A stretch of 64,000 bases of DNA, from positions 56,394 to 120,393 of the forward strand of contig NZ_QPGR01000006.1 in the NCBI RefSeq assembly GCF_004323845.1, written 5' to 3'. The notes below the pieces were generated by a model, which saw only the letters and a list, made by a program, of their open reading frames with translations, made no database searches and had not been told where the DNA came from. Numbering within the stretch: position 1 is the first letter of the stretch; every line of letters begins with the position of its first letter. The DNA is from Campylobacter novaezeelandiae (lineage in GTDB: Bacteria; Campylobacterota; Campylobacteria; Campylobacterales; Campylobacteraceae). Made by a program: the position numbers and the translations under genes. Below are positions 1 through 64,000 of this stretch, in pieces.

Positions 1-905
<905 letters not shown>

Positions 906-917
906 AAGGAAGATATT

Positions 918-1889
918 ATGGGAAAAAATAGTTTAATTGGTGGATCAATTTGGGAGGAGTATTCTCAAAAAGTTCAAGATAGAATGAATAATCCAAAACA
1001 TATGGGTGAATTTAACGAAGAAGATGCCAAAGCTCGTAATGCAAAATTAATTGTTGCAGATTTTGGAGCAGAAAGTTGTGGCGATGCTGTAAGACTTTAT
1101 TGGCTTGTTGATGAGAAAACAGATATTATTATAGATGCTAAATTTAAAAGTTTTGGTTGTGGGACGGCTATTGCAAGTAGTGATACTATGGTTGAACTTT
1201 GTATAGGAAAAAAAGTTGATGAAGCTGTTAAAATTACTAATTTAGATGTTGAATTTGCAATGCGTGATAATCCAGAAACCCCAGCTGTTCCACCGCAAAA
1301 AATGCATTGTTCTGTAATGGCTTATGATGTCATTAAACAAGCAGCAGCTCAGTATAAAGGAGTAAATCCAGAAGATTTTGAAGATCAAATTATAGTTTGT
1401 GAATGTGCTAGGGTGAGCCTTGGAACAATTAAAGAAGTGATTAAACTTAATGATTTGCATTCTGTTGAAGAAATTACTCAGTTTACAAAAGCAGGAGCAT
1501 TTTGCAAATCTTGCGTAAAACCAGGTGGACATGAGAGTAGAGAGTATTATTTGGTCGATATTTTGGCACAAACTAGGGCCGAAATGGAAAAAGAAAAACT
1601 TCAAGGAAATTTGAAAGATGACATTTCTTTTAATGATATGACTGTCGTAAAACAATTAAAAGCAGTAGAGACTGTTTTAGATAGTGAAATTCGTCCAATG
1701 CTACATGGCGATGGTGGAGATTTAGAAGTAATTGATATACAAAAATCAGAAAATGCAACGATCGATGTATATATACGTTATCTTGGTGCTTGTAGTGGAT
1801 GTTCTAGTGGCAGCGGATCGACACTTTATGCTATAGAAAATATTTTACAAGAAGAATTAAGTCCAAATATACGCGTATTGCCTGTTTGA
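918..1889 (+). CDS. nifU: Fe-S cluster scaffold NifU
   Basis: Three-part NifU of 323 aa, the usual full length. The N-terminal IscU-like domain (about 1-150) has scaffold cysteines in ESCGDA, FGCGT and MHCSV. The central [2Fe-2S] domain has Cys 161, 163, 196 and 199 (CECAR, CKSC). The C-terminal Nfu-like domain has CSGC at Cys 292/295. It builds Fe-S clusters from sulfur supplied by NifS and passes them to target proteins in the cytoplasm. The start is supported by GAAGGA 8 nt upstream. A hairpin follows the stop, so the operon probably ends here. Confidence 0.96.
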   Translation: MGKNSLIGGSIWEEYSQKVQDRMNNPKHMGEFNEEDAKARNAKLIVADFGAESCGDAVRLYWLVDEKTDIIIDAKFKSFGCGTAIASSDTMVELCIGKKVDEAVKITNLDVEFAMRDNPETPAVPPQKMHCSVMAYDVIKQAAAQYKGVNPEDFEDQIIVCECARVSLGTIKEVIKLNDLHSVEEITQFTKAGAFCKSCVKPGGHESREYYLVDILAQTRAEMEKEKLQGNLKDDISFNDMTVVKQLKAVETVLDSEIRPMLHGDGGDLEVIDIQKSENATIDVYIRYLGACSGCSSGSGSTLYAIENILQEELSPNIRVLPV

Positions 1890-1897
1890 TTTATTTG

Positions 1898-1931
1898 ATT
1901 AAAGCTTATATTATAAGCTTTAATTTTTATA
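1898..1931 (+). terminator. Probable intrinsic terminator after nifU
   Basis: Inverted repeat ATTAAAGCTTATA (1898-1910) and TATAAGCTTTAAT (1912-1924), then TTTTTAT. It begins 9 nt after the nifU stop. The arms are AT-rich, so strength is uncertain. A second weak palindrome (AAACTTAAA / TTTAAGTTT) follows at about 1932-1950. Confidence 0.6.
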
Positions 1932-1950
1932 AAACTTAAATTTTAAGTTT

Positions 1951-2877
1951 AGGTTATGATGTTTTTACCCTAGTGTTGTAGTACCAGAATACACTGCAGA
2001 TATAGGTACAAAAAAAGGTGAAAAGGTTGATTATGCAATTTTTAAAGACTCAAAACCTTTTATTCTTATCGAAGCTAAAAATCATACTGAAAATTTAGAT
2101 AATCACAATAATCAGCTTATAAGATATTTTAATGCTAGTCCAAGTATAAAATTCGCTATTCTTACTAATGGAATTGAGTATAGATTTTTCACTGATATGG
2201 ATCAGGTTAATTTAATGGATAAAACTCCTTTTTTTGTAATAAATCTTGAAAAATTAAAGCCTAGAGATATTAAAGATTTAAAACGTTTTATTTGCACAGA
2301 TTTAAATTTGGATGAAATTTTAAGTATTGCCATGGAAAAAAAGCATTACAGAGGTATACAAGAAATATTTAAAAATGAAATAGAAAATCCAAGTGATGAG
2401 TTTACAAGCTTTTTTGCTAAACAAATGACAGAAAAAAGAATGACTAGTGCTGTTTTAGATGAATTTAGAAATTATATAAAAAAATCTTTTAAAGAAATCA
2501 TTAATGATTTAGCTTATGAGAAAATTACAAGTATTAAAAATAATTTATAAAGTATTAATGATGATGAAAATGAAGAACAAATTGATGAAAATAAAGATAT
2601 AGTTACTACTGAAGAAGAATTGCAAGGTTTTTATATAGTAAAGTCGATACTAGCACAAGCTAATGTGAGTCTTGATGATATAAGCTATAAAGATACTTTA
2701 AGTTATTTTGGAATTTTATATCAAGGTAAGGTTACAAAATGGATATGTAGATTGTATTTTAATACATCTAAAAAATCAATAACTTTTCCAGATGGAATAA
2801 ATGTTGGCATAGAAAAATTAGAAGATTTATATAATTTAAAAGACGAAATTATTAAAGCTTATGAAAGTAGAAAATAA
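1951..2877 (+). pseudogene. Decayed type I restriction enzyme N-domain-like protein (COG4748-type)
   Basis: Broken remnant. From 1978 one frame reads VVPEYTADIGTKKGEKVDYA, then PFILIEAKNH, QLIRYF and AILTNGIEYRFF, the pattern I know from COG4748 proteins related to the HsdR N-terminal nuclease domain (D...E-x-K type). Damage: the start is missing; GYDVF (1953-1967) is in a different frame from PSVVVPEY, implying a frameshift near 1968; a TAA at 2548-2550 interrupts the frame, which then stays open to the stop at 2875-2877. The 3' part matches the family's C-terminal region only loosely. Intact fragments (2197-2550, 2620-2877) could be called as small genes but have no convincing ribosome sites. 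Probably a non-functional relic of a defence gene. Confidence 0.75.
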
Positions 2878-2880
2878 ATG

Positions 2881-2916
2881 AAAAATCTAAGTTTTAATTT
2901 CTTACTTAAAACTTAG
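2881..2916 (-). terminator. Hairpin terminator for the DUF2393 gene pair
   Basis: Arms CTAAGTTTTAA (2887-2897) and TTAAAACTTAG (2906-2916) with an 8-nt loop. Read on the minus strand it is followed by ATTTTTCATTT, and it overlaps the stop codon of the minus-strand gene ending at 2913. It could also stop transcripts leaving the pseudogene. Confidence 0.6.
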
Positions 2917-3431
2917 ATACATTTTAAAGTATTGTAAATTTCTGGATTAGAGAAACTTGGAGGAAAAGGAACAGTCGCTGAAAACTCTTTATAAGTATTG
3001 CCTGGCAATTTATCAATAATTTCTATAATATATGATACGGAATCGCTTTTCATTTTTGCTTTTTTCAGATTTTCTTCATAAAAAATGTCTTTATTTGCTT
3101 TTTTTCTATCGACCATATTAAGGTAAAGATAGCATTTTTTGATGTCAAATTTGGTTAAATTTTTAACCTTTCCTTTGATGATTAAATTTTCATTTCTTAA
3201 ATCTCTTGTATAGTTTAATTTTTCAATACTTGCTTTGACAGTAAATTGATTAATTGTAAGAAAAGTTGAGTAAATTAAAAGAGAGCTAAAAATTGTATTA
3301 ATAGTGTAAAATAATAAAGCACTTTCTTTTTGTTTAACCTTTAAAAAAATAATAATACAAATAAGTATAAAACATAAAAATAAAATGATAAAAGCCAATA
3401 AATGAAAAATAGTAAAATGCATTAAAAACAC
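2913..3431 (-). CDS. DUF2393-type membrane protein (Cj0266c/Cj0267c-like)
   Basis: 172-aa protein with two N-terminal membrane helices (about 9-31 and 41-62) and a polar domain of about 110 residues, probably periplasmic, containing NLIIKGKVKNLTKFDIKKC. This resembles the DUF2393 family of Campylobacter and Helicobacter; no function is known to me. Its start overlaps the end of the next minus-strand gene by 10 nt. That gene has the same layout, so the two are probably tandem paralogues in one operon with the band-7 gene upstream. C. jejuni has the same trio (Cj0266c-Cj0268c, from memory). Confidence 0.8.
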   Translation of the reverse strand: MFLMHFTIFHLLAFIILFLCFILICIIIFLKVKQKESALLFYTINTIFSSLLIYSTFLTINQFTVKASIEKLNYTRDLRNENLIIKGKVKNLTKFDIKKCYLYLNMVDRKKANKDIFYEENLKKAKMKSDSVSYIIEIIDKLPGNTYKEFSATVPFPPSFSNPEIYNTLKCI

Positions 3432-3946
3432 TTTGAATCTAATTTTATAGTATGATTTTCATCATTAAAATTTTCAAAAGTTATTCTTTGAGTCTGAGTT
3501 GTATTTTTTTTGAGATTTTTGATTTCTATACTCTTTTTTCTATAAGGTATAAGTTGATTTTTATAATAAAATACTAGATTGCTTTTATCAGAATTTTTAT
3601 AAATCTTAGCAGTAATTTTGCAAATTTTAAAATTAGTTTTAGCAGTATTGCTAATATCAAAATCAACAACTAAAGAATTAGAACTTTGAATTTTTAATTC
3701 TTGAATGATATGTGTTTTGCGGTTTCTTACCTCTAAATCTACAAATTTATAACTATATATGTAAAGGAAAAAACAAACAATAATATCAAAAGCAATAATG
3801 ACTAAGGCGGTAATAGGTCTATGTTTTAAAAAAAAGCATAAAAGCAATATGCAAATAAAAAGAAAAAATATAAATACAATCAGCATATAATCAACCAAAT
3901 AAAAATGGTTGATATAAAATAATAAATTTTCTCTTAAGCTTTGCAT
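3422..3946 (-). CDS. DUF2393-type membrane protein, paralogue of its neighbour
   Basis: 174 aa with two membrane helices (about 17-37 and 46-65) and a soluble domain with the same pattern as the downstream gene (LVVDFDISNTAKTNFKICK, matching LIIKGKVKNLTKFDIKKC). It lies 14 nt after the band-7 gene and overlaps the next gene by 10 nt, so it is probably co-transcribed with both. Pairing with an SPFH protein suggests a membrane-organising role, but that is inference. Function unknown. Confidence 0.8.
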   Translation of the reverse strand: MQSLRENLLFYINHFYLVDYMLIVFIFFLFICILLLCFFLKHRPITALVIIAFDIIVCFFLYIYSYKFVDLEVRNRKTHIIQELKIQSSNSLVVDFDISNTAKTNFKICKITAKIYKNSDKSNLVFYYKNQLIPYRKKSIEIKNLKKNTTQTQRITFENFNDENHTIKLDSKCF

Positions 3947-3960
3947 TTTGCTTTCAATAT

Positions 3961-5025
3961 TTAATTATTAATAGAACTTTGCCTTTTGGCATCTTTTGTA
4001 TCAACCCAAATATTTGGAACCGCGCCTCCAGGAGTCAAGAAAATTTTGGCATCTTTATTGATTTTTAAAGCCTCATTAAATTCTTTTTGAGTTTCTATTT
4101 GTTTAAGTGTTAATAAAGGATTATTTAAGCTATTGGCAATTTCTTTGTTTGAATATGCTTGTGCATCTGCTTCAATTTTAACAGCCATTGCTTTACCTTT
4201 AGCACTGATAATAGTTGCATTGGCTTCACCCTCGGCTAAAGCTGCTTTTTTCAAAGCTTCCTGATTAGCTCTTTCTACCTCGTATTTTGTTCTTTCAGCT
4301 TCTTGTTTAGCAATTTGAACGCGTTCGATTTGTTCTTTCACTTTAGAAGGAAGTATGATTTCTCTTAGTTGAACTGCACGAAGTTCTACGGGTTCGTTAG
4401 GTTGTGCCTCTATAGTCTTTCTAATACCTTCTTCGATTTGAGTAGCTATAGCATTACGATTAGTTGGAAGTTCTTCTGCTGTGTATTTACCTACTACGCT
4501 TCTTACCACATCACGTACTACAGGATCGATAATTTTATTTTCCCAGTTTAAGCTCCAAGTAGCAATAGTTTGAGGAACTTGTAAAGGATTTAAGCGATAT
4601 TGAACAGTTACATCTATAGAAACTGGAAGTCCTCTTGAGTCTAAAACAGAAATACTGTTTTTGTTAATGACACCAGATCCCAAATTTAAATTTTCATTAG
4701 TTCCTTCTATGGAGGCATAGTTGATTTGCCTTACTCTAGTATCGATAATGGTAATTTTTTGTATAAAAGGCAAGAAAAAGTGAAGTCCTGGTTCTAAAGG
4801 ATTAGGATTATATTTACCAGTTGTTGATTTAATCCCCATTTCACCGGAATTTACTATAGCAAAAGGTTTTGCAACGATAATTAGTAATATAATTGCAAGA
4901 ATGATATAAATTATAGGTGAAAATTTTCCAAAACCTTTAAAATTAAAATCTGGAGTTTTAAAATTTAAGTTTTGTTTATTGTTCTGATTTTTTTTATTGA
5001 AATAATCATTTAAATCAGCCGGCAT
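3961..5025 (-). CDS. SPFH/band-7 (prohibitin/HflK-C-like) membrane protein
   Basis: 354 aa. A Gln/Asn/Lys-rich cytoplasmic start is followed by one membrane helix (about 36-57), then the band-7 domain (VNSGEMGIKSTTGKY, LEPGLHFFLPF, QINYAS) and a long charged coiled coil rich in Ala/Glu/Lys (EQIERVQIAKQEAERTKYE and on). Such proteins form large inner-membrane rings that organise membrane domains or tune FtsH-type proteases; the target here is unknown. The start has a good GAAAGGA site. Matches Cj0268c in context. In C. jejuni ilvE (Cj0269c) lies between it and the tautomerase; here there are only 153 nt and no ilvE. Confidence 0.88.
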   Translation of the reverse strand: MPADLNDYFNKKNQNNKQNLNFKTPDFNFKGFGKFSPIIYIILAIILLIIVAKPFAIVNSGEMGIKSTTGKYNPNPLEPGLHFFLPFIQKITIIDTRVRQINYASIEGTNENLNLGSGVINKNSISVLDSRGLPVSIDVTVQYRLNPLQVPQTIATWSLNWENKIIDPVVRDVVRSVVGKYTAEELPTNRNAIATQIEEGIRKTIEAQPNEPVELRAVQLREIILPSKVKEQIERVQIAKQEAERTKYEVERANQEALKKAALAEGEANATIISAKGKAMAVKIEADAQAYSNKEIANSLNNPLLTLKQIETQKEFNEALKINKDAKIFLTPGGAVPNIWVDTKDAKRQSSINN

Positions 5026-5062
5026 TTTTTTCCTTTCGTAATGTTCTTAAAAATAACTTATC

Positions 5063-5091
5063 AATCATTAATTTTTATTTTTTTAATGATT
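5063..5091. repeat. Inverted repeat in the divergent intergenic region
   Basis: AATCATTAA (5063-5071) and TTAATGATT (5083-5091) around an 11-nt T-rich spacer, between the minus-strand band-7 gene and the plus-strand tautomerase. Could be an operator or chance in AT-rich DNA. Confidence 0.3.
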
Positions 5092-5141
5092 TTATAATTT
5101 TATCAAAAATATACTAATGAAATTAAAAATTGTAAAATAAT

Positions 5142-5173
5142 TATAATTTTGAGTATTTCAAATTTTTAAGGAG
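5142..5173 (+). promoter_or_regulatory. Promoter -10 and ribosome site for the tautomerase-bcp-queH operon
   Basis: TATAAT at 5142-5147, then AAGGAG at 5168-5173 five bases before the ATG at 5179. No clear -35 box, as is usual in Campylobacter. Confidence 0.55.
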
Positions 5174-5178
5174 TTTAT

Positions 5179-5385
5179 ATGCCTTTAGTTACTATAAAAC
5201 TTGCAAAACCTGCACTAAGTAAAGAGCAAAAATCTAATTTAATTTCTGATATAACAGAGCTTTTAAGCACTAAATATAACAAGAACAAAGAAAGAGTTGT
5301 TGTTGTTTTAGAAGATATTGAAAATTATGATATTGCTTTTGGTGGAAAAAGCGTAGAACAAATTAAAAAGGAAGAAAATGAGTGA
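5179..5385 (+). CDS. 4-oxalocrotonate tautomerase family protein
   Basis: 68-aa tautomerase of the 4-OT/DmpI type. The catalytic Pro comes directly after the initiator Met (MPLVTIKLAKPALS), and the protein has the usual subunit length for these small hexamers. These enzymes tautomerise keto-enol substrates; the substrate here is unknown. AAGGAG gives a clear start. The end overlaps bcp by 8 nt, as for Cj0270-Cj0271, so the two are translationally linked. Confidence 0.9.
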   Translation: MPLVTIKLAKPALSKEQKSNLISDITELLSTKYNKNKERVVVVLEDIENYDIAFGGKSVEQIKKEENE

Positions 5386-5836
5386 ATTAAAAATAGGAGA
5401 TTATGCACCTGCTTTTGAGTTGTTAAATCAAGATGGTATTAAAATTTCTTTAAAAGACTTTATTGGAAAAAAGGTAATTTTATATTTTTATCCAAAGGAT
5501 AATACTCCAGGTTGCACGATAGAAGCTTGTGATTTTAGTGAGGATTATGAAAAATTTAGTGAAAAAAATGCAGTGATTATCGGTATAAGTCCAGATAGTG
5601 TTAAGTCTCATACGAATTTTATACAAAAATATAACTTAAAGCATATTTTATTAAGTGATAGTGAAAAGGAAATTTCAAGAATATATGGAGCATGGGGAAT
5701 TAAAAAAAATTATGGCAAAGAATATGAGGGAATTATACGATCAACTTTTGTTATAGATGAAAAAGGTAAAATTATTAAAATTTATAAAAATGTTAAAGCC
5801 AAAAATCATGCACAAAAAGTTCTTGAAGAGCTTTAA
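5378..5836 (+). CDS. bcp: Thiol peroxidase Bcp (peroxiredoxin Q)
   Basis: 152-aa peroxiredoxin of the AhpC/TSA family. YPKDNTPGCTIEACDF carries the peroxidatic Cys (about 46, in PGCT) and the second Cys five residues later, the BCP/PrxQ arrangement. It reduces hydrogen and organic peroxides using thioredoxin and protects this microaerophile from oxidative stress (family knowledge). Its start overlaps the tautomerase gene by 8 nt, and its stop lies 2 nt before queH. Confidence 0.94.
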   Translation: MSELKIGDYAPAFELLNQDGIKISLKDFIGKKVILYFYPKDNTPGCTIEACDFSEDYEKFSEKNAVIIGISPDSVKSHTNFIQKYNLKHILLSDSEKEISRIYGAWGIKKNYGKEYEGIIRSTFVIDEKGKIIKIYKNVKAKNHAQKVLEEL

Positions 5837-5838
5837 TA

Positions 5839-6912
5839 ATGCTTGTTCATATTTGTTGTAGCGTTGATTCTCATTTTTTTTTACAAGAATTAAAAAAATG
5901 CTATCCTGATGAAAAGTTGATAACCTTTTTTTATGATCCAAATATCCATCCATATAGTGAATATGAATTAAGATATTTAGATGTAAAAAGGAGTTGCAAT
6001 AAGCTTAAAATAAAACTTTACAAAGGTAATTATGATTATATTACTTGGCTTAATGCAGTTCGTGGCTATGAAGATGAGCCAGAAAAAGGGGCAAGATGCT
6101 CTATTTGTTTTGATTTGAGAATTTTAAAAAGCGTAGAGTTTGCTAAAAAGCTTGGCGAAACAAAATTAACAACAACTCTTCTTACAAGCCCTAAAAAAGA
6201 TCTAAAACAACTTGAAGAGGCTTTAAATAAACAATGCACGTCTTATGGTATTAAATTTATAGCTCCTGATTTTAGAAAAAATGGTGGAACACAAAGACAA
6301 TTTGCTTTAGCTAAAAAAGATATGCTTTATCATCAAAATTATTGCGGTTGTATTTATGGACTTAAAAAGCAAAAAGAAAATAAAAATTTTATTGATGAGT
6401 TAATGTGTCCTATTACTAAGCAAATTCTTCCTTCTAGTATAGAAGAGAGAATTTCATTGTATAAAAAAGTTTTTAAATTGGAACAAAAAGAAATTGCTTT
6501 TAAACTTTCAAGGGAAAAATTTTTAAACTATAGACTTTTAAAAGCTTTAATAAAAATTGATAAAAAAGTTGTTAAAAGTTATATTTTATTTTATTCTCAT
6601 TTTAAAAATTCTTATACCAAATTTAGTTTGGAAAAAGATTATGAACAAGTTTATATGAGCTTTAAGGATGAAATAAATTTTTGGGATTTTAATTATTTTA
6701 ATGCCTTATTGAAAAATAAATTTAAAGATTTTAATGAATTGTTAAATAAGCCATTAAAAATTAAACAAGAAATTTCTTTGCGTCAAAGATTATTAGGTAC
6801 TTATAATCTTTCTCCTATTGTTATTTTAGATAAAATTACCAAAGGACGTTATGAAATTTTAGCTCAAAGTGAAATTTATTTTGATACAAGAGAAAAAATT
6901 ATTTTAATTTAA
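5839..6912 (+). CDS. queH: Epoxyqueuosine reductase QueH (DUF208) with C-terminal extension
   Basis: 357 aa. The N-terminal 190 residues are the QueH family: HICCSVDS with paired Cys, FFYDPNIHPYSEYELR, GARCSICFDLR with CxxC, LLTSPKKD, and YCGCIYG. QueH does the last step of queuosine synthesis in tRNA, reducing epoxyqueuosine as an alternative to QueG. The Cys pairs bind the Fe-S cluster and metal. The remaining 165 or so residues are Lys-rich and look like the extension found in Campylobacter and Helicobacter homologues (Cj0272-like); I cannot assign a role to them. Confidence 0.85.
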   Translation: MLVHICCSVDSHFFLQELKKCYPDEKLITFFYDPNIHPYSEYELRYLDVKRSCNKLKIKLYKGNYDYITWLNAVRGYEDEPEKGARCSICFDLRILKSVEFAKKLGETKLTTTLLTSPKKDLKQLEEALNKQCTSYGIKFIAPDFRKNGGTQRQFALAKKDMLYHQNYCGCIYGLKKQKENKNFIDELMCPITKQILPSSIEERISLYKKVFKLEQKEIAFKLSREKFLNYRLLKALIKIDKKVVKSYILFYSHFKNSYTKFSLEKDYEQVYMSFKDEINFWDFNYFNALLKNKFKDFNELLNKPLKIKQEISLRQRLLGTYNLSPIVILDKITKGRYEILAQSEIYFDTREKIILI

Positions 6913-6942
6913 TATCATTTAAATTTTTATGCTTTTATTAGT

Positions 6943-6958
6943 ATTTTTTTTGTAAAAT
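6943..6958 (+). promoter_or_regulatory. Probable promoter of the fabZ-lpxA-clpX-mreB-mreC operon
   Basis: A T-rich stretch, then TGTAAAATTC with a -10 match TAAAAT at 6953-6958, 36 nt before the fabZ ATG. This is the only sizeable gap (82 nt) before the overlapping operon that follows. Confidence 0.45.
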
Positions 6959-6994
6959 TCAGTTTTTTTGTAATAAATGTATTGAAGGCTTTTA

Positions 6995-7435
6995 ATGATA
7001 AATGTATCACAAATTCAAGAAATTTTACCTCATCGTTACCCTTTTTTATTAGTAGATAAAATTACTGATCTTCAAAAGTCGCAAGTAGTTAAAGGTTATA
7101 AAAATATTAGCATTAGCGATCCAGTTTTTTTAGGACATTTTCCAGATCATCCTATTTATCCAGGAGTGCTAATTTTAGAAGGTATGGCACAAACTGGAGG
7201 GGTTTTAGCTTTTGAAAGTATGGAAGATAAAGTTGATCCTAAAAGTAAAGTGGTGTATTTTACTGGTATAGACGGAGCTAAATTTAGAAATCCAGTGCGA
7301 CCTGGAGATAGGCTTGATTATGAAATGAGCGTTGTGAAAAATCGTGGAAATTTATGGATTTTTCAAGGAAAAGCTTTTGTAGATGGTATATTGGTTGCAG
7401 AAGCAGAACTTAAAGCAATGATAATTGATAAATGA
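6995..7435 (+). CDS. fabZ: (3R)-hydroxyacyl-ACP dehydratase FabZ
   Basis: 146-aa hot-dog dehydratase of fatty-acid elongation (type II system), cytoplasmic. Signatures: [11 protein letters not shown] near the start, [13 protein letters not shown] with the catalytic His, and LEGMAQTGG with the catalytic Glu. It removes water from 3-hydroxyacyl-ACP, including chains for the lipid A made through LpxA, encoded next. The stop overlaps the lpxA start in ATGA. First gene of an operon matching Cj0273-Cj0277. Confidence 0.97.
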
Positions 7436-8226
7436 AAAATATTCATCCAAGCGCAGTTATTGAACAAGGGGCTATTTTAGGTGAAAATGTTATTATAGAA
7501 CCTTATGCTTATATAGGAAAAAATGTAAAGTTAGGCAATAATGTTACTATAAAACAAGGAGCAAGAGTTTTAGCTCATACTAGTATAGGAGATAACTCTA
7601 CCATTTTTTCTTATGCTATTGTAGGAGATATTCCTCAAGATATTTCTTACAAAAAAGATGAAATTATAAGCGGTGTTAATATAGGTAAAAATTCAGTTAT
7701 TAGAGAATTTGTAACAATAAATTCAGGAACGCAAAAAGCAAATGGGTTTACAACTATAGGAGATAACGCTTTTATTATGGCATATTGTCATGTTGCACAC
7801 GATTGTGTTTTAGGAAATAATATTATTTTGGCTAATAATGCAACTTTAGCAGGACACGTTGAATTAGGGGATTATGTTATTGTTGGTGGTTTAACTCCTA
7901 TTCATCAATTTGTTAAGGTAGGAGAAGGTTGCATGATAGCCGGCGCGTCTGCACTTTCTCAAGATATAGTTCCTTTTTGTTTAGCTGAAGGAAATCGTGC
8001 GAGCATTAGAAGTCTTAATTTGGTAGGAATTAGAAGACGTTTTGATAAAGATGAGGTCGAAAGGTTAAATAGGGCTTATAAATTCTTATTTAATAAAGGC
8101 AATATTAAAGAAAATGCACAAGAATTATTAGAAAAAAATTTAAGTGAAAATGTAAATAAAATGTGTCAATTTATTTTAGAAACAAAGCGAGGAATACCTA
8201 TTTATAAAAGGAAAAATAATGGCTAA
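7432..8226 (+). CDS. lpxA: UDP-N-acetylglucosamine O-acyltransferase LpxA
   Basis: 264 aa with a left-handed beta-helix of hexapeptide repeats ([20 protein letters not shown] and similar) over about 1-190 and a helical C-terminus. [14 protein letters not shown] holds the catalytic His. It transfers a 3-hydroxyacyl group from ACP to UDP-GlcNAc (or the 3-amino sugar analogue made by GnnA/B in campylobacters), the first step of lipid A synthesis. It overlaps fabZ by 4 nt and clpX by 8 nt. Confidence 0.96.
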
Positions 8227-9454
8227 GAAATGTAGCTTTTGCGATGAAATAGAGAGTTCACAAAGAAGAATACTCTCAAATGAGCATGATGATGCTTTTA
8301 TTTGCGAGTATTGTGTTGAGGGAGCCTATAGTTTAATCTTTGGCGAAGAGAAGAATTTAAAAGAGGTAAATCAAAAAGAGGATAATTATTTTAAAGATTT
8401 AACTCCAAAAGAATTAAAAGCTTATCTTGATCGTTATGTTATAGGACAAGAAAGAGCCAAAAAAGTTTTTAGTGTTGGAGTTTATAATCATTACAAAAGA
8501 CTTTTTAAAACACATTTAAGTGAGGATGATACAGAGTTATTTAAATCAAATATTTTATTGATAGGTCCTACAGGAAGTGGTAAAACTCTTCTTGCGCAAA
8601 CTTTAGCAAAATTCTTAGATGTTCCTATAGCTATTTGTGATGCTACTTCTTTAACTGAAGCAGGATATGTAGGGGAGGATGTTGAAAATATTTTAACAAG
8701 ATTATTACAAGCTGCTGATGGTGATGTAGAGCGTGCTCAAAAAGGAATAGTTTTTATTGACGAAATTGATAAAATTGCAAGAATGAGTGAAAACAGATCA
8801 ATTACGCGTGATGTAAGTGGAGAAGGGGTGCAACAAGCTTTGCTTAAAATTATTGAGGGTTCTTTGGTTAATATTCCTCCAAAGGGTGGCAGGAAACATC
8901 CAAATCAAGATTTTATCCAAATAGATACTTCTAATATCTTATTTGTTTGCGGTGGTGCTTTTGATGGTATCGAAACAATATTAAAAAGAAAATTAGGCGA
9001 TAATGTTGTTGGCTTTTTTGATGATAAAAAAGAGAAAAATAAAAATTTAATGGAAAAAATTGAGCCTGATGATCTTGTGCATTTTGGACTTATACCTGAA
9101 CTTATAGGACGTTTGCATATAATTACTTCCTTAAATGAATTAGACGAGGAAGATATGATAAGGATTTTAACTGAGCCTAAAAATGCTATTATTAAACAAT
9201 ATCAAAAACTTTTTGCCATTGATGGAGTAAGATTAAAATTTGAAGATGATGCTATAAGAGCAATAGCGCATTTAGCCTTAGAAAGAAAAACGGGAGCAAG
9301 AGGACTTAGAAGTATTATAGAGGAAATGATGACTGATTTAATGTTTGAACTTCCTGAATATAAAAATTATGATATTATCATCACAAAAGGCGTAGTTTGT
9401 GATAATGAAAAAGCTTTGCTAATTAAAAAAACAGATAATAAAGGAAAAGAATGA
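8219..9454 (+). CDS. clpX: ATP-dependent Clp protease ATPase subunit ClpX
   Basis: 411 aa. The N-terminal zinc domain has Cys pairs (CSFC ... CEYC); the AAA+ domain has Walker A GPTGSGKT (about 116-123), [10 protein letters not shown] pore loop region, Walker B FIDEIDKI, and RKTGARGLR sensor 2. It unfolds tagged proteins and feeds them to ClpP, which is not in this window. It overlaps lpxA by 8 nt and mreB by 4 nt (ATGA), so it is tightly coupled to envelope genes, as in C. jejuni. Confidence 0.97.
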
Positions 9455-10491
9455 TACTTGATCAACTTATAGGATTTTTTTCTAGCGATATGGGAATAGA
9501 TCTTGGCACGGCTAATACTTTAGTATTGGTTAAGGATAAAGGTATAGTAATCAATGAGCCTTCCGTGGTAGCAGTTGAGCGTGAAAGATATGGAAGTAAG
9601 GCTAAAATTTTAGCTGTAGGAAAAGAAGCTAAAGATATGGTAGGAAAAACCCCAGGTAACATAGAAGCCATTCGTCCTATGAAAGATGGAGTAATAGCTG
9701 ATTTTGATATGACGGAAAAAATGATTCGTTATTTTATAGAAAAAACTCATCGTAGAAAATCTTTTTTGCGTCCTAGAATTATTATTTCTGTTCCTTATGG
9801 TCTAACTCAAGTTGAAAGAAAAGCTGTTAGAGAGAGTGCTTTAAGTGCTGGTGCTAGAGAGGTATTTTTGATAGAAGAACCGATGGCAGCAGCTATTGGA
9901 GCAAATTTACCTATACAAGAACCAAAAGGAAACTTAGTTGTAGATATAGGCGGAGGAACTACTGAAATAGGTGTTATTTCTTTAGGTGGTCTGGTTATTT
10001 CAAAATCTATTCGCACTGCTGGAGATAAGCTAGATATGAGTATAGTTAATTATGTAAAAGAAAAATATAATTTAATTATAGGTGAAAGAACTGGAGAAGA
10101 GATTAAAATCACTATAGGATCAGCTATTCAGCTCATGAAAGAATTATCAATGGTTGTTAAAGGGCGTGATCAAGTAAGCGGATTGTTAAGTCGTATAGAA
10201 CTTACAAGCGAAGATGTAAGAGAGGCCATAAAAGAACAGCTTAAAGAAATAGCAGATGCTTTAAAAATGGTACTTGAAATGATGCCACCTGATTTAGCTT
10301 CAGATATTGTAGAAAATGGAGTTGTTTTAACAGGAGGTGGGGCACTTATTCGAGGACTTGACAAGTATCTAAGTGAGATTGTTCGCCTTCCAGTTTATAT
10401 AGCTGATGAACCTCTTTTAGCTGTAGCAAAGGGAACAGGTAAAGCTTTGGAGGAAATTTCATTATTACAACAGCTAACTAATGAAGAGTAG
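9451..10491 (+). CDS. mreB: Rod-shape actin homologue MreB
   Basis: 346 aa, normal length. Actin-fold nucleotide motifs: [13 protein letters not shown] (phosphate 1), [15 protein letters not shown] (phosphate 2), and [13 protein letters not shown] (adenosine). It polymerises under the inner membrane and guides cell-wall synthesis with MreC, encoded next, so it helps set the helical/rod shape. The start overlaps clpX (ATGA) and the end overlaps mreC by 11 nt. Confidence 0.97.
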
Positions 10492-11230
10492 AATACGTTA
10501 TATTTTAATTTTAGCATTTTTAGTTTTTATCTCTTTTTATTATGGAGGAGTTATAAAAAAAAATATTCTTTGGATTAATGATGTAATAATTGGAAATTTT
10601 TACAATCTTAAAGAATACATTTATAATAATATTTCAAAACATTTTAATCAAGCAGAACAGATTTCTTACTTAAAAAAAAGAAATCAAGAGCTTGAAAATT
10701 CGAGTATATTGGCTACTACTTTTGCCAATGAGCTAAACCGTCTTTTAGAAGATAGAAATTCAACTCAATATTTTCCAAGAATTTCTTTAGTAAGAGCTAT
10801 ATCTTATGTGCAGATTAATGACTATAAAAGAGTATGGCTTGATTTGGTAAAAAATCATGAAAATAAAAATAGAGGCCTTATCTACAAGGGATTTACTGCA
10901 GGTATTTCTATAAATAAAGATGGACGCGTTATGGCTTTATTGCAAGGAGATGATCAATGCGTTTTTTCTATTTATATTGGAAAAGATAAAGCTCCTGGAT
11001 TGATTCAGGGTCGTAATGGAAAAATATATGTTAATTTTATTCCTAAATGGGCCAAAATTAAAATAGGAGATGAAATTCTCACAAGTGGTCTTGATGGGAT
11101 ATTTTTTGCAGGAATTCCAGTTGGAGTGATTACAAAAATTAATGATGAAGATATGTATCAAAGTGCAGAGATAGATCCATATGCTAAGATAAATATCCCG
11201 GCATATTTTTATATAGTAGATAATTTATGA
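10481..11230 (+). CDS. mreC: Rod-shape protein MreC
   Basis: 249 aa: one membrane helix (about 6-25), a short coiled coil (about 60-90, [14 protein letters not shown]), then the periplasmic beta-domain with [36 protein letters not shown] and AGIPVGVI, typical of MreC. It links MreB filaments to the wall synthases. Last gene of the operon. It converges on prfB and the stop codons overlap by 6 nt, with no terminator hairpin between them. Confidence 0.94.
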
Positions 11231-12325
11231 TTTATTTTTTAAAGCAATTAAAACACCTTCAATTATTTTTTTAATATCTCCATCTAATATATTATCAACT
11301 TGGGAAAAAGCTTCATTGGATCGGTTGTCTTTAACTTGTTGATAAGGAAAAAGTACATAAGATCTAATTTGATGTCCCCATCCTATTTCACTTTTTTCGT
11401 TTGAATTATTAGCATCTTGTTGTTTCATAAGTTCTAATTCATAGAGCCTTGATTTTAGCATTTTAAAAGCAGTAGCTTTATTTTTATGTTGGCTTCTATC
11501 GTTTTGACACTGCACTACAATTCCACTTGGCATATGAGTTATTCTAACAGCTGATTCTGTTTTATTAACATGCTGACCTCCAGCTCCACTTGCTCTATAA
11601 TAATCAATTCTTATATCTTTTTCTTCAATTTCAATCTCAATATCATCATCAAGTTCTGGACTTACCATAACGCTTGAAAAACTCGTATGACGACGTCCAG
11701 CACTATCAAAAGGAGAGGTTCTAACCAGACGATGAATTCCATTTTCAGCTTTTAAATAACCATAAGCATTTTCACCCTTAACTAGAAAACTAACATCTTT
11801 AAGTCCTGCCTCATCACCTTCTTGAAAATCCAAAGTTTCAACCTTAAAACCTTCTCTTTCACAAAATCTTAAATACATTCTATAAAGCATACTTGCCCAA
11901 TCATTACTTTCTGTTCCACCAGCCCCTGGATGAATAGAGACTATGGCGTTTTTATTGTCATTTTCTCCGCTTAAAAGCATAGAAATTTCAAGACTTGTGA
12001 TAGTATCTTCTAATTTTGAGGCATCATCAAATAAAGATTTTAAAATTTGTTCATCATTTTCGTCATTAGCTAAATCAAAAAGTTCGCTAGCATCATTAAC
12101 TGCATTGAAAGCATTTTCATAGTTTTTTAACAGATTAGAAATTTTTGTTTTTTCTTTGCCTATAACACCTGCTTGTTTAACATCGCTCCAAAAACTTGGA
12201 GAATTTTCTAATTTTTCTATTTCTTCAAGACGTTTTTTTATATCATCTGGTTTTATAATAGAGGCGATATTATTAACTTTATTTTTAAGAGTTTTAATAA
12301 GTTCATTAAATTCATAATTATCCAT
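11225..12325 (-). CDS. prfB: Peptide chain release factor 2
   Basis: 366 aa class I release factor. The SPF tripeptide ([10 protein letters not shown]) marks RF2, which reads UGA and UAA, and GAGGQHVNK holds the catalytic GGQ that hydrolyses peptidyl-tRNA. Unlike many bacterial prfB genes it is a single uninterrupted frame, with no in-frame UGA near codon 26, so the autoregulatory +1 frameshift is absent. In C. jejuni the gene (Cj1455c) sits next to rimO. Here an SGNH-type gene lies between, and mreC is on the other side. Confidence 0.97.
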
Positions 12326-12461
12326 AAAATTCTTTCTTGATATTTATAAAATTTTTATAATTTTATCAAAAAATTAAAAATTTTATTTTAAGTTTTAAAT
12401 ATTTAGTTATTAAATAATACTTGGCAATCGATTTTTTTTAGATAAATAAAATTATCTAAAA

Positions 12462-14096
12462 TTATAATTTATTCTTTTTAAATTCTCTCTTCAACCTAGG
12501 CACATCTTTGAATATAAATTTGATATACCCCCCCCCATACCAATTTTTATTAGCCTGTATTAAAGCCTCTCCTAATTTATAAGTAAAACATTCTTTTTCT
12601 TTTAAGGCTTCATTGTAATCAGGATAAGTTTCTAAACTAGGCAAGGCTAAGTTTGGATCTTGTTTTATTTTTTCTTCATAGATTTTTTGTTCAAATTTAT
12701 GTTTATCTTTTATATAAGATAATACATAAGGCATTCTTATGAAGCCAAATATACTTTTTGAATTTTCTATTAAAGCTTGTCCTAATTTATAAGATAAGTG
12801 ATTATGAATTCTTGCTTTTGCTGAATTTGGATTTATCATAGTAAGTTTAGGCATTATTGCATTTATTTTTATACCCATTTGTTTGGCTAGTTTTTTATTT
12901 TGTAATTTTTTAAAGATTAAATCTTGCTCTAGGTTTGCTAATTCTAAGTTCGTTTTTTGGTTAATTTTTAAATTTTGCTGACTTAGATCAGAAATTTGTT
13001 TTTGCAAAGGAGCTAATTTTCTTGAATCCATTATGGCGCAATACTCATCAATAATTTCTTTATAAAATTTTATAGGTGGGATTAAATGATTAAAATCATA
13101 TTCTTTTTTTATTGTTATTTTTTCATAAGCTAGAATTTCAAAATTTGTAGTTTGAGAATAAGGAATATAATCATTTTTAACAAGAAAAAAACTAATAAAA
13201 TTCATACTAGAATTTAAAAGTGGTTTAAATTTCATATTAGGTTTTATGCTTAAATCATCAAAGTGAGTAAAATTAGTAAAACCAAGATGAGAAAAGTTAA
13301 TTCCCCATTCTATCTCTTTTTTATTTATAAATTTAAATTTGCCTTTAGAATCCCAAAAATGAATTCCTATAATTTTATAATCATTATATTTTTGATCAAT
13401 TTCTAATTCATCATTGTGATCTATAAATAAACATTCTTCTTTAAAACTTGAATTTTCTTTGGTGAAGCACTCTTTAGAAAGTTTTTTACTAAAATATTTA
13501 GCTTTAATAATTTTAAAAGTAGGATTATCATAAGAAAAATTAATTTTTTTAGGTTTTAAAAACTTATGAAAATTATTTGCTATATTTTCTCCTAAAGTTC
13601 TCATAACAAAATCAAAATCATGAGCACCATCTCTTAGGGCTTGAAAAGTATAAAGTAAATTGGTTTTGATATAAAATTCTTGTAAATCTATAACATTGAA
13701 ACCATATTTATTAGCTAGTTTTTTATGAAAATTATTAATACTTTTTATACATACTTCATTCATCCAAGTTTGAGGAGTGGGAGTTATAAAAACTATAATT
13801 TTTTTATTTAAATGAAAAAGCTCTTTATAAAACCAATCAATAATTTCAAAAGAATATTTTAAACTGTTTATATTATTATACATTCCTATATCATGGACAT
13901 TGGAAGAAGTTATGATTAAATCAGAATTTTTTAAAATTTCATAATTCCTTTTTAATTCATAAAGGTTTTGTAAAGCTGAGGTTCCTCCAAGAGCAAGATT
14001 ACTTACTTTAAATCCTTTTTTTCTTAAACCTACTTGAATGCCATTAACCATTACAAAAGCACTGCCACCAAGTAAAACTATATTTTTATTTAACAT
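12462..14096 (-). CDS. SGNH-hydrolase-like protein with two-part SYKLG tail; contains G9
   Basis: About 544 aa. The N-terminal 200 residues look like an SGNH/GDSL esterase or acetyltransferase fold: LLGGSAF (block I), LALGGTSALQN, and DGAHD (DxxH block V). The middle is unrecognised, with a coiled coil around 380-430 (SDLSQQNLKINQKTNLELAN). The last 120 residues are the two-part tail (HNHLSYKLGQALIE ... CFTYKLGEALIQANKNW) found on five other proteins here. A run of nine G (C on the plus strand, 12528-12536) encodes the three Gly of NWYGGGYIK; loss or gain of one base changes only the last 20 or so residues. Start: ATG 14096 preferred over GTG 14108. It may modify capsule sugars; that is inference. 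Confidence 0.75.
   Translation of the reverse strand: MLNKNIVLLGGSAFVMVNGIQVGLRKKGFKVSNLALGGTSALQNLYELKRNYEILKNSDLIITSSNVHDIGMYNNINSLKYSFEIIDWFYKELFHLNKKIIVFITPTPQTWMNEVCIKSINNFHKKLANKYGFNVIDLQEFYIKTNLLYTFQALRDGAHDFDFVMRTLGENIANNFHKFLKPKKINFSYDNPTFKIIKAKYFSKKLSKECFTKENSSFKEECLFIDHNDELEIDQKYNDYKIIGIHFWDSKGKFKFINKKEIEWGINFSHLGFTNFTHFDDLSIKPNMKFKPLLNSSMNFISFFLVKNDYIPYSQTTNFEILAYEKITIKKEYDFNHLIPPIKFYKEIIDEYCAIMDSRKLAPLQKQISDLSQQNLKINQKTNLELANLEQDLIFKKLQNKKLAKQMGIKINAIMPKLTMINPNSAKARIHNHLSYKLGQALIENSKSIFGFIRMPYVLSYIKDKHKFEQKIYEEKIKQDPNLALPSLETYPDYNEALKEKECFTYKLGEALIQANKNWYGGGYIKFIFKDVPRLKREFKKNKL
12528..12536 (-). repeat. G9 tract in the SGNH gene tail
   Basis: Nine C on the plus strand (G on the coding strand), codons TAT-GGG-GGG-GGG-TAT. 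A candidate slipped-strand site affecting only the C-terminus. Confidence 0.85.
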
Positions 14097-14113
14097 TAAA
14101 TTTCTCACTAATC

Positions 14114-14157
14114 TTTGATATAATTTTGGCGTCGGATTATATCAAAAAAAAAAAAAA
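14114..14157. promoter_or_regulatory. Face-to-face promoters in an inverted repeat, with A14 tract
   Basis: TTTGATATAAT (14114-14124) and ATTATATCAAA (14136-14146) form a perfect 11-bp inverted repeat, giving a GATATAAT extended -10 on each strand: plus for rimO (ATG 14172), minus for the SGNH gene (ATG 14096). A run of 14 A (14144-14157) is a T tract upstream of the minus-strand -10, where Campylobacter promoters are T-rich. Confidence 0.6.
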
Positions 14158-14171
14158 TAAAAGTAGGGAAA

Positions 14172-15488
14172 ATGCCAAAACTTTATCTTTTATCTTTGGG
14201 TTGTAATAAAAATTTAGTTGATAGTGAAATTATGCTAGGTCGTTTAAGTGAGTATGAAATTTGTGATGAACCAAATAAAGCAGATGTGATTATTGTTAAT
14301 ACTTGTGGGTTTATTGAAAGTGCTAAAAAAGAAAGTATAGAAGCGATTTTAAATTTACATGAACAAAGAAAGAAAAATTCCCTTTTAGTAGTTACAGGTT
14401 GTTTGATGCAACGTTACCGCGAAGAGCTTATGAAAGAACTTCCAGAAGTTGATCTTTTTACAGGCGTAGGTGATTATGAAAGAATTGATGAGATGATACT
14501 TAAAAAAACAAATTTATTTTCAAGTTCAACTTATTTGCAAAGTGAAAATTCTAAACGCATTATCACAGGATCAAATTCCCATGCTTTCATAAAAATCGCC
14601 GAAGGATGTAATCAAAATTGTTCTTTTTGTGCTATCCCAACTTTTAAGGGCAAACTAAAATCACGTGAAATTTCAAGCATAGTAAAAGAAGTTAAAGATT
14701 TAGTAAAAAAAGGTTACAAGGATTTTTCTTTTATCGCTCAGGATACAAGCTCGTATTTATATGATAAAGGGCAAAAAGATGGACTTATTTATTTGATCGA
14801 AGAGATAGAAAAGATAGAAGGCATAAAAGCAGCTAGAATTTTATATCTTTATCCTACAAGTGTGAGTAAAACTTTAATACAACGCATTATTGACTCTAAG
14901 ATTTTTGTGAATTATTTTGATATGCCTTTGCAACATATTAGTGATAATATGCTTAAAGTTATGAGAAGAGGAATGAATTCTGAAAAACTTAAAGAAATAT
15001 TAACTTTAATGAGAAATGCTAAAGATAGCTTTTTAAGAACAGGTTTTATTGTAGGACATCCTGGCGAAAGTGATGAAGATTTTAATGAGCTTTGTGAATT
15101 TGTAAAAGATTTTGATTTTGATAGAATAAGTGTTTTTGCTTATTCTAAAGAAGAGGATACTGCTGCTTTTAATATGGAGCAAATTCCTTTTAAAACTATA
15201 AATTCAAGACTTAAAAAAATAGAAAAAATTGTAGATAAAGTGATAAATGAGAGTTTTAAAAAAGAAGTAGGTAAGAGACGCTTAGTGGTTTGCACAGGAG
15301 AAAGTAGCGAGGGTGAATTTTTTATTGCTGGAAAAGATTTAAGATGGGATAGGGAAATTGATGGAGAAATCCTTATCAATGAAAGCGAATGTGGAAATTT
15401 AGAAATGGGACAAATTTATGAGTGTGAAATTTTACAAAGCGTTGATAAAAAACTTATTGCAAAAGCTTTGAAAAAATATGCAGATTAA
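14172..15488 (+). CDS. rimO: Ribosomal protein S12 methylthiotransferase RimO
   Basis: 438 aa. UPF0004 domain at the start ([33 protein letters not shown] with three cluster Cys), radical SAM core with CNQNCSFC (Cys 146, 150, 153), and a C-terminal TRAM domain. It adds a methylthio group to an Asp of ribosomal protein S12. NLVDSE and S12-type features separate it from MiaB. It overlaps tilS by 11 nt, as in C. jejuni (Cj1454c-Cj1453c). Confidence 0.95.
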
Positions 15489-16449
15489 AGAGGAAATTTT
15501 AGAATTTTTAAGAAAAGGTAAAAATTTATTAGCTTTTTCTTATGGAAGTGATTCTACCGCACTTTTTTATTTTTTGATGCAAGAAAAAATTGAATTTGAT
15601 CTTGCTATGATCAATTATAAAACAAGAAAAAATAGCGATTTAGAAGAAGATGAAGCTAAAAAACTTGCTTTTAAATTTAATAAACAAATTTTTACTATTT
15701 CAGCTCCTTTTTTTAAAAATAATTTCGAGCAAAATGCAAGAGCTTTTCGTTATGATTTTTTTGAAAAGATTTGTTTTAAATATCATTATAATAATCTCAT
15801 TTTAGCTCATCATTTAAACGATCAACTAGAATGGTTTTTAATGCAGCTTTCGCGTGGAGCAGGGGTGATAGAGCTTTTAGGAATGAGTGAATTTGAAAAA
15901 TGTAAAAATTATAATCTCTTACGCCCTTTACTCTTTACTTCTAAAAATAAAATTTTAAGCTTTCTAAATAAAGAAAATATCAAATACTTTAATGATGAAA
16001 GCAATGAAAATGAAAAATATTTTAGGAATTATATTAGAAAGCATTTTTCAAATGATTTTGTAAAGGAATTTGAAGAAGGTTTAAAAAAAAGTTTTAAATA
16101 TATTCAAAAAGATAAAGAAAAACTTTTTGATATAGAAAAAATAAAAGAATTTAAAGATCTTTTAATTTGCCCAAGAGATGAAGGCTATATTGCAAAGGCT
16201 GTAAAAATTCAAGGAATTGTTTTAAGTGCAGCCCAAAGAAAAGAGGCTTTAAAGGGTGATTGTATTTTAGGTGGAAAAATAGGTGTGGTTTATAAAGATA
16301 AAAGTGCTATTGTATTTAAGCACGAAATTTGTGAAAAATTACCTAAAAAATTTAAAGAAGAATGTAGAATTTTTAAAATTCCAAGGCTTTTAAGAGCTTA
16401 TTTATATAATCATCATATAAGCCCTTCAGATTTTATTTTGCAATTTTAA
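15478..16449 (+). CDS. tilS: tRNA(Ile)-lysidine synthase TilS
   Basis: 323 aa. The N-terminal PP-loop ATPase reads [13 protein letters not shown] (a variant of SGGxDS), followed by [19 protein letters not shown]. TilS changes C34 of the AUA-reading tRNA(Ile) to lysidine, so it is essential. It is shorter than the E. coli enzyme, lacking most of the C-terminal domain, which is usual in this phylum. Its 3' end overlaps the convergent EI24 gene by 24 nt. Confidence 0.93.
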
Positions 16450-17139
16450 AATTCTTTGATAACTTAGATGAGTAAGAAAAATTATAAAAAAAACTTGTAA
16501 AAATATACCCAAAAGCGGTAAAGTTGAAAGCAAATAAAAACAAAGTGTGCTGAATTTAAACTCTAAAGGAGAGAATTTATTTTGAAAAAAATTAAAATTT
16601 TCCCTGTCTAAAACAGAGCTTGTAACATCTAATATTAAAAGTTTATGAAATAGATAATAAAATACAAGATAATAAATAAAAAGATTTATAAAAGGTAAAA
16701 ATAAAAAAAGAGTACATAGCACAAAAAATGCTATAAATTTTAGAAATATTTTTAAAAATTCAAAAATGATTTTTATAAAAGAAATTTCATTTTTTATTTC
16801 ATAATGATAATATTTTGAGTTGATTTCTTTAACAATAAAAGGTGTTAAAAAAGATGTGATAAAAAGTGCTAAAAAAACAGAAGCAAAAATAATAACAAGA
16901 CTAGAAAATAAAATACTTATAATCGCTATAATAACCTGCATAAAATGAAAAGCATAAAGCCATGCCCAAAAAGAATTTTCATCTATACTAAATAAGGTAT
17001 TAAAATAATTAAATAAGAATGAAAATCCAAAAATAACTAAAATACTTACAAATAAAAAACTAAAAAGAAGTGGAATAAAAGCATATTTTAAAAATTTAAT
17101 ACTTAAAAAATCTTTTAAGGCAAGTTTAAAAATGAGCAT
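16426..17139 (-). CDS. EI24-domain integral membrane protein
   Basis: 237 aa with about five hydrophobic stretches (near 20-45, 60-95, 120-150, 205-230) and very few charges inside them. It fits the EI24/CysZ-like family and the position of Cj1452. CysZ-type proteins take up sulfate, but the family is broad and I do not assign a substrate. It shares one base with dut (its ATG begins at the last base of the dut stop), so the two are co-transcribed. Confidence 0.75.
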   Translation of the reverse strand: MLIFKLALKDFLSIKFLKYAFIPLLFSFLFVSILVIFGFSFLFNYFNTLFSIDENSFWAWLYAFHFMQVIIAIISILFSSLVIIFASVFLALFITSFLTPFIVKEINSKYYHYEIKNEISFIKIIFEFLKIFLKFIAFFVLCTLFLFLPFINLFIYYLVFYYLFHKLLILDVTSSVLDRENFNFFQNKFSPLEFKFSTLCFYLLSTLPLLGIFLQVFFIIFLTHLSYQRILKLQNKI

Positions 17140-17825
17140 TATTTGACTTTTTTATAGTATTCTTCAAGACTTTGATAGATTTCTTTATAATCAAATTTAT
17201 TCTCTAAAATTTCATTTAAAATTTCGTTATCTTCTTTACCATTCCAATTTTTTTTATAACTTCCTTCTTTATAACCATGTTCTTGTCTAAAGATATTTAA
17301 AATGTTTTTACCTATATAAGTTTTATAAAGACTTTCTAAATTTAAACCACACTTAATAGCTAAAGCAAAATAATTTGATAAAAGAGTATATAAGCGTAGA
17401 TTAAAACCACTACACTCATGAATTAGTAATTCAATGTCATTTAAAATATTATAAGTATCGCTCTCATTAGGCTTCATTTTTTCTTTAGAAAAGTCTTGAA
17501 AAATACTTATAGAGCTAATTTCCATAGCAATATTGTTATAATTTTTGTCGTTTTTATACTTTTCAAGTAAAAGACTAAGAATAAAATGCCAAATATCTAC
17601 TAGTTCAATATGGACATTATTCCAGTCAGTTGATGAGGCGATATTTTTCCAATGCTTCCAAGCAAAGGAGTCTATAAGCTCTGCACATTCCATATAAATA
17701 CAACGTCTCCAACTTATAAGCTTGCCTTCTTTAGTATAACCATTTTCCCATCCAATACCATTTGTTTCATCATTTAGTTTTTGTTGAAGTTCTAACATAT
17801 TTTTTAGTATTTCTATTGTCTGCAT
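17139..17825 (-). CDS. dut: Dimeric dUTPase
   Basis: 228 aa all-alpha dUTPase of the MazG-like superfamily, unlike the trimeric E. coli enzyme. Metal-binding motifs: YMECAELIDSFAWKHWK (ExxE/D) and ELVDIWHFIL (ExxD). It hydrolyses dUTP (and dUDP) to dUMP and keeps uracil out of DNA. C. jejuni Cj1451 is the characterised relative. AAGAAAG precedes the start. The promoter region is shared with the divergent glycosyltransferase gene. Confidence 0.92.
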   Translation of the reverse strand: MQTIEILKNMLELQQKLNDETNGIGWENGYTKEGKLISWRRCIYMECAELIDSFAWKHWKNIASSTDWNNVHIELVDIWHFILSLLLEKYKNDKNYNNIAMEISSISIFQDFSKEKMKPNESDTYNILNDIELLIHECSGFNLRLYTLLSNYFALAIKCGLNLESLYKTYIGKNILNIFRQEHGYKEGSYKKNWNGKEDNEILNEILENKFDYKEIYQSLEEYYKKVK

Positions 17826-17847
17826 AATTTTCTTTCTTAAATTTTTA

Positions 17848-17857
17848 TATAATTATA
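17848..17857. promoter_or_regulatory. Overlapping divergent -10 boxes between dut and the fucosyltransferase-like gene
   Basis: TATAAT at 17848-17853 reads toward 17893; its partner on the other strand (17852-17857) reads toward dut. The intergenic gap is only 67 nt, so the two promoters share it and may compete. Confidence 0.45.
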
Positions 17858-17892
17858 CTAAAAAATATATTTTAAATTTTTGAAAGTAAATA

Positions 17893-19290
17893 ATGCAAAA
17901 AGAGTTAATTTTAGCCTCAAGAGATGATGGGTTAGGAGAAAGATTAAGAGCTATTTTGAATGCACTTTATATTGCTAAGCGTTTGAATTTTGATTTTGGT
18001 TTTATATGGCACCCTTTAAATGCTAGTGAAACTGAAGTAGCTAAAAATAAATTAGCTCCTGTTGTTGTTCCTTGTGTAGACGAAATTTTTTCTAAAGAAT
18101 TTATACAAAAGTATTCTTATAATGGTATTTTTGAAAATCGTATGGATGAATTTGGCAAATTTAAGAGAAAAAGCATAAATTCTTTAAAAGATACAAAAGT
18201 TTTAAATTTCCCAATTCACGCTACACAAAAGCGTCTTGATACAATTTTTAATGATTTAGATACTAAAGAATATAAATTAAATTTGATTAAAATCTGGCAA
18301 GAGCTTGATTTTGCTCCTAAAATAAAAGAAATTTTAAAAGAAGCTGAAGAAAAAATTATTAATTTAAAGAAAAATATTGATAATAAGCAGCTTTGTTCTT
18401 TGCATATAAGAGTAGGAGATGCTATTTTTTTAAATAAATTTCAAAAACAAATTATAAGACCTAATATTTTTGCAAGAGCTCTTAATTTTACACTTGCTAT
18501 AGAAATTATTAATAAAGAATTAAAAAATAATAATGCTATTATAGTTTTTAGTGATGATTTATCTTTGCTTGAATGTTTTAAAAATGAACTTCCAAATTTA
18601 TTAAATCTTAATGAAATACAAAAAAAGAAATTATTTTTTTCTATAGATTTATGTGATAAAAAAGATTATGTTTATAAGGCTTTATATGAAAATGCTTTAA
18701 TGTCTTGGTCTGATAAAATTTATTATACCAAAACATCAGGTTATGCAAATTTAGCTGTTTTAACTGGTAAATATAAAGAAGATATTGGAATTTATGAGTA
18801 TTTTAGTGATGAAGAGCAATATAAAATTATTCAAAAATATTTAGATCGAATCAATGTTCATTCTTTTCATAAATCTTTTATTTGTTTTCATGGCTTTAGA
18901 CTTGCTAAAATTTTAAAAAAATCTTTAGAAGAGATAAAATTTTGGCTTAAAAAAGCCCATTTTTATAATCCAAATAACGATGCCTTTCATCTTTTATGGA
19001 TAGAAATTCTATTTAAAGAAAAGCAAATTAAAGAAGTAAATGAGTGTATTGAAAATTTACTTATGCAAAGAAAAAATGCCTTTTTAGAGACCTTATTTTG
19101 TGGCAATACAAGATATTATTGTGATTTTATATTTGATTATTTTTTTAAGTATGCTAAAAAAGGTTTTGAAAATATTGATTACATTGCAAGCTCAATTGCT
19201 TTGAATTTAGGATGCAATGAACTTTTTGAATTTTATTTTAAAGAAATTAAAGATAAATTTCAAACTCCTTTTAATTTTGAAAAAAAATAG
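17893..19290 (+). CDS. Fucosyltransferase-like capsule glycosyltransferase, cut by an A8 frameshift
   Basis: 465 aa. The start motif RDDGLGERLRAILNALYIA and SLHIRVGDA (about 169-177) recall the GLGNRLR and HxRxGD motifs of the GT11/GT23-type GDP-fucose transferases; FSDDLSLLECF follows. Donor and acceptor are unknown. It is a paralogue of the protein at 41621 (RDEGFGERMRAFLNALYIS, AVHVRAGDG). That one continues into the SYKLG tail, while this one stops right after a run of eight A. One more A would join it to the frame at 19305, giving a 586-aa protein like the 576-aa paralogue. Broken, phase-variable, or rescued by slippage; I cannot tell which. Confidence 0.75.
   Translation: MQKELILASRDDGLGERLRAILNALYIAKRLNFDFGFIWHPLNASETEVAKNKLAPVVVPCVDEIFSKEFIQKYSYNGIFENRMDEFGKFKRKSINSLKDTKVLNFPIHATQKRLDTIFNDLDTKEYKLNLIKIWQELDFAPKIKEILKEAEEKIINLKKNIDNKQLCSLHIRVGDAIFLNKFQKQIIRPNIFARALNFTLAIEIINKELKNNNAIIVFSDDLSLLECFKNELPNLLNLNEIQKKKLFFSIDLCDKKDYVYKALYENALMSWSDKIYYTKTSGYANLAVLTGKYKEDIGIYEYFSDEEQYKIIQKYLDRINVHSFHKSFICFHGFRLAKILKKSLEEIKFWLKKAHFYNPNNDAFHLLWIEILFKEKQIKEVNECIENLLMQRKNAFLETLFCGNTRYYCDFIFDYFFKYAKKGFENIDYIASSIALNLGCNELFEFYFKEIKDKFQTPFNFEKK
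19280..19287 (+). repeat. A8 slippage tract at the frame junction
   Basis: GAAAAAAAATAG: in the present length the reading frame meets TAG; with A9 it reads EKKIGAEFLMKNHLNYKLG, matching the join seen in the paralogue at 41621. Confidence 0.7.
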
Positions 19291-19304
19291 GTGCTGAGTT
19301 TTTG

Positions 19305-19652
19305 ATGAAAAATCATTTAAACTATAAATTAGGTGAGGCTATGGTAAAAAATTCTTTTACTTTGAAAACTTTACTTAAAAATCCTTTGGATTTATTGATA
19401 ATATATTTACAGTTTAAAAAAGATAAATTTAAGCATATTAGATCTTTATCTTCTTATAAAGATCATGAAAAGGCTTTAAAATTTGTAAAAGATCATCTTT
19501 ATTATAAAATAGGTTATGCTTTAATCAAGGCTCAAAAAACTTGGCATAAGGGTGGATATTTTATTTTTATAAAAGAGCTTAAAAAAATTGCGAAAGAATA
19601 TAAATATAAAAAAGAGGAACGAAAGAATTTAAAGAAAATTTATAATATTTAA
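19305..19652 (+). CDS. Detached two-part SYKLG tail
   Basis: 115 aa consisting only of the tail module: NHLNYKLGEAMVKNS, a hydrophobic/basic stretch, then HLYYKIGYALIKAQKTWHKGGY and a Lys-rich end. Its ATG has no good ribosome site, and the same frame extends upstream to base 19281 with residues (IGAEF) that match the linker of the 41621 protein. So it is best read as the C-terminal part of the preceding gene in another frame. It might be translated alone by reinitiation, since the upstream stop is only 14 nt away. Confidence 0.6.
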   Translation: MKNHLNYKLGEAMVKNSFTLKTLLKNPLDLLIIYLQFKKDKFKHIRSLSSYKDHEKALKFVKDHLYYKIGYALIKAQKTWHKGGYFIFIKELKKIAKEYKYKKEERKNLKKIYNI

Positions 19653-19727
19653 GTTATCGTTAATTAAATTTAGAAATTTTTACAAATTTAGATATAGGAT
19701 TAAAAAATATTTAATATTTTAAACTAT

Positions 19728-19755
19728 AATACTCTTGCCTTAAGGCAAGAGTATT
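19728..19755 (-). terminator. Strong palindrome between convergent genes
   Basis: AATACTCTTGCCTT and AAGGCAAGAGTATT form a perfect 28-nt palindrome that overlaps the stop of the minus-strand gene at 19754. No T run follows directly on either strand, so it may act as a bidirectional terminator or 3' stabilising hairpin. Confidence 0.55.
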
Positions 19756-20314
19756 AAGCATAAAGATTAAGATTATTTTCTGTGTTATTTTTATTTTCTT
19801 TGGCTATTTCTTGTTGTTTTTCAAGTTGTTTTTTCATTTGTTCTAAAACTTCATCTAAAAGCTTTTTACTATCTTCAAGCATTGAAGTATTTGTTTCTGT
19901 GCTTGGAGTTTGATTTTTATTAAGTAAATTTTGCAATTTGTTGGTAAAATTGTTCATAATAGCATTTTGATGATTCTCATCATTTGGAGTTGGTAAGACA
20001 TTTGCTATTTGCATTGCACTAGTAATAAGTTCTTTTGGGTTTAACTCTCCTACTTTACTTTTGCTTAAGAAATCTTGTATCATTGGTTCAACTTCTTTCA
20101 TAGCATCTTTGATTTCATTTAAATCATTTTGAGTAAGTTTTGAACCTTCAAAGCTAAAACTAAAACCATATTGACGTTTTAAATTTAAATTTTTACCTTC
20201 TTCGTTATTATAGTTTATACTTTGGTTATCATACATAGAAAAAGTAAGATGCTTACCGCTTTTTGTCGTATAATCCATAGAAAAATTTTGACTTTTACTT
20301 GCACTAAGTTCCAT
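19754..20314 (-). CDS. Conserved hypothetical protein (Cj1450-like)
   Basis: 186 aa, hydrophilic, no signal or membrane segment. The beta-rich N-terminal half (SMDYTTKSGKHLTFSMYDNQ, YGFSFSFEG) is followed by a helical, Gln/Lys/Glu-rich C-terminal coiled coil (about 140-180). The position between dut and the 20386 gene matches C. jejuni Cj1450, which databases call an ATP/GTP-binding protein; I see no Walker motif to support that name. GGAG precedes the start. The upstream minus strand has CCGATCT, a weak likeness to a sigma-28 -10 box, which is only a hint of flagellar co-regulation. Confidence 0.75.
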   Translation of the reverse strand: MELSASKSQNFSMDYTTKSGKHLTFSMYDNQSINYNNEEGKNLNLKRQYGFSFSFEGSKLTQNDLNEIKDAMKEVEPMIQDFLSKSKVGELNPKELITSAMQIANVLPTPNDENHQNAIMNNFTNKLQNLLNKNQTPSTETNTSMLEDSKKLLDEVLEQMKKQLEKQQEIAKENKNNTENNLNLYA

Positions 20315-20374
20315 TTTGAACTCCTTTTATAGTGGACTTTAATTTTAGATCGGATTTTTTTAAATTTATTTTAG

Positions 20375-20380
20375 TATAAT
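20375..20380 (+). promoter_or_regulatory. -10 box directly before the 20386 gene
   Basis: TAGTATAAT ends five bases before the ATG, so transcription would start at or within a base or two of the start codon. There is no ribosome site between. Suggests a leaderless mRNA. Confidence 0.4.
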
Positions 20381-20385
20381 TTTTT

Positions 20386-20793
20386 ATGGATCAAAGAATT
20401 ATAGATTTTTTACAAAATAATGAAATTTTAAGTTTTGCAATGCAAGATAGCGAAGAAGTTTATATTGCTAATGCTTTTTATGTTTTTGATACTTTTGATT
20501 TTTCTTTTATCATCGCTTCTGATCAAAACACCAAACATATAAAACTTTCTATTATTAACCCTTGTGTGGCAGTGAATGTTTATCAAGGTAAAAAAATTGC
20601 TTTATTAAAAGGAGTTCAAATAAAGGCTAAATTCATAAATGCTACCAAAGAACAAGAAAAGCTTTATTATCAAAAATTTCCTTTTGCAAAATTTCAAAAA
20701 GGTATAAGAATTTATGCTTTATATATTTTATGGACTAAATTCACTGATAATACCTTAATGTTAAATAAAAAAATTGAATTTCAAAGAAATTGA
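20386..20793 (+). CDS. PNPOx-like FMN-binding split-barrel protein (Cj1449-like)
   Basis: 135 aa. NNEILSFAMQDSEEVYIANAFYVFD, then FIIASDQNTKHIKL and NPCVAVNVY, have the strand pattern of small pyridoxamine-phosphate-oxidase-like flavin proteins (YhbP/UPF0306 type). Function unknown; the fold call is from pattern only. No ribosome site precedes the ATG. It lies directly before the capsule export operon, as Cj1449c does in C. jejuni, and is probably not part of it. Confidence 0.65.
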   Translation: MDQRIIDFLQNNEILSFAMQDSEEVYIANAFYVFDTFDFSFIIASDQNTKHIKLSIINPCVAVNVYQGKKIALLKGVQIKAKFINATKEQEKLYYQKFPFAKFQKGIRIYALYILWTKFTDNTLMLNKKIEFQRN

Positions 20794-20809
20794 TTAACAA
20801 AAAATGTAT

Positions 20810-20815
20810 TATAAT
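20810..20815 (+). promoter_or_regulatory. Probable promoter of the kps operon
   Basis: TTATAAT with -10 TATAAT at 20810-20815, about 31 nt before the kpsM ATG at 20846, in the 52-nt gap after the previous gene. Confidence 0.5.
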
Positions 20816-20845
20816 TTTTTAAAATTTATAAAATAGAGAAAATAG

Positions 20846-21628
20846 ATGTTAAATGTTATTTATGCTCTTTTTTTTAGAGAGTTAAAAACAAGATTTGGTG
20901 CAAACAGACATTTGGGATATATTTGGGTTGTAGGGGAGCCCATGTCTGTTATTTTGGTTATTACTATAATTGGAACTCTTATTAGAGAGTATCATCATCA
21001 AGTAATGCCAGAAGGAATTTCTATTTTTATGTTTTTAATTTCTGGTATTATGCCCTTTTTTATGTTTAGAAGTATAGCCAATCAACTTATGAATGGCGTA
21101 GGGGCAAATTTAGCTTTATTTGCTTATAAACCTGTAAAACCAATTCATGTATTTATTGCTAGGACTTTACTTGAATTTTGTATTTATTTTGTGATTTTTA
21201 TCGTTATTTTATTTTTTGCGGGTTGGTTTTTTCATTTAAATGTTTTACCAAGACATTTATTAGATGTTGCTTTTTGTATTTTTTTATTGATGTGCTCAGG
21301 TTTTGCACTGGGGGTTTGTTTTGCAATTATTCATCATTTTTTTGAACCTTTAAGAACTTTACTTGCTTATTTTAGCATTGTTTTTTATTGGACCTCGGGT
21401 ATTATTTTCCCTACTTGGCTTATACCTAAACCTTTGCTTGATGTATTTTATTATAATCCTTTGCTTCATATTATGGAGCTTTTAAGGTATAATTTTTTTG
21501 ATAATTATCCTTTATATGAGGATTGTAATTATGAGTATCCTATTTTTTGTATAGCCATTGTACTTTTTATAGGATTATTTTTTTATTATTACAATAGACA
21601 AGCCCTAACAGCAACGAAAAGACAATGA
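20846..21628 (+). CDS. kpsM: Capsule ABC exporter permease KpsM
   Basis: 260-aa ABC-2 type permease with six membrane helices and the N-terminal signature FFRELKTRFGANRHLGYIW. With KpsT it exports the lipid-linked capsule chain across the inner membrane (group 2 capsule). Start of a closely packed operon, overlapping kpsT by 4 nt (ATGA). Matches Cj1448c. Confidence 0.96.
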   Translation: MLNVIYALFFRELKTRFGANRHLGYIWVVGEPMSVILVITIIGTLIREYHHQVMPEGISIFMFLISGIMPFFMFRSIANQLMNGVGANLALFAYKPVKPIHVFIARTLLEFCIYFVIFIVILFFAGWFFHLNVLPRHLLDVAFCIFLLMCSGFALGVCFAIIHHFFEPLRTLLAYFSIVFYWTSGIIFPTWLIPKPLLDVFYYNPLLHIMELLRYNFFDNYPLYEDCNYEYPIFCIAIVLFIGLFFYYYNRQALTATKRQ

Positions 21629-22287
21629 TAAAGCTTATAAATTTAACTAAATCTTATCCTTTATTTAATGGTCAAAGGCATTATATTTTTAGAGATTTTA
21701 CTTTTGAATTTCCTGAAAATTGTAGTATTGGTTTAATGGGCTATAATGGAGCTGGAAAATCAACACTTATGAGACTTTTAAGTGGTGCTGAGCTTCCAGA
21801 TAGTGGAAAAATTATAACTAATAAAAAGTTATCTTGGCCTTTAGGATTAAATGGTGCTTTTCAGGGTTCTTTAACTGCTAGAGATAATGTTAAATTTGTA
21901 GCAAGGGTTTATGGTTATAAAGGAGAAAAACTTAAAGAAAAAATTAAATTTGTAGAAGAATTTGCAGAACTTGGAAAATTCTTTAATGAGCCTATGAAAA
22001 CTTATTCTTCAGGTATGCAAGCTAGAATTGCTTTTGGACTTAGTATGGCATTTGACTTTGATTATTATTTAATTGATGAAGCTGGAGCAGTTGGAGATCC
22101 TAAATTTAGAGAAAAAAGTATAAAACTTTATAGAGAGAAATTAAGCCAATCTAAAGTTATTATGGTTTCTCATAATATTGCCGAAATTAAACAATGGTGT
22201 GATAAAATTATTTTTATGGAAAATGGAAAAATTACAGTTTATGATGATATCGAAGAAGGTATAGCTGTTTATCAAGGAAAAGCTTAA
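21625..22287 (+). CDS. kpsT: Capsule ABC exporter ATPase KpsT
   Basis: 220 aa. Walker A GYNGAGKST, signature YSSGMQAR, Walker B YYLIDEAGAVGD, and H-loop VSHN. It drives KpsM. In the C. jejuni order (Cj1447c) it also sits between kpsM and kpsE. Shares one base with kpsE (TAATG). Confidence 0.96.
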   Translation: MIKLINLTKSYPLFNGQRHYIFRDFTFEFPENCSIGLMGYNGAGKSTLMRLLSGAELPDSGKIITNKKLSWPLGLNGAFQGSLTARDNVKFVARVYGYKGEKLKEKIKFVEEFAELGKFFNEPMKTYSSGMQARIAFGLSMAFDFDYYLIDEAGAVGDPKFREKSIKLYREKLSQSKVIMVSHNIAEIKQWCDKIIFMENGKITVYDDIEEGIAVYQGKA

Positions 22288-23405
22288 TGGAAGAAAAGAA
22301 AAGTTTATTAGAAAAAATTAAAGATTTAAGTATATTTGATTCTTTTAAAATCGTTTGGTTTTTAATGATTTTTGTTGTGATTTATTATATTTTAATAGCA
22401 GCTAATCGTTATGTAACAACTATGAGTTTTGATGTAAGATCAACAAGTAGTGGTAGTATTCAAACAAGTGGAATTTTATCTTTGCTTTCTAGTGCTTCCG
22501 TGTCAAATGAGGATATCAAATATTTAAAAGGTTATATTTATTCTTCTGATATGCTTAATTTATTGGAACAAAAAATTAAAATAAAAGAACTCTATGCAGA
22601 TCAAAATATAGATTTATTTTATAAATTATGGGAATCAAGTTCCAATGAAGCCTTTTTAAGATATTATCAAAATCGTATAAAGATCCATACAGATGATAAA
22701 ACAGGTCTTTTAAATATCGAAGTAGAAGGTTTTACTCCAGAATCCTCATATTTGATTGCAAAAACAATTATGGAAGAGAGCGAAAAATTTGTAAATGAAG
22801 TTTCTCATAAGGCAGCAAGAGATCAAATGATATTTGCAGAAAATGAGGTGGTTAAATTTAAAGAAAGACTTCAAAAGGCACAGAATAATTTAATTTCTTT
22901 TCAAAATAAATATGGAGTTTTTGATCCTTTAAAACAGGCTGAAAGTAAGGCGAATTTAATTGCACAAATAGAAGCTAATTTAGCACAAAAAGAAGCTAGA
23001 CTTTTAACTTTGCAAAGCTATATGAATGATAGTGCCCCAGAAATTATTACTTTAAAGGCTGAAATTGTAGCAATTAAGAAACAACTTAATAAAGAGCAGG
23101 CTAAAATTTCATCTAATACCTCAAGTAAAAAGTTAAATGATTTAGCAGCTAAATTTCAAGATCTAACTATAGAAGTAGGCTTTGCAGAAGAAGCTTATAA
23201 AACAGCTTTGAAAGCTTATGAGAGTGCTAGAATAGAAGCTCTAAGAAAGATAAAACAATTAGTTGTGATACAAAATCCAAGTAAACCCCAAAGTGCAAAG
23301 TATCCAGAAAGGATTTATGACATTGTTACAGCATTTATAGTTTTATCTTTAGCATATGGGATTCTTAAATTTATTAAAATGATTATAGAGGAGCACAAAT
23401 ACTAA
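22287..23405 (+). CDS. kpsE: Capsule export inner-membrane/periplasmic protein KpsE
   Basis: 372 aa polysaccharide co-polymerase type protein: membrane helix near 22-42, a long periplasmic region with coiled coil (about 190-290, KFKERLQKAQNNLISFQNKY), a PxxPxxPKSAKYP-like motif (NPSKPQSAKYPERI) before the second helix (about 342-362). It bridges KpsMT and the outer-membrane KpsD. One base separates its stop from the kpsD start. Confidence 0.93.
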   Translation: MEEKKSLLEKIKDLSIFDSFKIVWFLMIFVVIYYILIAANRYVTTMSFDVRSTSSGSIQTSGILSLLSSASVSNEDIKYLKGYIYSSDMLNLLEQKIKIKELYADQNIDLFYKLWESSSNEAFLRYYQNRIKIHTDDKTGLLNIEVEGFTPESSYLIAKTIMEESEKFVNEVSHKAARDQMIFAENEVVKFKERLQKAQNNLISFQNKYGVFDPLKQAESKANLIAQIEANLAQKEARLLTLQSYMNDSAPEIITLKAEIVAIKKQLNKEQAKISSNTSSKKLNDLAAKFQDLTIEVGFAEEAYKTALKAYESARIEALRKIKQLVVIQNPSKPQSAKYPERIYDIVTAFIVLSLAYGILKFIKMIIEEHKY

Positions 23406-23406
23406 A

Positions 23407-25068
23407 ATGAAAAAAATATTTATATTACTTATTTCATTTATTTTTTCTTTTGCAGCAGTAGATATATCTCAAATTGTTGCAAGTGAGAATAATACTCCAG
23501 TTTTTGAACAGAATGTATCTTCGGTATATCCTAGGGATATAGAAAATAATTCAAGTACTATTTTAATGGGACAAACAGCTATTCCTCTTGTTTTTGGAGC
23601 AGAACTTTTTAATGGAAATTTTAAAAATTTTACTCAAAGGGTTTATAATCCTGATTATAAAATTGCAGTCGGAGATCAAATAAGCTTAAAAATTTGGGGA
23701 GCTGTTGAATTTTCTCAAATTTTAGTAGTGGATTCTCAAGGTAATATTTTTATTCCAAAAGTAGGGGCTATTAATTTATTGGGAGTAAAAAATAGTGCTT
23801 TAGTTTCTGTGATTAAATCTAAGGTAAGTCGTATTTATAAAAATAATGTTTTTGTTTATGCGGATATGAATGCTTATCAGAATGTTTCTGTTTTTGTTAC
23901 AGGAAGCGTTAATGCTCCAGGTCTTTATCAAGGATTAAGCTCTGATTCAATTATTCAGTATTTAGATAAAGCACAAGGTATCAATTTAGAATATGGAAGT
24001 TTTAGAAATGTGCAAATTTTAAGAAATAATGAAGTAATTAAAAATATAGATTTATATGATTTTCTTCTAAAAGGAAAAATGGAACTTTTTCCTTTTAGAA
24101 GTGGAGATGTAATTTTAGTTGGAAATGTTCAAAAATATGCTTTTGTAAGCGGAGATGTTCAAAAACCTTTTCGTTTTGAGCTTGGAGATGATATTAAAAC
24201 TTTAAGTGATTTAGCTAAAATTGCTGGAGCCAAACCTATAGTAACAAATGCTATTGTAAAAACATACGCAGATGATCACAAGCTTGATGTTCATTCTTAT
24301 AATAAAATGCAATTTGAAAAAGTTATTTTAAGAACGGGTGATGAGGTTGAATTTCAGCCAGAATATGTTTCGCAAAATATTAGTATATCCATAAAAGGGG
24401 AACATGATGGTTTAAGTACTTTGGTGATACGAAGAGGGACTACATTAAAAGATGTTTCAAGGCTTATAAAAGTAAATAGTCAATCAGATATAAACTCTTT
24501 GCAAATTTTTAGAAAAAGTGTTGCTAGAACGCAAAAAGAGCTTATCAAGGCACAACTTAAAGAACTTGAAACCTTAGCTTTAACTAGTACTTCTGTTACT
24601 CCACAAGGTGCAGCTATACGTGCTCAACAATCAAGAACTATTTTAGAATTTATACAAAGAGCAAAACAGGTAGAACCTAGAGGACAAATTGTTATAGATG
24701 ATGTGAAAGCTTATGATACTATTACTTTAGAAGATGGAGACATTGTAAATGTCCCAAGTAAAAACAATCTTATTATAGTTCAAGGAGAAGTATCTTTGCC
24801 AGGTGCATTTGTTTATACTAAAAAAGAGGATTTAAAATTTTATATAGATCAAGCAGGAGGTTATGGAGATAGGGCAGATACTTCTAAAGTTCTGGTTATA
24901 AGAATCAATGGCAAAGCTGAAAAATATCACAATGGCATGAAAATAGAAGCAGGAGATTCTATTTTGGTATTGCCAAAAATAGAAAGTGAAAATTTGCAAA
25001 TCTTTAGTATGCTTACTCAAATTCTTTATCAAATTGCTATTGCAACTAATGTTGTATTAAAAATATAG
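23407..25068 (+). CDS. kpsD: Capsule export outer-membrane protein KpsD
   Basis: 553 aa. Signal peptide (about 1-18, MKKIFILLISFIFSFAAVD), polysaccharide export (Wza-type) domain with YKIAVGDQISLKIWG and VFVTGSVNAPGLY, further SLBB repeats (FVSGDVQKPFRFE, IIVQGEVSLPGAFVYT), and a hydrophobic C-terminus. No lipobox Cys is seen. It forms the outer channel for capsule chains. Corresponds to Cj1444c. Confidence 0.94.
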   Translation: MKKIFILLISFIFSFAAVDISQIVASENNTPVFEQNVSSVYPRDIENNSSTILMGQTAIPLVFGAELFNGNFKNFTQRVYNPDYKIAVGDQISLKIWGAVEFSQILVVDSQGNIFIPKVGAINLLGVKNSALVSVIKSKVSRIYKNNVFVYADMNAYQNVSVFVTGSVNAPGLYQGLSSDSIIQYLDKAQGINLEYGSFRNVQILRNNEVIKNIDLYDFLLKGKMELFPFRSGDVILVGNVQKYAFVSGDVQKPFRFELGDDIKTLSDLAKIAGAKPIVTNAIVKTYADDHKLDVHSYNKMQFEKVILRTGDEVEFQPEYVSQNISISIKGEHDGLSTLVIRRGTTLKDVSRLIKVNSQSDINSLQIFRKSVARTQKELIKAQLKELETLALTSTSVTPQGAAIRAQQSRTILEFIQRAKQVEPRGQIVIDDVKAYDTITLEDGDIVNVPSKNNLIIVQGEVSLPGAFVYTKKEDLKFYIDQAGGYGDRADTSKVLVIRINGKAEKYHNGMKIEAGDSILVLPKIESENLQIFSMLTQILYQIAIATNVVLKI

Positions 25069-25076
25069 GAATAAAA

Positions 25077-26027
25077 ATGTTAAATAGTATTGAAATTGCT
25101 AAAGAGGTTTTTAAAACAGAAGCAGAAGCCATTAGACATTTGTCTAAAAATTTAGATGATAATTTTACCAAGGCAATTGTTCTTATATTAAATACTAAGG
25201 GTCGTTGCGTTGTTAGTGGAATGGGTAAATCAGGTCATATAGGAGCAAAAATAGCTGCAACTTTAGCAAGTACTGGAACACCTAGTTTTTTTATCCATCC
25301 TGGAGAAGCTTTGCATGGTGATTTAGGTATGCTTACTTGTGATGATGTTTTAATTGCTATTTCAAATTCTGGGGAAACTGAAGAGCTTTTGAAAATTGTT
25401 CCTGTGATAAAAAGAAGAAAAATTCCTCTTATAGTAATGAGCGGAAATTTAAAATCAACCTTAGCAAAACAAGGAGATATTTGTTTAAATATTTCTATCA
25501 CCAAAGAAGCTTGTCCTTTAAATCTTGCTCCTATGTCCTCAACAACTGCAACTTTGGTTATGGGAGATGCTTTAGCAGCAGCTTTAATGAAAGCTAGAAA
25601 TTTTAAACCAGATGATTTTGCACTTTTTCATCCAGGTGGAAGTTTAGGACGTAAGCTTTTAACAAAAGTTAAAGATCTTATGGTTTCAGAGAATCTTCCA
25701 ATAGTTCATCCTGAAACTGAATTTAATGATCTTGTTAATGTAATGACATCTGGAAAATTAGGGCTTTGTATAGTATTAGAAGATGAAAAGCTTGTTGGTA
25801 TTATCACTGATGGAGATTTGCGTCGTGCTTTAAAAGCTAGTGATAAACCAAGGTTTGATTTTAGGGCTAAGGAAATTATGAGCACTAATCCTAAATTAGT
25901 AGATGCAGATGCTATGGCAAGCGAAGCAGAAGAGATCATGTTAAAATATAAAATTAAAGAAATTATAGTTGGAAAAAAAGAAAAAGTTGTAGGAATTATT
26001 CAGCTTTATGCTATAGGAAATGTTTAG
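25077..26027 (+). CDS. kpsF: D-arabinose 5-phosphate isomerase KpsF
   Basis: 316 aa. SIS domain (about 30-170, GRCVVSGMGKSGHIGAK, ISNSGETEELL) followed by two CBS domains (about 205-255 and 270-316). It converts ribulose 5-phosphate to arabinose 5-phosphate, the precursor of Kdo used in the capsule linker and in lipooligosaccharide. Its TAG shares the last base with the GTG start of the next gene. Confidence 0.95.
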   Translation: MLNSIEIAKEVFKTEAEAIRHLSKNLDDNFTKAIVLILNTKGRCVVSGMGKSGHIGAKIAATLASTGTPSFFIHPGEALHGDLGMLTCDDVLIAISNSGETEELLKIVPVIKRRKIPLIVMSGNLKSTLAKQGDICLNISITKEACPLNLAPMSSTTATLVMGDALAAALMKARNFKPDDFALFHPGGSLGRKLLTKVKDLMVSENLPIVHPETEFNDLVNVMTSGKLGLCIVLEDEKLVGIITDGDLRRALKASDKPRFDFRAKEIMSTNPKLVDADAMASEAEEIMLKYKIKEIIVGKKEKVVGIIQLYAIGNV

Positions 26028-27649
26028 TGACCCTTTTGTCTGTTATTATTCCTTTTGGATTAAGCAAAGAGCGTCTTTATATTCAAGATAGAATTTTTGA
26101 AAAAATAGAGGATTTTAAAGATTTAAAAGAGATAGAATTTATTTTTGTAGAAGGTTATTCTTCTTTAAAAAATAATTTAAAAGAAAAAATAATTCAAAAT
26201 AATTACATTTATTTAAAAGATGATTCTCAAATTAATTTTTTTTCACAAGGAAAATGCAGAAATTTGGGCGCTTCTTTTGCTAGCTCTTCTGTTATAATGT
26301 TTTTAGATGTAGATTGCTATCTTTCTAAAGAAAGCTTTTTAAAAATTCTTAATTTAATTAAAATAAAAAATATTTCCTTAAATTTAAATGCTTTACTTGT
26401 TTTACCTGTTGTTTATCTTACGCAAGAAGCAAGTAACTCCTTAAAAAAACAAGATCAAAGTTTATGGGATAGTTTAATACAAAATGATCTAATAAGCGGA
26501 AAAAATACTTATGTTAAATTTTTTGCTCCAAGTTCTACTTCAAGTATAGTAATAAATAAACATACTTTTTTAAAGCTTGGTGGAAATGATGAAAGATTTA
26601 TAGGTCATAGTTACGAAGATTTTGATCTTTTTGCTAGAATTTTAAAGTCTTGTATTGAATTTGAAAAGATGCCCTCTAATTTAAATTATGATTCTAGAAA
26701 TTGGAATTTTTATAATTTTGAAGGTTTTAGATCTTGGTTTTCATTGCTTGGTTATGAAGCTTGTTTTTATGGAATTTATATGTATCATTTTTGGCACATA
26801 GAACCAAATCAAAATGGTTACATGGATAGAAGACATAGAAATCATAAACTTTTTTATAAGAATTTAAAAAATATGCAAACACATAGTTTAAAACCTTTAC
26901 AAGTTTTTCAAGCTAAAAATGAAAAAGTTTTAATACTTTTTAAAGATAAAAATTATGATTTTAAAGATGTTAGTATTTATATAGGGGAAATCATTTATAA
27001 GAATATAAATGATTTTATAGATAAAGAATTAAAATATGAGCTTTTATTAGATTTTTTACAACAAGAAAAAATTACTAAAGTATTTTTAGATGCAAATATA
27101 GAATATAAAATGACTAATATAAAACATTTAGATGTATTTTATTTTCAAAAAGGGATTTTGCCAGATTCTTGGTATTTTTATAAAGACTTACAAAAACACT
27201 ATGAAAAAAGAGAATGGGATAGAAAATTAAGCAATGAAGAGAAATTGCAAATTTATAATTATTTGCTTACTTTAAGTCATAATGATAAGAAAAATATTAA
27301 ACAAACAATAGAAAAATTGAATATTGATATGGAAAAAGATTTATTAAATTTTGTTTTTTATCTTAAAAATAAGCTTTATAGTTTTACATATAGAAATGAT
27401 TTTTTTCAAATTATCTTAGATAAAGAAAGATACTTGATAGCAGAAAAAAATGATAAAAGTTTTTATTGTTTACATTCTTTTATATATAAACCTTATTTAT
27501 TTGAGTTAAAAAATATACAGTTATTTAGTTTTGTTTATAAAATATTAGGTTTATCTTATTTAAAAGCTAAAATTTCGCAAACCAAATTTTATCGTTTATT
27601 GAGAAAATGGTTATTTAATTTTAACTATAAGAAAAAAGGAGTTTTATGA
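26027..27649 (+). CDS. KfiC-like GT2 capsule glycosyltransferase
   Basis: 540 aa. GT-A fold at the N-terminus: LSVIIPFG, GKCRNLGASFASS, FLDVDCYL (DxD-like), and GGNDERFIGHSYEDFDLF, the ED motif of KfiC and chondroitin-type polymerases. The C-terminal 300 residues are not recognised. Position matches Cj1442c, before the UDP-glucose dehydrogenase, so it may transfer GlcA or a partner sugar into the repeat; inference. GTG start inside the kpsF stop; ends 4 nt into ugd. Confidence 0.82.
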   Translation: MTLLSVIIPFGLSKERLYIQDRIFEKIEDFKDLKEIEFIFVEGYSSLKNNLKEKIIQNNYIYLKDDSQINFFSQGKCRNLGASFASSSVIMFLDVDCYLSKESFLKILNLIKIKNISLNLNALLVLPVVYLTQEASNSLKKQDQSLWDSLIQNDLISGKNTYVKFFAPSSTSSIVINKHTFLKLGGNDERFIGHSYEDFDLFARILKSCIEFEKMPSNLNYDSRNWNFYNFEGFRSWFSLLGYEACFYGIYMYHFWHIEPNQNGYMDRRHRNHKLFYKNLKNMQTHSLKPLQVFQAKNEKVLILFKDKNYDFKDVSIYIGEIIYKNINDFIDKELKYELLLDFLQQEKITKVFLDANIEYKMTNIKHLDVFYFQKGILPDSWYFYKDLQKHYEKREWDRKLSNEEKLQIYNYLLTLSHNDKKNIKQTIEKLNIDMEKDLLNFVFYLKNKLYSFTYRNDFFQIILDKERYLIAEKNDKSFYCLHSFIYKPYLFELKNIQLFSFVYKILGLSYLKAKISQTKFYRLLRKWLFNFNYKKKGVL

Positions 27650-28824
27650 AAATTTTGGTAGTAGGAATAGGTTATGTTGGTCTTGCTAATGCTATACTTT
27701 TATCAAGACAATATGATGTTTTATTAGCAGATATAGATGAAAACAAAGTAAAATGCGTCAATAATAATAAATCTCCTATAAATGATGAATTAATTGAAAA
27801 ATTTTTTAGAGAAAATCCCGATAAATTAAAGGCGGTTTTAGCAGATACTTCACAAGTTTATAAAGATTTTGACTATATAATTATTGCTGTTTCAACAAAT
27901 TATAATGATACTATTGATTTTTTTGATACAAAGAATATAGAAGATATTTTAAAGAAAATTAAGAACATTAATTCTAATGCTATAGTTATTATTAAAAGTA
28001 CTATTCCTATAGGATATACAAAAAGAATTAAAAAAGAATTTAAATTTGATAATATAGTTTTTTCACCGGAGTTTTTACGCGAAGGAAGTGCTCTTTATGA
28101 TTGTCTAAATCCAAGCAGAATGATTATAGGCGATAAAGGGAATTTAGGCAAACAAGTTGCTGAATTATTTTATAAAAGTATTCAAAAAAAGAATCTTAAG
28201 ACTTTTTTTATGGATTCTGATGAAGCAGAAAGTGTTAAACTCTTCTCAAATACTTACTTAGCTATGCGTATCAGTTTTTTTAATGAAATTGATACTTATG
28301 CAAAAAACTATAATTTAAATGTATTAGATATTATTAATGGTGTATGCGCAGATCCTAGAATAGGAGATTATTATAATAATCCAAGTTTTGGTTATGGCGA
28401 TTATTGTTTACCTAAAGATACGAAACAACTTTTGGCAAATTTTAAAAATATCCCAAATAGTCTAATTAAAGCTATTGTGGAATCAAATGAAGTTAGAAAG
28501 AAATTTATAAGCAATTCGATCTTGTCTCGGAATGTAAAAAATATAGGTATTTTTAGACTTATAATGAAGAATAATTCTGATAATTTTAGAAATTCTGTTA
28601 TCCTAGATATAATTAACTATTTAAAGAAATATAACAATGATTTAAATTTCATTATACATGAACCCTTATTGAAAGATGATAAATTTCAAGGTATTAAAAT
28701 TGAAAATAATCTTAATAGTTTTATTGAAAAATCAGATTTAATTGTAGCTAATCGTATTAGTCGTGAACTTATAAAAGTAAAATCTAAAATTTTTTCTAGT
28801 GACTTATTTTTAACAGATTTGTAA
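27646..28824 (+). CDS. kfiD: UDP-glucose 6-dehydrogenase (KfiD/Ugd)
   Basis: 392 aa. NAD-binding VGIGYVGLANA at the start, SPEFLREGSA, and the catalytic Cys in GYGDYCLPKDTKQL. It oxidises UDP-glucose to UDP-glucuronate. The length and C-terminus are typical of Cj1441c. UDP-GlcA would feed the capsule glucuronic acid that the amide genes 33424 and 34546 probably help decorate. Overlaps the preceding gene by 4 nt. Confidence 0.93.
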   Translation: MKILVVGIGYVGLANAILLSRQYDVLLADIDENKVKCVNNNKSPINDELIEKFFRENPDKLKAVLADTSQVYKDFDYIIIAVSTNYNDTIDFFDTKNIEDILKKIKNINSNAIVIIKSTIPIGYTKRIKKEFKFDNIVFSPEFLREGSALYDCLNPSRMIIGDKGNLGKQVAELFYKSIQKKNLKTFFMDSDEAESVKLFSNTYLAMRISFFNEIDTYAKNYNLNVLDIINGVCADPRIGDYYNNPSFGYGDYCLPKDTKQLLANFKNIPNSLIKAIVESNEVRKKFISNSILSRNVKNIGIFRLIMKNNSDNFRNSVILDIINYLKKYNNDLNFIIHEPLLKDDKFQGIKIENNLNSFIEKSDLIVANRISRELIKVKSKIFSSDLFLTDL

Positions 28825-28830
28825 TTAAAG

Positions 28831-30027
28831 ATGAAAACTGTTGGTGTGGTTATACCGATATATAACGTAGAAAAATATTTAAGAGAATGTTTAAATAGTG
28901 TTATAAATCAGACTTATAAAAAATTAGAAATTATTTTGGTAAATGATGGAAGCACTGATAAGAACTCATTTAATATAGCAAAAGAGTATACTCTTACAGA
29001 TACAAGAATAACTCTCTTTAATAAAGAGAATGGAGGGCAGAGTACAGCTAGAAATATTGGTATAAAATATTTTAATGGAGAATATAGTTTTAAAAATAGA
29101 ACTAAAATATTAAAAGAAAATTCTCTAATAGAATTTAATGTGGAAGGTGATAATTCTTATAAAGTATATTCTATGTATAAAAGTCATAAAGCTTTTAAGA
29201 ATGAAAAAGAACTGAAAGAATTTAAAAATCCAAATATTGATTATATAATTTTTTTAGATTCTGATGATTACTGGAAGGTTAATTGTATTGAAGAATGTAT
29301 TAAGAGAATGAATGGGGTAGAAATAGTATGGTTTAAAAGTGAACCATACTTTGAAGGGCATTTTAGAAAAAAATGGAGTTCGCTTTTAGAGTTGTACAAT
29401 TATCAAGAAAGAATTATTACTCCTATTGAATGGTTAAAAAGAAGTATTGAATATAATATAACTAGTTTTTATTTTATTTGGTCTGGAATGATTGATTTTG
29501 ACTTTTTGAAAAGTTTAAGATTAAAATTTATTGATCGTATTATTCATGAAGACCATCATTTTGGAATGTTATTATTTTTTCAGAGTAATTTAATTTATGT
29601 TTTTCCTAGAGAGATGCATATTTATAGAATTAGGCAAAATAGTACAATAAATATATCTAAAGGTTTTAAATATCCCAATCATTTAAAAGATCTTGTAAAA
29701 GCTTTTGATAATTATGATACAATTAAGCAATACTATTCTTCTGCAAGTATATTTTTTGTTTTAAATTTAAGTATAATTTTTTTATCTTCTCAAAATAAAA
29801 AAGGTGCTGATTTATTTAAAGAAGCTTTTTTTGATCATATGATTGAAAATGCCTTTAAAATATTTTTTATAGACAATGATCCTTGGAAGTTGAAGCCAAG
29901 GTTGTCTATTGTTTTGAATAATTATTTTATTTTTTGGAAATTTTTTAAAAATAAAAAACTTTTTTTATTATATAAATACTTTAGAAAAATTACTAAGTTT
30001 TTAACAAGAGTATTAATAAAAAAATGA
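28831..30027 (+). CDS. GT2 glycosyltransferase with an internal insertion (Cj1440-like)
   Basis: 398 aa. GT-A core: VIPIYNVEKYLRECL, LVNDGSTDKNSF, NGGQSTARNIG and FLDSDDYW. Between the last two lies an insertion of about 65 residues (YFNGEYSFKNRTKILKEN...) which I recall from Cj1440-type proteins. Ends in a Lys-rich helix. No SYKLG tail. Next to ugd and glf, so probably one of the capsule backbone transferases. Confidence 0.82.
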   Translation: MKTVGVVIPIYNVEKYLRECLNSVINQTYKKLEIILVNDGSTDKNSFNIAKEYTLTDTRITLFNKENGGQSTARNIGIKYFNGEYSFKNRTKILKENSLIEFNVEGDNSYKVYSMYKSHKAFKNEKELKEFKNPNIDYIIFLDSDDYWKVNCIEECIKRMNGVEIVWFKSEPYFEGHFRKKWSSLLELYNYQERIITPIEWLKRSIEYNITSFYFIWSGMIDFDFLKSLRLKFIDRIIHEDHHFGMLLFFQSNLIYVFPREMHIYRIRQNSTINISKGFKYPNHLKDLVKAFDNYDTIKQYYSSASIFFVLNLSIIFLSSQNKKGADLFKEAFFDHMIENAFKIFFIDNDPWKLKPRLSIVLNNYFIFWKFFKNKKLFLLYKYFRKITKFLTRVLIKK

Positions 30028-30064
30028 TATCATTAAAAATTAAATTCAAAAATTTGGTGTTTTT

Positions 30065-31162
30065 ATGTATGATTATTTAATAGTTGGTAGCGGTTTATTT
30101 GGTAGTATTTTTGCATATGAGGCTTCAAAAAAGAATTTAAAGTGTTTAGTTGTAGAAAAAAGATCTCATATAGGCGGGAACTGCTACACTCAAAATTTAG
30201 AAGATATTAATGTTCATAAATATGGAGCCCATATTTTCAGAACTTCCAATATTAATATTTGGAATTATATGGAACAGTTTTGCGAGTTTAATCATTTTAT
30301 AAATTCTCCTATAGCTAATTATAAAGGTTCAATTTATAATTTACCTTTTAATATGAATACTTTTAGTAAATTATGGAATATAAAAACTCCAGACGAAGCA
30401 AAACAAATTATTGATAAGCAAAGAGCTATTATTAAGAATAAACCTAAAAATTTAGAAGAGCAAGCTATTTCTTTAGTGGGAACAGATATTTATGAGATTC
30501 TTATAAAAGGTTACACCGAAAAACAATGGGGGAGATCTTGCTTGGAACTACCTCCTTCTATTATAAGAAGACTCCCGGTAAGGTATATTTATGATAATAA
30601 TTATTTTAATGATCCTTACCAAGGTATTCCAAAAGGCGGTTATACGAGAATTTTTAATAAAATGCTAGAAAAGTGTGAAGTTTTGCTTAATACAGACTTT
30701 TTAGAAAATAGACAAGAGCTAAAAAGTAAGGCTAAAAAAATTATATTTACCGGAGCAATTGATTCTTATTTTGATTATAGATTTGGAAATTTAGAATATA
30801 GAAGTTTAGAATTTAAACATAAAGTTTTAAATATCGAAAATTTTCAAGGAGTTGCTGTTGTTAATTATACAGATAAAAAAACTCCATTTACAAGGATTAT
30901 AGAGCATAAACATTTTGAATTTTTAACTTGTCCTAAGAGTGTAATTAGTGAAGAATATCCATTAGAATGGCATAAAGGTATGGAGCCTTATTATCCGATT
31001 AATGATGAAAAAAATCAGGTTTTATATCAAAAATATCAAGAATTAGCCAAACAAGAAAAAAATATTTATTTTGGTGGAAGACTTGGAGAATATAAATACT
31101 ATGATATGCAAGATGTGATAAATTCTGCACTTGAATTTTGCAAAAAAGAATTAAAGGACTGA
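30065..31162 (+). CDS. glf: UDP-galactopyranose mutase
   Basis: 365 aa flavoprotein. FAD motif VGSGLFGSIFAYEA then VVEKRSHIGGN, KYGAHIFRT, GYTEKQWGR, RLPVRY and YFGGRLGEYKYYDM. It makes UDP-galactofuranose from UDP-Galp, so the capsule probably contains Galf, as in C. jejuni HS:2 (Cj1439c). Stop is followed after one base by the next ATG with ribosome site AAAGGA. Confidence 0.95.
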   Translation: MYDYLIVGSGLFGSIFAYEASKKNLKCLVVEKRSHIGGNCYTQNLEDINVHKYGAHIFRTSNINIWNYMEQFCEFNHFINSPIANYKGSIYNLPFNMNTFSKLWNIKTPDEAKQIIDKQRAIIKNKPKNLEEQAISLVGTDIYEILIKGYTEKQWGRSCLELPPSIIRRLPVRYIYDNNYFNDPYQGIPKGGYTRIFNKMLEKCEVLLNTDFLENRQELKSKAKKIIFTGAIDSYFDYRFGNLEYRSLEFKHKVLNIENFQGVAVVNYTDKKTPFTRIIEHKHFEFLTCPKSVISEEYPLEWHKGMEPYYPINDEKNQVLYQKYQELAKQEKNIYFGGRLGEYKYYDMQDVINSALEFCKKELKD

Positions 31163-31557
31163 AATGAATTATATTCCCAAAGTTTCTATTATTGTTCCTT
31201 CTTTAAATTCTATAGCTTATATTAAAGAATGTATAGACAGTATATTAAATCAAACTTTAAAAGATATAGAAATTCTTTGTATTGATGCCAACTCAACTGA
31301 TGGAACTTTAGAATTATTGAAAGACTATGAAAAGCAAGATAAAAGACTAAAAGTAATAATATCAGATAAAAAAAGTTATGGTTATCAAATGAATCTTGGC
31401 ATAAAAGAGGCCAAAGGAGAATATTTAGGAATAGTTGAAAGTGATGATTATATTAAAGAAAATATGTATGAAAGACTCTATGAAGTAGCTAAAGCTCAAG
31501 ATTTAGAAGTCGTAAAAAGTGATTATTATGTGGTAAAAGATGGAGAGAAAATTTATA
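31152..31557 (+). repeat. 406-bp perfect direct repeat, copy A
   Basis: Identical, base for base, to 35172-35577: ribosome site and first 130 or so codons of two GT2 genes. The copies are 4,020 bp apart. Shorter patches of identity follow further into both genes. Confidence 0.93.
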
Positions 31558-33437
31558 CAAGATTAACTCATTTATATTATTTATATAATAAATTTCTTTG
31601 TTCTGATAATAAATTAATATTCCATTCTCAAAGCATTAATCAAATAGGAATTTATAGCCTAGATTTTATAAAGAAATATCAAATTAAACTTAATGAATCT
31701 TTGGGTGCTTCATATCAAGATAATGGACTATGGTTTCAAATTTACACTCAAGTTAATAAAATGTATTTTTTAAATGAAGCATTTTATATGCTAAGAAGAG
31801 ATAATCCAAATTCTTCTATTTATAGCAAAGAAAAAGTTTATGCTATATGTGAGGAATATGATTATATACGTAACTTTTTAAATGAAAAACCAGAGTTGAA
31901 TTCATTTTTACCTTATGCGACTTTTTTTCGTTACAGAAACTATATATTTACATTAGATAGAATTGATGATAAATATAAATTAGATTTTATAAAAAGGTTT
32001 GCAAAAGATTTTAAAGAAATATTAGAAAAAAATGAGTTAGATTTTACGCTTTTTGAAGAAAGTGATATTCAAAAAATTAAATTTATTATTAAAGATCCGC
32101 AAGCATATTACTTAAATTTAAATAATGTATTTGCAGAAAATACCATTTATTTTGGTGCAGCACAAAGGATTAAATCTCAACTTTCTTATAGAATTGGAAG
32201 CTTCCTTTTAAGTAAAAGTTTAACTAAGATTGTTAAAATACCTTATGAAGTGGTAAAATATAAATTTGAAAAAAAAGTTTATGATACTTTAGTAAAATTT
32301 TATCCCCATTTAAAATTACCTCGACTTGAAGAGTATTTAGATTACAATGAAGCATTAAAAACCAAAGAGCATTTAAGTTATAGGCTTGGAAATGCACTTA
32401 TAAAAAATCCATTTACTTTTATATTTAAAATAAAAAAAATTTATCGTCAATATAAAAATAGATTTAATTTTTTAAATATTAGATTAGAAGATAATGAATT
32501 TTTATTACAGAGACATAGAGATATTTTTGGATATACGCCTGATTTCAAAAATCCAAAAACTTTTAATGAAAAGTTAATTTATAGAATCTTATATGATAGA
32601 AGTCCTATATATTCTTTCCTTGCTGATAAACTTAAAATGCGAATTTATGTTAATGAGATTTTAAATAGAGAAAAGAGTAATTATAGTATTTTAGATAAGG
32701 ATTCGATTTTATTTAAAAAAATCGATGAATTACAAGAAGAACTTTTTAAAACAAATTCTTGTAAATATCTACCAAAACTTTATGCAATATATAAAGATTT
32801 ATATGAAATTGATTTTTCGAAATTGCCAAATTCTTTTGTTCTAAAAACGAATCATGATTGCGGTGGTTATGTAATAGTAGAGAATAAGCAAAAATTTTTA
32901 AGAGATACCAAGGTTTTTTCAGAAGCTATGGAGAAGTTAAAAAAACATTTAAATTGGAATTATTATGATGTGTTTAGAGAATGGCACTATAAAAATATAG
33001 AGCCAAGAATTTTTGCTGAAGAACTCTTGTTAGCAGAAAATAAAAAACCTGCAGATACTTATAAATTTCATATTTTTGATAAAAGGAATATGTTAAATAA
33101 TTATATACAAGTAACAACTGATAGGTTTGATGATTATCAAAGAGTTATATATGATTACAATTGGAAGTTGGCTCCTTTTAATTTTATGTATGAGTTAGAA
33201 AATGTAAATGAAATTGCTAAACCAGAATTATTTGATTTAATGATGGATATCTCTTTAAAGCTTTCTTATCCTTTTGATTACGTGCGAGTTGACTTATATC
33301 AACCCAATAAGCAGATTTATATCGGAGAGCTTACTTTTACACATGGTGCAGCAGGAGAAAAACTTGTTCCAAACAAATGGGATAAAAAGCTTGGTGATTT
33401 ATGGAAATTGAAAAGGTTGAGCGATGCTACCAAATAA
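31164..33437 (+). CDS. GT2 glycosyltransferase fused to SYKLG tail and TupA-like ATP-grasp domain
   Basis: 757 aa, three parts. 1-320: GT2 (VSIIVPSLNSIAYIKECID, DANSTDGTLELL, GIVESDDYI). About 330-430: two-part tail (QLSYRIGSFLLS ... HLSYRLGNALIKNPF). About 440-757: TupA-like ATP-grasp (FKNPKTFNEKLIYRI, FVLKTNHDCGGYVIV, GELTFTHGAAGE). Position fits Cj1438, whose C-terminal part is, as I recall, the enzyme that joins an amino alcohol to glucuronate as an amide. The sister gene at 35184 has the same parts but is split by a G tract. The stop overlaps the aminotransferase start by 14 nt. Confidence 0.85.
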   Translation: MNYIPKVSIIVPSLNSIAYIKECIDSILNQTLKDIEILCIDANSTDGTLELLKDYEKQDKRLKVIISDKKSYGYQMNLGIKEAKGEYLGIVESDDYIKENMYERLYEVAKAQDLEVVKSDYYVVKDGEKIYTRLTHLYYLYNKFLCSDNKLIFHSQSINQIGIYSLDFIKKYQIKLNESLGASYQDNGLWFQIYTQVNKMYFLNEAFYMLRRDNPNSSIYSKEKVYAICEEYDYIRNFLNEKPELNSFLPYATFFRYRNYIFTLDRIDDKYKLDFIKRFAKDFKEILEKNELDFTLFEESDIQKIKFIIKDPQAYYLNLNNVFAENTIYFGAAQRIKSQLSYRIGSFLLSKSLTKIVKIPYEVVKYKFEKKVYDTLVKFYPHLKLPRLEEYLDYNEALKTKEHLSYRLGNALIKNPFTFIFKIKKIYRQYKNRFNFLNIRLEDNEFLLQRHRDIFGYTPDFKNPKTFNEKLIYRILYDRSPIYSFLADKLKMRIYVNEILNREKSNYSILDKDSILFKKIDELQEELFKTNSCKYLPKLYAIYKDLYEIDFSKLPNSFVLKTNHDCGGYVIVENKQKFLRDTKVFSEAMEKLKKHLNWNYYDVFREWHYKNIEPRIFAEELLLAENKKPADTYKFHIFDKRNMLNNYIQVTTDRFDDYQRVIYDYNWKLAPFNFMYELENVNEIAKPELFDLMMDISLKLSYPFDYVRVDLYQPNKQIYIGELTFTHGAAGEKLVPNKWDKKLGDLWKLKRLSDATK

Positions 33438-34536
33438 AAATATACAACAATTATCCCCCTACATTTCAATTCCTCATAAAATATGGAATTTATCTAATAA
33501 AAAAAATATATTAAAACTCGATTGGAATGAGGCTAGTATTCCGCCATCTCCTTATGTTATTAAAGCCATTAACAATTTCTTGTCTAATGGACATTTAAAT
33601 TGGTATCCCAATACTAAAAATCTTGTTTTACTCGATGAATTGGCTAATTATTGTAATCAGAAGGATAGTTCTTATATAGAAATTTTTCCAAGTTCAGATG
33701 CAGCACATGAATGTATTCTTGATGTTTTTCTGGAAAAGAATGATAAAGTTTGTATTGTTGCACCTACTTATGATAACTTTAGAGCTAGAGCCAATGATGT
33801 AGGAATTCAAACGGTTATTTATCCATTAGATGAAAATTTTGATCTAGATTTTAATAAACTTGAATATTTTATTAAGGATAAAAATATCAAATTATTGTAT
33901 CTTTGCAATCCAAACAATCCTACAGGAAAAGCTTATAATATAGAAAAGATTAAAGATTTAATTATTAACAATGACAATACAATATTTTTAATTGATGAGG
34001 CTTACTATGAATTTTGCAATAAGAGTGTTGAAGATATAGTTTGGCAATGTAAGAATTTAATAATAACAAGGACTTTTTCTAAAGCTTTTGCTTTGGCAAG
34101 TTTTAGAATCGGTTATGTTATTTCTCATTATGAAAATATTAAAGCTTTAAATAAATTACGTAATCCTAAAAATATTTCTATGTTATCACAAGTTGCAGCC
34201 TTTGCCGCTTTAAAAGACTTAGCTTATACAAAATCTTATGTGAATGAAGTTACTTTAGCAAGAGAAGAATTTTTGTCTTTTCTAAAGCATTTTTCAATAG
34301 CTAATAGTGGTGGCGGTGGGTATGAAATGGATTATTATCCCTCTATGGCAAATTTTATACTTATTAAAATAAAAAATGTTTCATTATTTTGTAATTTTTT
34401 ACAAGAAAGAGATATTTTTATTAGATCTTATTCTCATATTATAAAGGATCATTGTAGAATTAGTATTGGAACAAGGGAGCAAATGAAAATAGTAGCTAAA
34501 AATATGCAAGAATTTAATAAGGTGAATAATCATTAA
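33424..34536 (+). CDS. HisC-like PLP aminotransferase (Cj1437-like)
   Basis: 370 aa fold-type I aminotransferase. LDWNEASIPPSP, CNPNNPTGKAY, FLIDEAYYEF, and FSKAFALASFRIGY with the PLP lysine. It resembles histidinol-phosphate aminotransferases but lies in the capsule locus. The C. jejuni relative Cj1437 is reported, from memory, to make serinol phosphate from dihydroxyacetone phosphate for the capsule amide. With the HAD phosphatase encoded next this fits a serinol arm. No homologue of the serine-phosphate decarboxylase Cj1436 is seen nearby. Confidence 0.8.
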   Translation: MLPNKNIQQLSPYISIPHKIWNLSNKKNILKLDWNEASIPPSPYVIKAINNFLSNGHLNWYPNTKNLVLLDELANYCNQKDSSYIEIFPSSDAAHECILDVFLEKNDKVCIVAPTYDNFRARANDVGIQTVIYPLDENFDLDFNKLEYFIKDKNIKLLYLCNPNNPTGKAYNIEKIKDLIINNDNTIFLIDEAYYEFCNKSVEDIVWQCKNLIITRTFSKAFALASFRIGYVISHYENIKALNKLRNPKNISMLSQVAAFAALKDLAYTKSYVNEVTLAREEFLSFLKHFSIANSGGGGYEMDYYPSMANFILIKIKNVSLFCNFLQERDIFIRSYSHIIKDHCRISIGTREQMKIVAKNMQEFNKVNNH

Positions 34537-34545
34537 AGGAATATT

Positions 34546-35187
34546 ATGTCTAAAGAAATTTTAGCTTTATTTGATTTTTGCGAAACTATAACAAATTTTC
34601 AAACCCTTGATAAATTTTTACCTTTAGCTGGAAAACATAATCCAAATTATGAATACAATAAAAATTTAGAAAGAAGAAATCAATACAAGAAATTAAATTT
34701 ACCATATCCAAGATATGAGTGGTTAATAGATCTTCCTGTGTCAGTAGCTCAAAGAGTTGCAAAGGAATTTGTATACGATGAGATAATTAAAAATCTTAAT
34801 CAAAACGTGATGGATAGACTTTTTTATCATCAAGATCAAGGACATACTATAGCTATAGTATCTGGAGGACTTGAACTTTATATAAAAGAGTTTGCTAAGA
34901 TTTATAATATTAAAAATATTATTGCAGTATCTTTAGAAGAAAAATACACAAAGCTTACTGGCGATATAGCAGGTATTCATACCATGCAAGAAAGAAAACT
35001 ATATAAACTTTCTTATATGTTGAATTTAAATAATTATGATTTAAAGAATTCTTATGCATATAGCGACTGTGTTAGTGATATACCTCTTTTATCATTAGTT
35101 GGAAATCCTTATGTCATTGAATGTGGAAAAGATTTAACATGGGCTAAGATTTTAAATTTTAATATTATTTATAAAGGACTGAAATGA
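34546..35187 (+). CDS. HAD-IB phosphatase (Cj1435-like)
   Basis: 213 aa. Motif I is LFDFCETIT, with the nucleophile Asp but Cys where the usual second Asp of DxDGT stands. Motif II is AIVSGG, and motif III YSDCVSDIPLL. A matching position in C. jejuni (Cj1435) is a phosphatase that removes phosphate from the amino-alcohol head group; the FCET variant may be normal for this subgroup. The stop overlaps the next ATG by 4 nt and sits in the 406-bp repeat. Confidence 0.78.
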   Translation: MSKEILALFDFCETITNFQTLDKFLPLAGKHNPNYEYNKNLERRNQYKKLNLPYPRYEWLIDLPVSVAQRVAKEFVYDEIIKNLNQNVMDRLFYHQDQGHTIAIVSGGLELYIKEFAKIYNIKNIIAVSLEEKYTKLTGDIAGIHTMQERKLYKLSYMLNLNNYDLKNSYAYSDCVSDIPLLSLVGNPYVIECGKDLTWAKILNFNIIYKGLK

Positions 35188-35577
35188 ATTATATTCCCAA
35201 AGTTTCTATTATTGTTCCTTCTTTAAATTCTATAGCTTATATTAAAGAATGTATAGACAGTATATTAAATCAAACTTTAAAAGATATAGAAATTCTTTGT
35301 ATTGATGCCAACTCAACTGATGGAACTTTAGAATTATTGAAAGACTATGAAAAGCAAGATAAAAGACTAAAAGTAATAATATCAGATAAAAAAAGTTATG
35401 GTTATCAAATGAATCTTGGCATAAAAGAGGCCAAAGGAGAATATTTAGGAATAGTTGAAAGTGATGATTATATTAAAGAAAATATGTATGAAAGACTCTA
35501 TGAAGTAGCTAAAGCTCAAGATTTAGAAGTCGTAAAAAGTGATTATTATGTGGTAAAAGATGGAGAGAAAATTTATA
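35172..35577 (+). repeat. 406-bp perfect direct repeat, copy B
   Basis: See 31152-31557. Recombination between the copies would delete 4,020 bp, removing the rest of the GT2/ATP-grasp gene, the aminotransferase and the phosphatase, and leave one intact GT2 gene. Confidence 0.93.
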
Positions 35578-36548
35578 ATAATGTAGTTAATTTAGCTTGC
35601 AAAGATCTTTATAATAGTGTAACTAATTGGCAAAAAGACTTTAGAATTTTTTTAGCAACTGATGGAATAAATCAAATCGGTATTTACCGATTGGATTTAT
35701 TAAGAACAAATCAAATTAAACTTAATGAATCTTTGGGTGCTTCATATCAAGATAATGGACTATGGTTTCAAATTTTTTCTTTTGCAAAGAGTATATATTT
35801 TTTAAATGAAGCATTTTATATGCTAAGAAGAGATAATCCAAATTCTTCTGTTTATAGCAAAGAAAAAGTTTATGCTATATGTGAGGAATATGATTATATA
35901 CGTAACTTTTTAAGAAAATATCCTTTTATAGAAAAAAGTATAGCTCCTGTTTGTGCTTTACATCGTTATGGAAACTATATATGGACTTTAGATAGAATTG
36001 ATGATAAATATAAATTAGATTTTATAAAAAGGTTTGCAAAAGATTTTAAAGAAATATTAGAAAATAAAGAAGTTGATCATAGGATATTTAGTTTGCATAA
36101 AATTGAAGTTATAAATTATATCATTAAGAATCCTAAGATGTTTTATTATGGCTTAATAAACTTACAATCACGGTTTAAAAATCATTTAGTATATAAAATT
36201 GGAGACTGTTATTTTAAGGCTAATACTTTTATAAAGCGTTTAAAATTTCCTTTTTCATTGCTCAAAATTTGCCTTTGGCATAATTTTGAGCAAAAAATTT
36301 ATAAAGGTTTTATTTCTTTTAGACCTGATTTGAAACTTCCTTCTCTTAGTCTGTATAACGAATTTTTAGATCTTATTAAAATACGAGATGAAGCTACTTA
36401 TCAAATAGGACGCATTATTTTTAAATCTTTAAAACAATGGTATAAAGGAAAACTTTTTATTTTACCTTTTGTTCTTTATAAAAATTCTACAAAAAATAAT
36501 AAAAAAGAGAATATAGGGGGGGGGGATATGAATATTATAAAAAGCTAA
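35184..36548 (+). CDS. GT2 glycosyltransferase with SYKLG tail, ending at a G10 switch
   Basis: 454 aa. The first 130 residues are identical to the gene at 31164; the middle differs with patches of identity (LNESLGASYQDNGLWFQI); the tail module (HLVYKIGDCYFK ... ATYQIGRIIFKSLKQWYKG) follows. A run of ten G (36516-36525) then leads to an early stop in the present length. With 8 or 11 G the frame continues through YEYYKKLKSSQYPK into the ATP-grasp gene at 36596, giving a 739-aa protein built like its 757-aa sister. So this is probably one phase-variable gene of which only the transferase half is now made. Confidence 0.8.
   Translation: MNYIPKVSIIVPSLNSIAYIKECIDSILNQTLKDIEILCIDANSTDGTLELLKDYEKQDKRLKVIISDKKSYGYQMNLGIKEAKGEYLGIVESDDYIKENMYERLYEVAKAQDLEVVKSDYYVVKDGEKIYNNVVNLACKDLYNSVTNWQKDFRIFLATDGINQIGIYRLDLLRTNQIKLNESLGASYQDNGLWFQIFSFAKSIYFLNEAFYMLRRDNPNSSVYSKEKVYAICEEYDYIRNFLRKYPFIEKSIAPVCALHRYGNYIWTLDRIDDKYKLDFIKRFAKDFKEILENKEVDHRIFSLHKIEVINYIIKNPKMFYYGLINLQSRFKNHLVYKIGDCYFKANTFIKRLKFPFSLLKICLWHNFEQKIYKGFISFRPDLKLPSLSLYNEFLDLIKIRDEATYQIGRIIFKSLKQWYKGKLFILPFVLYKNSTKNNKKENIGGGDMNIIKS
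36516..36525 (+). repeat. G10 tract joining the GT2 and ATP-grasp frames
   Basis: G10: reads GGGDMNIIKS then stops. G9: stops at once (GGG-ATA-TGA). G8 or G11: in frame with the ATP-grasp domain. Confidence 0.9.
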
Positions 36549-36595
36549 AATCCTCGCAATATCCAAAAGAGTTAAAAAAATGGTTTAAAAGTGTT

Positions 36596-37402
36596 ATGTG
36601 TTATGAACTTGATTTAAAAAATCCAAAAACTTTAAATGAAAAAATTCAATGGCTTAAAATTTATGATTCTACCTCTTTAAAAACTAAATATGCAGATAAA
36701 TATTTAGTAAGAAAGCATATAAAAGAAACAATAGGAGAAAAATATCTTATTCCATTAATAGCGGTTTATGATAAAGCAGATGATATAAATTTTGATATTT
36801 TGCCTGATCAATTTGTTATAAAATGCAATCATGGATCTGGTTATGTGATTATTGTAAGAAATAAAGAAGAATTAAATAAAGAAGAAACTATCCAAAAGCT
36901 TAATTCTTGGATGAATATTAATTACGCTTTTACTTATGGCTTAGAACTTCATTATAAAAATATAAAGCCAAAAATTTTAATTGAAGAATACATAGAAAAT
37001 GAAAAACAAGAAAAAATAAATGATTTAGCAAAAAATAGCGGTCTTTATAGTTACTCTTTTTATTGTTTTAACTATAAAGTTAATTTTATATATATTTATA
37101 AAGGTGCAGGGAATGAGATAAAAGCAAATTGTTATGATATAAATTTAAATCTTTTGCCTTTTCGTATTAAAAGAGAGAATTTAGAAAAAGATTATAACCC
37201 TCCAAAAGAAGAAATTAAAAAAATGATAAAACTTAGCGAAAAACTTGCAAAGGATTTTATCTTTGTTAGAGTGGATTGGTTTTTGCTTAATAATAAAGAT
37301 ATTAAATTTAGTGAATTAACTTTTACTCCTTTTTCTGGGGTTATAGAATTCATTCCAAAAGAATGGGATTTAAAATTAGGAGAAGTATTAAAACTTAACT
37401 AA
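36596..37402 (+). CDS. TupA-like ATP-grasp domain (3' half of a phase-variable fusion)
   Basis: 268 aa from the ATG at 36596: LKNPKTLNEKIQWLKIYDS, FVIKCNHGSGYVIIV, HYKNIKPKILIEEYI, FIFVRVDWF and FSELTFTPFSGV, an ATP-grasp ligase like the C-terminal part of the 31164 protein. The ATG falls inside the domain: homologous residues (YPKELKKWFKSV) lie upstream in the same open frame back to the G tract, and no ribosome site is seen. Likely made only as a fusion with the transferase when the tract is 8 or 11 G. Probable ATP-dependent amide or peptide-like bond former; substrate unknown. Confidence 0.75.
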   Translation: MCYELDLKNPKTLNEKIQWLKIYDSTSLKTKYADKYLVRKHIKETIGEKYLIPLIAVYDKADDINFDILPDQFVIKCNHGSGYVIIVRNKEELNKEETIQKLNSWMNINYAFTYGLELHYKNIKPKILIEEYIENEKQEKINDLAKNSGLYSYSFYCFNYKVNFIYIYKGAGNEIKANCYDINLNLLPFRIKRENLEKDYNPPKEEIKKMIKLSEKLAKDFIFVRVDWFLLNNKDIKFSELTFTPFSGVIEFIPKEWDLKLGEVLKLN

Positions 37403-37428
37403 TTTATTTAATTTTTTGTTTTAATTTT

Positions 37429-37460
37429 ATATAATCTATCTTTTTAAAGGTAGATTATAT
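37429..37460. promoter_or_regulatory. Inverted repeat holding the promoter and start of the radical SAM gene
   Basis: ATATAATCTA (37429-37438) and TAGATTATAT (37451-37460) flank a spacer with ribosome site AAAGG (37446-37450). The left arm carries TATAAT; the right arm runs into the ATG at 37459. An operator or mirrored -10 box is possible. Confidence 0.45.
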
Positions 37461-38505
37461 GCAAAGATTTAAACAATGGTTTCTTTCTATTATAAAAAAT
37501 TATAAGAGACAAGAGATAATAAGAGAACGCGCAAACCAACTTGAAACTCGCGCAAACCAACTTGAAACTCGCGCAAACCAACTTGAAACTCGCGCAAACC
37601 AACTTGAAACTCGCGCAAACCAACTTGAAACTCGCGCAAACCAACTTGAAACTCGCGCAAACCAAGTATTAGACTTTCATTTAAGAAAGATTACCCCACA
37701 AGCATTTTTAGAAGTTGTTGAAATTCATTTAGCAGAGCATTGTAATTTAAATTGTTTTGGTTGTAATCACTTTTCGCAACTTGCTAATGAGGAATTTCCA
37801 GATATTTTAAAGTTTGAAGAAGATATGAAAACCCTCGCTAGAATTAGTGAAGGTTTTATTAAAACCTTTAGATTGATGGGAGGAGAGCCTCTTTTAAATC
37901 CACAATGTAAAGAATTTATTGAAATTACAAGAAAATATTTTCCAAAAAGTGCCATTTGGCTTGTAACTAATGGAATTTTACTTAATAAACAAAAGGAAGA
38001 TTTTTGGCTTTCGTGTCAGAAAAATAACGTTGAAATTAGGCCTACAAAATATCCTCTTAATATCAAATGGGAGGAAATTAAAAATTTATGTCAAAAATAT
38101 CAAGTGTCCTTGGTATTTTTTAATGATGAAAAAACTATAAAAACTTCTTGGAAATTTAGTTTAGATTCTTTAGGAAAATGTGACAATTATAATAGTTTTA
38201 TAAATTGCTCAATGGCGAATCATTGTATTCAATTTAAAGATGGTAAATTATTTACTTGTCCAATTTCTGCTCATATTGAACATTTTAATAAAAAATTTGT
38301 AGGAAAAGATGAAGTAAAAACAATGTTTAAGATTTCTAAATTCGATTATATTGATATTTATGGAGCTAAAAATTATCAAGAAATTTTAACTTTTTTAGCT
38401 AAACCTATACCATTTTGTAGATATTGTAAAGTTTTAGAGTGGAAGGAAGTTGGAATTTGGAGAAAAAGTTCTAAAAATATAAATGAATATTTAATGGATA
38501 GGTAA
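37459..38505 (+). CDS. Radical SAM protein with tandem heptad coiled coil
   Basis: 348 aa. The N-terminal 20 residues are basic; six exact copies of RANQLET plus a partial seventh (about 24-69) form a heptad coiled coil. Then a radical SAM core: VEIHLAEHCNLNCFGCNHFS holds CxxxCxxC for the [4Fe-4S] cluster, and MGGEPLLNP is typical. A Cys-rich C-terminal part (CSMANHC, LFTCPIS, FCRYC) could bind a second cluster, as in SPASM-type enzymes. Its place inside capsule genes suggests it acts on a sugar or a capsule protein, but the substrate cannot be told. Own promoter likely. Confidence 0.8.
   Translation: MQRFKQWFLSIIKNYKRQEIIRERANQLETRANQLETRANQLETRANQLETRANQLETRANQLETRANQVLDFHLRKITPQAFLEVVEIHLAEHCNLNCFGCNHFSQLANEEFPDILKFEEDMKTLARISEGFIKTFRLMGGEPLLNPQCKEFIEITRKYFPKSAIWLVTNGILLNKQKEDFWLSCQKNNVEIRPTKYPLNIKWEEIKNLCQKYQVSLVFFNDEKTIKTSWKFSLDSLGKCDNYNSFINCSMANHCIQFKDGKLFTCPISAHIEHFNKKFVGKDEVKTMFKISKFDYIDIYGAKNYQEILTFLAKPIPFCRYCKVLEWKEVGIWRKSSKNINEYLMDR
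37528..37665 (+). repeat. 21-bp tandem repeat in the radical SAM gene (6 copies plus 12 bp)
   Basis: Unit CGCGCAAACCAACTTGAAACT, which is 21 bp (written in two parts elsewhere: CGCGCAAACC + AACTTGAAACT); copies 1-6 at 37528-37653, then 12 bp of a seventh. Each copy is 7 codons, so gain or loss keeps the frame and changes coiled-coil length by one heptad. Copies are identical, which implies recent expansion. Confidence 0.95.
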
Positions 38506-38507
38506 AA

Positions 38508-41500
38508 ATGAAAAGAGTTTTATTGATTACACCAGAACTTGAATACACAGGAGCTTTAAATAGTTTTAAAGGAAATTGTAAAGTTTTATTAAATAATGGT
38601 TATTTGGTAGATATTTGGAGTTATGTAGAAGGTCCTTATATAAAAGAATTTGATGAGCTTGGTGTTTATGTTGAAATTATAGATGAAGAAATTATTGATG
38701 AAAATTTTGTTTTTCAAAGAATTTTTAAATATCAATTAGTGATTGCAAATACTATAGTTGTTTATAAGGCTGTTGAATTAATAAATAATCATGTTCCTTT
38801 AGTTTGGTATATTAGAGAGGGTGAAAATTTGCCTGATTTTTTTTGGAAAAAAGGAAGAAAAGAAGCTTTAGAAAATGCTAAAAAACTTTATGTTGTGAGT
38901 GAGTATGCTAAGGATTTTATAGTAAAAAATTATAATAAAAATGTTGAAGTTTTGCATGATTATGTTGATGATGTTTTTGATGAATTTAAAGATATTAAAA
39001 AGGATAATTCAAAATTAAAATTTTTAACACTTGGCACCATAGAAAAAAGGAAAGGTTACGATGTTTTGCTTGATGCTTTCATTGCTTTGCCTAAAGAGAT
39101 AAGAGAAAAATGTGAACTTCATTTTGCTGGAAGGTTTTGGGATGGCGGTAAAGAGATTTATCACAAAGTTATAAATCAGGCTAAAAAATATCCTAATATT
39201 TTTTATCATAAAGAATTAAGAGATAGACAAAAAATACATACTTTAATTGCAAATTGCGATGTAGTGGTTGTTCCATCAAGGGATGAATCTTGCTCTCTTG
39301 TTGCTTTAGAGGGTGCTATGATGGCAAAACCTTTAATACTTACTCAAAATATCGGAGCTAAATATATTTTAAATGAAAATAATGGATATTTGATTAAAAC
39401 AGGAGATGTTATAGCTTTAAAAGAAGCGTTTATTCAAGCATTTAATGAAAAAGATAGCCTCTATGAAAAGGGTAAAAAAGCAAGAGAGAGTTATCTCCAA
39501 ACTTCTACATATGAAATTTATGAAAAAAATATTTTAAAAATGATAAAAGATAATATATGTGAAAATTCTTATCTGTATAAAATTAAGCAAAATGATTACT
39601 CTCTTTTTTCCTTCGATGTTTTTGATACTTTAATTTCAAGAAAATTTGCTAAACCTGAAGCAGTATTTTTAGTTATGAAGGAAAAATTACAAAAAACGAA
39701 TTTTCCTAAAATTCTAGTAAAAAATTTTGAAGAAATAAGAATTAAAACTGAGCAATATTTTTATGAATATATTTGTAATACTAAATCTCAAGATGTGAAT
39801 TTTGAGGAAATTTATAATTTAATAGCATTAAATTTTTCTCTAAACGAAGAACAAAAACAATTTTTAATGAATTTAGAAATTCAAATAGAGTCTGAATGTT
39901 TATATCCTATAGATAAAAATATAAATTTAATCAAGTTTTTATTGAAAGAAAATAAAAGAGTTATTTTAATTTCTGATATGTATTTTAATTCTAATACAAT
40001 TAGACAATTTTTAATACAATTTGATGATATTTTTAAAGATATTCCAATTTATGTTTCTTCGGAATATAAAAGGAAAAAAAATAATGGTAAATTATTTAAA
40101 GTAGTATTTGCAAAAGAAAAAATTAGCCCTAAAAAATGGTTGCATTTTGGAGATAATTTTAATGCAGACATTTTGCAAGCTAGAAAATTAGGCATACAAA
40201 CGTATTTTTATTTTAATAATCTATTGCCTTATGAAGAGTATGCTCTGAATTTAGAACCTAATCATTTAGCCTTACAAGAAATAATTTCTATTGCTAAGAA
40301 ATTAAGAACACAAAGTGCTTTTAGTAATTTAGAGGAAATAGGAGCTTGTTTTGGAGCACCTATGCTTCTTCCTTATATATTTTGGGTATTAAAAAAAGCA
40401 GTTATAAATAAGGTTGAAGTTTTATACTTTATTGCAAGAGATGGTTTTGTTTTGCAAAAAATTGCTGATATTATCATAGATAAAGAGAATTTAAATATAC
40501 AAACAAAATATTTATATGGTTCAAGAGAATCTTTTAGAGAGCCTTTTGAAAACAATAATAAAGAAAAGATCGAATTAATTTTTAAATACTTAAATCAAGA
40601 ATTAAATTTAGATAAAAAATTTGCATTTGTAGAGCTTTGCGGTACAGGAAAAACACTTGATTATATTGTTTCATTTGTAGAAGATATGCCAAATTATAAG
40701 GATAAAATTTTTGGAAGTTTTTATCTTTTTAGATCCAAATTAGCAAAGACTAAAGCCCCTTCTTTTTTTATGATTCCTTTGAATCAGGTGGGTTCTTTTT
40801 ATATAGAACTTTTTGCAAGATCTTTGGAAGGACAGGTGATCGGTTTTAAGGAGGAAAATGAATATATAAAACCTATTTGTGATGATTTAGAAGGTAATGC
40901 TTTAAAAGCATTTGGTTATGAAGATTATATTAATGGGGTTATTAAATATACAGAATATTTTACAAGCTTTAAAGATTATCAAAATTTATTAACTTCTATG
41001 AAATTAACTAAAATTTATCTTGTTTATATTAATAGTAATACTATTGATAAAAAAATAGTTGAAATTTTGGGTAGCACCCCTTTCTTGCTTGATGGAGTTT
41101 CAAGTGAAAGAACTATTTTCGCTCCTAGAATAACTAATGAAAATACCAAAAATAAAACTGCTAGTTTTTTATGGTCCGTTTTAAGAAGTGAAAATAAAAT
41201 CAAGATGCAGTATAGCTTAGAAAATAATTTAAATATAATAGGTGCTGTAAGTATTATAAAATCACATCTTTCTTATAAATTGGGCAATGCTATTTTATTA
41301 AATGTCAAAAAACCTTTGGGTATTATAAAATTAATTTTTATTATACCCGTACTTATTATTTCACATAAGGTTGAAAGAAAAATTTATGCTAAAGAACTTG
41401 ATAAAAAAATGGATCTTGCCATTTATAAGGATTACAATGAAGCTATTTGGGTTAAAAATTTTTTTTCTTATCGACTTGGAGAAACTATATTAAAAACATT

Positions 41501-41591
41501 TAGAAAGCACAAAATTTTAGCTATTTTTGTTCTGCCTAGTAGTATAATTAAGCTTTATAAAACTAAAATAAAAAAGGATAAAAATGAATAA
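38508..41591 (+). CDS. GT4 glycosyltransferase - HAD-like (COG5610-type) - SYKLG tail fusion
   Basis: 1027 aa. 1-350: GT-B GT4 (LGTIEKRKGYDVLLDAF, VVVPSRDESCSLVALEGAM). About 360-580: HAD-like domain (SFDVFDTLISRKF, LISDMYFNS, HFGDNFNADILQAR). About 590-880: the partner domain seen with it in COG5610-type proteins (YFIARDGFVLQKIAD, YLYGSRESFREPF, FVELCGTGKT). About 900-1027: the SYKLG tail (HLSYKLGNAILL ... FFSYRLGETILKTF). The HAD part could be a hydrolase or a structural domain. A large multi-enzyme capsule protein; the sugar is unknown. The end carries the ribosome site AAGGA for a start at 41584. Confidence 0.82.
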   Translation: MKRVLLITPELEYTGALNSFKGNCKVLLNNGYLVDIWSYVEGPYIKEFDELGVYVEIIDEEIIDENFVFQRIFKYQLVIANTIVVYKAVELINNHVPLVWYIREGENLPDFFWKKGRKEALENAKKLYVVSEYAKDFIVKNYNKNVEVLHDYVDDVFDEFKDIKKDNSKLKFLTLGTIEKRKGYDVLLDAFIALPKEIREKCELHFAGRFWDGGKEIYHKVINQAKKYPNIFYHKELRDRQKIHTLIANCDVVVVPSRDESCSLVALEGAMMAKPLILTQNIGAKYILNENNGYLIKTGDVIALKEAFIQAFNEKDSLYEKGKKARESYLQTSTYEIYEKNILKMIKDNICENSYLYKIKQNDYSLFSFDVFDTLISRKFAKPEAVFLVMKEKLQKTNFPKILVKNFEEIRIKTEQYFYEYICNTKSQDVNFEEIYNLIALNFSLNEEQKQFLMNLEIQIESECLYPIDKNINLIKFLLKENKRVILISDMYFNSNTIRQFLIQFDDIFKDIPIYVSSEYKRKKNNGKLFKVVFAKEKISPKKWLHFGDNFNADILQARKLGIQTYFYFNNLLPYEEYALNLEPNHLALQEIISIAKKLRTQSAFSNLEEIGACFGAPMLLPYIFWVLKKAVINKVEVLYFIARDGFVLQKIADIIIDKENLNIQTKYLYGSRESFREPFENNNKEKIELIFKYLNQELNLDKKFAFVELCGTGKTLDYIVSFVEDMPNYKDKIFGSFYLFRSKLAKTKAPSFFMIPLNQVGSFYIELFARSLEGQVIGFKEENEYIKPICDDLEGNALKAFGYEDYINGVIKYTEYFTSFKDYQNLLTSMKLTKIYLVYINSNTIDKKIVEILGSTPFLLDGVSSERTIFAPRITNENTKNKTASFLWSVLRSENKIKMQYSLENNLNIIGAVSIIKSHLSYKLGNAILLNVKKPLGIIKLIFIIPVLIISHKVERKIYAKELDKKMDLAIYKDYNEAIWVKNFFSYRLGETILKTFRKHKILAIFVLPSSIIKLYKTKIKKDKNE

Positions 41592-41608
41592 TAACAATCT
41601 CTTTTATC

Positions 41609-41620
41609 GGGGGGGGGGGG
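41609..41620 (+). repeat. G12 tract between a good start codon and the fucosyltransferase-like gene
   Basis: Deduced length: C at 41608, ATG at 41621. The ATG at 41584, with AAGGA upstream (41575-41579), is out of frame at G12 and in frame at G11 or G14. Confidence 0.8.
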
Positions 41621-43351
41621 ATGAAAAAACCTTTAATTATTGCAGGAAGGGATGAGGGTTTTGGCGAGAGAATGAGAGCTTTTTTAAATGCTCTTTATAT
41701 CTCAAAAAGATTTAATTTGGAATTTGGCTTCGTTTGGCGTGATATTATTGATGCTAACAATGTTTTAGATGATAAAGTAATGATCCCTTATGCAAATCTT
41801 CCAACTAAAGAATTTTTATTTAGTAAAGAATTTATTGAAAAATATCATAAATCTAATATGACTTATGTTTATACTACGCCTGTATTTTGGAGTTTATATA
41901 AAAAAAGTATCAATAGACTTTTAGAAGAACCTTATGAATATGATTGGGGTTGGTATTCAACTTATGATGATTTATCTTTATTTTTTAATGATGTAAAAGA
42001 AGATGAGTATAGACAAGCTTTAAGTTTATGTTGGAAAGAGATAGGATTTTCTGACTCAGTAAAAAAAGTTTTTGATCAAGTTGAAGAAATCGTTAAAGAT
42101 TTAGGAGATTTTATAGCCGTGCATGTTAGAGCTGGAGATGGTATATATCTTAAAAATTTAAGGGATATTACTTGGGCTATAAGATACAAATGCGTATCTT
42201 ATGCTTTTGCTATTGATTTAAGTTTGAAATTTTTAAGAGAGGGTAAGAAAGTTTTACTTTTTAGCGATGATTTTAATTTATTAGACACGCTTAAAAAATA
42301 TATCAAAGGAAATATTGATTGTAAAGAAAATCTTTTAATCGTTTTTGATTTGATAAAAGGTCTATGCAAATATGAGCAAATTATATTTGAAATGTTTTTA
42401 ATGTCAAAAGCTAAAGAAATATTTGCTTCAGGAACAACTGGGTTTGCAAGGTGTGCAAGTTTTATAGGTGGAAATTTTTTAACTGATATTTATCGGTTTT
42501 TTTCAATCAATGAGCAATATGAAACTATTTCAAAATATATAGAGATTAACGATATTCATCCTTTGCAGAAGTCTTTTAGTTATTTTCATTTATATTTACT
42601 TGCAGATGAACTTAAAATCTCTTTTAAAATCAAGAAGGAATTCCTAGTAAAAGCCTTGGAAAACGATCCTCAAAATACAAACTCTAAGATCTTTTTAATT
42701 AACCTTCTTTTAAAACATCAATATTATGACGAGGCAAATGAGCAATTAAAAATTTATCTTAAAAATGATGAGTTTTTACATGTATTGCTTGATAATCATT
42801 TTAATCCAAATTTGCCAAGTGAAATATTTTTAAACTACTTAAAAAAAGATATTTTGAATTATCCTTTTATAGCTAAGGTAGCTTTAATGATCTTTTATAG
42901 TTTTTTTAATAAAGAAAGTGTAATAAATAAACATTATCAAAATCTAAGAACTATTATTTTGGAACATTTTTATCAAGTATTTTATGAAAGCAAAAAATTA
43001 CAACCAATTGGAGCAGTTAAAATTATCCATAATCATCTATCATATAAACTTGGAAAAGCTATGATAGAGAATTCTAAATCGTTTCTTGGATATATAAGGA
43101 TGCCTTATGTGCTATCTTATATCAAAGAAATGCATAAGCAAGAAAAATTATCGAAGGATTTTCCGCTAGAATACTATTTAGATTATGAACAAGCTTGTAA
43201 AGAAAAAAATAGTTTTACTTATAAGTTGGGCGAAATACTTATAAAAGCTGATAAAAATTGGCATAAGGGAGGATATATCAAGTTATATTTTGATATTAAA
43301 AATTTAAAAAAAAATTTTAGGTTAAAAGATAAATATTTCAAAAAGACGTAA
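41621..43351 (+). CDS. Fucosyltransferase-like glycosyltransferase with SYKLG tail; start controlled by G12
   Basis: 576 aa from ATG 41621. RDEGFGERMRAFLNALYIS and AVHVRAGDG (about 166-174) match the paralogue at 17893 and the HxRxGD pattern of GDP-fucose transferases. About 310-440 is helical and may be TPR-like. 460-576: full tail (HNHLSYKLGKAMIENS ... SFTYKLGEILIKADKNWHKGGY). A start at 41584 (MNNNNLFYRGGG...) has the better ribosome site but is in frame only with 11 or 14 G, so this copy looks phase-off unless the ATG behind the G run is used. Donor and acceptor unknown. Confidence 0.78.
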   Translation: MKKPLIIAGRDEGFGERMRAFLNALYISKRFNLEFGFVWRDIIDANNVLDDKVMIPYANLPTKEFLFSKEFIEKYHKSNMTYVYTTPVFWSLYKKSINRLLEEPYEYDWGWYSTYDDLSLFFNDVKEDEYRQALSLCWKEIGFSDSVKKVFDQVEEIVKDLGDFIAVHVRAGDGIYLKNLRDITWAIRYKCVSYAFAIDLSLKFLREGKKVLLFSDDFNLLDTLKKYIKGNIDCKENLLIVFDLIKGLCKYEQIIFEMFLMSKAKEIFASGTTGFARCASFIGGNFLTDIYRFFSINEQYETISKYIEINDIHPLQKSFSYFHLYLLADELKISFKIKKEFLVKALENDPQNTNSKIFLINLLLKHQYYDEANEQLKIYLKNDEFLHVLLDNHFNPNLPSEIFLNYLKKDILNYPFIAKVALMIFYSFFNKESVINKHYQNLRTIILEHFYQVFYESKKLQPIGAVKIIHNHLSYKLGKAMIENSKSFLGYIRMPYVLSYIKEMHKQEKLSKDFPLEYYLDYEQACKEKNSFTYKLGEILIKADKNWHKGGYIKLYFDIKNLKKNFRLKDKYFKKT

Positions 43352-43473
43352 TCTAAAAGCTAAATCATAATTTTTATAGAAAGTTTAAAAATTATGAATA
43401 TTGTAATATAAATATTTGTTTTAAGGGATTATTGATTTGACTAAAAAGATTAAAGAAAATACAAGGTTTTTTA

Positions 43474-44022
43474 ATGGCAATAGAATTTGATATACAAGAA
43501 TCAAAAGTTTTAAAAGGGGTGTATATTATTACTCCAAATAAATTTAAAGATTTACGCGGTGAAATTTGGACAGCTTTTACAAGTGAGACCATAGATAAAC
43601 TTTTGCCAAATGGATTAAAATTTATACACGATAAATTTATACATTCTAAATATAATGTTATTCGTGGTATCCATGGTGATGTAAAAACTTATAAGTTGGC
43701 TACTTGTGTTAGCGGAGAAGTTCATCAAGTAGTGGTTGATTGTAGAAAAGATTCTCCAACTTATTTAAAGTATGAAAAATTTATTATCAATCAAGATAAT
43801 CAACAAATTATCCTTGTTCCAGCAGGATTTGGTAATGCTCATTATGTAAGCTCTAAAGAAGGCGCAGTGTATTATTATAAGTGTGCTTATTTAGGGGAAT
43901 ATGTAGATGCACCCGATCAATTTACTTATGCTTGGAATGATGAGAGAATAAATATTGATTGGCCTACATCTAATCCTATTTTATCAGAACGTGACATTTT
44001 AGCAATGAAAAAGGATAAATAA
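43474..44022 (+). CDS. RmlC-like GDP-keto-heptose epimerase, first copy
   Basis: 182 aa cupin epimerase of the dTDP-4-dehydrorhamnose 3,5-epimerase type: FKDLRGEIWTAFT, RGIHGDVKTYKL with the catalytic His, VVDCRKDSPTY, YYKCAYLGEYVDAPDQF with the Tyr. In C. jejuni such enzymes (DdahB, MlghB/Cj1430) epimerise GDP-4-keto-heptoses at C3 or C3/C5; which one this does cannot be read. It differs from the second copy (46092) in the middle but the last 38 residues are identical, a sign of gene conversion. The stop shares a base with the next ATG. Confidence 0.85.
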   Translation: MAIEFDIQESKVLKGVYIITPNKFKDLRGEIWTAFTSETIDKLLPNGLKFIHDKFIHSKYNVIRGIHGDVKTYKLATCVSGEVHQVVVDCRKDSPTYLKYEKFIINQDNQQIILVPAGFGNAHYVSSKEGAVYYYKCAYLGEYVDAPDQFTYAWNDERINIDWPTSNPILSERDILAMKKDK

Positions 44023-44945
44023 TGCAAAATTTAGAAAAACTCTTAGAAAAATTAAATCAAAAACTAGAATATAACAATCAATTAAACTATCAAATTTTAA
44101 TGTCAAATATAATTACAAATTTGGATATTGATAAAAAAGATAAACAAATTTTACTTTTACTTTTGCAAAATAGAGATAGAAATTTTATCCGTATTAATGA
44201 TAATGAAGAGATTTATGAAAATATTACTTCATATCTAAAACTTTTTAAACCCCTTGCGCTACCTTTAGAAAAGCTTATTAGAGTAGGTGGAAAAAATGAT
44301 GGTGGTTATGTAATGCATCAATTTAATGGGGGGGGGGATTGTGTGAAAGCTTTATCTTTAGGTGTTTCTGATTATTCTCCTTGGGATTTAGAAATGGCAC
44401 AAAAAGGTTTTAAAGTGATAGAGTATGATGGTTCTATAGAAAAAGGTCCTTATAATCATCCAAATATTACCTTTTATAAAAAATTTATAGGTACCAATGA
44501 TGATGAAAATACCATTACTTTACTACAAGTTTTAAAAGATAATAATCTAGATGAAAAATTACCTAATATTTTGCAGTGTGATATAGAAAATCACGAGTGG
44601 GATATGCTTGAAAGTGTTGATATTTCATTGTTATCTAAATATTTTTCACAAATTATTTTTGAATTTCATGGTTTAAATCCTGAAGAAAAAGATGGGGCTC
44701 AAAAAAGATTAAGATTGCTTCAAAAAATTAATGAATATTTTGTCCCTATACACACTCATCTTAATAATCATGGAAAAATTTTTTATTCTAAGGGGCTGTT
44801 TTGGAGTACTACAGCAGAGGTAAGCTATCTTAGGAAAAACGATGCAAAAGATTATGAAAACACTTATAGAAAAAGTGGGAATTTAATAAAGCTAGATAGT
44901 GTAACTTTTTTAAGCAATCCTGAAATACCACTTAGATTTATATAA
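44022..44945 (+). CDS. Phase-variable methyltransferase-like protein (Cj1429-like)
   Basis: 307 aa. PLEKLIRVGGKNDGGYVMH, SLGVSDYSPWDLEMAQKG, FKVIEYDGSIE, ILQCDIENHEWDML and IIFEFHGL are the pattern of an FkbM-like SAM methyltransferase domain (about 75-270). Ten G at 44328-44337 (residues 103-105) sit in the start of the fold; G10 is the open state, while G9 or G11 gives an early stop. Lies between an epimerase and a reductase gene, so it probably adds methyl groups to a capsule heptose. No catalytic test possible from sequence. Confidence 0.72.
   Translation: MQNLEKLLEKLNQKLEYNNQLNYQILMSNIITNLDIDKKDKQILLLLLQNRDRNFIRINDNEEIYENITSYLKLFKPLALPLEKLIRVGGKNDGGYVMHQFNGGGDCVKALSLGVSDYSPWDLEMAQKGFKVIEYDGSIEKGPYNHPNITFYKKFIGTNDDENTITLLQVLKDNNLDEKLPNILQCDIENHEWDMLESVDISLLSKYFSQIIFEFHGLNPEEKDGAQKRLRLLQKINEYFVPIHTHLNNHGKIFYSKGLFWSTTAEVSYLRKNDAKDYENTYRKSGNLIKLDSVTFLSNPEIPLRFI
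44328..44337 (+). repeat. G10 tract in the methyltransferase-like gene
   Basis: AAT-GGG-GGG-GGG-GAT keeps the frame open. G9 stops within three codons; G11 stops within about 16. Confidence 0.9.
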
Positions 44946-44955
44946 AGGATAATTA

Positions 44956-46020
44956 ATGCAAAAAGACTCTAAAATTTATATAGCAGGGCATAACGGTCTT
45001 GTTGGAAGCGCTATTTTGGATGAGCTAAAATCAGAAAATTTTACAAATTTAATCTACAAAACGCATTCTGAGCTTGATTTAACTGACCAAAAATCGGTGA
45101 ATGAGTTTTTTGAAAAAGAAAAACCAGAATTTGTTATATTAGCAGCCGCAAAAGCAGGAGGTATAGCTGCTAATAATACTTATCGTGCAGATTTTATTTA
45201 TGAAAATTTAATGATTGAGACCAATGTAATCCACGCAAGTTTTAAATACAAGGTAAAAAAACTTCTTTTTATCGCTTCTACTACTATTTATCCTAAAAAT
45301 GCAAATACGCCAACTAATGAAAAACAAATGCTTAGTGGAGATTTGGAATATACTAATAAGCCTTATGCTATAGCCAAAATCGCAGGTCTTATGCTATGCG
45401 AGTCTTATAATATCCAATATAATACAAATTTTATTGCCATCACCCCTATAAATCTTTACGGAAATAATGACAAATTTGATCTTGAAAAAGCTCATGTAAT
45501 GCCTGCTTTACTTAGAAAATTTCATTTAGCAAAACTGCTTGAAAATAACAATGAAAAAGCTCTTTTAAGAGATTTAAATTTAAATTCACTTTCAGAAGCT
45601 AAAGCTTATCTTGCAAAATATGGTGTTAATGAAAAAAGCGTTGAAATTTGGGGCGATGGAACTCCAACACGTGAATTTTTACATAGCGAAGATTTGGCTA
45701 AAGCAGTAATGTTTGTAATGCAAAATGTTGATTTTAAAGATTTAAAAATAAAAGACAAAGAGATTACAAACACTCATTTAAATGTGGGAGTGAATGAGAA
45801 TATAAGCATTAAAGAACTAGCTTTTTTAATTAAAGATATTGTGGGATTTAATGGAGATATAGTTTTTAACAAAGATCGTCCAAATGGAGTAATGAATAAA
45901 CTAACAGATTGTTCTAAAATTAATGCTTTGGGCTGGAAGCATAAAATTAATCTAAAAGAAGGAATAACAATGATGTATGAATGGTATAAAAATACTTATA
46001 GCGGGGGGGGGGGATTATAA
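44956..46020 (+). CDS. GDP-fucose-synthase-like SDR reductase with intact YxxxK, first copy
   Basis: 354 aa SDR of the WcaG/Fcl family. IYIAGHNGLVGSAI binds NADP, ASTTIYP supplies Ser/Thr, and PYAIAKIAG is the catalytic Tyr-Lys pair. It would reduce the 4-keto group of a GDP-6-deoxy- or GDP-heptose. It is a paralogue of the gene at 46634. Ends in GGGGL from an 11-G tract; with ten G the protein gains about 25 residues and stops at 46090, one base before the next ATG. Symbol withheld because fcl, ddahC and mlghC types cannot be told apart. Confidence 0.85.
   Translation: MQKDSKIYIAGHNGLVGSAILDELKSENFTNLIYKTHSELDLTDQKSVNEFFEKEKPEFVILAAAKAGGIAANNTYRADFIYENLMIETNVIHASFKYKVKKLLFIASTTIYPKNANTPTNEKQMLSGDLEYTNKPYAIAKIAGLMLCESYNIQYNTNFIAITPINLYGNNDKFDLEKAHVMPALLRKFHLAKLLENNNEKALLRDLNLNSLSEAKAYLAKYGVNEKSVEIWGDGTPTREFLHSEDLAKAVMFVMQNVDFKDLKIKDKEITNTHLNVGVNENISIKELAFLIKDIVGFNGDIVFNKDRPNGVMNKLTDCSKINALGWKHKINLKEGITMMYEWYKNTYSGGGGL
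46003..46013 (+). repeat. G11 tract at the 3' end of the reductase gene
   Basis: Changes only the C-terminus: G11 stops at 46020, G10 at 46090, G12 a few codons beyond the tract. Confidence 0.9.
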
Positions 46021-46091
46021 AAAATTAACTTCTCTTAGTAGACAAAACAATTTAACATTCCAAGCTTCTAAATTCTTAAAAGGAGCTTGAA

Positions 46092-46634
46092 ATGATAGAA
46101 TTTGAAATCAAAGAATCAAGCATCTTAAAAGGAGTATATATTATTACTCCAAATAAATTTAAAGATTTACGTGGTGAAATTTGGACAGCTTTTACAGAGG
46201 AAGATTTGGGAGATATTATTCCAAAAAATATAAAGTTTAAGCATGATAAATTTATCAATTCTTATTTTAATGTATTGCGTGGAATTCATGGTGATGTTAA
46301 AACCTATAAACTTGTGACTTGTGTTTATGGAGAGGTGTATCAGGTTGTAGTTGACTGTAGAAAAGATTCTCCAACTTATTTAAAATGGGAAAAATTTATC
46401 ATCAATCAAGAAAATCAAAAACTTATTTTAATTCCGCCAAATATGGGAAATTCTCATTATGTTAGTTCTAAAAATGCAGTGTATTATTATAAACTTGCTT
46501 ATGATGGAGAGTATCTTGATGCACCCGATCAATTTACTTATGCTTGGAATGATGAGAGAATAAATATTGATTGGCCTACATCTAATCCTATTTTATCAGA
46601 GCGTGATATTTTAGCAATGAAAAAGGATAAATAA
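46092..46634 (+). CDS. RmlC-like GDP-keto-heptose epimerase, second copy (Cj1430-like)
   Basis: 180 aa. Same family as 43474: FKDLRGEIWTAFT, RGIHGDVKTYKLVTCVYGEV, PPNMGNSHYVSS, and DAPDQFTYAWNDERI. The middle is closer to what I recall of Cj1430, the C3/C5 epimerase of the L-gluco-heptose pathway. Ribosome site AAGGAG eight bases before the ATG. The stop shares a base with the following ATG, as in the first copy. Confidence 0.85.
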   Translation: MIEFEIKESSILKGVYIITPNKFKDLRGEIWTAFTEEDLGDIIPKNIKFKHDKFINSYFNVLRGIHGDVKTYKLVTCVYGEVYQVVVDCRKDSPTYLKWEKFIINQENQKLILIPPNMGNSHYVSSKNAVYYYKLAYDGEYLDAPDQFTYAWNDERINIDWPTSNPILSERDILAMKKDK

Positions 46635-47695
46635 TGCAAAAAGATTCTAAAATTTATATAGCAGGACATAGAGGAACAGCTGGAAGTGCTTTAGTTGAAA
46701 ATTTGCAAAAAAGAGGTTTTGATAATCTAATTTTAAAGACAAGAACTGAGCTTGATTTAACCAATCAAAAAGCAGTAAATGAATTTTTTGAAAGAGAAAA
46801 ACCCGAATTTGTATTTTTATGCGCAGTTTTGCCTTGTGGGGCGGCAAATGTAGCACAAAGGGCAGATTTTATTTATGAAAATTTAATGATACAAAATAAT
46901 ATCATTCATAGTTCTTATTTAAATAAGGTTAAAAAATTGATATTTTTTGGCTCGGGTTATATGTATCCAGAATTTTGTCAAAATCCTTTAAAGGAAGAAT
47001 ATTTATTTAAAGGTGATTTAGAGTATGGAGCTTGTTCTTTTGGCGTGGCAAAAATAGCAGGAGCTATAATGTGCGAATCTTATAATATTCAATATGGTAC
47101 CAATTTTATTACTTTAGCTTTAAATAATCTTTATGGAACAAGAGCTAATTTTGATTTTGAAAAGTCTAGAGTTTTGCCCGCTTTGCTTAGAAAATTTCAT
47201 TTGGCGAAGTTATTAGAAATTGGTAATGAAAAAGAACTTTTAAAAGATTTAAATTTAAAAACATTAGATGAAGCTAAGACTTATCTTAGTCGTTATGGAG
47301 TGGAAAAAGAAAGTGTTGAAATTTGGGGAAGTGGAAAGGTAAGACGTGAATTTATTCATAGTGATGACTTGGCTGATGCAGCAATTTATGTAATGCAAAA
47401 TATTGATTTTAAAGATTTATGTAAACATGATGAAAAAAATATCAAGAATACACATATTAATATAGGTACAGGTATTGACTATACAATAAAAGAAGTAGCT
47501 TTAATCATAAAAGATATTGTTGGCTTTAAGGGCAATCTAGTTTTCAATACAAATAGACCAGATAGTTCTATGGATAGGCTTATGGATTGTTCTAAAATTA
47601 ATGCTTTGGGCTGGAAGCATAAAATCGATTTAAAAGAAGGAATAGCAATGATGTATGAATGGTATAAAAATAATTATAAAGAAAATTTATCTTAA
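46634..47695 (+). CDS. GDP-heptose 4-keto reductase-like SDR with FxxxK (Cj1428-like), second copy
   Basis: 353 aa WcaG-family SDR, paralogue of 44956. The NADP site reads IYIAGHRGTAGSAL. FFGSGYMYPE replaces ASTTIYP, and CSFGVAKIAG has Phe where the catalytic Tyr normally stands, so the usual YxxxK pair is incomplete. I recall the same SFGxAK in C. jejuni Cj1428, so it may be a working variant that uses another acid. Ends MMYEWYKNNYKENLS without a G tract. Followed by a 135-nt gap. Confidence 0.82.
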   Translation: MQKDSKIYIAGHRGTAGSALVENLQKRGFDNLILKTRTELDLTNQKAVNEFFEREKPEFVFLCAVLPCGAANVAQRADFIYENLMIQNNIIHSSYLNKVKKLIFFGSGYMYPEFCQNPLKEEYLFKGDLEYGACSFGVAKIAGAIMCESYNIQYGTNFITLALNNLYGTRANFDFEKSRVLPALLRKFHLAKLLEIGNEKELLKDLNLKTLDEAKTYLSRYGVEKESVEIWGSGKVRREFIHSDDLADAAIYVMQNIDFKDLCKHDEKNIKNTHINIGTGIDYTIKEVALIIKDIVGFKGNLVFNTNRPDSSMDRLMDCSKINALGWKHKIDLKEGIAMMYEWYKNNYKENLS

Positions 47696-47798
47696 TGTAG
47701 ATTTTATATTTTTAAACTTTAAAATTTATATAACAAAATAATTTTTATTGGAATTTGTAAAATTATTTAGATATAAGCAAAATGCAAGTAAAATAAGC

Positions 47799-47804
47799 TA
47801 AAAT
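47799..47804 (+). promoter_or_regulatory. Probable promoter for the GDP-heptose dehydratase
   Basis: AGCTAAAATACTG with -10 TAAAAT at 47799-47804, 26 nt before the ATG at 47831; the ribosome site is GGAGCGAG. Confidence 0.4.
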
Positions 47805-47830
47805 ACTGAGTCGATATTTTTGGAGCGAGC

Positions 47831-48850
47831 ATGAGAAAAACGGCTTTAATAACGGGTTTTACAGGGCAAGTTGGTTCTCAAATGGCAGATTTTTTACTGG
47901 CAAATACAGATTATGATGTTCTAGGTATGATGCGTTGGCAAGAACCTATGGACAATATCTATCATTTAAGTGATAGAATTAATAAAAAAGATAGAATTTC
48001 CATTTTTTATGCAGATTTAAATGACTATTCTAGTATTCAAAAACTTTTTGAAAGCAGGCGTCCTGATTTTATCTTTCATCTAGCAGCTCAATCTTATCCT
48101 AAAACTTCTTTTGAAATTCCTATTGAAACCTTGCAAACCAATATAATAGGTACAGCTAATATTTTAGAAAATATAAGATTATTAAGACAAAAAGATGGAT
48201 ACGATCCAGTAGTACATATTTGTTCTTCAAGTGAAGTTTATGGTAAAGCAAAAGTAGGCATAAAACTTAACGAAGAAACAGCCTTTCATGGAGCAAGTCC
48301 TTATAGCATAAGTAAAATCGGGACTGATTATTTGGGAAGATTTTATGGCGAAGCTTATGGAATTCGCACCTTTGTTACCAGAATGGGAACGCATAGTGGC
48401 CCAAGAAGAAGTGATGTTTTCTTTGAAAGTACTGTGGCAAAGCAAATTGCTCTTATTGAAGCGGGCTATCAAGAACCAGTCATTAAGGTGGGAAATTTAT
48501 CTAGTGTAAGAACTTTTCAAGATTGCCGCGATGCTATAAGAGCTTATTATCTACTTTCTCTTGAAAGCGAAAAAGGAAATATTCCTTGCGGTGAAGCTTT
48601 TAATATAGCAGGTGAAGAAGCTTTTAAACTTCCTGAAATTATAGATATATTACTAAATTTTAGTGATATGGGGGGGGGTATCGAAATAAAACAAGATGAA
48701 GATAGGATGCGCCCTATTGATGCAGACTATCAAATGTTTGATAATAGTAAAATAAAGAGTTTTATCGATTGGAAGGCTGAAATTCCAGTTAAACAAATGT
48801 TGAAAGATTTGTTAAATCATTGGAGAGATGAAATAAAAAAAGGCAGAATT

Positions 48851-48865
<15 letters not shown>
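47831..48865 (+). CDS. GDP-heptose 4,6-dehydratase (DmhA/DdahA/WcbK type), contains G9
   Basis: 344 aa SDR of the GDP-mannose 4,6-dehydratase family. ALITGFTGQVGSQMADFLL binds NADP; SSSEVYGK and SPYSISKIG hold Ser/Thr, Glu and YxxxK. The C. jejuni relatives (DdahA, DmhA) convert GDP-D-glycero-manno-heptose to its 6-deoxy-4-keto form for 6-deoxyheptose in capsule. A run of nine G (48670-48678, codons 280-283) keeps the frame open now; G8 stops after VSK, G10 after YRNKTR. Its stop lies in the loop of a hairpin that hides the next gene's ribosome site. Confidence 0.87.
48670..48678 (+). repeat. G9 tract in the dehydratase gene
   Basis: ATG-GGG-GGG-GGT-ATC: on at G9. One base fewer or more stops translation within a few codons, losing the last 60 residues. 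Confidence 0.9.
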
Positions 48866-49827
<962 letters not shown>

Positions 49828-49836
49828 GGAGAAAAA

Positions 49837-50667
49837 ATGACAAAAGAAAATCTTTTAAATTTACAGGATAAATTAAATAAACTTATATATCAAATTGATA
49901 ATCATCAACAATCACGTAATGTGGTTGCTGATGTGGAAAGTTTGCTTTCAAATTTACATAATATGAATAAATTTAGCAAGCAAGAAAGTATTTATAATTC
50001 TTTGGGTTTAATAAAAGGCGCAATAGCCGATCCTTTTGGACTTGGTAAATTAAATCTTTTACTTGATAATGCTAGAATTCCAAAAAAATACTATGATATT
50101 TTTTATAACATGCTTCTTAGGATAGGGGGGGGCACTGTTTGTATTGATTGTGGAGCTCATGCTGGATTAATTAGTGATATTATTTTGCATTGTGGCGGGA
50201 AAAGCTATATTTTTGAGCCTAATTTACATTTAAATTTCTTTTTAAATAAAAAATATGAAAATAATAAAAATGCAATTTTATATCAAAAAGCTGTTGGAGT
50301 TAAAAATTACATAACAAAATTTTTAATCTTTGAAGACAGAATCTTGTCTCAAGGAAACCGTATTATCTCTAGTAAACAGGATAATAAAACTTCTAAGTCT
50401 TATGATGTTCATGTTATAGATCTTTGTGAATTCATAGAAGAACTTTTAAAAAAGAATGAGAGAATTTATTTTTTAAAACTTGATGTTGAAGGATCTGAGT
50501 TTGAAATTTTAGAAAAACTTATTCAAAAAAAACTTTATAAGAAAATTACTTATATCGCTTGCGAAATGCATCATTATATGTTTGATGATGGAGAAAAGAA
50601 GATGTCAAGGTTGAAAACTTTAATAAAAGAATTTGATGTTAAAAATATTTTAATTGACTGGGTGTGA
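49837..50667 (+). CDS. FkbM-family methyltransferase with G8 (Cj1426-like)
   Basis: 276 aa. Helical N-terminus (LQDKLNKLIYQIDNHQQSRN), then SAM-binding TVCIDCGAHAGLIS, YIFEPNLHLNFFL, KLDVEGSEFEIL and YIACEMHH, the FkbM pattern. Position fits Cj1426, reported to O-methylate the capsule heptose at C6. G8 at 50125-50132 lies just before the SAM motif; G8 is open, G7 or G9 stops early. Follows the 4-dehydrogenase after a 9-nt gap with AAGGAG. Confidence 0.85.
   Translation: MTKENLLNLQDKLNKLIYQIDNHQQSRNVVADVESLLSNLHNMNKFSKQESIYNSLGLIKGAIADPFGLGKLNLLLDNARIPKKYYDIFYNMLLRIGGGTVCIDCGAHAGLISDIILHCGGKSYIFEPNLHLNFFLNKKYENNKNAILYQKAVGVKNYITKFLIFEDRILSQGNRIISSKQDNKTSKSYDVHVIDLCEFIEELLKKNERIYFLKLDVEGSEFEILEKLIQKKLYKKITYIACEMHHYMFDDGEKKMSRLKTLIKEFDVKNILIDWV
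50125..50132 (+). repeat. G8 tract in the FkbM methyltransferase gene
   Basis: ATA-GGG-GGG-GGC-ACT, open at G8. Short enough to vary less often than the longer tracts. Confidence 0.8.
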
Positions 50668-50686
50668 TTAGCTTATTATTTTCTGT

Positions 50687-50692
50687 TATAAT
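50687..50692 (+). promoter_or_regulatory. Probable promoter for hddA
   Basis: CTGTTATAATTTTTT with -10 TATAAT at 50687-50692, 26 nt before the preferred ATG at 50718. Confidence 0.5.
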
Positions 50693-50717
50693 TTTTTAAT
50701 TTTATATGGGGAAAATT

Positions 50718-51740
50718 ATGAAAAAAATTATTCGATCTCAAACCCCTCTAAGATTAGGTCTTGCAGGGGGTGGAACTGATATAAATTTATATTGTGATAA
50801 ATATACAGGTTATGTTTTAAATGCTACGATTTCTCTTTATATACATTGCACTCTTATAGAAAGAGATGATAAAAAAATTATTTTTGATTCTCCTGATACT
50901 AATGCTTATGCAGAATATGAAAGCAAAGAGAAATTAGACAATGATGAAAATTTAGATATTTTTAAGGCTATTTATAATCGCCTAGTGAAAGATTTTATTA
51001 AAAAACCTTTAAGTTTTTCTCTTCATACTTATTCTGATGTGCCAAGTGGAAGCGGTTTAGGCGGAAGTTCAACTTTAGTTGTTGGAGTTATAAAAGCTTT
51101 TGCAGAATGGCTTAATTTGCCTTTAGGGGATTATGAAGTAGCAAAACTTGCATATGAAATAGAACGTGAAGATATGGGCATAGTAGGAGGAGCTCAAGAT
51201 CAATATGCGGCTACTTTTGGCGGCTTTAATTTTATGGAATTTTATGATCAAAAAAAAGTCATAGTTAATCCTTTACGCATTAGAAATTGGATAGTTAGTG
51301 AGCTTGAAGCTAGAATGGTGCTTTATTTTACAAATATTACAAGAGAAGCAAAGGATATAGAGGAACATAAAAAAGGAAAATTAGGCAATGAAAAGTCTCT
51401 TAAAGCAATGCACAGTATAAAGCAAGATGCTATTGATATGAAAGAGGCTTTATTTAAAGCAGATTTTGAAACTTTAGGATCTATATTGGGTAAATCTTGG
51501 AAAAGTAAAAAAATCATTTCAGAAATTGTTAGCAATGATGAGCTTGAGAGAATTTATAATTTAGCCACTCAAAATGGCGCTTATAGTGGCAAAACAAGTG
51601 GAGCAGGTGCAGGTGGGTTTATGTTTTTCTTGGTAGATCCTATTAAAAAATATAAGCTTATTGAAGTTTTAAATAAAGAACAAGGTTATGTTCAAGATTT
51701 TTCATTTACAAAAGAAGGAGTTAAAACATGGAGAATATAA
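50718..51740 (+). CDS. hddA: D-glycero-D-manno-heptose 7-phosphate kinase HddA
   Basis: 340 aa GHMP kinase. TPLRLGLAGGGTDINLYCD at the start and the ATP loop PSGSGLGGSSTLVVG, GVKTWRI at the end. It phosphorylates D-glycero-D-manno-heptose 7-phosphate at C1 after GmhA2. I prefer ATG 50718 (GGGGAAAAT before it) to the in-frame ATG at 50706. Its 3' end overlaps the next gene by 13 nt. Corresponds to Cj1425. Confidence 0.93.
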   Translation: MKKIIRSQTPLRLGLAGGGTDINLYCDKYTGYVLNATISLYIHCTLIERDDKKIIFDSPDTNAYAEYESKEKLDNDENLDIFKAIYNRLVKDFIKKPLSFSLHTYSDVPSGSGLGGSSTLVVGVIKAFAEWLNLPLGDYEVAKLAYEIEREDMGIVGGAQDQYAATFGGFNFMEFYDQKKVIVNPLRIRNWIVSELEARMVLYFTNITREAKDIEEHKKGKLGNEKSLKAMHSIKQDAIDMKEALFKADFETLGSILGKSWKSKKIISEIVSNDELERIYNLATQNGAYSGKTSGAGAGGFMFFLVDPIKKYKLIEVLNKEQGYVQDFSFTKEGVKTWRI

Positions 51741-52990
51741 GATTTAATAGCAGTAACAACGGGGGGGGGGATTGTCCTTTATGTAAAGAAAAGGCAGAAT
51801 TTAAGCAAATTTTAATGCTAAAAAATGTTTTTTCATCAGGAGATATTTTTGAGTTTGAGGCTATGAAAAAAATAGGTGAAAAGGGTTATGCAAGGGGTGA
51901 TTGCATTATGGATTTAAGACAGTGTAATCAATGTGGAGTCTTGTATAATTTTGCCTTTGATGTATCAAAAATGCTTAAAGCTTATTCAAATAAGGCTTAT
52001 TATCAGCAAAAAAATTTTACATCTCGTTTAAATAAAACTCTAATACAAATTAAAGATAAAATCATAAGTCACGCTAAAAAAGATAGTATATTTTTAGAGA
52101 TAGCTCCAGGGCTTTGTGATTTGCTTTTTGCTCTAGCCAAGGAGGTTAAATTTATTTATAGTGTAGATCCAAGTCATACTTCTTTGATAGCAAAAGATCT
52201 TAAAAATGTAATGCATATACAAAGTTTTTTTGAAGCTAAAAAGATAAGGAGTATTTTAAAAGATGAGAAAGTAGATTTTATTGTTTTTAGGCATTTGCTA
52301 GAGCATATAGAAAAGCCAAACGAATTTCTAAAAGAAGTGGTAGATTTTTTGGATTTTGGGGGTAAAATTTATTTAGAAGTGCCAAATACTTTAGAAATTT
52401 TTAAGCATAAGAAATTTTACGAGTTTTTTCATGATCATGTAAGTTTTTTTGAAGAAAATACTTTAGTCAATGTGCTTTCAAAATTAAACTGTGTATTAAT
52501 TGATAAGCATTATTTATATGATGAGCAATGGATGGGACTTATTTTTGAAAAAAGATTTGATGTTAAAGAATTAAATTTGGAAGTTAAATTTTTCAATGAA
52601 AAAAATTATTTTCAAAGAGAAGTTAAAATGCTAAATGATTTTTTAAAGTCTTTTGAAAATGTAGCTTTTATGGGTGCAGGGATACATTCAAATACGATGC
52701 TCGGTTTTATAGATGAAAAAAATTTAGTAAAATTGAAGTATTGTTTTGATTTAAATCCTGAAAAAATAGGAAGATTTTTACAAAATAGCTCTATAAAAAT
52801 CATTAATGCTTCTAAAGAAAGCTTAAAAGATATAGAGTGTATAATAATGACTATGGCTTTACATGAAAAAGTAGTTTTTGAAAATGAAATTTTAAATTTT
52901 AAAAAGCAAGGTTTAGCCCCAAAGCTTAAAGCAGTGATTTTAAGTGCTAAAGAATTAAGGCTTGTAAATTTAAAGGAGAATGGATGTTAG
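51728..52990 (+). CDS. Zinc-ribbon SAM methyltransferase, G10 at codon 12
   Basis: 420 aa. CPLC ... CNQCG form an N-terminal zinc site; FLEIAPGLCDLLFALAK, YSVDPSHTSL and FRHLLEHIEKPNEFL are the SAM domain; FMGAGIHSNTMLGF starts a C-terminal nucleotide-like domain. This three-part layout is that of sugar C-methyltransferases such as TylCIII/NovU (Methyltransf_13/SAM/Methyltransf_14), which suggests a C-methyl branch on a keto sugar; not shown. G10 at 51761-51770 lies 11 codons from the start, so off phases make almost no protein. Inserted between hddA and gmhA2, normally neighbours. Confidence 0.8.
   Translation: MENIRFNSSNNGGGDCPLCKEKAEFKQILMLKNVFSSGDIFEFEAMKKIGEKGYARGDCIMDLRQCNQCGVLYNFAFDVSKMLKAYSNKAYYQQKNFTSRLNKTLIQIKDKIISHAKKDSIFLEIAPGLCDLLFALAKEVKFIYSVDPSHTSLIAKDLKNVMHIQSFFEAKKIRSILKDEKVDFIVFRHLLEHIEKPNEFLKEVVDFLDFGGKIYLEVPNTLEIFKHKKFYEFFHDHVSFFEENTLVNVLSKLNCVLIDKHYLYDEQWMGLIFEKRFDVKELNLEVKFFNEKNYFQREVKMLNDFLKSFENVAFMGAGIHSNTMLGFIDEKNLVKLKYCFDLNPEKIGRFLQNSSIKIINASKESLKDIECIIMTMALHEKVVFENEILNFKKQGLAPKLKAVILSAKELRLVNLKENGC
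51761..51770 (+). repeat. G10 tract at the start of the methyltransferase gene
   Basis: AAC-GGG-GGG-GGG-GAT; open at G10. G9 stops after about 15 codons, G11 after about 5. Confidence 0.9.
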
Positions 52991-53571
52991 CTTATATAAA
53001 AAATCATTTTAAAGAAAGCATAGATACAAAAGAACAAATTTTAAAAGATGAAAATTTATTAGACCTTATTAAAAAAGTAGCTTTAGAAATTATAAAAGCT
53101 TATAAAAATGGTAATAAAACTTTATTAGCAGGTAATGGTGGAAGTGCAGCTGATGCACAGCATATTGCAGGAGAGCTTGTAAGTAGATTTTATTTTGATA
53201 GACCTGGGCTTGCAAGCATAGCATTAACTACAGATACTAGCATACTTACAGCTATTGGAAATGACTATGGTTATGAGAAAGTTTTTTCAAGACAGCTTGA
53301 AGCACAAGGAACAAAAGGGGATATTTTTATAGGAATTTCAACCAGTGGAAATAGTGCAAATATCTTAAAAGCCTTAGAAATTTGTAAAGAAAAAAGAATT
53401 ATTAGCATTGGCTTAACAGGACAAAGCGGAGGAAAGATGAATGAACTTTGTGATTATTGTATTAAAGTGCCTTCAAGTTGCACCCCACGCATACAAGAAT
53501 CTCATATTTTAATAGGACATATACTTTGTGCCATAGTAGAAGAGGAGCTTTTTGGAAAAGGTTTTCATTGA
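52984..53571 (+). CDS. gmhA2: Sedoheptulose 7-phosphate isomerase GmhA2
   Basis: 195-aa SIS-domain isomerase. LLAGNGGSAADAQHIAGELVS and GISTSGNSANIL bind substrate; ESHILIGHILC has the conserved His. It makes D-glycero-D-manno-heptose 7-phosphate for the capsule; lipooligosaccharide normally uses a separate gmhA copy. Overlaps its neighbours by 7 and 4 nt (start in GGATG; stop inside the hddC TTGA). Corresponds to Cj1424. Confidence 0.93.
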   Translation: MLAYIKNHFKESIDTKEQILKDENLLDLIKKVALEIIKAYKNGNKTLLAGNGGSAADAQHIAGELVSRFYFDRPGLASIALTTDTSILTAIGNDYGYEKVFSRQLEAQGTKGDIFIGISTSGNSANILKALEICKEKRIISIGLTGQSGGKMNELCDYCIKVPSSCTPRIQESHILIGHILCAIVEEELFGKGFH

Positions 53572-54254
53572 AAGCTATTATTCTTTGTGGAGGTTTTGGC
53601 ACAAGACTTAAGAGTATAGTTAAAGATGTGCCAAAACCAATGGCCCTAATCAATACCAAACCTTTTTTAGAATTTATATTTGAATATCTTAAAACCCAAA
53701 ATATCAAAGAAGTTATCCTAGCTGTTTCTTACAAATATGAAGTAATAAAAAATCATTTTAAATATAATTTTTTAGATCTAAAAATAGAATATAGCATAGA
53801 AGAGGAGCCTTTAGGCACAGGTGGAGCTATTAAACAAGCCTTAAATTTGGCAAATGAAAATTCTTTAGTATTAAATGGTGATACCTTTTTTAATATAGAT
53901 TTATCTTGTTTAAATTTGGAAGAAAGCAAAATTTGTCTTGCCTTAAAATCAATGCAGGATTTTGATAGATATGGGGCCGTAGAACTTGATAAAGATAATT
54001 TTGTAAGTTCTTTTAGAGAAAAACAATTTTTCAAACAAGGACTTATTAATGCAGGAATTTATCTAGTATCTAAGGATATTTTTAAGGATTTTTCTTTAGA
54101 GGATAAATTTTCTTTTGAAAATTTTTTACAAGAAAATTTTAAAACTCTAAAAGCTAGAGCTTGTATTTTTGATGATTATTTTATAGATATTGGTGTGCCC
54201 GAGGATTATAAAAAATTTTTAGAGGATAGCAAGAGTTTTAAATTTGGTCATTGA
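53568..54254 (+). CDS. hddC: D-glycero-D-manno-heptose 1-phosphate guanylyltransferase HddC
   Basis: 228 aa from a TTG start at 53568 that overlaps the gmhA2 stop (TTGA). KAIILCGGFGTRLKSIVKD, PKPMALINTKPF, GTGGAIKQAL and LNGDTFFN are the nucleotidyltransferase motifs. It makes GDP-D-glycero-D-manno-heptose, the substrate of the dehydratase and 4-dehydrogenase upstream. Longer upstream starts run through gmhA2 and are not credible. The last capsule-type gene of the window. Confidence 0.9.
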   Translation: MKAIILCGGFGTRLKSIVKDVPKPMALINTKPFLEFIFEYLKTQNIKEVILAVSYKYEVIKNHFKYNFLDLKIEYSIEEEPLGTGGAIKQALNLANENSLVLNGDTFFNIDLSCLNLEESKICLALKSMQDFDRYGAVELDKDNFVSSFREKQFFKQGLINAGIYLVSKDIFKDFSLEDKFSFENFLQENFKTLKARACIFDDYFIDIGVPEDYKKFLEDSKSFKFGH

Positions 54255-54301
54255 ACTTATTAATTTATCTAAGATACAATAAAAATTTTTGAAAGGTTGA
54301 A

Positions 54302-55024
54302 ATGAAAAAATATGTTTTAAATTCTGAAATCATTCAAGATAAAAGTTTGGGAATGGATATTTGGGAAAACATTTTCTCCAATAAAGAATGGGGAAAATAT
54401 CCTAGTGAAAATCTAATCCGTTTTATTGCAAGAAATTTTTATAACGTTCAAGATAGAAGTAAAATTAATATTTTAGAATTAGGACTTGGAACAGGTGCTA
54501 ATCTTTGGTTTTGTGCAAGAGAAGGTTTTAGTGTTAGTGGTATAGAATGGAGTAAAACAGGAGTTGAGCGTTTTAAAAAACGTTTAGAAGATGAAAATTT
54601 AAGCAAACAAATCAAAGAAATCAAAATAGGTGATTATGCTCAAAAACTTGATGAATTTGAAAATGAAAGTTTTGATGCTTGGATTGATAGTTATTCTTTA
54701 GCTTATAATGATTTTGAAAAAACTAAAAATATCATTGAAAAAGCCATTTCGAAGCTAAAAATTGGAGGTAAATTCTTTTCCATTACCCCTAGTTTTAATA
54801 ACGAAGGTTTTTATGAGGATGTAAATTTAGCTTATCATACTTGTTTTCCATCTTCTGGGAGTGATGCTTTTACTGGAAATATCAGATATTGTGATGATTT
54901 GGATATAGAAAAACTTTATAATGGAAAAAATTATAAAGTGATTAATACTCAAATTTATTCTTTAAAAGAGGAAGGGAAAATAAAAAATGAACTTTTTGTT
55001 ATAGAGGGTGAAAGATATGGATAA
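54302..55024 (+). CDS. SAM methyltransferase (Cj1325-like), first copy
   Basis: 240 aa class I methyltransferase: LELGLGTGANLWFCAREG (motif I), SGIEWSKTGVERFKKRL, KIGDYAQ and AWIDSYSLAYNDFEKTK. The start of the flagellar-type cluster; relatives (Cj1325) sit in the legionaminic acid locus of C. jejuni. 319 bp of it are identical to the second copy. At FDAWIDSY the copies begin to differ. Probably modifies a flagellar sugar; acceptor unknown. A weak TACAAT box precedes it. Confidence 0.82.
   Translation: MKKYVLNSEIIQDKSLGMDIWENIFSNKEWGKYPSENLIRFIARNFYNVQDRSKINILELGLGTGANLWFCAREGFSVSGIEWSKTGVERFKKRLEDENLSKQIKEIKIGDYAQKLDEFENESFDAWIDSYSLAYNDFEKTKNIIEKAISKLKIGGKFFSITPSFNNEGFYEDVNLAYHTCFPSSGSDAFTGNIRYCDDLDIEKLYNGKNYKVINTQIYSLKEEGKIKNELFVIEGERYG
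54360..54678 (+). repeat. 319-bp perfect direct repeat, copy A
   Basis: Identical to 55033-55351, 673 bp apart; both lie at the 5' end of methyltransferase genes and include the SAM motif. Confidence 0.93.
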
Positions 55025-55748
55025 TTCAAATTTTTGGGAAAACATTTTCTCCAATAAAGAATGGGGAAAATATCCTAGTGAAAATCTAATCCGTTTTATT
55101 GCAAGAAATTTTTATAACGTTCAAGATAGAAGTAAAATTAATATTTTAGAATTAGGACTTGGAACAGGTGCTAATCTTTGGTTTTGTGCAAGAGAAGGTT
55201 TTAGTGTTAGTGGTATAGAATGGAGTAAAACAGGAGTTGAGCGTTTTAAAAAACGTTTAGAAGATGAAAATTTAAGCAAACAAATCAAAGAAATCAAAAT
55301 AGGTGATTATGCTCAAAAACTTGATGAATTTGAAAATGAAAGTTTTGATGCGATTATTGATATAGCCTCTTTGTGTTGTAATGATTTTGAAAAAACTAAA
55401 AGTATTTTTGATAAAGCCATTTCGAAGCTAAAGCCTTGTGGAAAATTTCTTTCTATGACCTTGGCTACTGGACTTTTTGGCTATGAAAAAGAAAAAGGTT
55501 TAGAGCAGACTCCTGGATATGGCATTTATAAGGGCAATGGAAAGCTTCGTTTTAGCACTTTAAATGAAATAAAAAGCCTTTATAAGCATAAAGATTTTAA
55601 AAGAACAAATTTAAGTATGCTTACTTTAGAAGATGTTTTAGAAGATAAAGAGACAAGGATTATTGATAAAATTTTTATTATCGAAGGTGAAAAATACCCT
55701 AATGGCGGGGGGGGGGATTTAGATCTTCTAAAGAGGAATGGAAAATGA
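55008..55748 (+). CDS. SAM methyltransferase (Cj1325-like), second copy, ending in G10
   Basis: 246 aa. First 115 residues as in the first copy; the rest (FDAIIDIASLCCNDFEKTK, GKFLSMTLATGLFGYEKEKG) has diverged, so the substrate could differ. Overlaps the first copy by 17 nt. Ten G at 55707-55716 precede the last 10 residues. At G10 it ends in an ATGA overlap with the acetyltransferase; at G8 or G11 the two genes become one frame of about 572 codons; at G9 it stops early. Confidence 0.82.
   Translation: MKDMDNSNFWENIFSNKEWGKYPSENLIRFIARNFYNVQDRSKINILELGLGTGANLWFCAREGFSVSGIEWSKTGVERFKKRLEDENLSKQIKEIKIGDYAQKLDEFENESFDAIIDIASLCCNDFEKTKSIFDKAISKLKPCGKFLSMTLATGLFGYEKEKGLEQTPGYGIYKGNGKLRFSTLNEIKSLYKHKDFKRTNLSMLTLEDVLEDKETRIIDKIFIIEGEKYPNGGGGDLDLLKRNGK
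55033..55351 (+). repeat. 319-bp perfect direct repeat, copy B
   Basis: Pair of 54360-54678. Recombination would fuse the two genes into one intact hybrid and delete 673 bp. Confidence 0.93.
55707..55716 (+). repeat. G10 tract at the methyltransferase / acetyltransferase junction
   Basis: G10: separate proteins with ATGA coupling. G11 or G8: in-frame fusion. G9: GGG-ATT-TAG stop. Confidence 0.9.
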
Positions 55749-56725
55749 GCAAGGTAAGTCTTGAAGCTTATCTTGCTTCCAATTTTAATACTCTTAGTTT
55801 TAAAGATGATATTTATTTTAGTTTTGATTATGCAAAATTGTATGGAGAAGTTTTTGAATTTGAGTATAAAAAAGACGGATTTGTCTTTAAAACTTTAGGA
55901 GTTAAGCAAGAAATTTTAAATTCAGGCTTTTTTGATTTACAAAGTCCTTATGGATATAATGGAATTTATACCAATACTAAAGATGAGGATTTTTTAAACG
56001 AAGCCTTTGAAAATTTAAAGCAAAAAGCTTTAAAAGAAAAGATTATAGCTTTTTTTATACGTTTTCATCCTTTTGATGATCATATAAATGCTTATAAAAA
56101 TAATTTAAATTTTATAAATAAAAATAAAAAAATCATTATAGTTCCCACTGAACAAGATATCACTCTTATACGTAAAAATTACAATCCTCGTATTAAAGCT
56201 TATGTGAAAAAAGCGAGAGAAAATTTAAAAATAGATTTTATTAAAATAGATGAAAATAAAGATTTTAAAATACTTTATGAAAAAACAATGCAAAGAAATG
56301 ACGCAGAAAATTTTTATTTTTTTGATAAAAAATATTTTAATAAATTATATAATTTTAAAGAATATATTGTCTTAAAAGCAAGTTTAAATGAAGAGGTTTT
56401 AGCTTTTGCTTCTTTTTTTCTTTGTAAAGATTTTTCTTATTATCATTTAAGTGCCAATTCTTTAAAGGCTAATGCCAATGCTGCGCTTTTGGATTTTTTC
56501 TTCGAATATGCAAATAAAAAAGGTTCGAAATTTTGCATACTAGGAGGTGGTGTTAAAGATGATGATACACTTTTTAATTATAAGCAAAAATTTTCTATAG
56601 TGGATTCTTATTTTTATATAGGTGGAATTATTTTTAATGTGCCACAATATGAGTATTTTTGTCAAAATTCTAAGAGTGAAAAATTTTTAAAATATCGTTT
56701 TATTAACGATTCCCCCCCCCATTAA
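55745..56725 (+). CDS. FemAB/GNAT-like acyltransferase ending in C9
   Basis: 326 aa. About 140-300 resembles the GNAT/FemAB-like (Acetyltransf_6) fold: NYNPRIKAYVKKARENL, YIVLKASLNEEVLAFASFF, YYHLSANSLKANANAALLDF and FCILGGGVKDDDTLFNYK. Probably acylates an amino sugar of flagellar glycans; inference from position. ATG overlaps the methyltransferase stop (ATGA). Nine C (56712-56720) encode the end DSPPH; other lengths only alter the last residues. Poly-C on the coding strand is unlike the other ten tracts. Confidence 0.75.
   Translation: MSKVSLEAYLASNFNTLSFKDDIYFSFDYAKLYGEVFEFEYKKDGFVFKTLGVKQEILNSGFFDLQSPYGYNGIYTNTKDEDFLNEAFENLKQKALKEKIIAFFIRFHPFDDHINAYKNNLNFINKNKKIIIVPTEQDITLIRKNYNPRIKAYVKKARENLKIDFIKIDENKDFKILYEKTMQRNDAENFYFFDKKYFNKLYNFKEYIVLKASLNEEVLAFASFFLCKDFSYYHLSANSLKANANAALLDFFFEYANKKGSKFCILGGGVKDDDTLFNYKQKFSIVDSYFYIGGIIFNVPQYEYFCQNSKSEKFLKYRFINDSPPH
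56712..56720 (+). repeat. C9 tract at the end of the acyltransferase gene
   Basis: TCC-CCC-CCC-CAT-TAA at C9. C8 gives PPINSFIL, C10 a tail of about 10 different residues. Confidence 0.85.
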
Positions 56726-56772
56726 CTCATTTATCCTATGATTATATTTTTTAAATAAAATCAAGGAATATT

Positions 56773-57894
56773 ATGATTTATTGTGATCATTGTGTAATGC
56801 CAAATACAAGACCAGGTATTAAATTTTTTAAAGATGCAGAAGGTAAAAATATCTGTTCTGCTTGTATCAATCATAAAAATAAAGAAAAGATTGATTATAA
56901 AAAAAGATTTAAAGAGTTAGAAGAATTATGTGATAAATATCGTAGAATGAATGGAAAATTTGAGTATGATTGTGCTATTGCTGTAAGTGGAGGAAAAGAC
57001 TCTCACTTTCAAGTGCATATCATGAAAGAAAAGTTAGGAATGAATCCTATTTTATTTAGTGTTGAAGATAATTTTACGACTACAAAGGCTGGAAGAAAAA
57101 ATTTAAGAAATTTAAGTGAGACTTTTGGCTGTCATATTATCAGTTTAAAACCTGATTTAAAAACTCAAAGAAAAATTACTTTAAAAACTTTTGAAAAATA
57201 TGGAAAACCAACGTGGTTTATTGATAGGCTTATTTATACCTATCCTTTTGCCATGGCTTTGAAATTTAATACGCCTTTATTAGTTTATGGTGAAAATGTA
57301 AGTTATGAGTATGGGGGGGGGTATGACCTAGAAACTCCTAGTGCTAAAGATATTTTTTTAAATGGGGTGGCAGAAGATTTGGATTTGAGCGAATTCATAG
57401 ATGATGAAATCAAAGAGGAAAATCTTCAACTTTTTTTCAAGCCTAATGAAAATGATCTTGCTAAATTAGATCCTATTTATCTTAGTTATTTTATTAAATG
57501 GAATTCTTATTCAAATTATATTTTTGCAAAAAGTAGAGGCTTTACAGATTTACAAAATGAATGGGATAGAACTCATTGTGTTGAGAATTTTGATCAAATT
57601 GATAGCATAGGTTATATTATTCATGCTTGGATGAAATACCCAAAATTTGGGCATGCTATGGCTAGTGATTATGCGGCTAGACTCATAAGATATGGACTTT
57701 TAGATAGAGAAAAAGCTATTAAAATCGTTAAAGAAAGAGATCATAAACTAGATGATAAATGTATAGAAGATTTTTGTTCTTTTGTTGGCATCAATAAAGA
57801 TCGTTTTTACCGCATTGTTGAGAAGCATTATAATATGGATTTATTTTATAAAAATGAATTTGGAGAATTTAAACTTAAAAACGAAATTTCTTAA
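56773..57894 (+). CDS. ptmG: N-acetyl sugar amidotransferase, PtmG/PseA family, with G9
   Basis: 373 aa. N-terminal zinc-like Cys (YCDHCVMP, ICSACINH), PP-loop AVSGGKDSHFQVHIMK, then YGENVSYEYGGG and HAWMKYPKFGHA. The family (WbpG/WbuX/PseA) adds an amidino group to a nonulosonic acid; this one is nearest, from memory, to Cj1324 (PtmG) of the legionaminic acid locus. Nine G at 57313-57321 (residues 181-183) keep it open; G8 or G10 stops within three or four codons. So the acetamidino decoration may be phase-variable. Confidence 0.85.
   Translation: MIYCDHCVMPNTRPGIKFFKDAEGKNICSACINHKNKEKIDYKKRFKELEELCDKYRRMNGKFEYDCAIAVSGGKDSHFQVHIMKEKLGMNPILFSVEDNFTTTKAGRKNLRNLSETFGCHIISLKPDLKTQRKITLKTFEKYGKPTWFIDRLIYTYPFAMALKFNTPLLVYGENVSYEYGGGYDLETPSAKDIFLNGVAEDLDLSEFIDDEIKEENLQLFFKPNENDLAKLDPIYLSYFIKWNSYSNYIFAKSRGFTDLQNEWDRTHCVENFDQIDSIGYIIHAWMKYPKFGHAMASDYAARLIRYGLLDREKAIKIVKERDHKLDDKCIEDFCSFVGINKDRFYRIVEKHYNMDLFYKNEFGEFKLKNEIS
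57313..57321 (+). repeat. G9 tract in the ptmG-like gene
   Basis: TAT-GGG-GGG-GGG-TAT-GAC. G8 gives GGMT then TAG; G10 gives GGGV then TGA. Confidence 0.9.
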
Positions 57895-58151
57895 TAAACT
57901 AAAAATAAATAGATTTAAATATATAAATAAATTTAGTTTAAATTTTAAGTTGAAAGTTTTTATATATTAAATCTTTATAAATTTAAAAAAAGAGTGGAAT
58001 ATTTTTTGCTACAATAAAATATTATTTACAAAATAAATATATAAATGAATAAGATAAATTCTTTATAGTGGGTTTAGTTTTTTTTAAAAAAAATGTATTT
58101 GTATTTACAATAATAAAAACTAAAATTTATCTTTAGTAATAAAGGCACAAA
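57895..58151 (+). promoter_or_regulatory. 257-nt gap before legI with a sigma-54-like site
   Basis: TGGAATATTTTTTGCT (57995-58010) has GG and GC 11 bases apart, the -24/-12 spacing of a sigma-54 promoter used for many flagellar genes in Campylobacter. The rest of the gap is AT-rich with no credible gene. GC and GG apart, the match to the longer consensus is partial. Confidence 0.4.
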
Positions 58152-59156
58152 ATGAAAAAAACTCTTATCATTGCAGAAGCAGGGGTAAATCATAACGGAG
58201 ATTTGAATCTAGCTAAAAAAATGATAGAAATTGCAGCCAAATGCGGAGCTGATTTTGTCAAATTTCAAACTTTTAAAGCCAAAGATTGCGTAAGCATTAA
58301 TGCAAAAAAAGCCAAATATCAACTTCAAACAACAAATCAAAACGAGAGCCAGTTTGAAATGATAAAAAAATTGGAGCTTGATTTAAAAGCACATCAAATT
58401 CTTATAGCTCATGCTAAAGCTCATAATATTTCTTTTCTTTCAACCCCTTTTGATTTAGATAGTATAGAACTTTTGCATTGTCTTGGGCTTGAAATTTTTA
58501 AAATTCCAAGTGGAGAAATCACAAATCTTCCTTATCTTAAAGCTATTGCAAGATTAAATAAAAAAATCATACTTTCAACAGGAATGTCAAATTTAGGTGA
58601 AATTGAAGCTTGTTTAGACGCACTTTGTAAAAATGGTCAAAAAAGGAACAATATCACTTTAATGCATTGCACAACCGAATATCCCGCTCCCTTTAATGAA
58701 GTCAATTTAAAAGCCATGCAAACTTTAAAAAATGCTTTTAATTTAAATGTGGGTTATTCTGATCATACCAAAGGTATAAGTGTAGCTTTAGGTGCTGTAG
58801 CTTTAGGTGCTTGTATTATTGAAAAGCATTTTACCTTAGATAAATCAATGAGTGGTCCTGATCATAAAGCAAGTTTAGAACCAAGCGAACTTAAACTCAT
58901 GTGTCAAAGCATAAAAGAGCTTGATTTAGCTTTAGGCGATGGCATTAAAAGAATAAGCAAGAGTGAAAAGAAAAACATAAATATAGCAAGAAAAAGTCTT
59001 GTGGCAAAAAAAGATATTTTAAAGGGTGAAAAATTTAGCGAAGAAAATTTAACTACAAAGCGTCCAGGAAATGGAATTTGTGCAATGCAATATGATAAAT
59101 TTTTAAATAAAATTGCTAAAAGATCTTATAAAAAAGATGATTTGATCCGTGAATAA
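58152..59156 (+). CDS. legI: Legionaminic acid synthase LegI (NeuB2)
   Basis: 334 aa NeuB family: AEAGVNHNGDLNLAKKMI, FVKFQTFKA, KIPSGEITNLP, STGMSNLGEI, YSDHTKG, and EKHFTLDKSMSGPDHK with metal His, then a C-terminal SAF/antifreeze-like domain (about 275-334). It condenses PEP with a 6-deoxy-diacetamido-mannose to give legionaminic acid for flagellin. Overlaps legG by 8 nt. Corresponds to Cj1327; neuB2 is a synonym. Confidence 0.93.
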   Translation: MKKTLIIAEAGVNHNGDLNLAKKMIEIAAKCGADFVKFQTFKAKDCVSINAKKAKYQLQTTNQNESQFEMIKKLELDLKAHQILIAHAKAHNISFLSTPFDLDSIELLHCLGLEIFKIPSGEITNLPYLKAIARLNKKIILSTGMSNLGEIEACLDALCKNGQKRNNITLMHCTTEYPAPFNEVNLKAMQTLKNAFNLNVGYSDHTKGISVALGAVALGACIIEKHFTLDKSMSGPDHKASLEPSELKLMCQSIKELDLALGDGIKRISKSEKKNINIARKSLVAKKDILKGEKFSEENLTTKRPGNGICAMQYDKFLNKIAKRSYKKDDLIRE

Positions 59157-60324
59157 AAGAAAAATTTGCCTTGTAAGTGCTACAAGAGCTGAGTGGTATT
59201 TATTGAGTCATTTATGTAAAGAAATTAAAAAAGATAAAGATTTAATCCTTCAAATTCTTGTAACAGGCACACATTTAAGCCAAGAATTTGGTTTAACCTA
59301 TAAAGAGATAGAAAAAGAATTTAAGATCGATGAAAAAATTCCTATTTTGCTTTCAAATGATGATAATTTAAGTCTTTGTAAAAGTATGGCCTTGGTGTTT
59401 GAGGGTTTTTCTAAGGCATTTAAAAGTTTAAAACCTGATATAGTGGTGATTTTAGGCGATCGTTATGAAATGCTAGCGGTTGCTAGCGTTTGTCTTTTAA
59501 TGCAAATTCCTATTGCTCATCTTTGTGGTGGGGAACTTACTTTAGGTGCTATTGATGATAGTATAAGACATAGTATTACTAAAATGGCCCATCTTCATTT
59601 TGTAAGCACAAAAGAATACCAAAATAGGGTTTTGCAATTGGGTGAAAATAAAAATTCTGTTTTTAATATAGGTTCTCTTGGAGGGTTTATTGTAAAAAAT
59701 ATGGATTTTTTAAGCAAAGAAGAGCTTGAAAAAGAGCTTGATTTTAAATTTGATGAAAATATTTATTTAATTACTTATCATCCTGAAACTTTAAATTTAA
59801 AACAAACTAAAAATAATATTCAAACATTGCTTTGCAATTTAACAAAGCTTAAAAAAGCAAGTTTAATTTTTACTAAAGCAAATGCTGATGAAAATGGACT
59901 TTTGATTAATAATTTTTTAGCAGATTTTTGTAAAAAATATCCCCAAAAAGCAAAACTTTTTGATAATCTTGGATCTAAAAGATATTTGAGTTTAATGAAA
60001 ATTTCAAAAGCTGTAATAGGAAATTCATCTAGCGGTATTATAGAAAGTCCTTTTTTAAGAGTAGCTTGTATCAATATAGGTGATCGTCAAAAAGGAAGAA
60101 TAAGAAGCGAAAATATCATTGATACAAGTATAAAAGATTTACAACAAGCCTTTCAAAAACTAGAAGATAAAAAATTCCAAGATAATTTAAAAAATTTTAA
60201 AAATCCTTTTGAAAGTAGGATAAAAAATCCTAATAAATTTATTAAAACAAAACTTAAAAATGTAAAATTAGATACAATTTTAAATAAAAAATTTACGGAT
60301 TTGTTATGGATATCAAAAAATTAA
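59149..60324 (+). CDS. legG: Hydrolysing NDP-sugar 2-epimerase LegG (NeuC2)
   Basis: 391 aa, GTG start within the legI stop region. VSATRAEWYLLSHLCKEI, VTGTHLSQEFG, LGDRYEMLA, CGGELTLGAIDDSIRH and GNSSSGIIESP are of the UDP-GlcNAc 2-epimerase fold. In C. jejuni it uses a GDP-linked bacillosamine-type sugar. Overlaps ptmE by 19 nt. Confidence 0.93.
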   Translation: MNKRKICLVSATRAEWYLLSHLCKEIKKDKDLILQILVTGTHLSQEFGLTYKEIEKEFKIDEKIPILLSNDDNLSLCKSMALVFEGFSKAFKSLKPDIVVILGDRYEMLAVASVCLLMQIPIAHLCGGELTLGAIDDSIRHSITKMAHLHFVSTKEYQNRVLQLGENKNSVFNIGSLGGFIVKNMDFLSKEELEKELDFKFDENIYLITYHPETLNLKQTKNNIQTLLCNLTKLKKASLIFTKANADENGLLINNFLADFCKKYPQKAKLFDNLGSKRYLSLMKISKAVIGNSSSGIIESPFLRVACINIGDRQKGRIRSENIIDTSIKDLQQAFQKLEDKKFQDNLKNFKNPFESRIKNPNKFIKTKLKNVKLDTILNKKFTDLLWISKN

Positions 60325-61340
60325 AATTAAGTCCAAATTCTAGCATAAAAGAAGCCTTAAATATAGTTGGAAAAGAAAGAGTAAGACTTGGTATTGTAGT
60401 CGATCAAAAAGATAAATTTTTAGGGGTAATTAGCGATTCTGATATTAGAAAAGCTTTAATCAATGGAAAAATGATTTATGATTGTATAGAAGATATTTAT
60501 ACTAAAAATCCTATCGTAATAAAAGAAAATACAAATAAAGCTGAACTTTTAGAGCTTTCTTCAAAAACAGATATTTATGATTTTCCTGTAGTTAACGAAA
60601 AAGGCGAGGTGCTCTCTATAAGGTCTATTTCTTCGCTTTTAGCTAAAATAAAACTTCCAAATTATGTAATTTTAATGGCAGGCGGACTTGGATCAAGGCT
60701 TAAAGAGCTTACTAAACATACACCAAAACCTATGTTAAAAGTAGGAAAAAAACCTATTTTAGAAAGTATTGTTTCAAGGTTTTCTTTGCAAAACTTTGAG
60801 AATTTTATTTTTTGCGTAAATTATAAAAGACAAATTATAGAAGATTATTTTAAAGATGGAATGGATTTTGGGGTTAAAATTTCTTATGTTAAAGAAAAGA
60901 AAAAGCTAGGAACAGCAGGAGCTTTGAGTTTGGTTGATAAGCCTTTAAAAGAAAGTTTTATTGTGATGAATGCAGATATTTTAACTGAGCTTAATTTTTT
61001 AGAATTTTTAAAAGCTCATGAAAAAAGTAGAGCTTTAATGAGTGTGTGTGTAAGAGAATTTGAACAAAATATACCTTATGGAGTTATAAAAGAACAAAAT
61101 GGCTTTATAAAAAATATACAAGAAAAACCAACTATGAAATTTTTGGTTAGTGCTGGTATTTATGCGTTAAAACCTGAAGTTTTGAACTTTTTTAAAAAAA
61201 ATGAATATTTAGATATGCCCGATTTAATTAAAATTTTAATGCAAAAAAATGAAAGAATTAATACTTTTTTATTGCGTGATTATTGGATTGATATAGGTAG
61301 AATTGAAGAATTTGCAAGAGCAAATGAGGATTTTAGATGA
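60306..61340 (+). CDS. ptmE: CBS-nucleotidyltransferase PtmE
   Basis: 344 aa. Two CBS motifs (about 1-115, LGVISDSDIRKALI) precede a sugar-phosphate nucleotidyltransferase (MAGGLGSRLKELTKHTPKPM, VMNADILTELNF, YWIDIGRIEEF). C. jejuni PtmE (Cj1329) makes GDP-glucosamine for the GDP-linked legionaminic pathway. The CBS part may sense nucleotides. Start overlaps legG; stop shares 4 nt with ptmF. Confidence 0.9.
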   Translation: MDIKKLKLSPNSSIKEALNIVGKERVRLGIVVDQKDKFLGVISDSDIRKALINGKMIYDCIEDIYTKNPIVIKENTNKAELLELSSKTDIYDFPVVNEKGEVLSIRSISSLLAKIKLPNYVILMAGGLGSRLKELTKHTPKPMLKVGKKPILESIVSRFSLQNFENFIFCVNYKRQIIEDYFKDGMDFGVKISYVKEKKKLGTAGALSLVDKPLKESFIVMNADILTELNFLEFLKAHEKSRALMSVCVREFEQNIPYGVIKEQNGFIKNIQEKPTMKFLVSAGIYALKPEVLNFFKKNEYLDMPDLIKILMQKNERINTFLLRDYWIDIGRIEEFARANEDFR

Positions 61341-62236
61341 AAGCTTTAATTATAGGCTTTGGAAGTATTGGAAAAAAACATTTTTTAGCTCTTAAAAATT
61401 TAGGCTTTGATGTTTCTTTACTCTCTTTTAGTGCTTGTAAAAAAGATATCAATGAAGTAAAGCTTTATAATTCTTGGAATAAAATCTCTCTAAAAGATTT
61501 TGATCTTTTTGTGATTGCCAATATCACGACTTTGCATTTAGAGACTTTAAAAAAAATTGATACACTCGTAAAAGATAAGATTATATTAGTTGAAAAACCT
61601 TTATTTGAAAAATTTATCCCTTTTCAAAGCAATAAAAATAAAATATTTATTGCCTATCTTTTGAGATTTAATCCTTTAATAAAGGCTTTAGAAGAAATTT
61701 TACAATATGAAGAACCTTATTTTGTAGAATTAAGTTGTCATTCTTATTTGCCTAACTGGCGTGATGTGGATTATAGGGAAAATTATAGCTCAAAAAAAGA
61801 GTTAGGGGGAGGAGTTTTGCTTGATCTCTCGCATGAGATTGATTTAGCTTTTTTTCTTTTTGGAGAATTAAAACTTTTATATAGTGAAAATTTAAAATTT
61901 TCAGAACTTGAGATTAATAGTGATGATTTTGCTTTTTTATCTTTAAAAAATTCCAAAGGCTTAAGAATTCATATCAAGCTTGATTATTTTTCTAAGCTTA
62001 CTCAAAGAAAGATTATTATTCATACTCCAAAAAAAAGCTATGAAGCCGATTTGATCCAAAATATTTTAAAAATTTATAATAAGGATAAAAGCATTAAAAC
62101 ACAAATTTATAAAAGTGACACAATTTCAACTTTAGAATTAATGCATAAGGCTATACTAAATAATGATAAAAATCTATGTTCTTTAGATGAGGCTTTAAAT
62201 GTATTAAAAATTTGCGATGAGGTTAAAAATGGCTGA
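61337..62236 (+). CDS. ptmF: Gfo/Idh/MocA-family oxidoreductase PtmF
   Basis: 299 aa. ALIIGFGSIGKKHFLALKNLG is a Rossmann NAD(P) site, LVEKPLFEK the family EKP motif, and GGGVLLDLSHEIDLA the substrate-side His. In C. jejuni (Cj1330) it works with PtmA early in CMP-legionaminic acid supply; the exact reaction I do not restate from memory. Overlaps ptmE (ATGA) and ptmB by 8 nt. Confidence 0.88.
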   Translation: MKALIIGFGSIGKKHFLALKNLGFDVSLLSFSACKKDINEVKLYNSWNKISLKDFDLFVIANITTLHLETLKKIDTLVKDKIILVEKPLFEKFIPFQSNKNKIFIAYLLRFNPLIKALEEILQYEEPYFVELSCHSYLPNWRDVDYRENYSSKKELGGGVLLDLSHEIDLAFFLFGELKLLYSENLKFSELEINSDDFAFLSLKNSKGLRIHIKLDYFSKLTQRKIIIHTPKKSYEADLIQNILKIYNKDKSIKTQIYKSDTISTLELMHKAILNNDKNLCSLDEALNVLKICDEVKNG

Positions 62237-62936
62237 AATTTTATGCACAATTTGTGCAAGGGGTGGCTCTAAAGGAGTTTTAAATAAAAATATCAAAAAA
62301 ATCAATGATCTTGAAATGATAGCTTATAGTATTATACAAGCAAGAAATTCAAAGCTTTTTAAACATATAGTTGTAAGCACGGATAGCGATGAGATAGCAA
62401 ATGTTGCATTAAAATATAAAGCCGAGGTTTTTTTTAAAAGAGAAGCGCATCTTGCAAGCGATAGTGCTCCAAAACTTCCTGTAATGCGTGATGCACTTTT
62501 AAGAAGTGAAAAATATTTTGGTGTAAAATTTGATATTTTGGTAGATTTAGATGCTTCAGCTCCTCTTAGAACAAGTCAAGATATAAAAAAAGCTTATGAA
62601 TTATTTATAAAAGAAAATAAAGAAGTTTTAATTACTGCAACTTTAGCAAGGCGTAATCCTTATTTTAATTTAATAGAACTTGATAATGGCGAAGTAAAAA
62701 GATCAAAACAGGGTTTTTTTACAACACGCCAAAGCGCACCAAAATGTTTTGATATGAATGCAAGTATTTATATGTTTAAACGCGAAAGACTACTTAAGAG
62801 TGATGATTTATTTGGAAAAGAAACCTCTCTTTATGTTATGGATGAAAGCACAGCTTTTGATGTAGATAGCGAGCTTGATTTTAAGATAGTTGAGTTTTTA
62901 ATCAAAGAAAGAAATTTAAAACCAGAGGAGTTTTAA
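62229..62936 (+). CDS. ptmB: CMP-legionaminic acid synthetase PtmB (LegF)
   Basis: 235 aa. ICARGGSKGVLNKNIKKIN, VVSTDSDEIANVA and LVDLDASAPLRTSQDI are cytidylyltransferase motifs. It activates legionaminic acid with CTP for flagellin transfer. Start ATG 62229 is chosen for its GAGG ribosome site; an in-frame ATG at 62217 has none. The stop shares a base with ptmA. Corresponds to Cj1331. Confidence 0.92.
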   Translation: MAEILCTICARGGSKGVLNKNIKKINDLEMIAYSIIQARNSKLFKHIVVSTDSDEIANVALKYKAEVFFKREAHLASDSAPKLPVMRDALLRSEKYFGVKFDILVDLDASAPLRTSQDIKKAYELFIKENKEVLITATLARRNPYFNLIELDNGEVKRSKQGFFTTRQSAPKCFDMNASIYMFKRERLLKSDDLFGKETSLYVMDESTAFDVDSELDFKIVEFLIKERNLKPEEF

Positions 62937-63706
62937 TGCTTGAGGGAAAAATTATTTTTGTTGTAGGGGCTTGTGGGCGTATAGGAAAAGAACTTTGCAA
63001 GGCTATTTTAAAAAATAAAGGCATTGCAGTTTTAGCAGATATTAATGAAAAAGCTTTAAAAGATCTAAAAGAAGAATTGCACAAAGAATTTGATCAAGAA
63101 CTTTTAAGTCTTAAGCTTGATATCACTTCTAAAGAAAGCCTTAATGATGCCATTTTAAAAACTGAGCAAAAATATAAAAAAATTGATGCTTTTGTTAATT
63201 CTTCTTATCCTTGTGGAAAAAATTGGGGAAAAACGCCTTATTATGAATTAAGTTATGAAGAACTTTGTGAAAATTTAAATTTGCATCTTGGCGGGTTTAT
63301 TTTAGCTTCTCAGGAATTTGTAAAATATTTTAAAAAGCAAGGTTATGGAAATATTATCAATCTTAGCTCTATTATGGGTGTATATGCTCCTAAATTTGAA
63401 AATTATAAAAATACCAGTATGCAAAGCTCACTTGAATATAGCGTGATTAAAGCAGGAATTAATCATTTGGGTGTATGGCTTGCTAAAGAACTTTTTAACA
63501 CTAATATCCGTGTAAATACTTTAGCAGCTGGAGGAATTTTAGATAATCAACCGCAGGTTTTCTTAGATGCTTATAGAAAATGTTGTGCAAGCAAAGGAAT
63601 GCTAGAAGCAAGCGATTTATGCGGAACTTTGGTATTTTTGCTTAGTGATGCAAGTAAATTTATTACAGGGCAAACCTTAGTAGTTAGTGATGGGTGGGGA
63701 CTTTAA
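62936..63706 (+). CDS. ptmA: SDR oxidoreductase PtmA
   Basis: 256-aa classical SDR. VVGACGRIGKELCKAIL binds NAD(P); NLSSIMGVYAP and YSVIKAGINH hold Ser and YxxxK. In Campylobacter PtmA is part of the flagellin glycan (legionaminic) pathway beside PtmB (Cj1332). The stop overlaps the next ATG (TAATG). Confidence 0.92.
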   Translation: MLEGKIIFVVGACGRIGKELCKAILKNKGIAVLADINEKALKDLKEELHKEFDQELLSLKLDITSKESLNDAILKTEQKYKKIDAFVNSSYPCGKNWGKTPYYELSYEELCENLNLHLGGFILASQEFVKYFKKQGYGNIINLSSIMGVYAPKFENYKNTSMQSSLEYSVIKAGINHLGVWLAKELFNTNIRVNTLAAGGILDNQPQVFLDAYRKCCASKGMLEASDLCGTLVFLLSDASKFITGQTLVVSDGWGL

Positions 63707-64000
63707 TGTTTTTAAAAGAACTTTTTGAGAGAAATTTAAATTCTTTAAGAGATATTGCCTTAAAGAATGCTTTAAGTAAAATAAAAATTAATACAAAATA
63801 TCAACTTATTGAAGCAGAGGATAAGCTTAATATCAATTTAAAAGATAGAAGCACAAATGCCTTGCTCTACCAAAACCCCCTTACTGAATTAAACTCCTTA
63901 TTAAATACTTATAATGATAAATACTTCTTATACCCTGTTCTTTATTTTTATGGTTTTGGAAATGGTATTTTATTTAAAGCCTTACTTCAAAACAAAAACC
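63706..64000 (+). CDS. Motility accessory factor (Maf/PseD-like), 3' end outside window
   Basis: First 98 codons, open to the right edge: MFLKELFERNLNSLRDIALK, NALLYQNPLTELNSLL, YFLYPVLYFYGFGNGILFK. This is the N-terminus of the Maf/DUF115 family, which is thought to transfer nonulosonic acids to flagellin. The position matches Cj1333 (pseD), but it could be another maf paralogue. Confidence 0.85.
   Translation, partial: MFLKELFERNLNSLRDIALKNALSKIKINTKYQLIEAEDKLNINLKDRSTNALLYQNPLTELNSLLNTYNDKYFLYPVLYFYGFGNGILFKALLQNKN

Follow-up and report, generated by a model that had tools for sequence, protein, structure and literature searches.

What does a small module shared by otherwise different capsule proteins of Campylobacter novaezeelandiae do for the enzymes that carry it? 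An earlier note on a 64,000-nucleotide stretch of this genome (hereafter the window) had described a two-part tail joined to six unrelated capsule proteins and had suggested that the tail does something common to all of them, such as docking at the membrane or holding the enzymes together.

Six copies of the module in the window

All six proposed copies were found (Table 1; proteins are named by the first position of their ORFs). Using the 98-aa tail of 41621 as a single-copy query, we retrieved the other five from the same 1.57-Mb genome (E 1.8e-32, 1.1e-14, 8.9e-11, 3.6e-5 and 8.3e-5) and three matches beyond the window, on contigs C23, C59 and C45. The partner proteins were less diverse than supposed: 31164 and 35184 are identical in their first 131 residues and show 65% identity over 425, and 17893, which has the 19302 piece for its tail, is 31% identical to 41621 over 436 residues (E 3e-54). 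The six copies therefore represent four catalytic kinds. A run of A lies at the junction of 17893 and the out-of-frame piece, and in L066 a gene related to 17893 is broken at several places. By Pfam scan, the module of 31164 sits between the GT2 and TupA-type ATP-grasp domains; the same scan of the window ORFs lent no confirmation to the SGNH label (GDSL at E 0.083, below the cut-off) or to the fucosyltransferase-like label (no match). The motif W(H/Y)KGGY is not general, being absent from 31164 and 38508 and altered in 35184 and 12462. As judged by eye, ORF 36596-37402 resembles the ATP-grasp part of 31164.

Table 1. Module copies and G runs in the window.
Feature	Positions	Strand	
Module, C-terminus of SGNH-like protein (ORF 12462-14108)	12477..12809	-	
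Run of 9 G within the module of the SGNH-like protein, at the turn preceding the last helix; frame open through the run	12528..12536	-	
Module piece, TTG ORF 19302-19652; frame differs from that of catalytic ORF 17893-19290	19305..19604	+	
Internal module, GT2-module-TupA ATP-grasp protein (ORF 31164-33437)	32169..32456	+	
Module, end of GT2 protein (ORF 35184-36548)	36174..36503	+	
Run of 10 G directly past the 35184 module, ahead of separate ORF 36596-37402	36516..36525	+	
Module, C-terminus of GT4-HAD-ribofuranosyltransferase-like protein (ORF 38508-41591)	41256..41570	+	
Module, C-terminus of fucosyltransferase-like protein (ORF 41621-43351)	43025..43321	+	

A duplicated basic helical domain on many enzymes

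The AlphaFold (AF2) model of the module was all-helical (pLDDT 92.3, pTM 0.83), with helices at residues 7-12, 15-26, 30-60, 75-83, 85-98 and 104-124. According to this model, the module is an independent domain of helices. The two half motifs, previously placed 60-80 residues apart, were measured at 59-70, and the profiles of the two halves aligned to each other with 98.9% probability; the two-part appearance is thus an internal duplication consisting of two homologous hairpins. The net charge of the module was +13.5 +/- 3.3 (n=187, minimum 4), compared with +0.6 +/- 4.6 for 606 partner-domain windows. When divergent copies were aligned, L15, Y17, G20, P37, D74, Y75, Y87 and G90 were strongly conserved.

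The earlier note did not recognise a named domain in the module. The Pfam scan indeed assigned none to it, but the module forms the N-terminus (profile positions 1 to about 130) of NCBIfam NF058596 (CJJ1420_fam, O-methyl phosphoramidate transferase). Five of the seven window ORFs scanned matched this profile (E 9.4e-34 to 2.3e-10); among the seven, 38508 did not. Membership of the window proteins in NF058596 was rejected, the best match scoring 117.4 bits against a cut-off of 600 over 596 positions, with the module alone matched; the remainder of the profile, a transferase, has no counterpart in these matches.

Searching the genus, we found the module in 50 of 50 genomes, at 3 to 23 copies each, and the 218 non-redundant module ORFs of the gathered sample fell into 39 partner clusters. 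Eleven of the 30 partner representatives scanned exceeded the Pfam cut-off, as GT2, GT4, GT8, GT10, GT42, CgtA, TupA, Sulfotransfer_2, DUF2972 or DUF1919, and 16 gave nothing in Pfam at E 0.01, so that action of the latter on the polymer is an assumption. Nucleotide-sugar enzyme families were not matched by any of the 30 representatives or the seven window ORFs. Judged from sequence, a wide range of sugar-coat enzymes in Campylobacter and Helicobacter bears the same small, basic, helical tail.

Individual instances have been published. The bundles of Cj1432 and HS19.11 are described as four-helix bundles, their function being called unclear (PMC12096443, PMC13276843). By architecture and the positions given there, 38508 (1027 aa, module 917-1021) corresponds to Cj1432 (1031 aa, bundle 915-1031), and 31164 (GT2-module-ATP-grasp) to HS19.11 (bundle 385-511 between GT2 and ligase); Pfam and AF2 placed a helical segment at the corresponding position of the same domain order, against about 117-127 aa in print. 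In these accounts, Cj1432 lacking its last 117 residues was still active and the halves of HS19.11 were functional without the linker, as reportedly were those of Cj1438. Three domain constructs of Cj1432 were insoluble even without the bundle (PMC12096443, PMC13276843), hence the bundle is not the sole source of insolubility. CST-I of locus L076 has the module at 331-441, and the chain of its near-identical crystallised relative (PDB 2p2v) ends at 299. The module is not needed for catalysis in the few enzymes so far tested, in agreement with the idea of a common, non-catalytic job. The available text of the two papers treats the proteins singly, and a sequence family, duplication, tract or exchange is absent from it; what it already contains is the bundle in individual enzymes and active enzymes made without it (PMC12096443, PMC13276843). 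New here are the union of these instances into one family, the identical tail DNA on different enzymes, and the G-tract before the last, lipid-binding-like helix.

Bundles of related character are described elsewhere. In Actinobacillus pleuropneumoniae, the group 2 capsule polymerase Cps3D carries an end-located, strongly positive alpha4HB that is dispensable for catalysis in vitro (PMC11666461). This bundle resembles the module in being basic, helical and catalytically dispensable but differs in its size (~66 residues, 10-75), short helices and N-terminal location. Neither a PDB sequence search (hmmsearch, profiles A1 and A2) nor fold searches linked the two, the N-terminus of 8QOY possibly lying outside the collection. 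Haemophilus influenzae Bcs3 is a capsule polymerase that combines HAD and ribofuranosyltransferase parts. Its C-terminal amphipathic helices (CT-HB) are proposed for membrane or protein contact and are dispensable; their removal raised protein yield fourfold (PMC10299916). Protein 38508 resembles Bcs3 in the HAD/CriT part, and by phmmer those parts alone aligned; the helices may be missing from the crystallised chains. Dispensable helical bundles whose role is called unclear are reported repeatedly in group 2 capsule polymerases, and those of Campylobacter can now be counted as a single family that has a clear consensus.

The last helix and its G-tracts

A sliding scan of the module reached its maximum at the C-terminal end (0.84), with lesser maxima near 0.5 elsewhere. 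Employing an amphipathic-plus-charge score with a cut-off of 1.34, we found the last helix (residues 105-122) above the cut-off in 66% of 82 copies, the other three module helices in 8-14%, and control 18-mers in 5% (of 4616). On this score, the last helix has both a high hydrophobic moment and a net positive charge, as do peripheral membrane-binding amphipathic helices, and it looks like the part of the module closest to lipid-binding helices.

In a survey covering one genome per species, a tract of at least 8 G was located at the turn leading into the last helix (half 2) in 67 of 200 C-terminal copies, and at the corresponding turn of half 1 in eight of nine N-terminal copies. Among module ORFs, 44 of 121 had such a tract within their last 120 nt, versus 16 of 527 other ORFs. 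In a separate comparison, tract density was 15-fold that of the remainder of the same loci. Coding G-tracts of this length are therefore enriched beyond background, as expected of a phase-variable element. The full last helix was kept in 41 of 68 copies compared with one third expected (p 7e-6, simple null). For Cj0170, the short product is described as functional, so a gene-end G-tract need not make the long form the active one (PMC6321876).

Possible roles of the module

The best explanation of these results, in which we place moderate confidence, is that the module acts as a localisation tail, lysine-rich, helical and cytosolic, whose last helix is subject to phase variation. Two homologous hairpins would fold as an autonomous bundle fused to enzymes that work on surface glycans while these grow on their membrane anchor (glycosyltransferases, sulfotransferases, MeOPN-type transferases and an ATP-grasp amide ligase) and would carry them to the inner-membrane site of capsule/LOS assembly, most likely by laying the last basic amphipathic helix onto the lipid surface. 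In about one third of the C-terminal copies, slippage in the G-tract would put this helix in or out, leaving the catalytic domain intact. Tail DNA common to several genes may recombine within one genome, in line with its near-identity on different enzymes, whereby new catalytic domains would gain the tail and the tails would stay alike. More tentatively, the tract could serve as a localisation switch, toggling the anchoring site of glycan enzymes, or anchoring itself, and not their synthesis or catalytic ability, with gene conversion spreading this slippage tract in the shared targeting tail among enzymes scattered genome-wide; this is possible, though we lean against it. Slippage that would supply or withdraw the last helix offers a natural experiment, and how cytosolic capsule enzymes stay at the assembly site becomes directly testable. 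The module could also help predict orphan genes acting on capsule or LOS.

The bundle might instead bind a fixed protein partner in the assembly complex (KpsC/S, KpsE, KpsT or another tail) and not lipid, thereby holding the enzymes together. This is consistent with co-occurrence in the family of genomes to which the window belongs, where KpsC/KpsS was found in 64 of 67 module-positive versus 11 of 87 module-negative genomes (64 with both, 3 with the module only, 11 with kps only, 76 with neither), which counts for the localisation tail as well, and with the location of 72 of the 100 listed copies (30 genomes) within 75 kb of KpsC/S. The conserved residues also exceed the needs of a simple amphipathic helix, and the bundle of Cps3D is called a motif known for protein interactions (PMC11666461). 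The module occurs outside capsule clusters as well, for example on a CST-I-type sialyltransferase. In the family holding Helicobacter, KpsC/KpsS went unmatched in eight of 23 module-positive genomes (in two or three of the eight, the module match was itself weak), and in two of them module-tailed sulfotransferase-like genes adjoin cysD/cysN-like genes (labels by eye). Across five further families, 24 of 25 kps-positive genomes yielded no module, with at most 10 candidates scored per genome; the module is thus not required for Kps assembly. Both findings argue against a strictly Kps-bound dock. We consider docking on protein rather unlikely.

A grip of the basic bundle on the anionic growing chain (poly-Kdo or an acidic capsule), aiding processivity, would suit the strong positive charge and the fact that the Pfam-matched partners are mostly glycan transferases. 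It is improbable, however: Cps3D without its positively charged alpha4HB is described as unchanged in acceptor use and product profile (PMC11666461), and the last helix of the module is amphipathic as well as charged. Finally, the tail might persist without any biochemical role, as a cassette that favours gene exchange through its shared DNA and G-tracts. Within one genome, tail DNA can be identical across different enzymes: aligned blocks measured 333-547 bp and were 100% identical in 6 of the best 14. Depending on the clustering rule, the closest copy was on another partner kind in 105 or 54 of 172 cases. Against such a cassette, which we regard as very improbable, stand the residues conserved across divergent copies, the confidently predicted fold and the excess of full last helices, which together indicate selection at the protein level.

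Copies of the module in the window and genome

The module is a basic tail of about 110 residues made of two hairpins (half 1 and half 2). All six copies that the earlier note had claimed in the window were found, and hmmsearch with further rounds showed the six named ORFs (designated by start coordinate) to be the only carriers there. Their description as six unrelated proteins did not hold: the catalytic kinds are four, with both GT2 proteins identical over their first 131 residues and the products of 17893 and 41621 related. Employing the 41621 tail alone (98 aa) as the query, we obtained nine matches in the genome (1,571,819 bases, 59 contigs), itself included; three lie beyond the window.

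Module copies in the genome and other located features; E values are for the 41621-tail query
Feature	Location	E value	Observation
Module copy	ORF 12462	1.8e-32	
Module copy	ORF 19302	1.1e-14	
Module copy	ORF 38508	8.9e-11	
Module copy, GT2 gene	31164-33437	3.6e-5	module and ATP-grasp-like part in one protein
Module copy, GT2 gene	35184-37402	8.3e-5	module and ATP-grasp-like part in separate ORFs, G-tract between
Module copy (query)	ORF 41621		12-G tract immediately upstream of the ATG
Module copy	contig C23		carrier an SGNH-like protein
Module copy	contig C59		carrier a CST-I-type sialyltransferase; adjoining genes neuB-/neuC-like by eye
Module copy	contig C45		adjoins tRNA genes at contig end; has G-tract
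tRNA-like sequences	C45 (locus L007), 660-1300		present twice in near-identical order, by N-terminal module gene at contig end
Radical-SAM-like ORF (label by eye)	37459-38505 (+)		starts with 6.6 perfect 21-nt repeats, 37528-37665
Relative of the 17893/19302 gene	locus L066, 2702-4300		several frame breaks
GT8-like module gene	locus L189, 3495-5850		adjoins KpsE-like gene; genome without KpsC/S match

The broken frames of the relative at L066 indicate that this gene lineage is decaying. The 21-nt repeats of the radical-SAM-like ORF encode a heptad, probably a coiled coil of variable length.

Fold, partners and charge of the module

In an alignment of 90 copies (A2), L15, G20 and G90 were invariant and Y17, P37, D74, Y75 and Y87 nearly so. 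The half-1 and half-2 profiles aligned over 45 columns with 98.9% probability; the module is therefore a duplicated hairpin. Based on 40 aligned rows, AlphaFold predicted the 12462 copy to be all helical (pLDDT 92.3, pTM 0.83), with helices at 7-12, 15-26, 30-60, 75-83, 85-98 and 104-124. The proposal that the module is not a named domain stood for Pfam, in which no domain covers it, but not for NCBIfam, where the first ~130 profile positions of NF058596 (MeOPN transferase) are the module. Zero matches to it were found among PDB sequences. Proteins of loci L067 and L069 carry only the second half, after a coiled-coil-like stretch, which suggests that one hairpin is replaceable.

The partner survey started from 170 places among the matches listed for the genus and family; 129 regions were chosen and 120 taken in. 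Over these regions plus other loci, hmmsearch from a first alignment (A1) and three further rounds gave at least 284 module-bearing ORFs, or at least 218 once 90% duplicates were removed. The module was C-terminal in 180 of 224 domain hits, internal in 17, N-terminal in 9 and alone in 18 (some cut by the locus end). The 209 non-module parts of at least 90 aa formed 39 clusters at 60% coverage, including 19 singletons, some of them fragments. When 30 representatives were scanned against Pfam, 11 scored above the cut-off and 16 had no match at E 0.01; the matches were to GT2, GT2 with TupA ATP-grasp, GT4, GT8, GT10, CST-I, CgtA, Sulfotransfer_2, DUF2972 and DUF1919, and none was to a nucleotide-sugar enzyme family.

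Where tested, the module is dispensable for catalysis, and we conclude that it is not catalytic. The CST-I of locus L076 is nearly identical to PDB 2p2v, whose crystallised chain ends at query residue 299; the module occupies 331-441. According to published accounts, 145 C-terminal residues were removed from CST-I (PMC10051842), Cj1432 is active without its four-helix bundle, and the halves of Cj1438 and HS19.11 are active separately without linkers (PMC12096443, PMC11800397, PMC13276843). Terminal bundles of Cps3D (PMC11666461) and Bcs3 (PMC10299916), putative analogues of the module, are also dispensable.

The net charge of the module was +13.5 ± 3.3 (n=187 copies, minimum 4), versus +0.6 ± 4.6 for control windows of partner domains (n=606). 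We scored amphipathicity plus charge in what we take to be the HeliQuest form, with a presumed cut-off of 1.34. The last helix exceeded this value in 66% of copies, the other three helices in 8-14%, and 5% of 4616 control 18-mers did so. A scan along all positions had its peak at the C-terminal end, reaching 0.84; smaller peaks of 0.46-0.49 occurred at position 18 and at positions 85-88.

Putative slippage tracts and probable exchange of tails

Among the 219 copies scoring at least 40, 80 had a run of at least eight G in the module or the following 60 nt. Half 2 held the run in 67 of the 200 C-terminal copies and in 1 of the 10 internal ones; it lay in half 1 in 8 of 9 N-terminal copies and downstream of the module in 4 C-terminal copies. 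Placed on the AlphaFold model, both sites fall at the turn joining the two helices of a hairpin. In long loci, 70/70 in-module tracts were G on the coding strand, and tract density in modules was 15 times that in the rest of the same loci. Such runs occurred within the final 120 nt of 44/121 module ORFs versus 16/527 other ORFs (≥200 aa). The 64-kb window holds eleven separate tracts (30 overlapping matches versus 0.12 expected by shuffling).

In the frame that runs through the half-2 tract, the last helix is complete in 41 of 68 copies, which is more than one third (p 7e-6), and shortened in the other 27. In C-terminal copies, the tract ends a median of 55 nt before the stop codon, so the catalytic domain is untouched. 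A gene-end tract in Cj0170 of NCTC 11168 is reported to make the gene function through its shorter product (PMC6321876), which counts against a simple on/off view of the module tract.

For comparisons between tails, named loci were assigned to genomes by inference. The nearest copy had a different partner kind in 114 of 178 copies with a classified partner, and same-genome pairs with different partners had a mean identity of 53.0% versus 46.9 ± 0.7 (500 shuffles, none so high). A stricter rule (172 copies, fragments left out, any common part taken as the same kind) lowered the count to 105, and loose single linkage to 54; same-genome pairs were still more alike (51.8 versus 46.3 and 50.0 versus 44.1, respectively). 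Identity of at least 80% was seen in 33/242 such pairs under the stricter rule and 20/171 under loose linkage. In the best 14 pairs the DNA aligned over 333-547 bp (100% identity in 6 of the 14), with the blocks starting from ~200 nt upstream to 13 nt downstream of the module start. Three pairs at 100% had unrelated partners by every rule: two genes of L133, L038/L129 and L138/L090. Recent gene conversion is the simplest reading of this likeness.

Relation to Kps capsules and distribution

The module was found in all 50 genomes of the genus, which we take from matching coordinates (L043 and G016) to include C. jejuni (3-23 copies each, E ≤ 0.01), and in 67 of 154 of the family. With KpsC/KpsS scored as PF05159 in the same 154, 64 had both, 3 the module only, 11 kps only and 76 neither (Fisher p 1e-27). 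Without the window's own genus, the counts were 15/2/11/76 (p 1.7e-9), and in another genus, g2, 6/1/1/8 (p 0.009); apart from this split by genus, the tests ignore shared descent. Of the three module-only genomes, one is 88% complete (G040), one has a weak module match (G099, 5.6e-4), and in the third (G061) a KpsE-like gene adjoins a module gene. Among 100 copies from the matches listed in 30 few-contig genomes, 72 lay within 75 kb of KpsC/S and 28 elsewhere.

In the phylum sample, the module occurred in at least 79/398 genomes and 10/68 genera, with up to 10 candidates per genome scored. A second family (f2), which we take from matching coordinates (L040 and G164) to hold Helicobacter, had it in 15/15 kps-positive genomes; 8 of its 23 module-positive genomes had no KpsC/S, two of them (G308, G407) with weak module matches. 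Of 25 kps-positive genomes in five further families, 24 gave no module match, again with up to 10 candidates per genome scored. Two kps-negative f2 genomes (loci L223, L224, L232) carry sulfotransferase-like genes with a module tail, with cysD/cysN-like genes (labels by eye) downstream at L223 and L224. The tails at L223 and L232 contain G-rich stretches.

Our preferred reading of the module is a localisation tail whose last helix could be switched. This reading rests on a conserved, basic, duplicated helical tail on glycan transferases that is often scattered yet tracks the Kps capsule, is dispensable for catalysis where tested, ends in a lipid-binding-like helix and often has a putative slippage tract just upstream of that helix; from these features we infer localisation, lipid contact and an effect of switching. 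The main rival is that the module docks to other proteins. One publication describes instances of the module as a four-helix bundle of unknown function and suggests either protein-protein or inner-membrane association (PMC12096443), and another notes a multihelix bundle in many capsule proteins (PMC11924219). The helical-bundle tail itself is thus already known. Its definition as a family, the duplication, the probable exchange of tails and the tract were not found in the literature searched, and appear new relative to it.

When named genomes were scanned with a single pattern, 32 loci emerged, distributed over Helicobacter, Campylobacter, one Psychrobacter and one deltaproteobacterial MAG. 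In the order of the Psychrobacter genome, 4/293 genomes had the module, that genome included (two of the 4 partial and weak); in the class, 1/369 did, the Psychrobacter genome itself. The Psychrobacter and MAG proteins have a coiled-coil-like stretch (by eye) upstream of the module.
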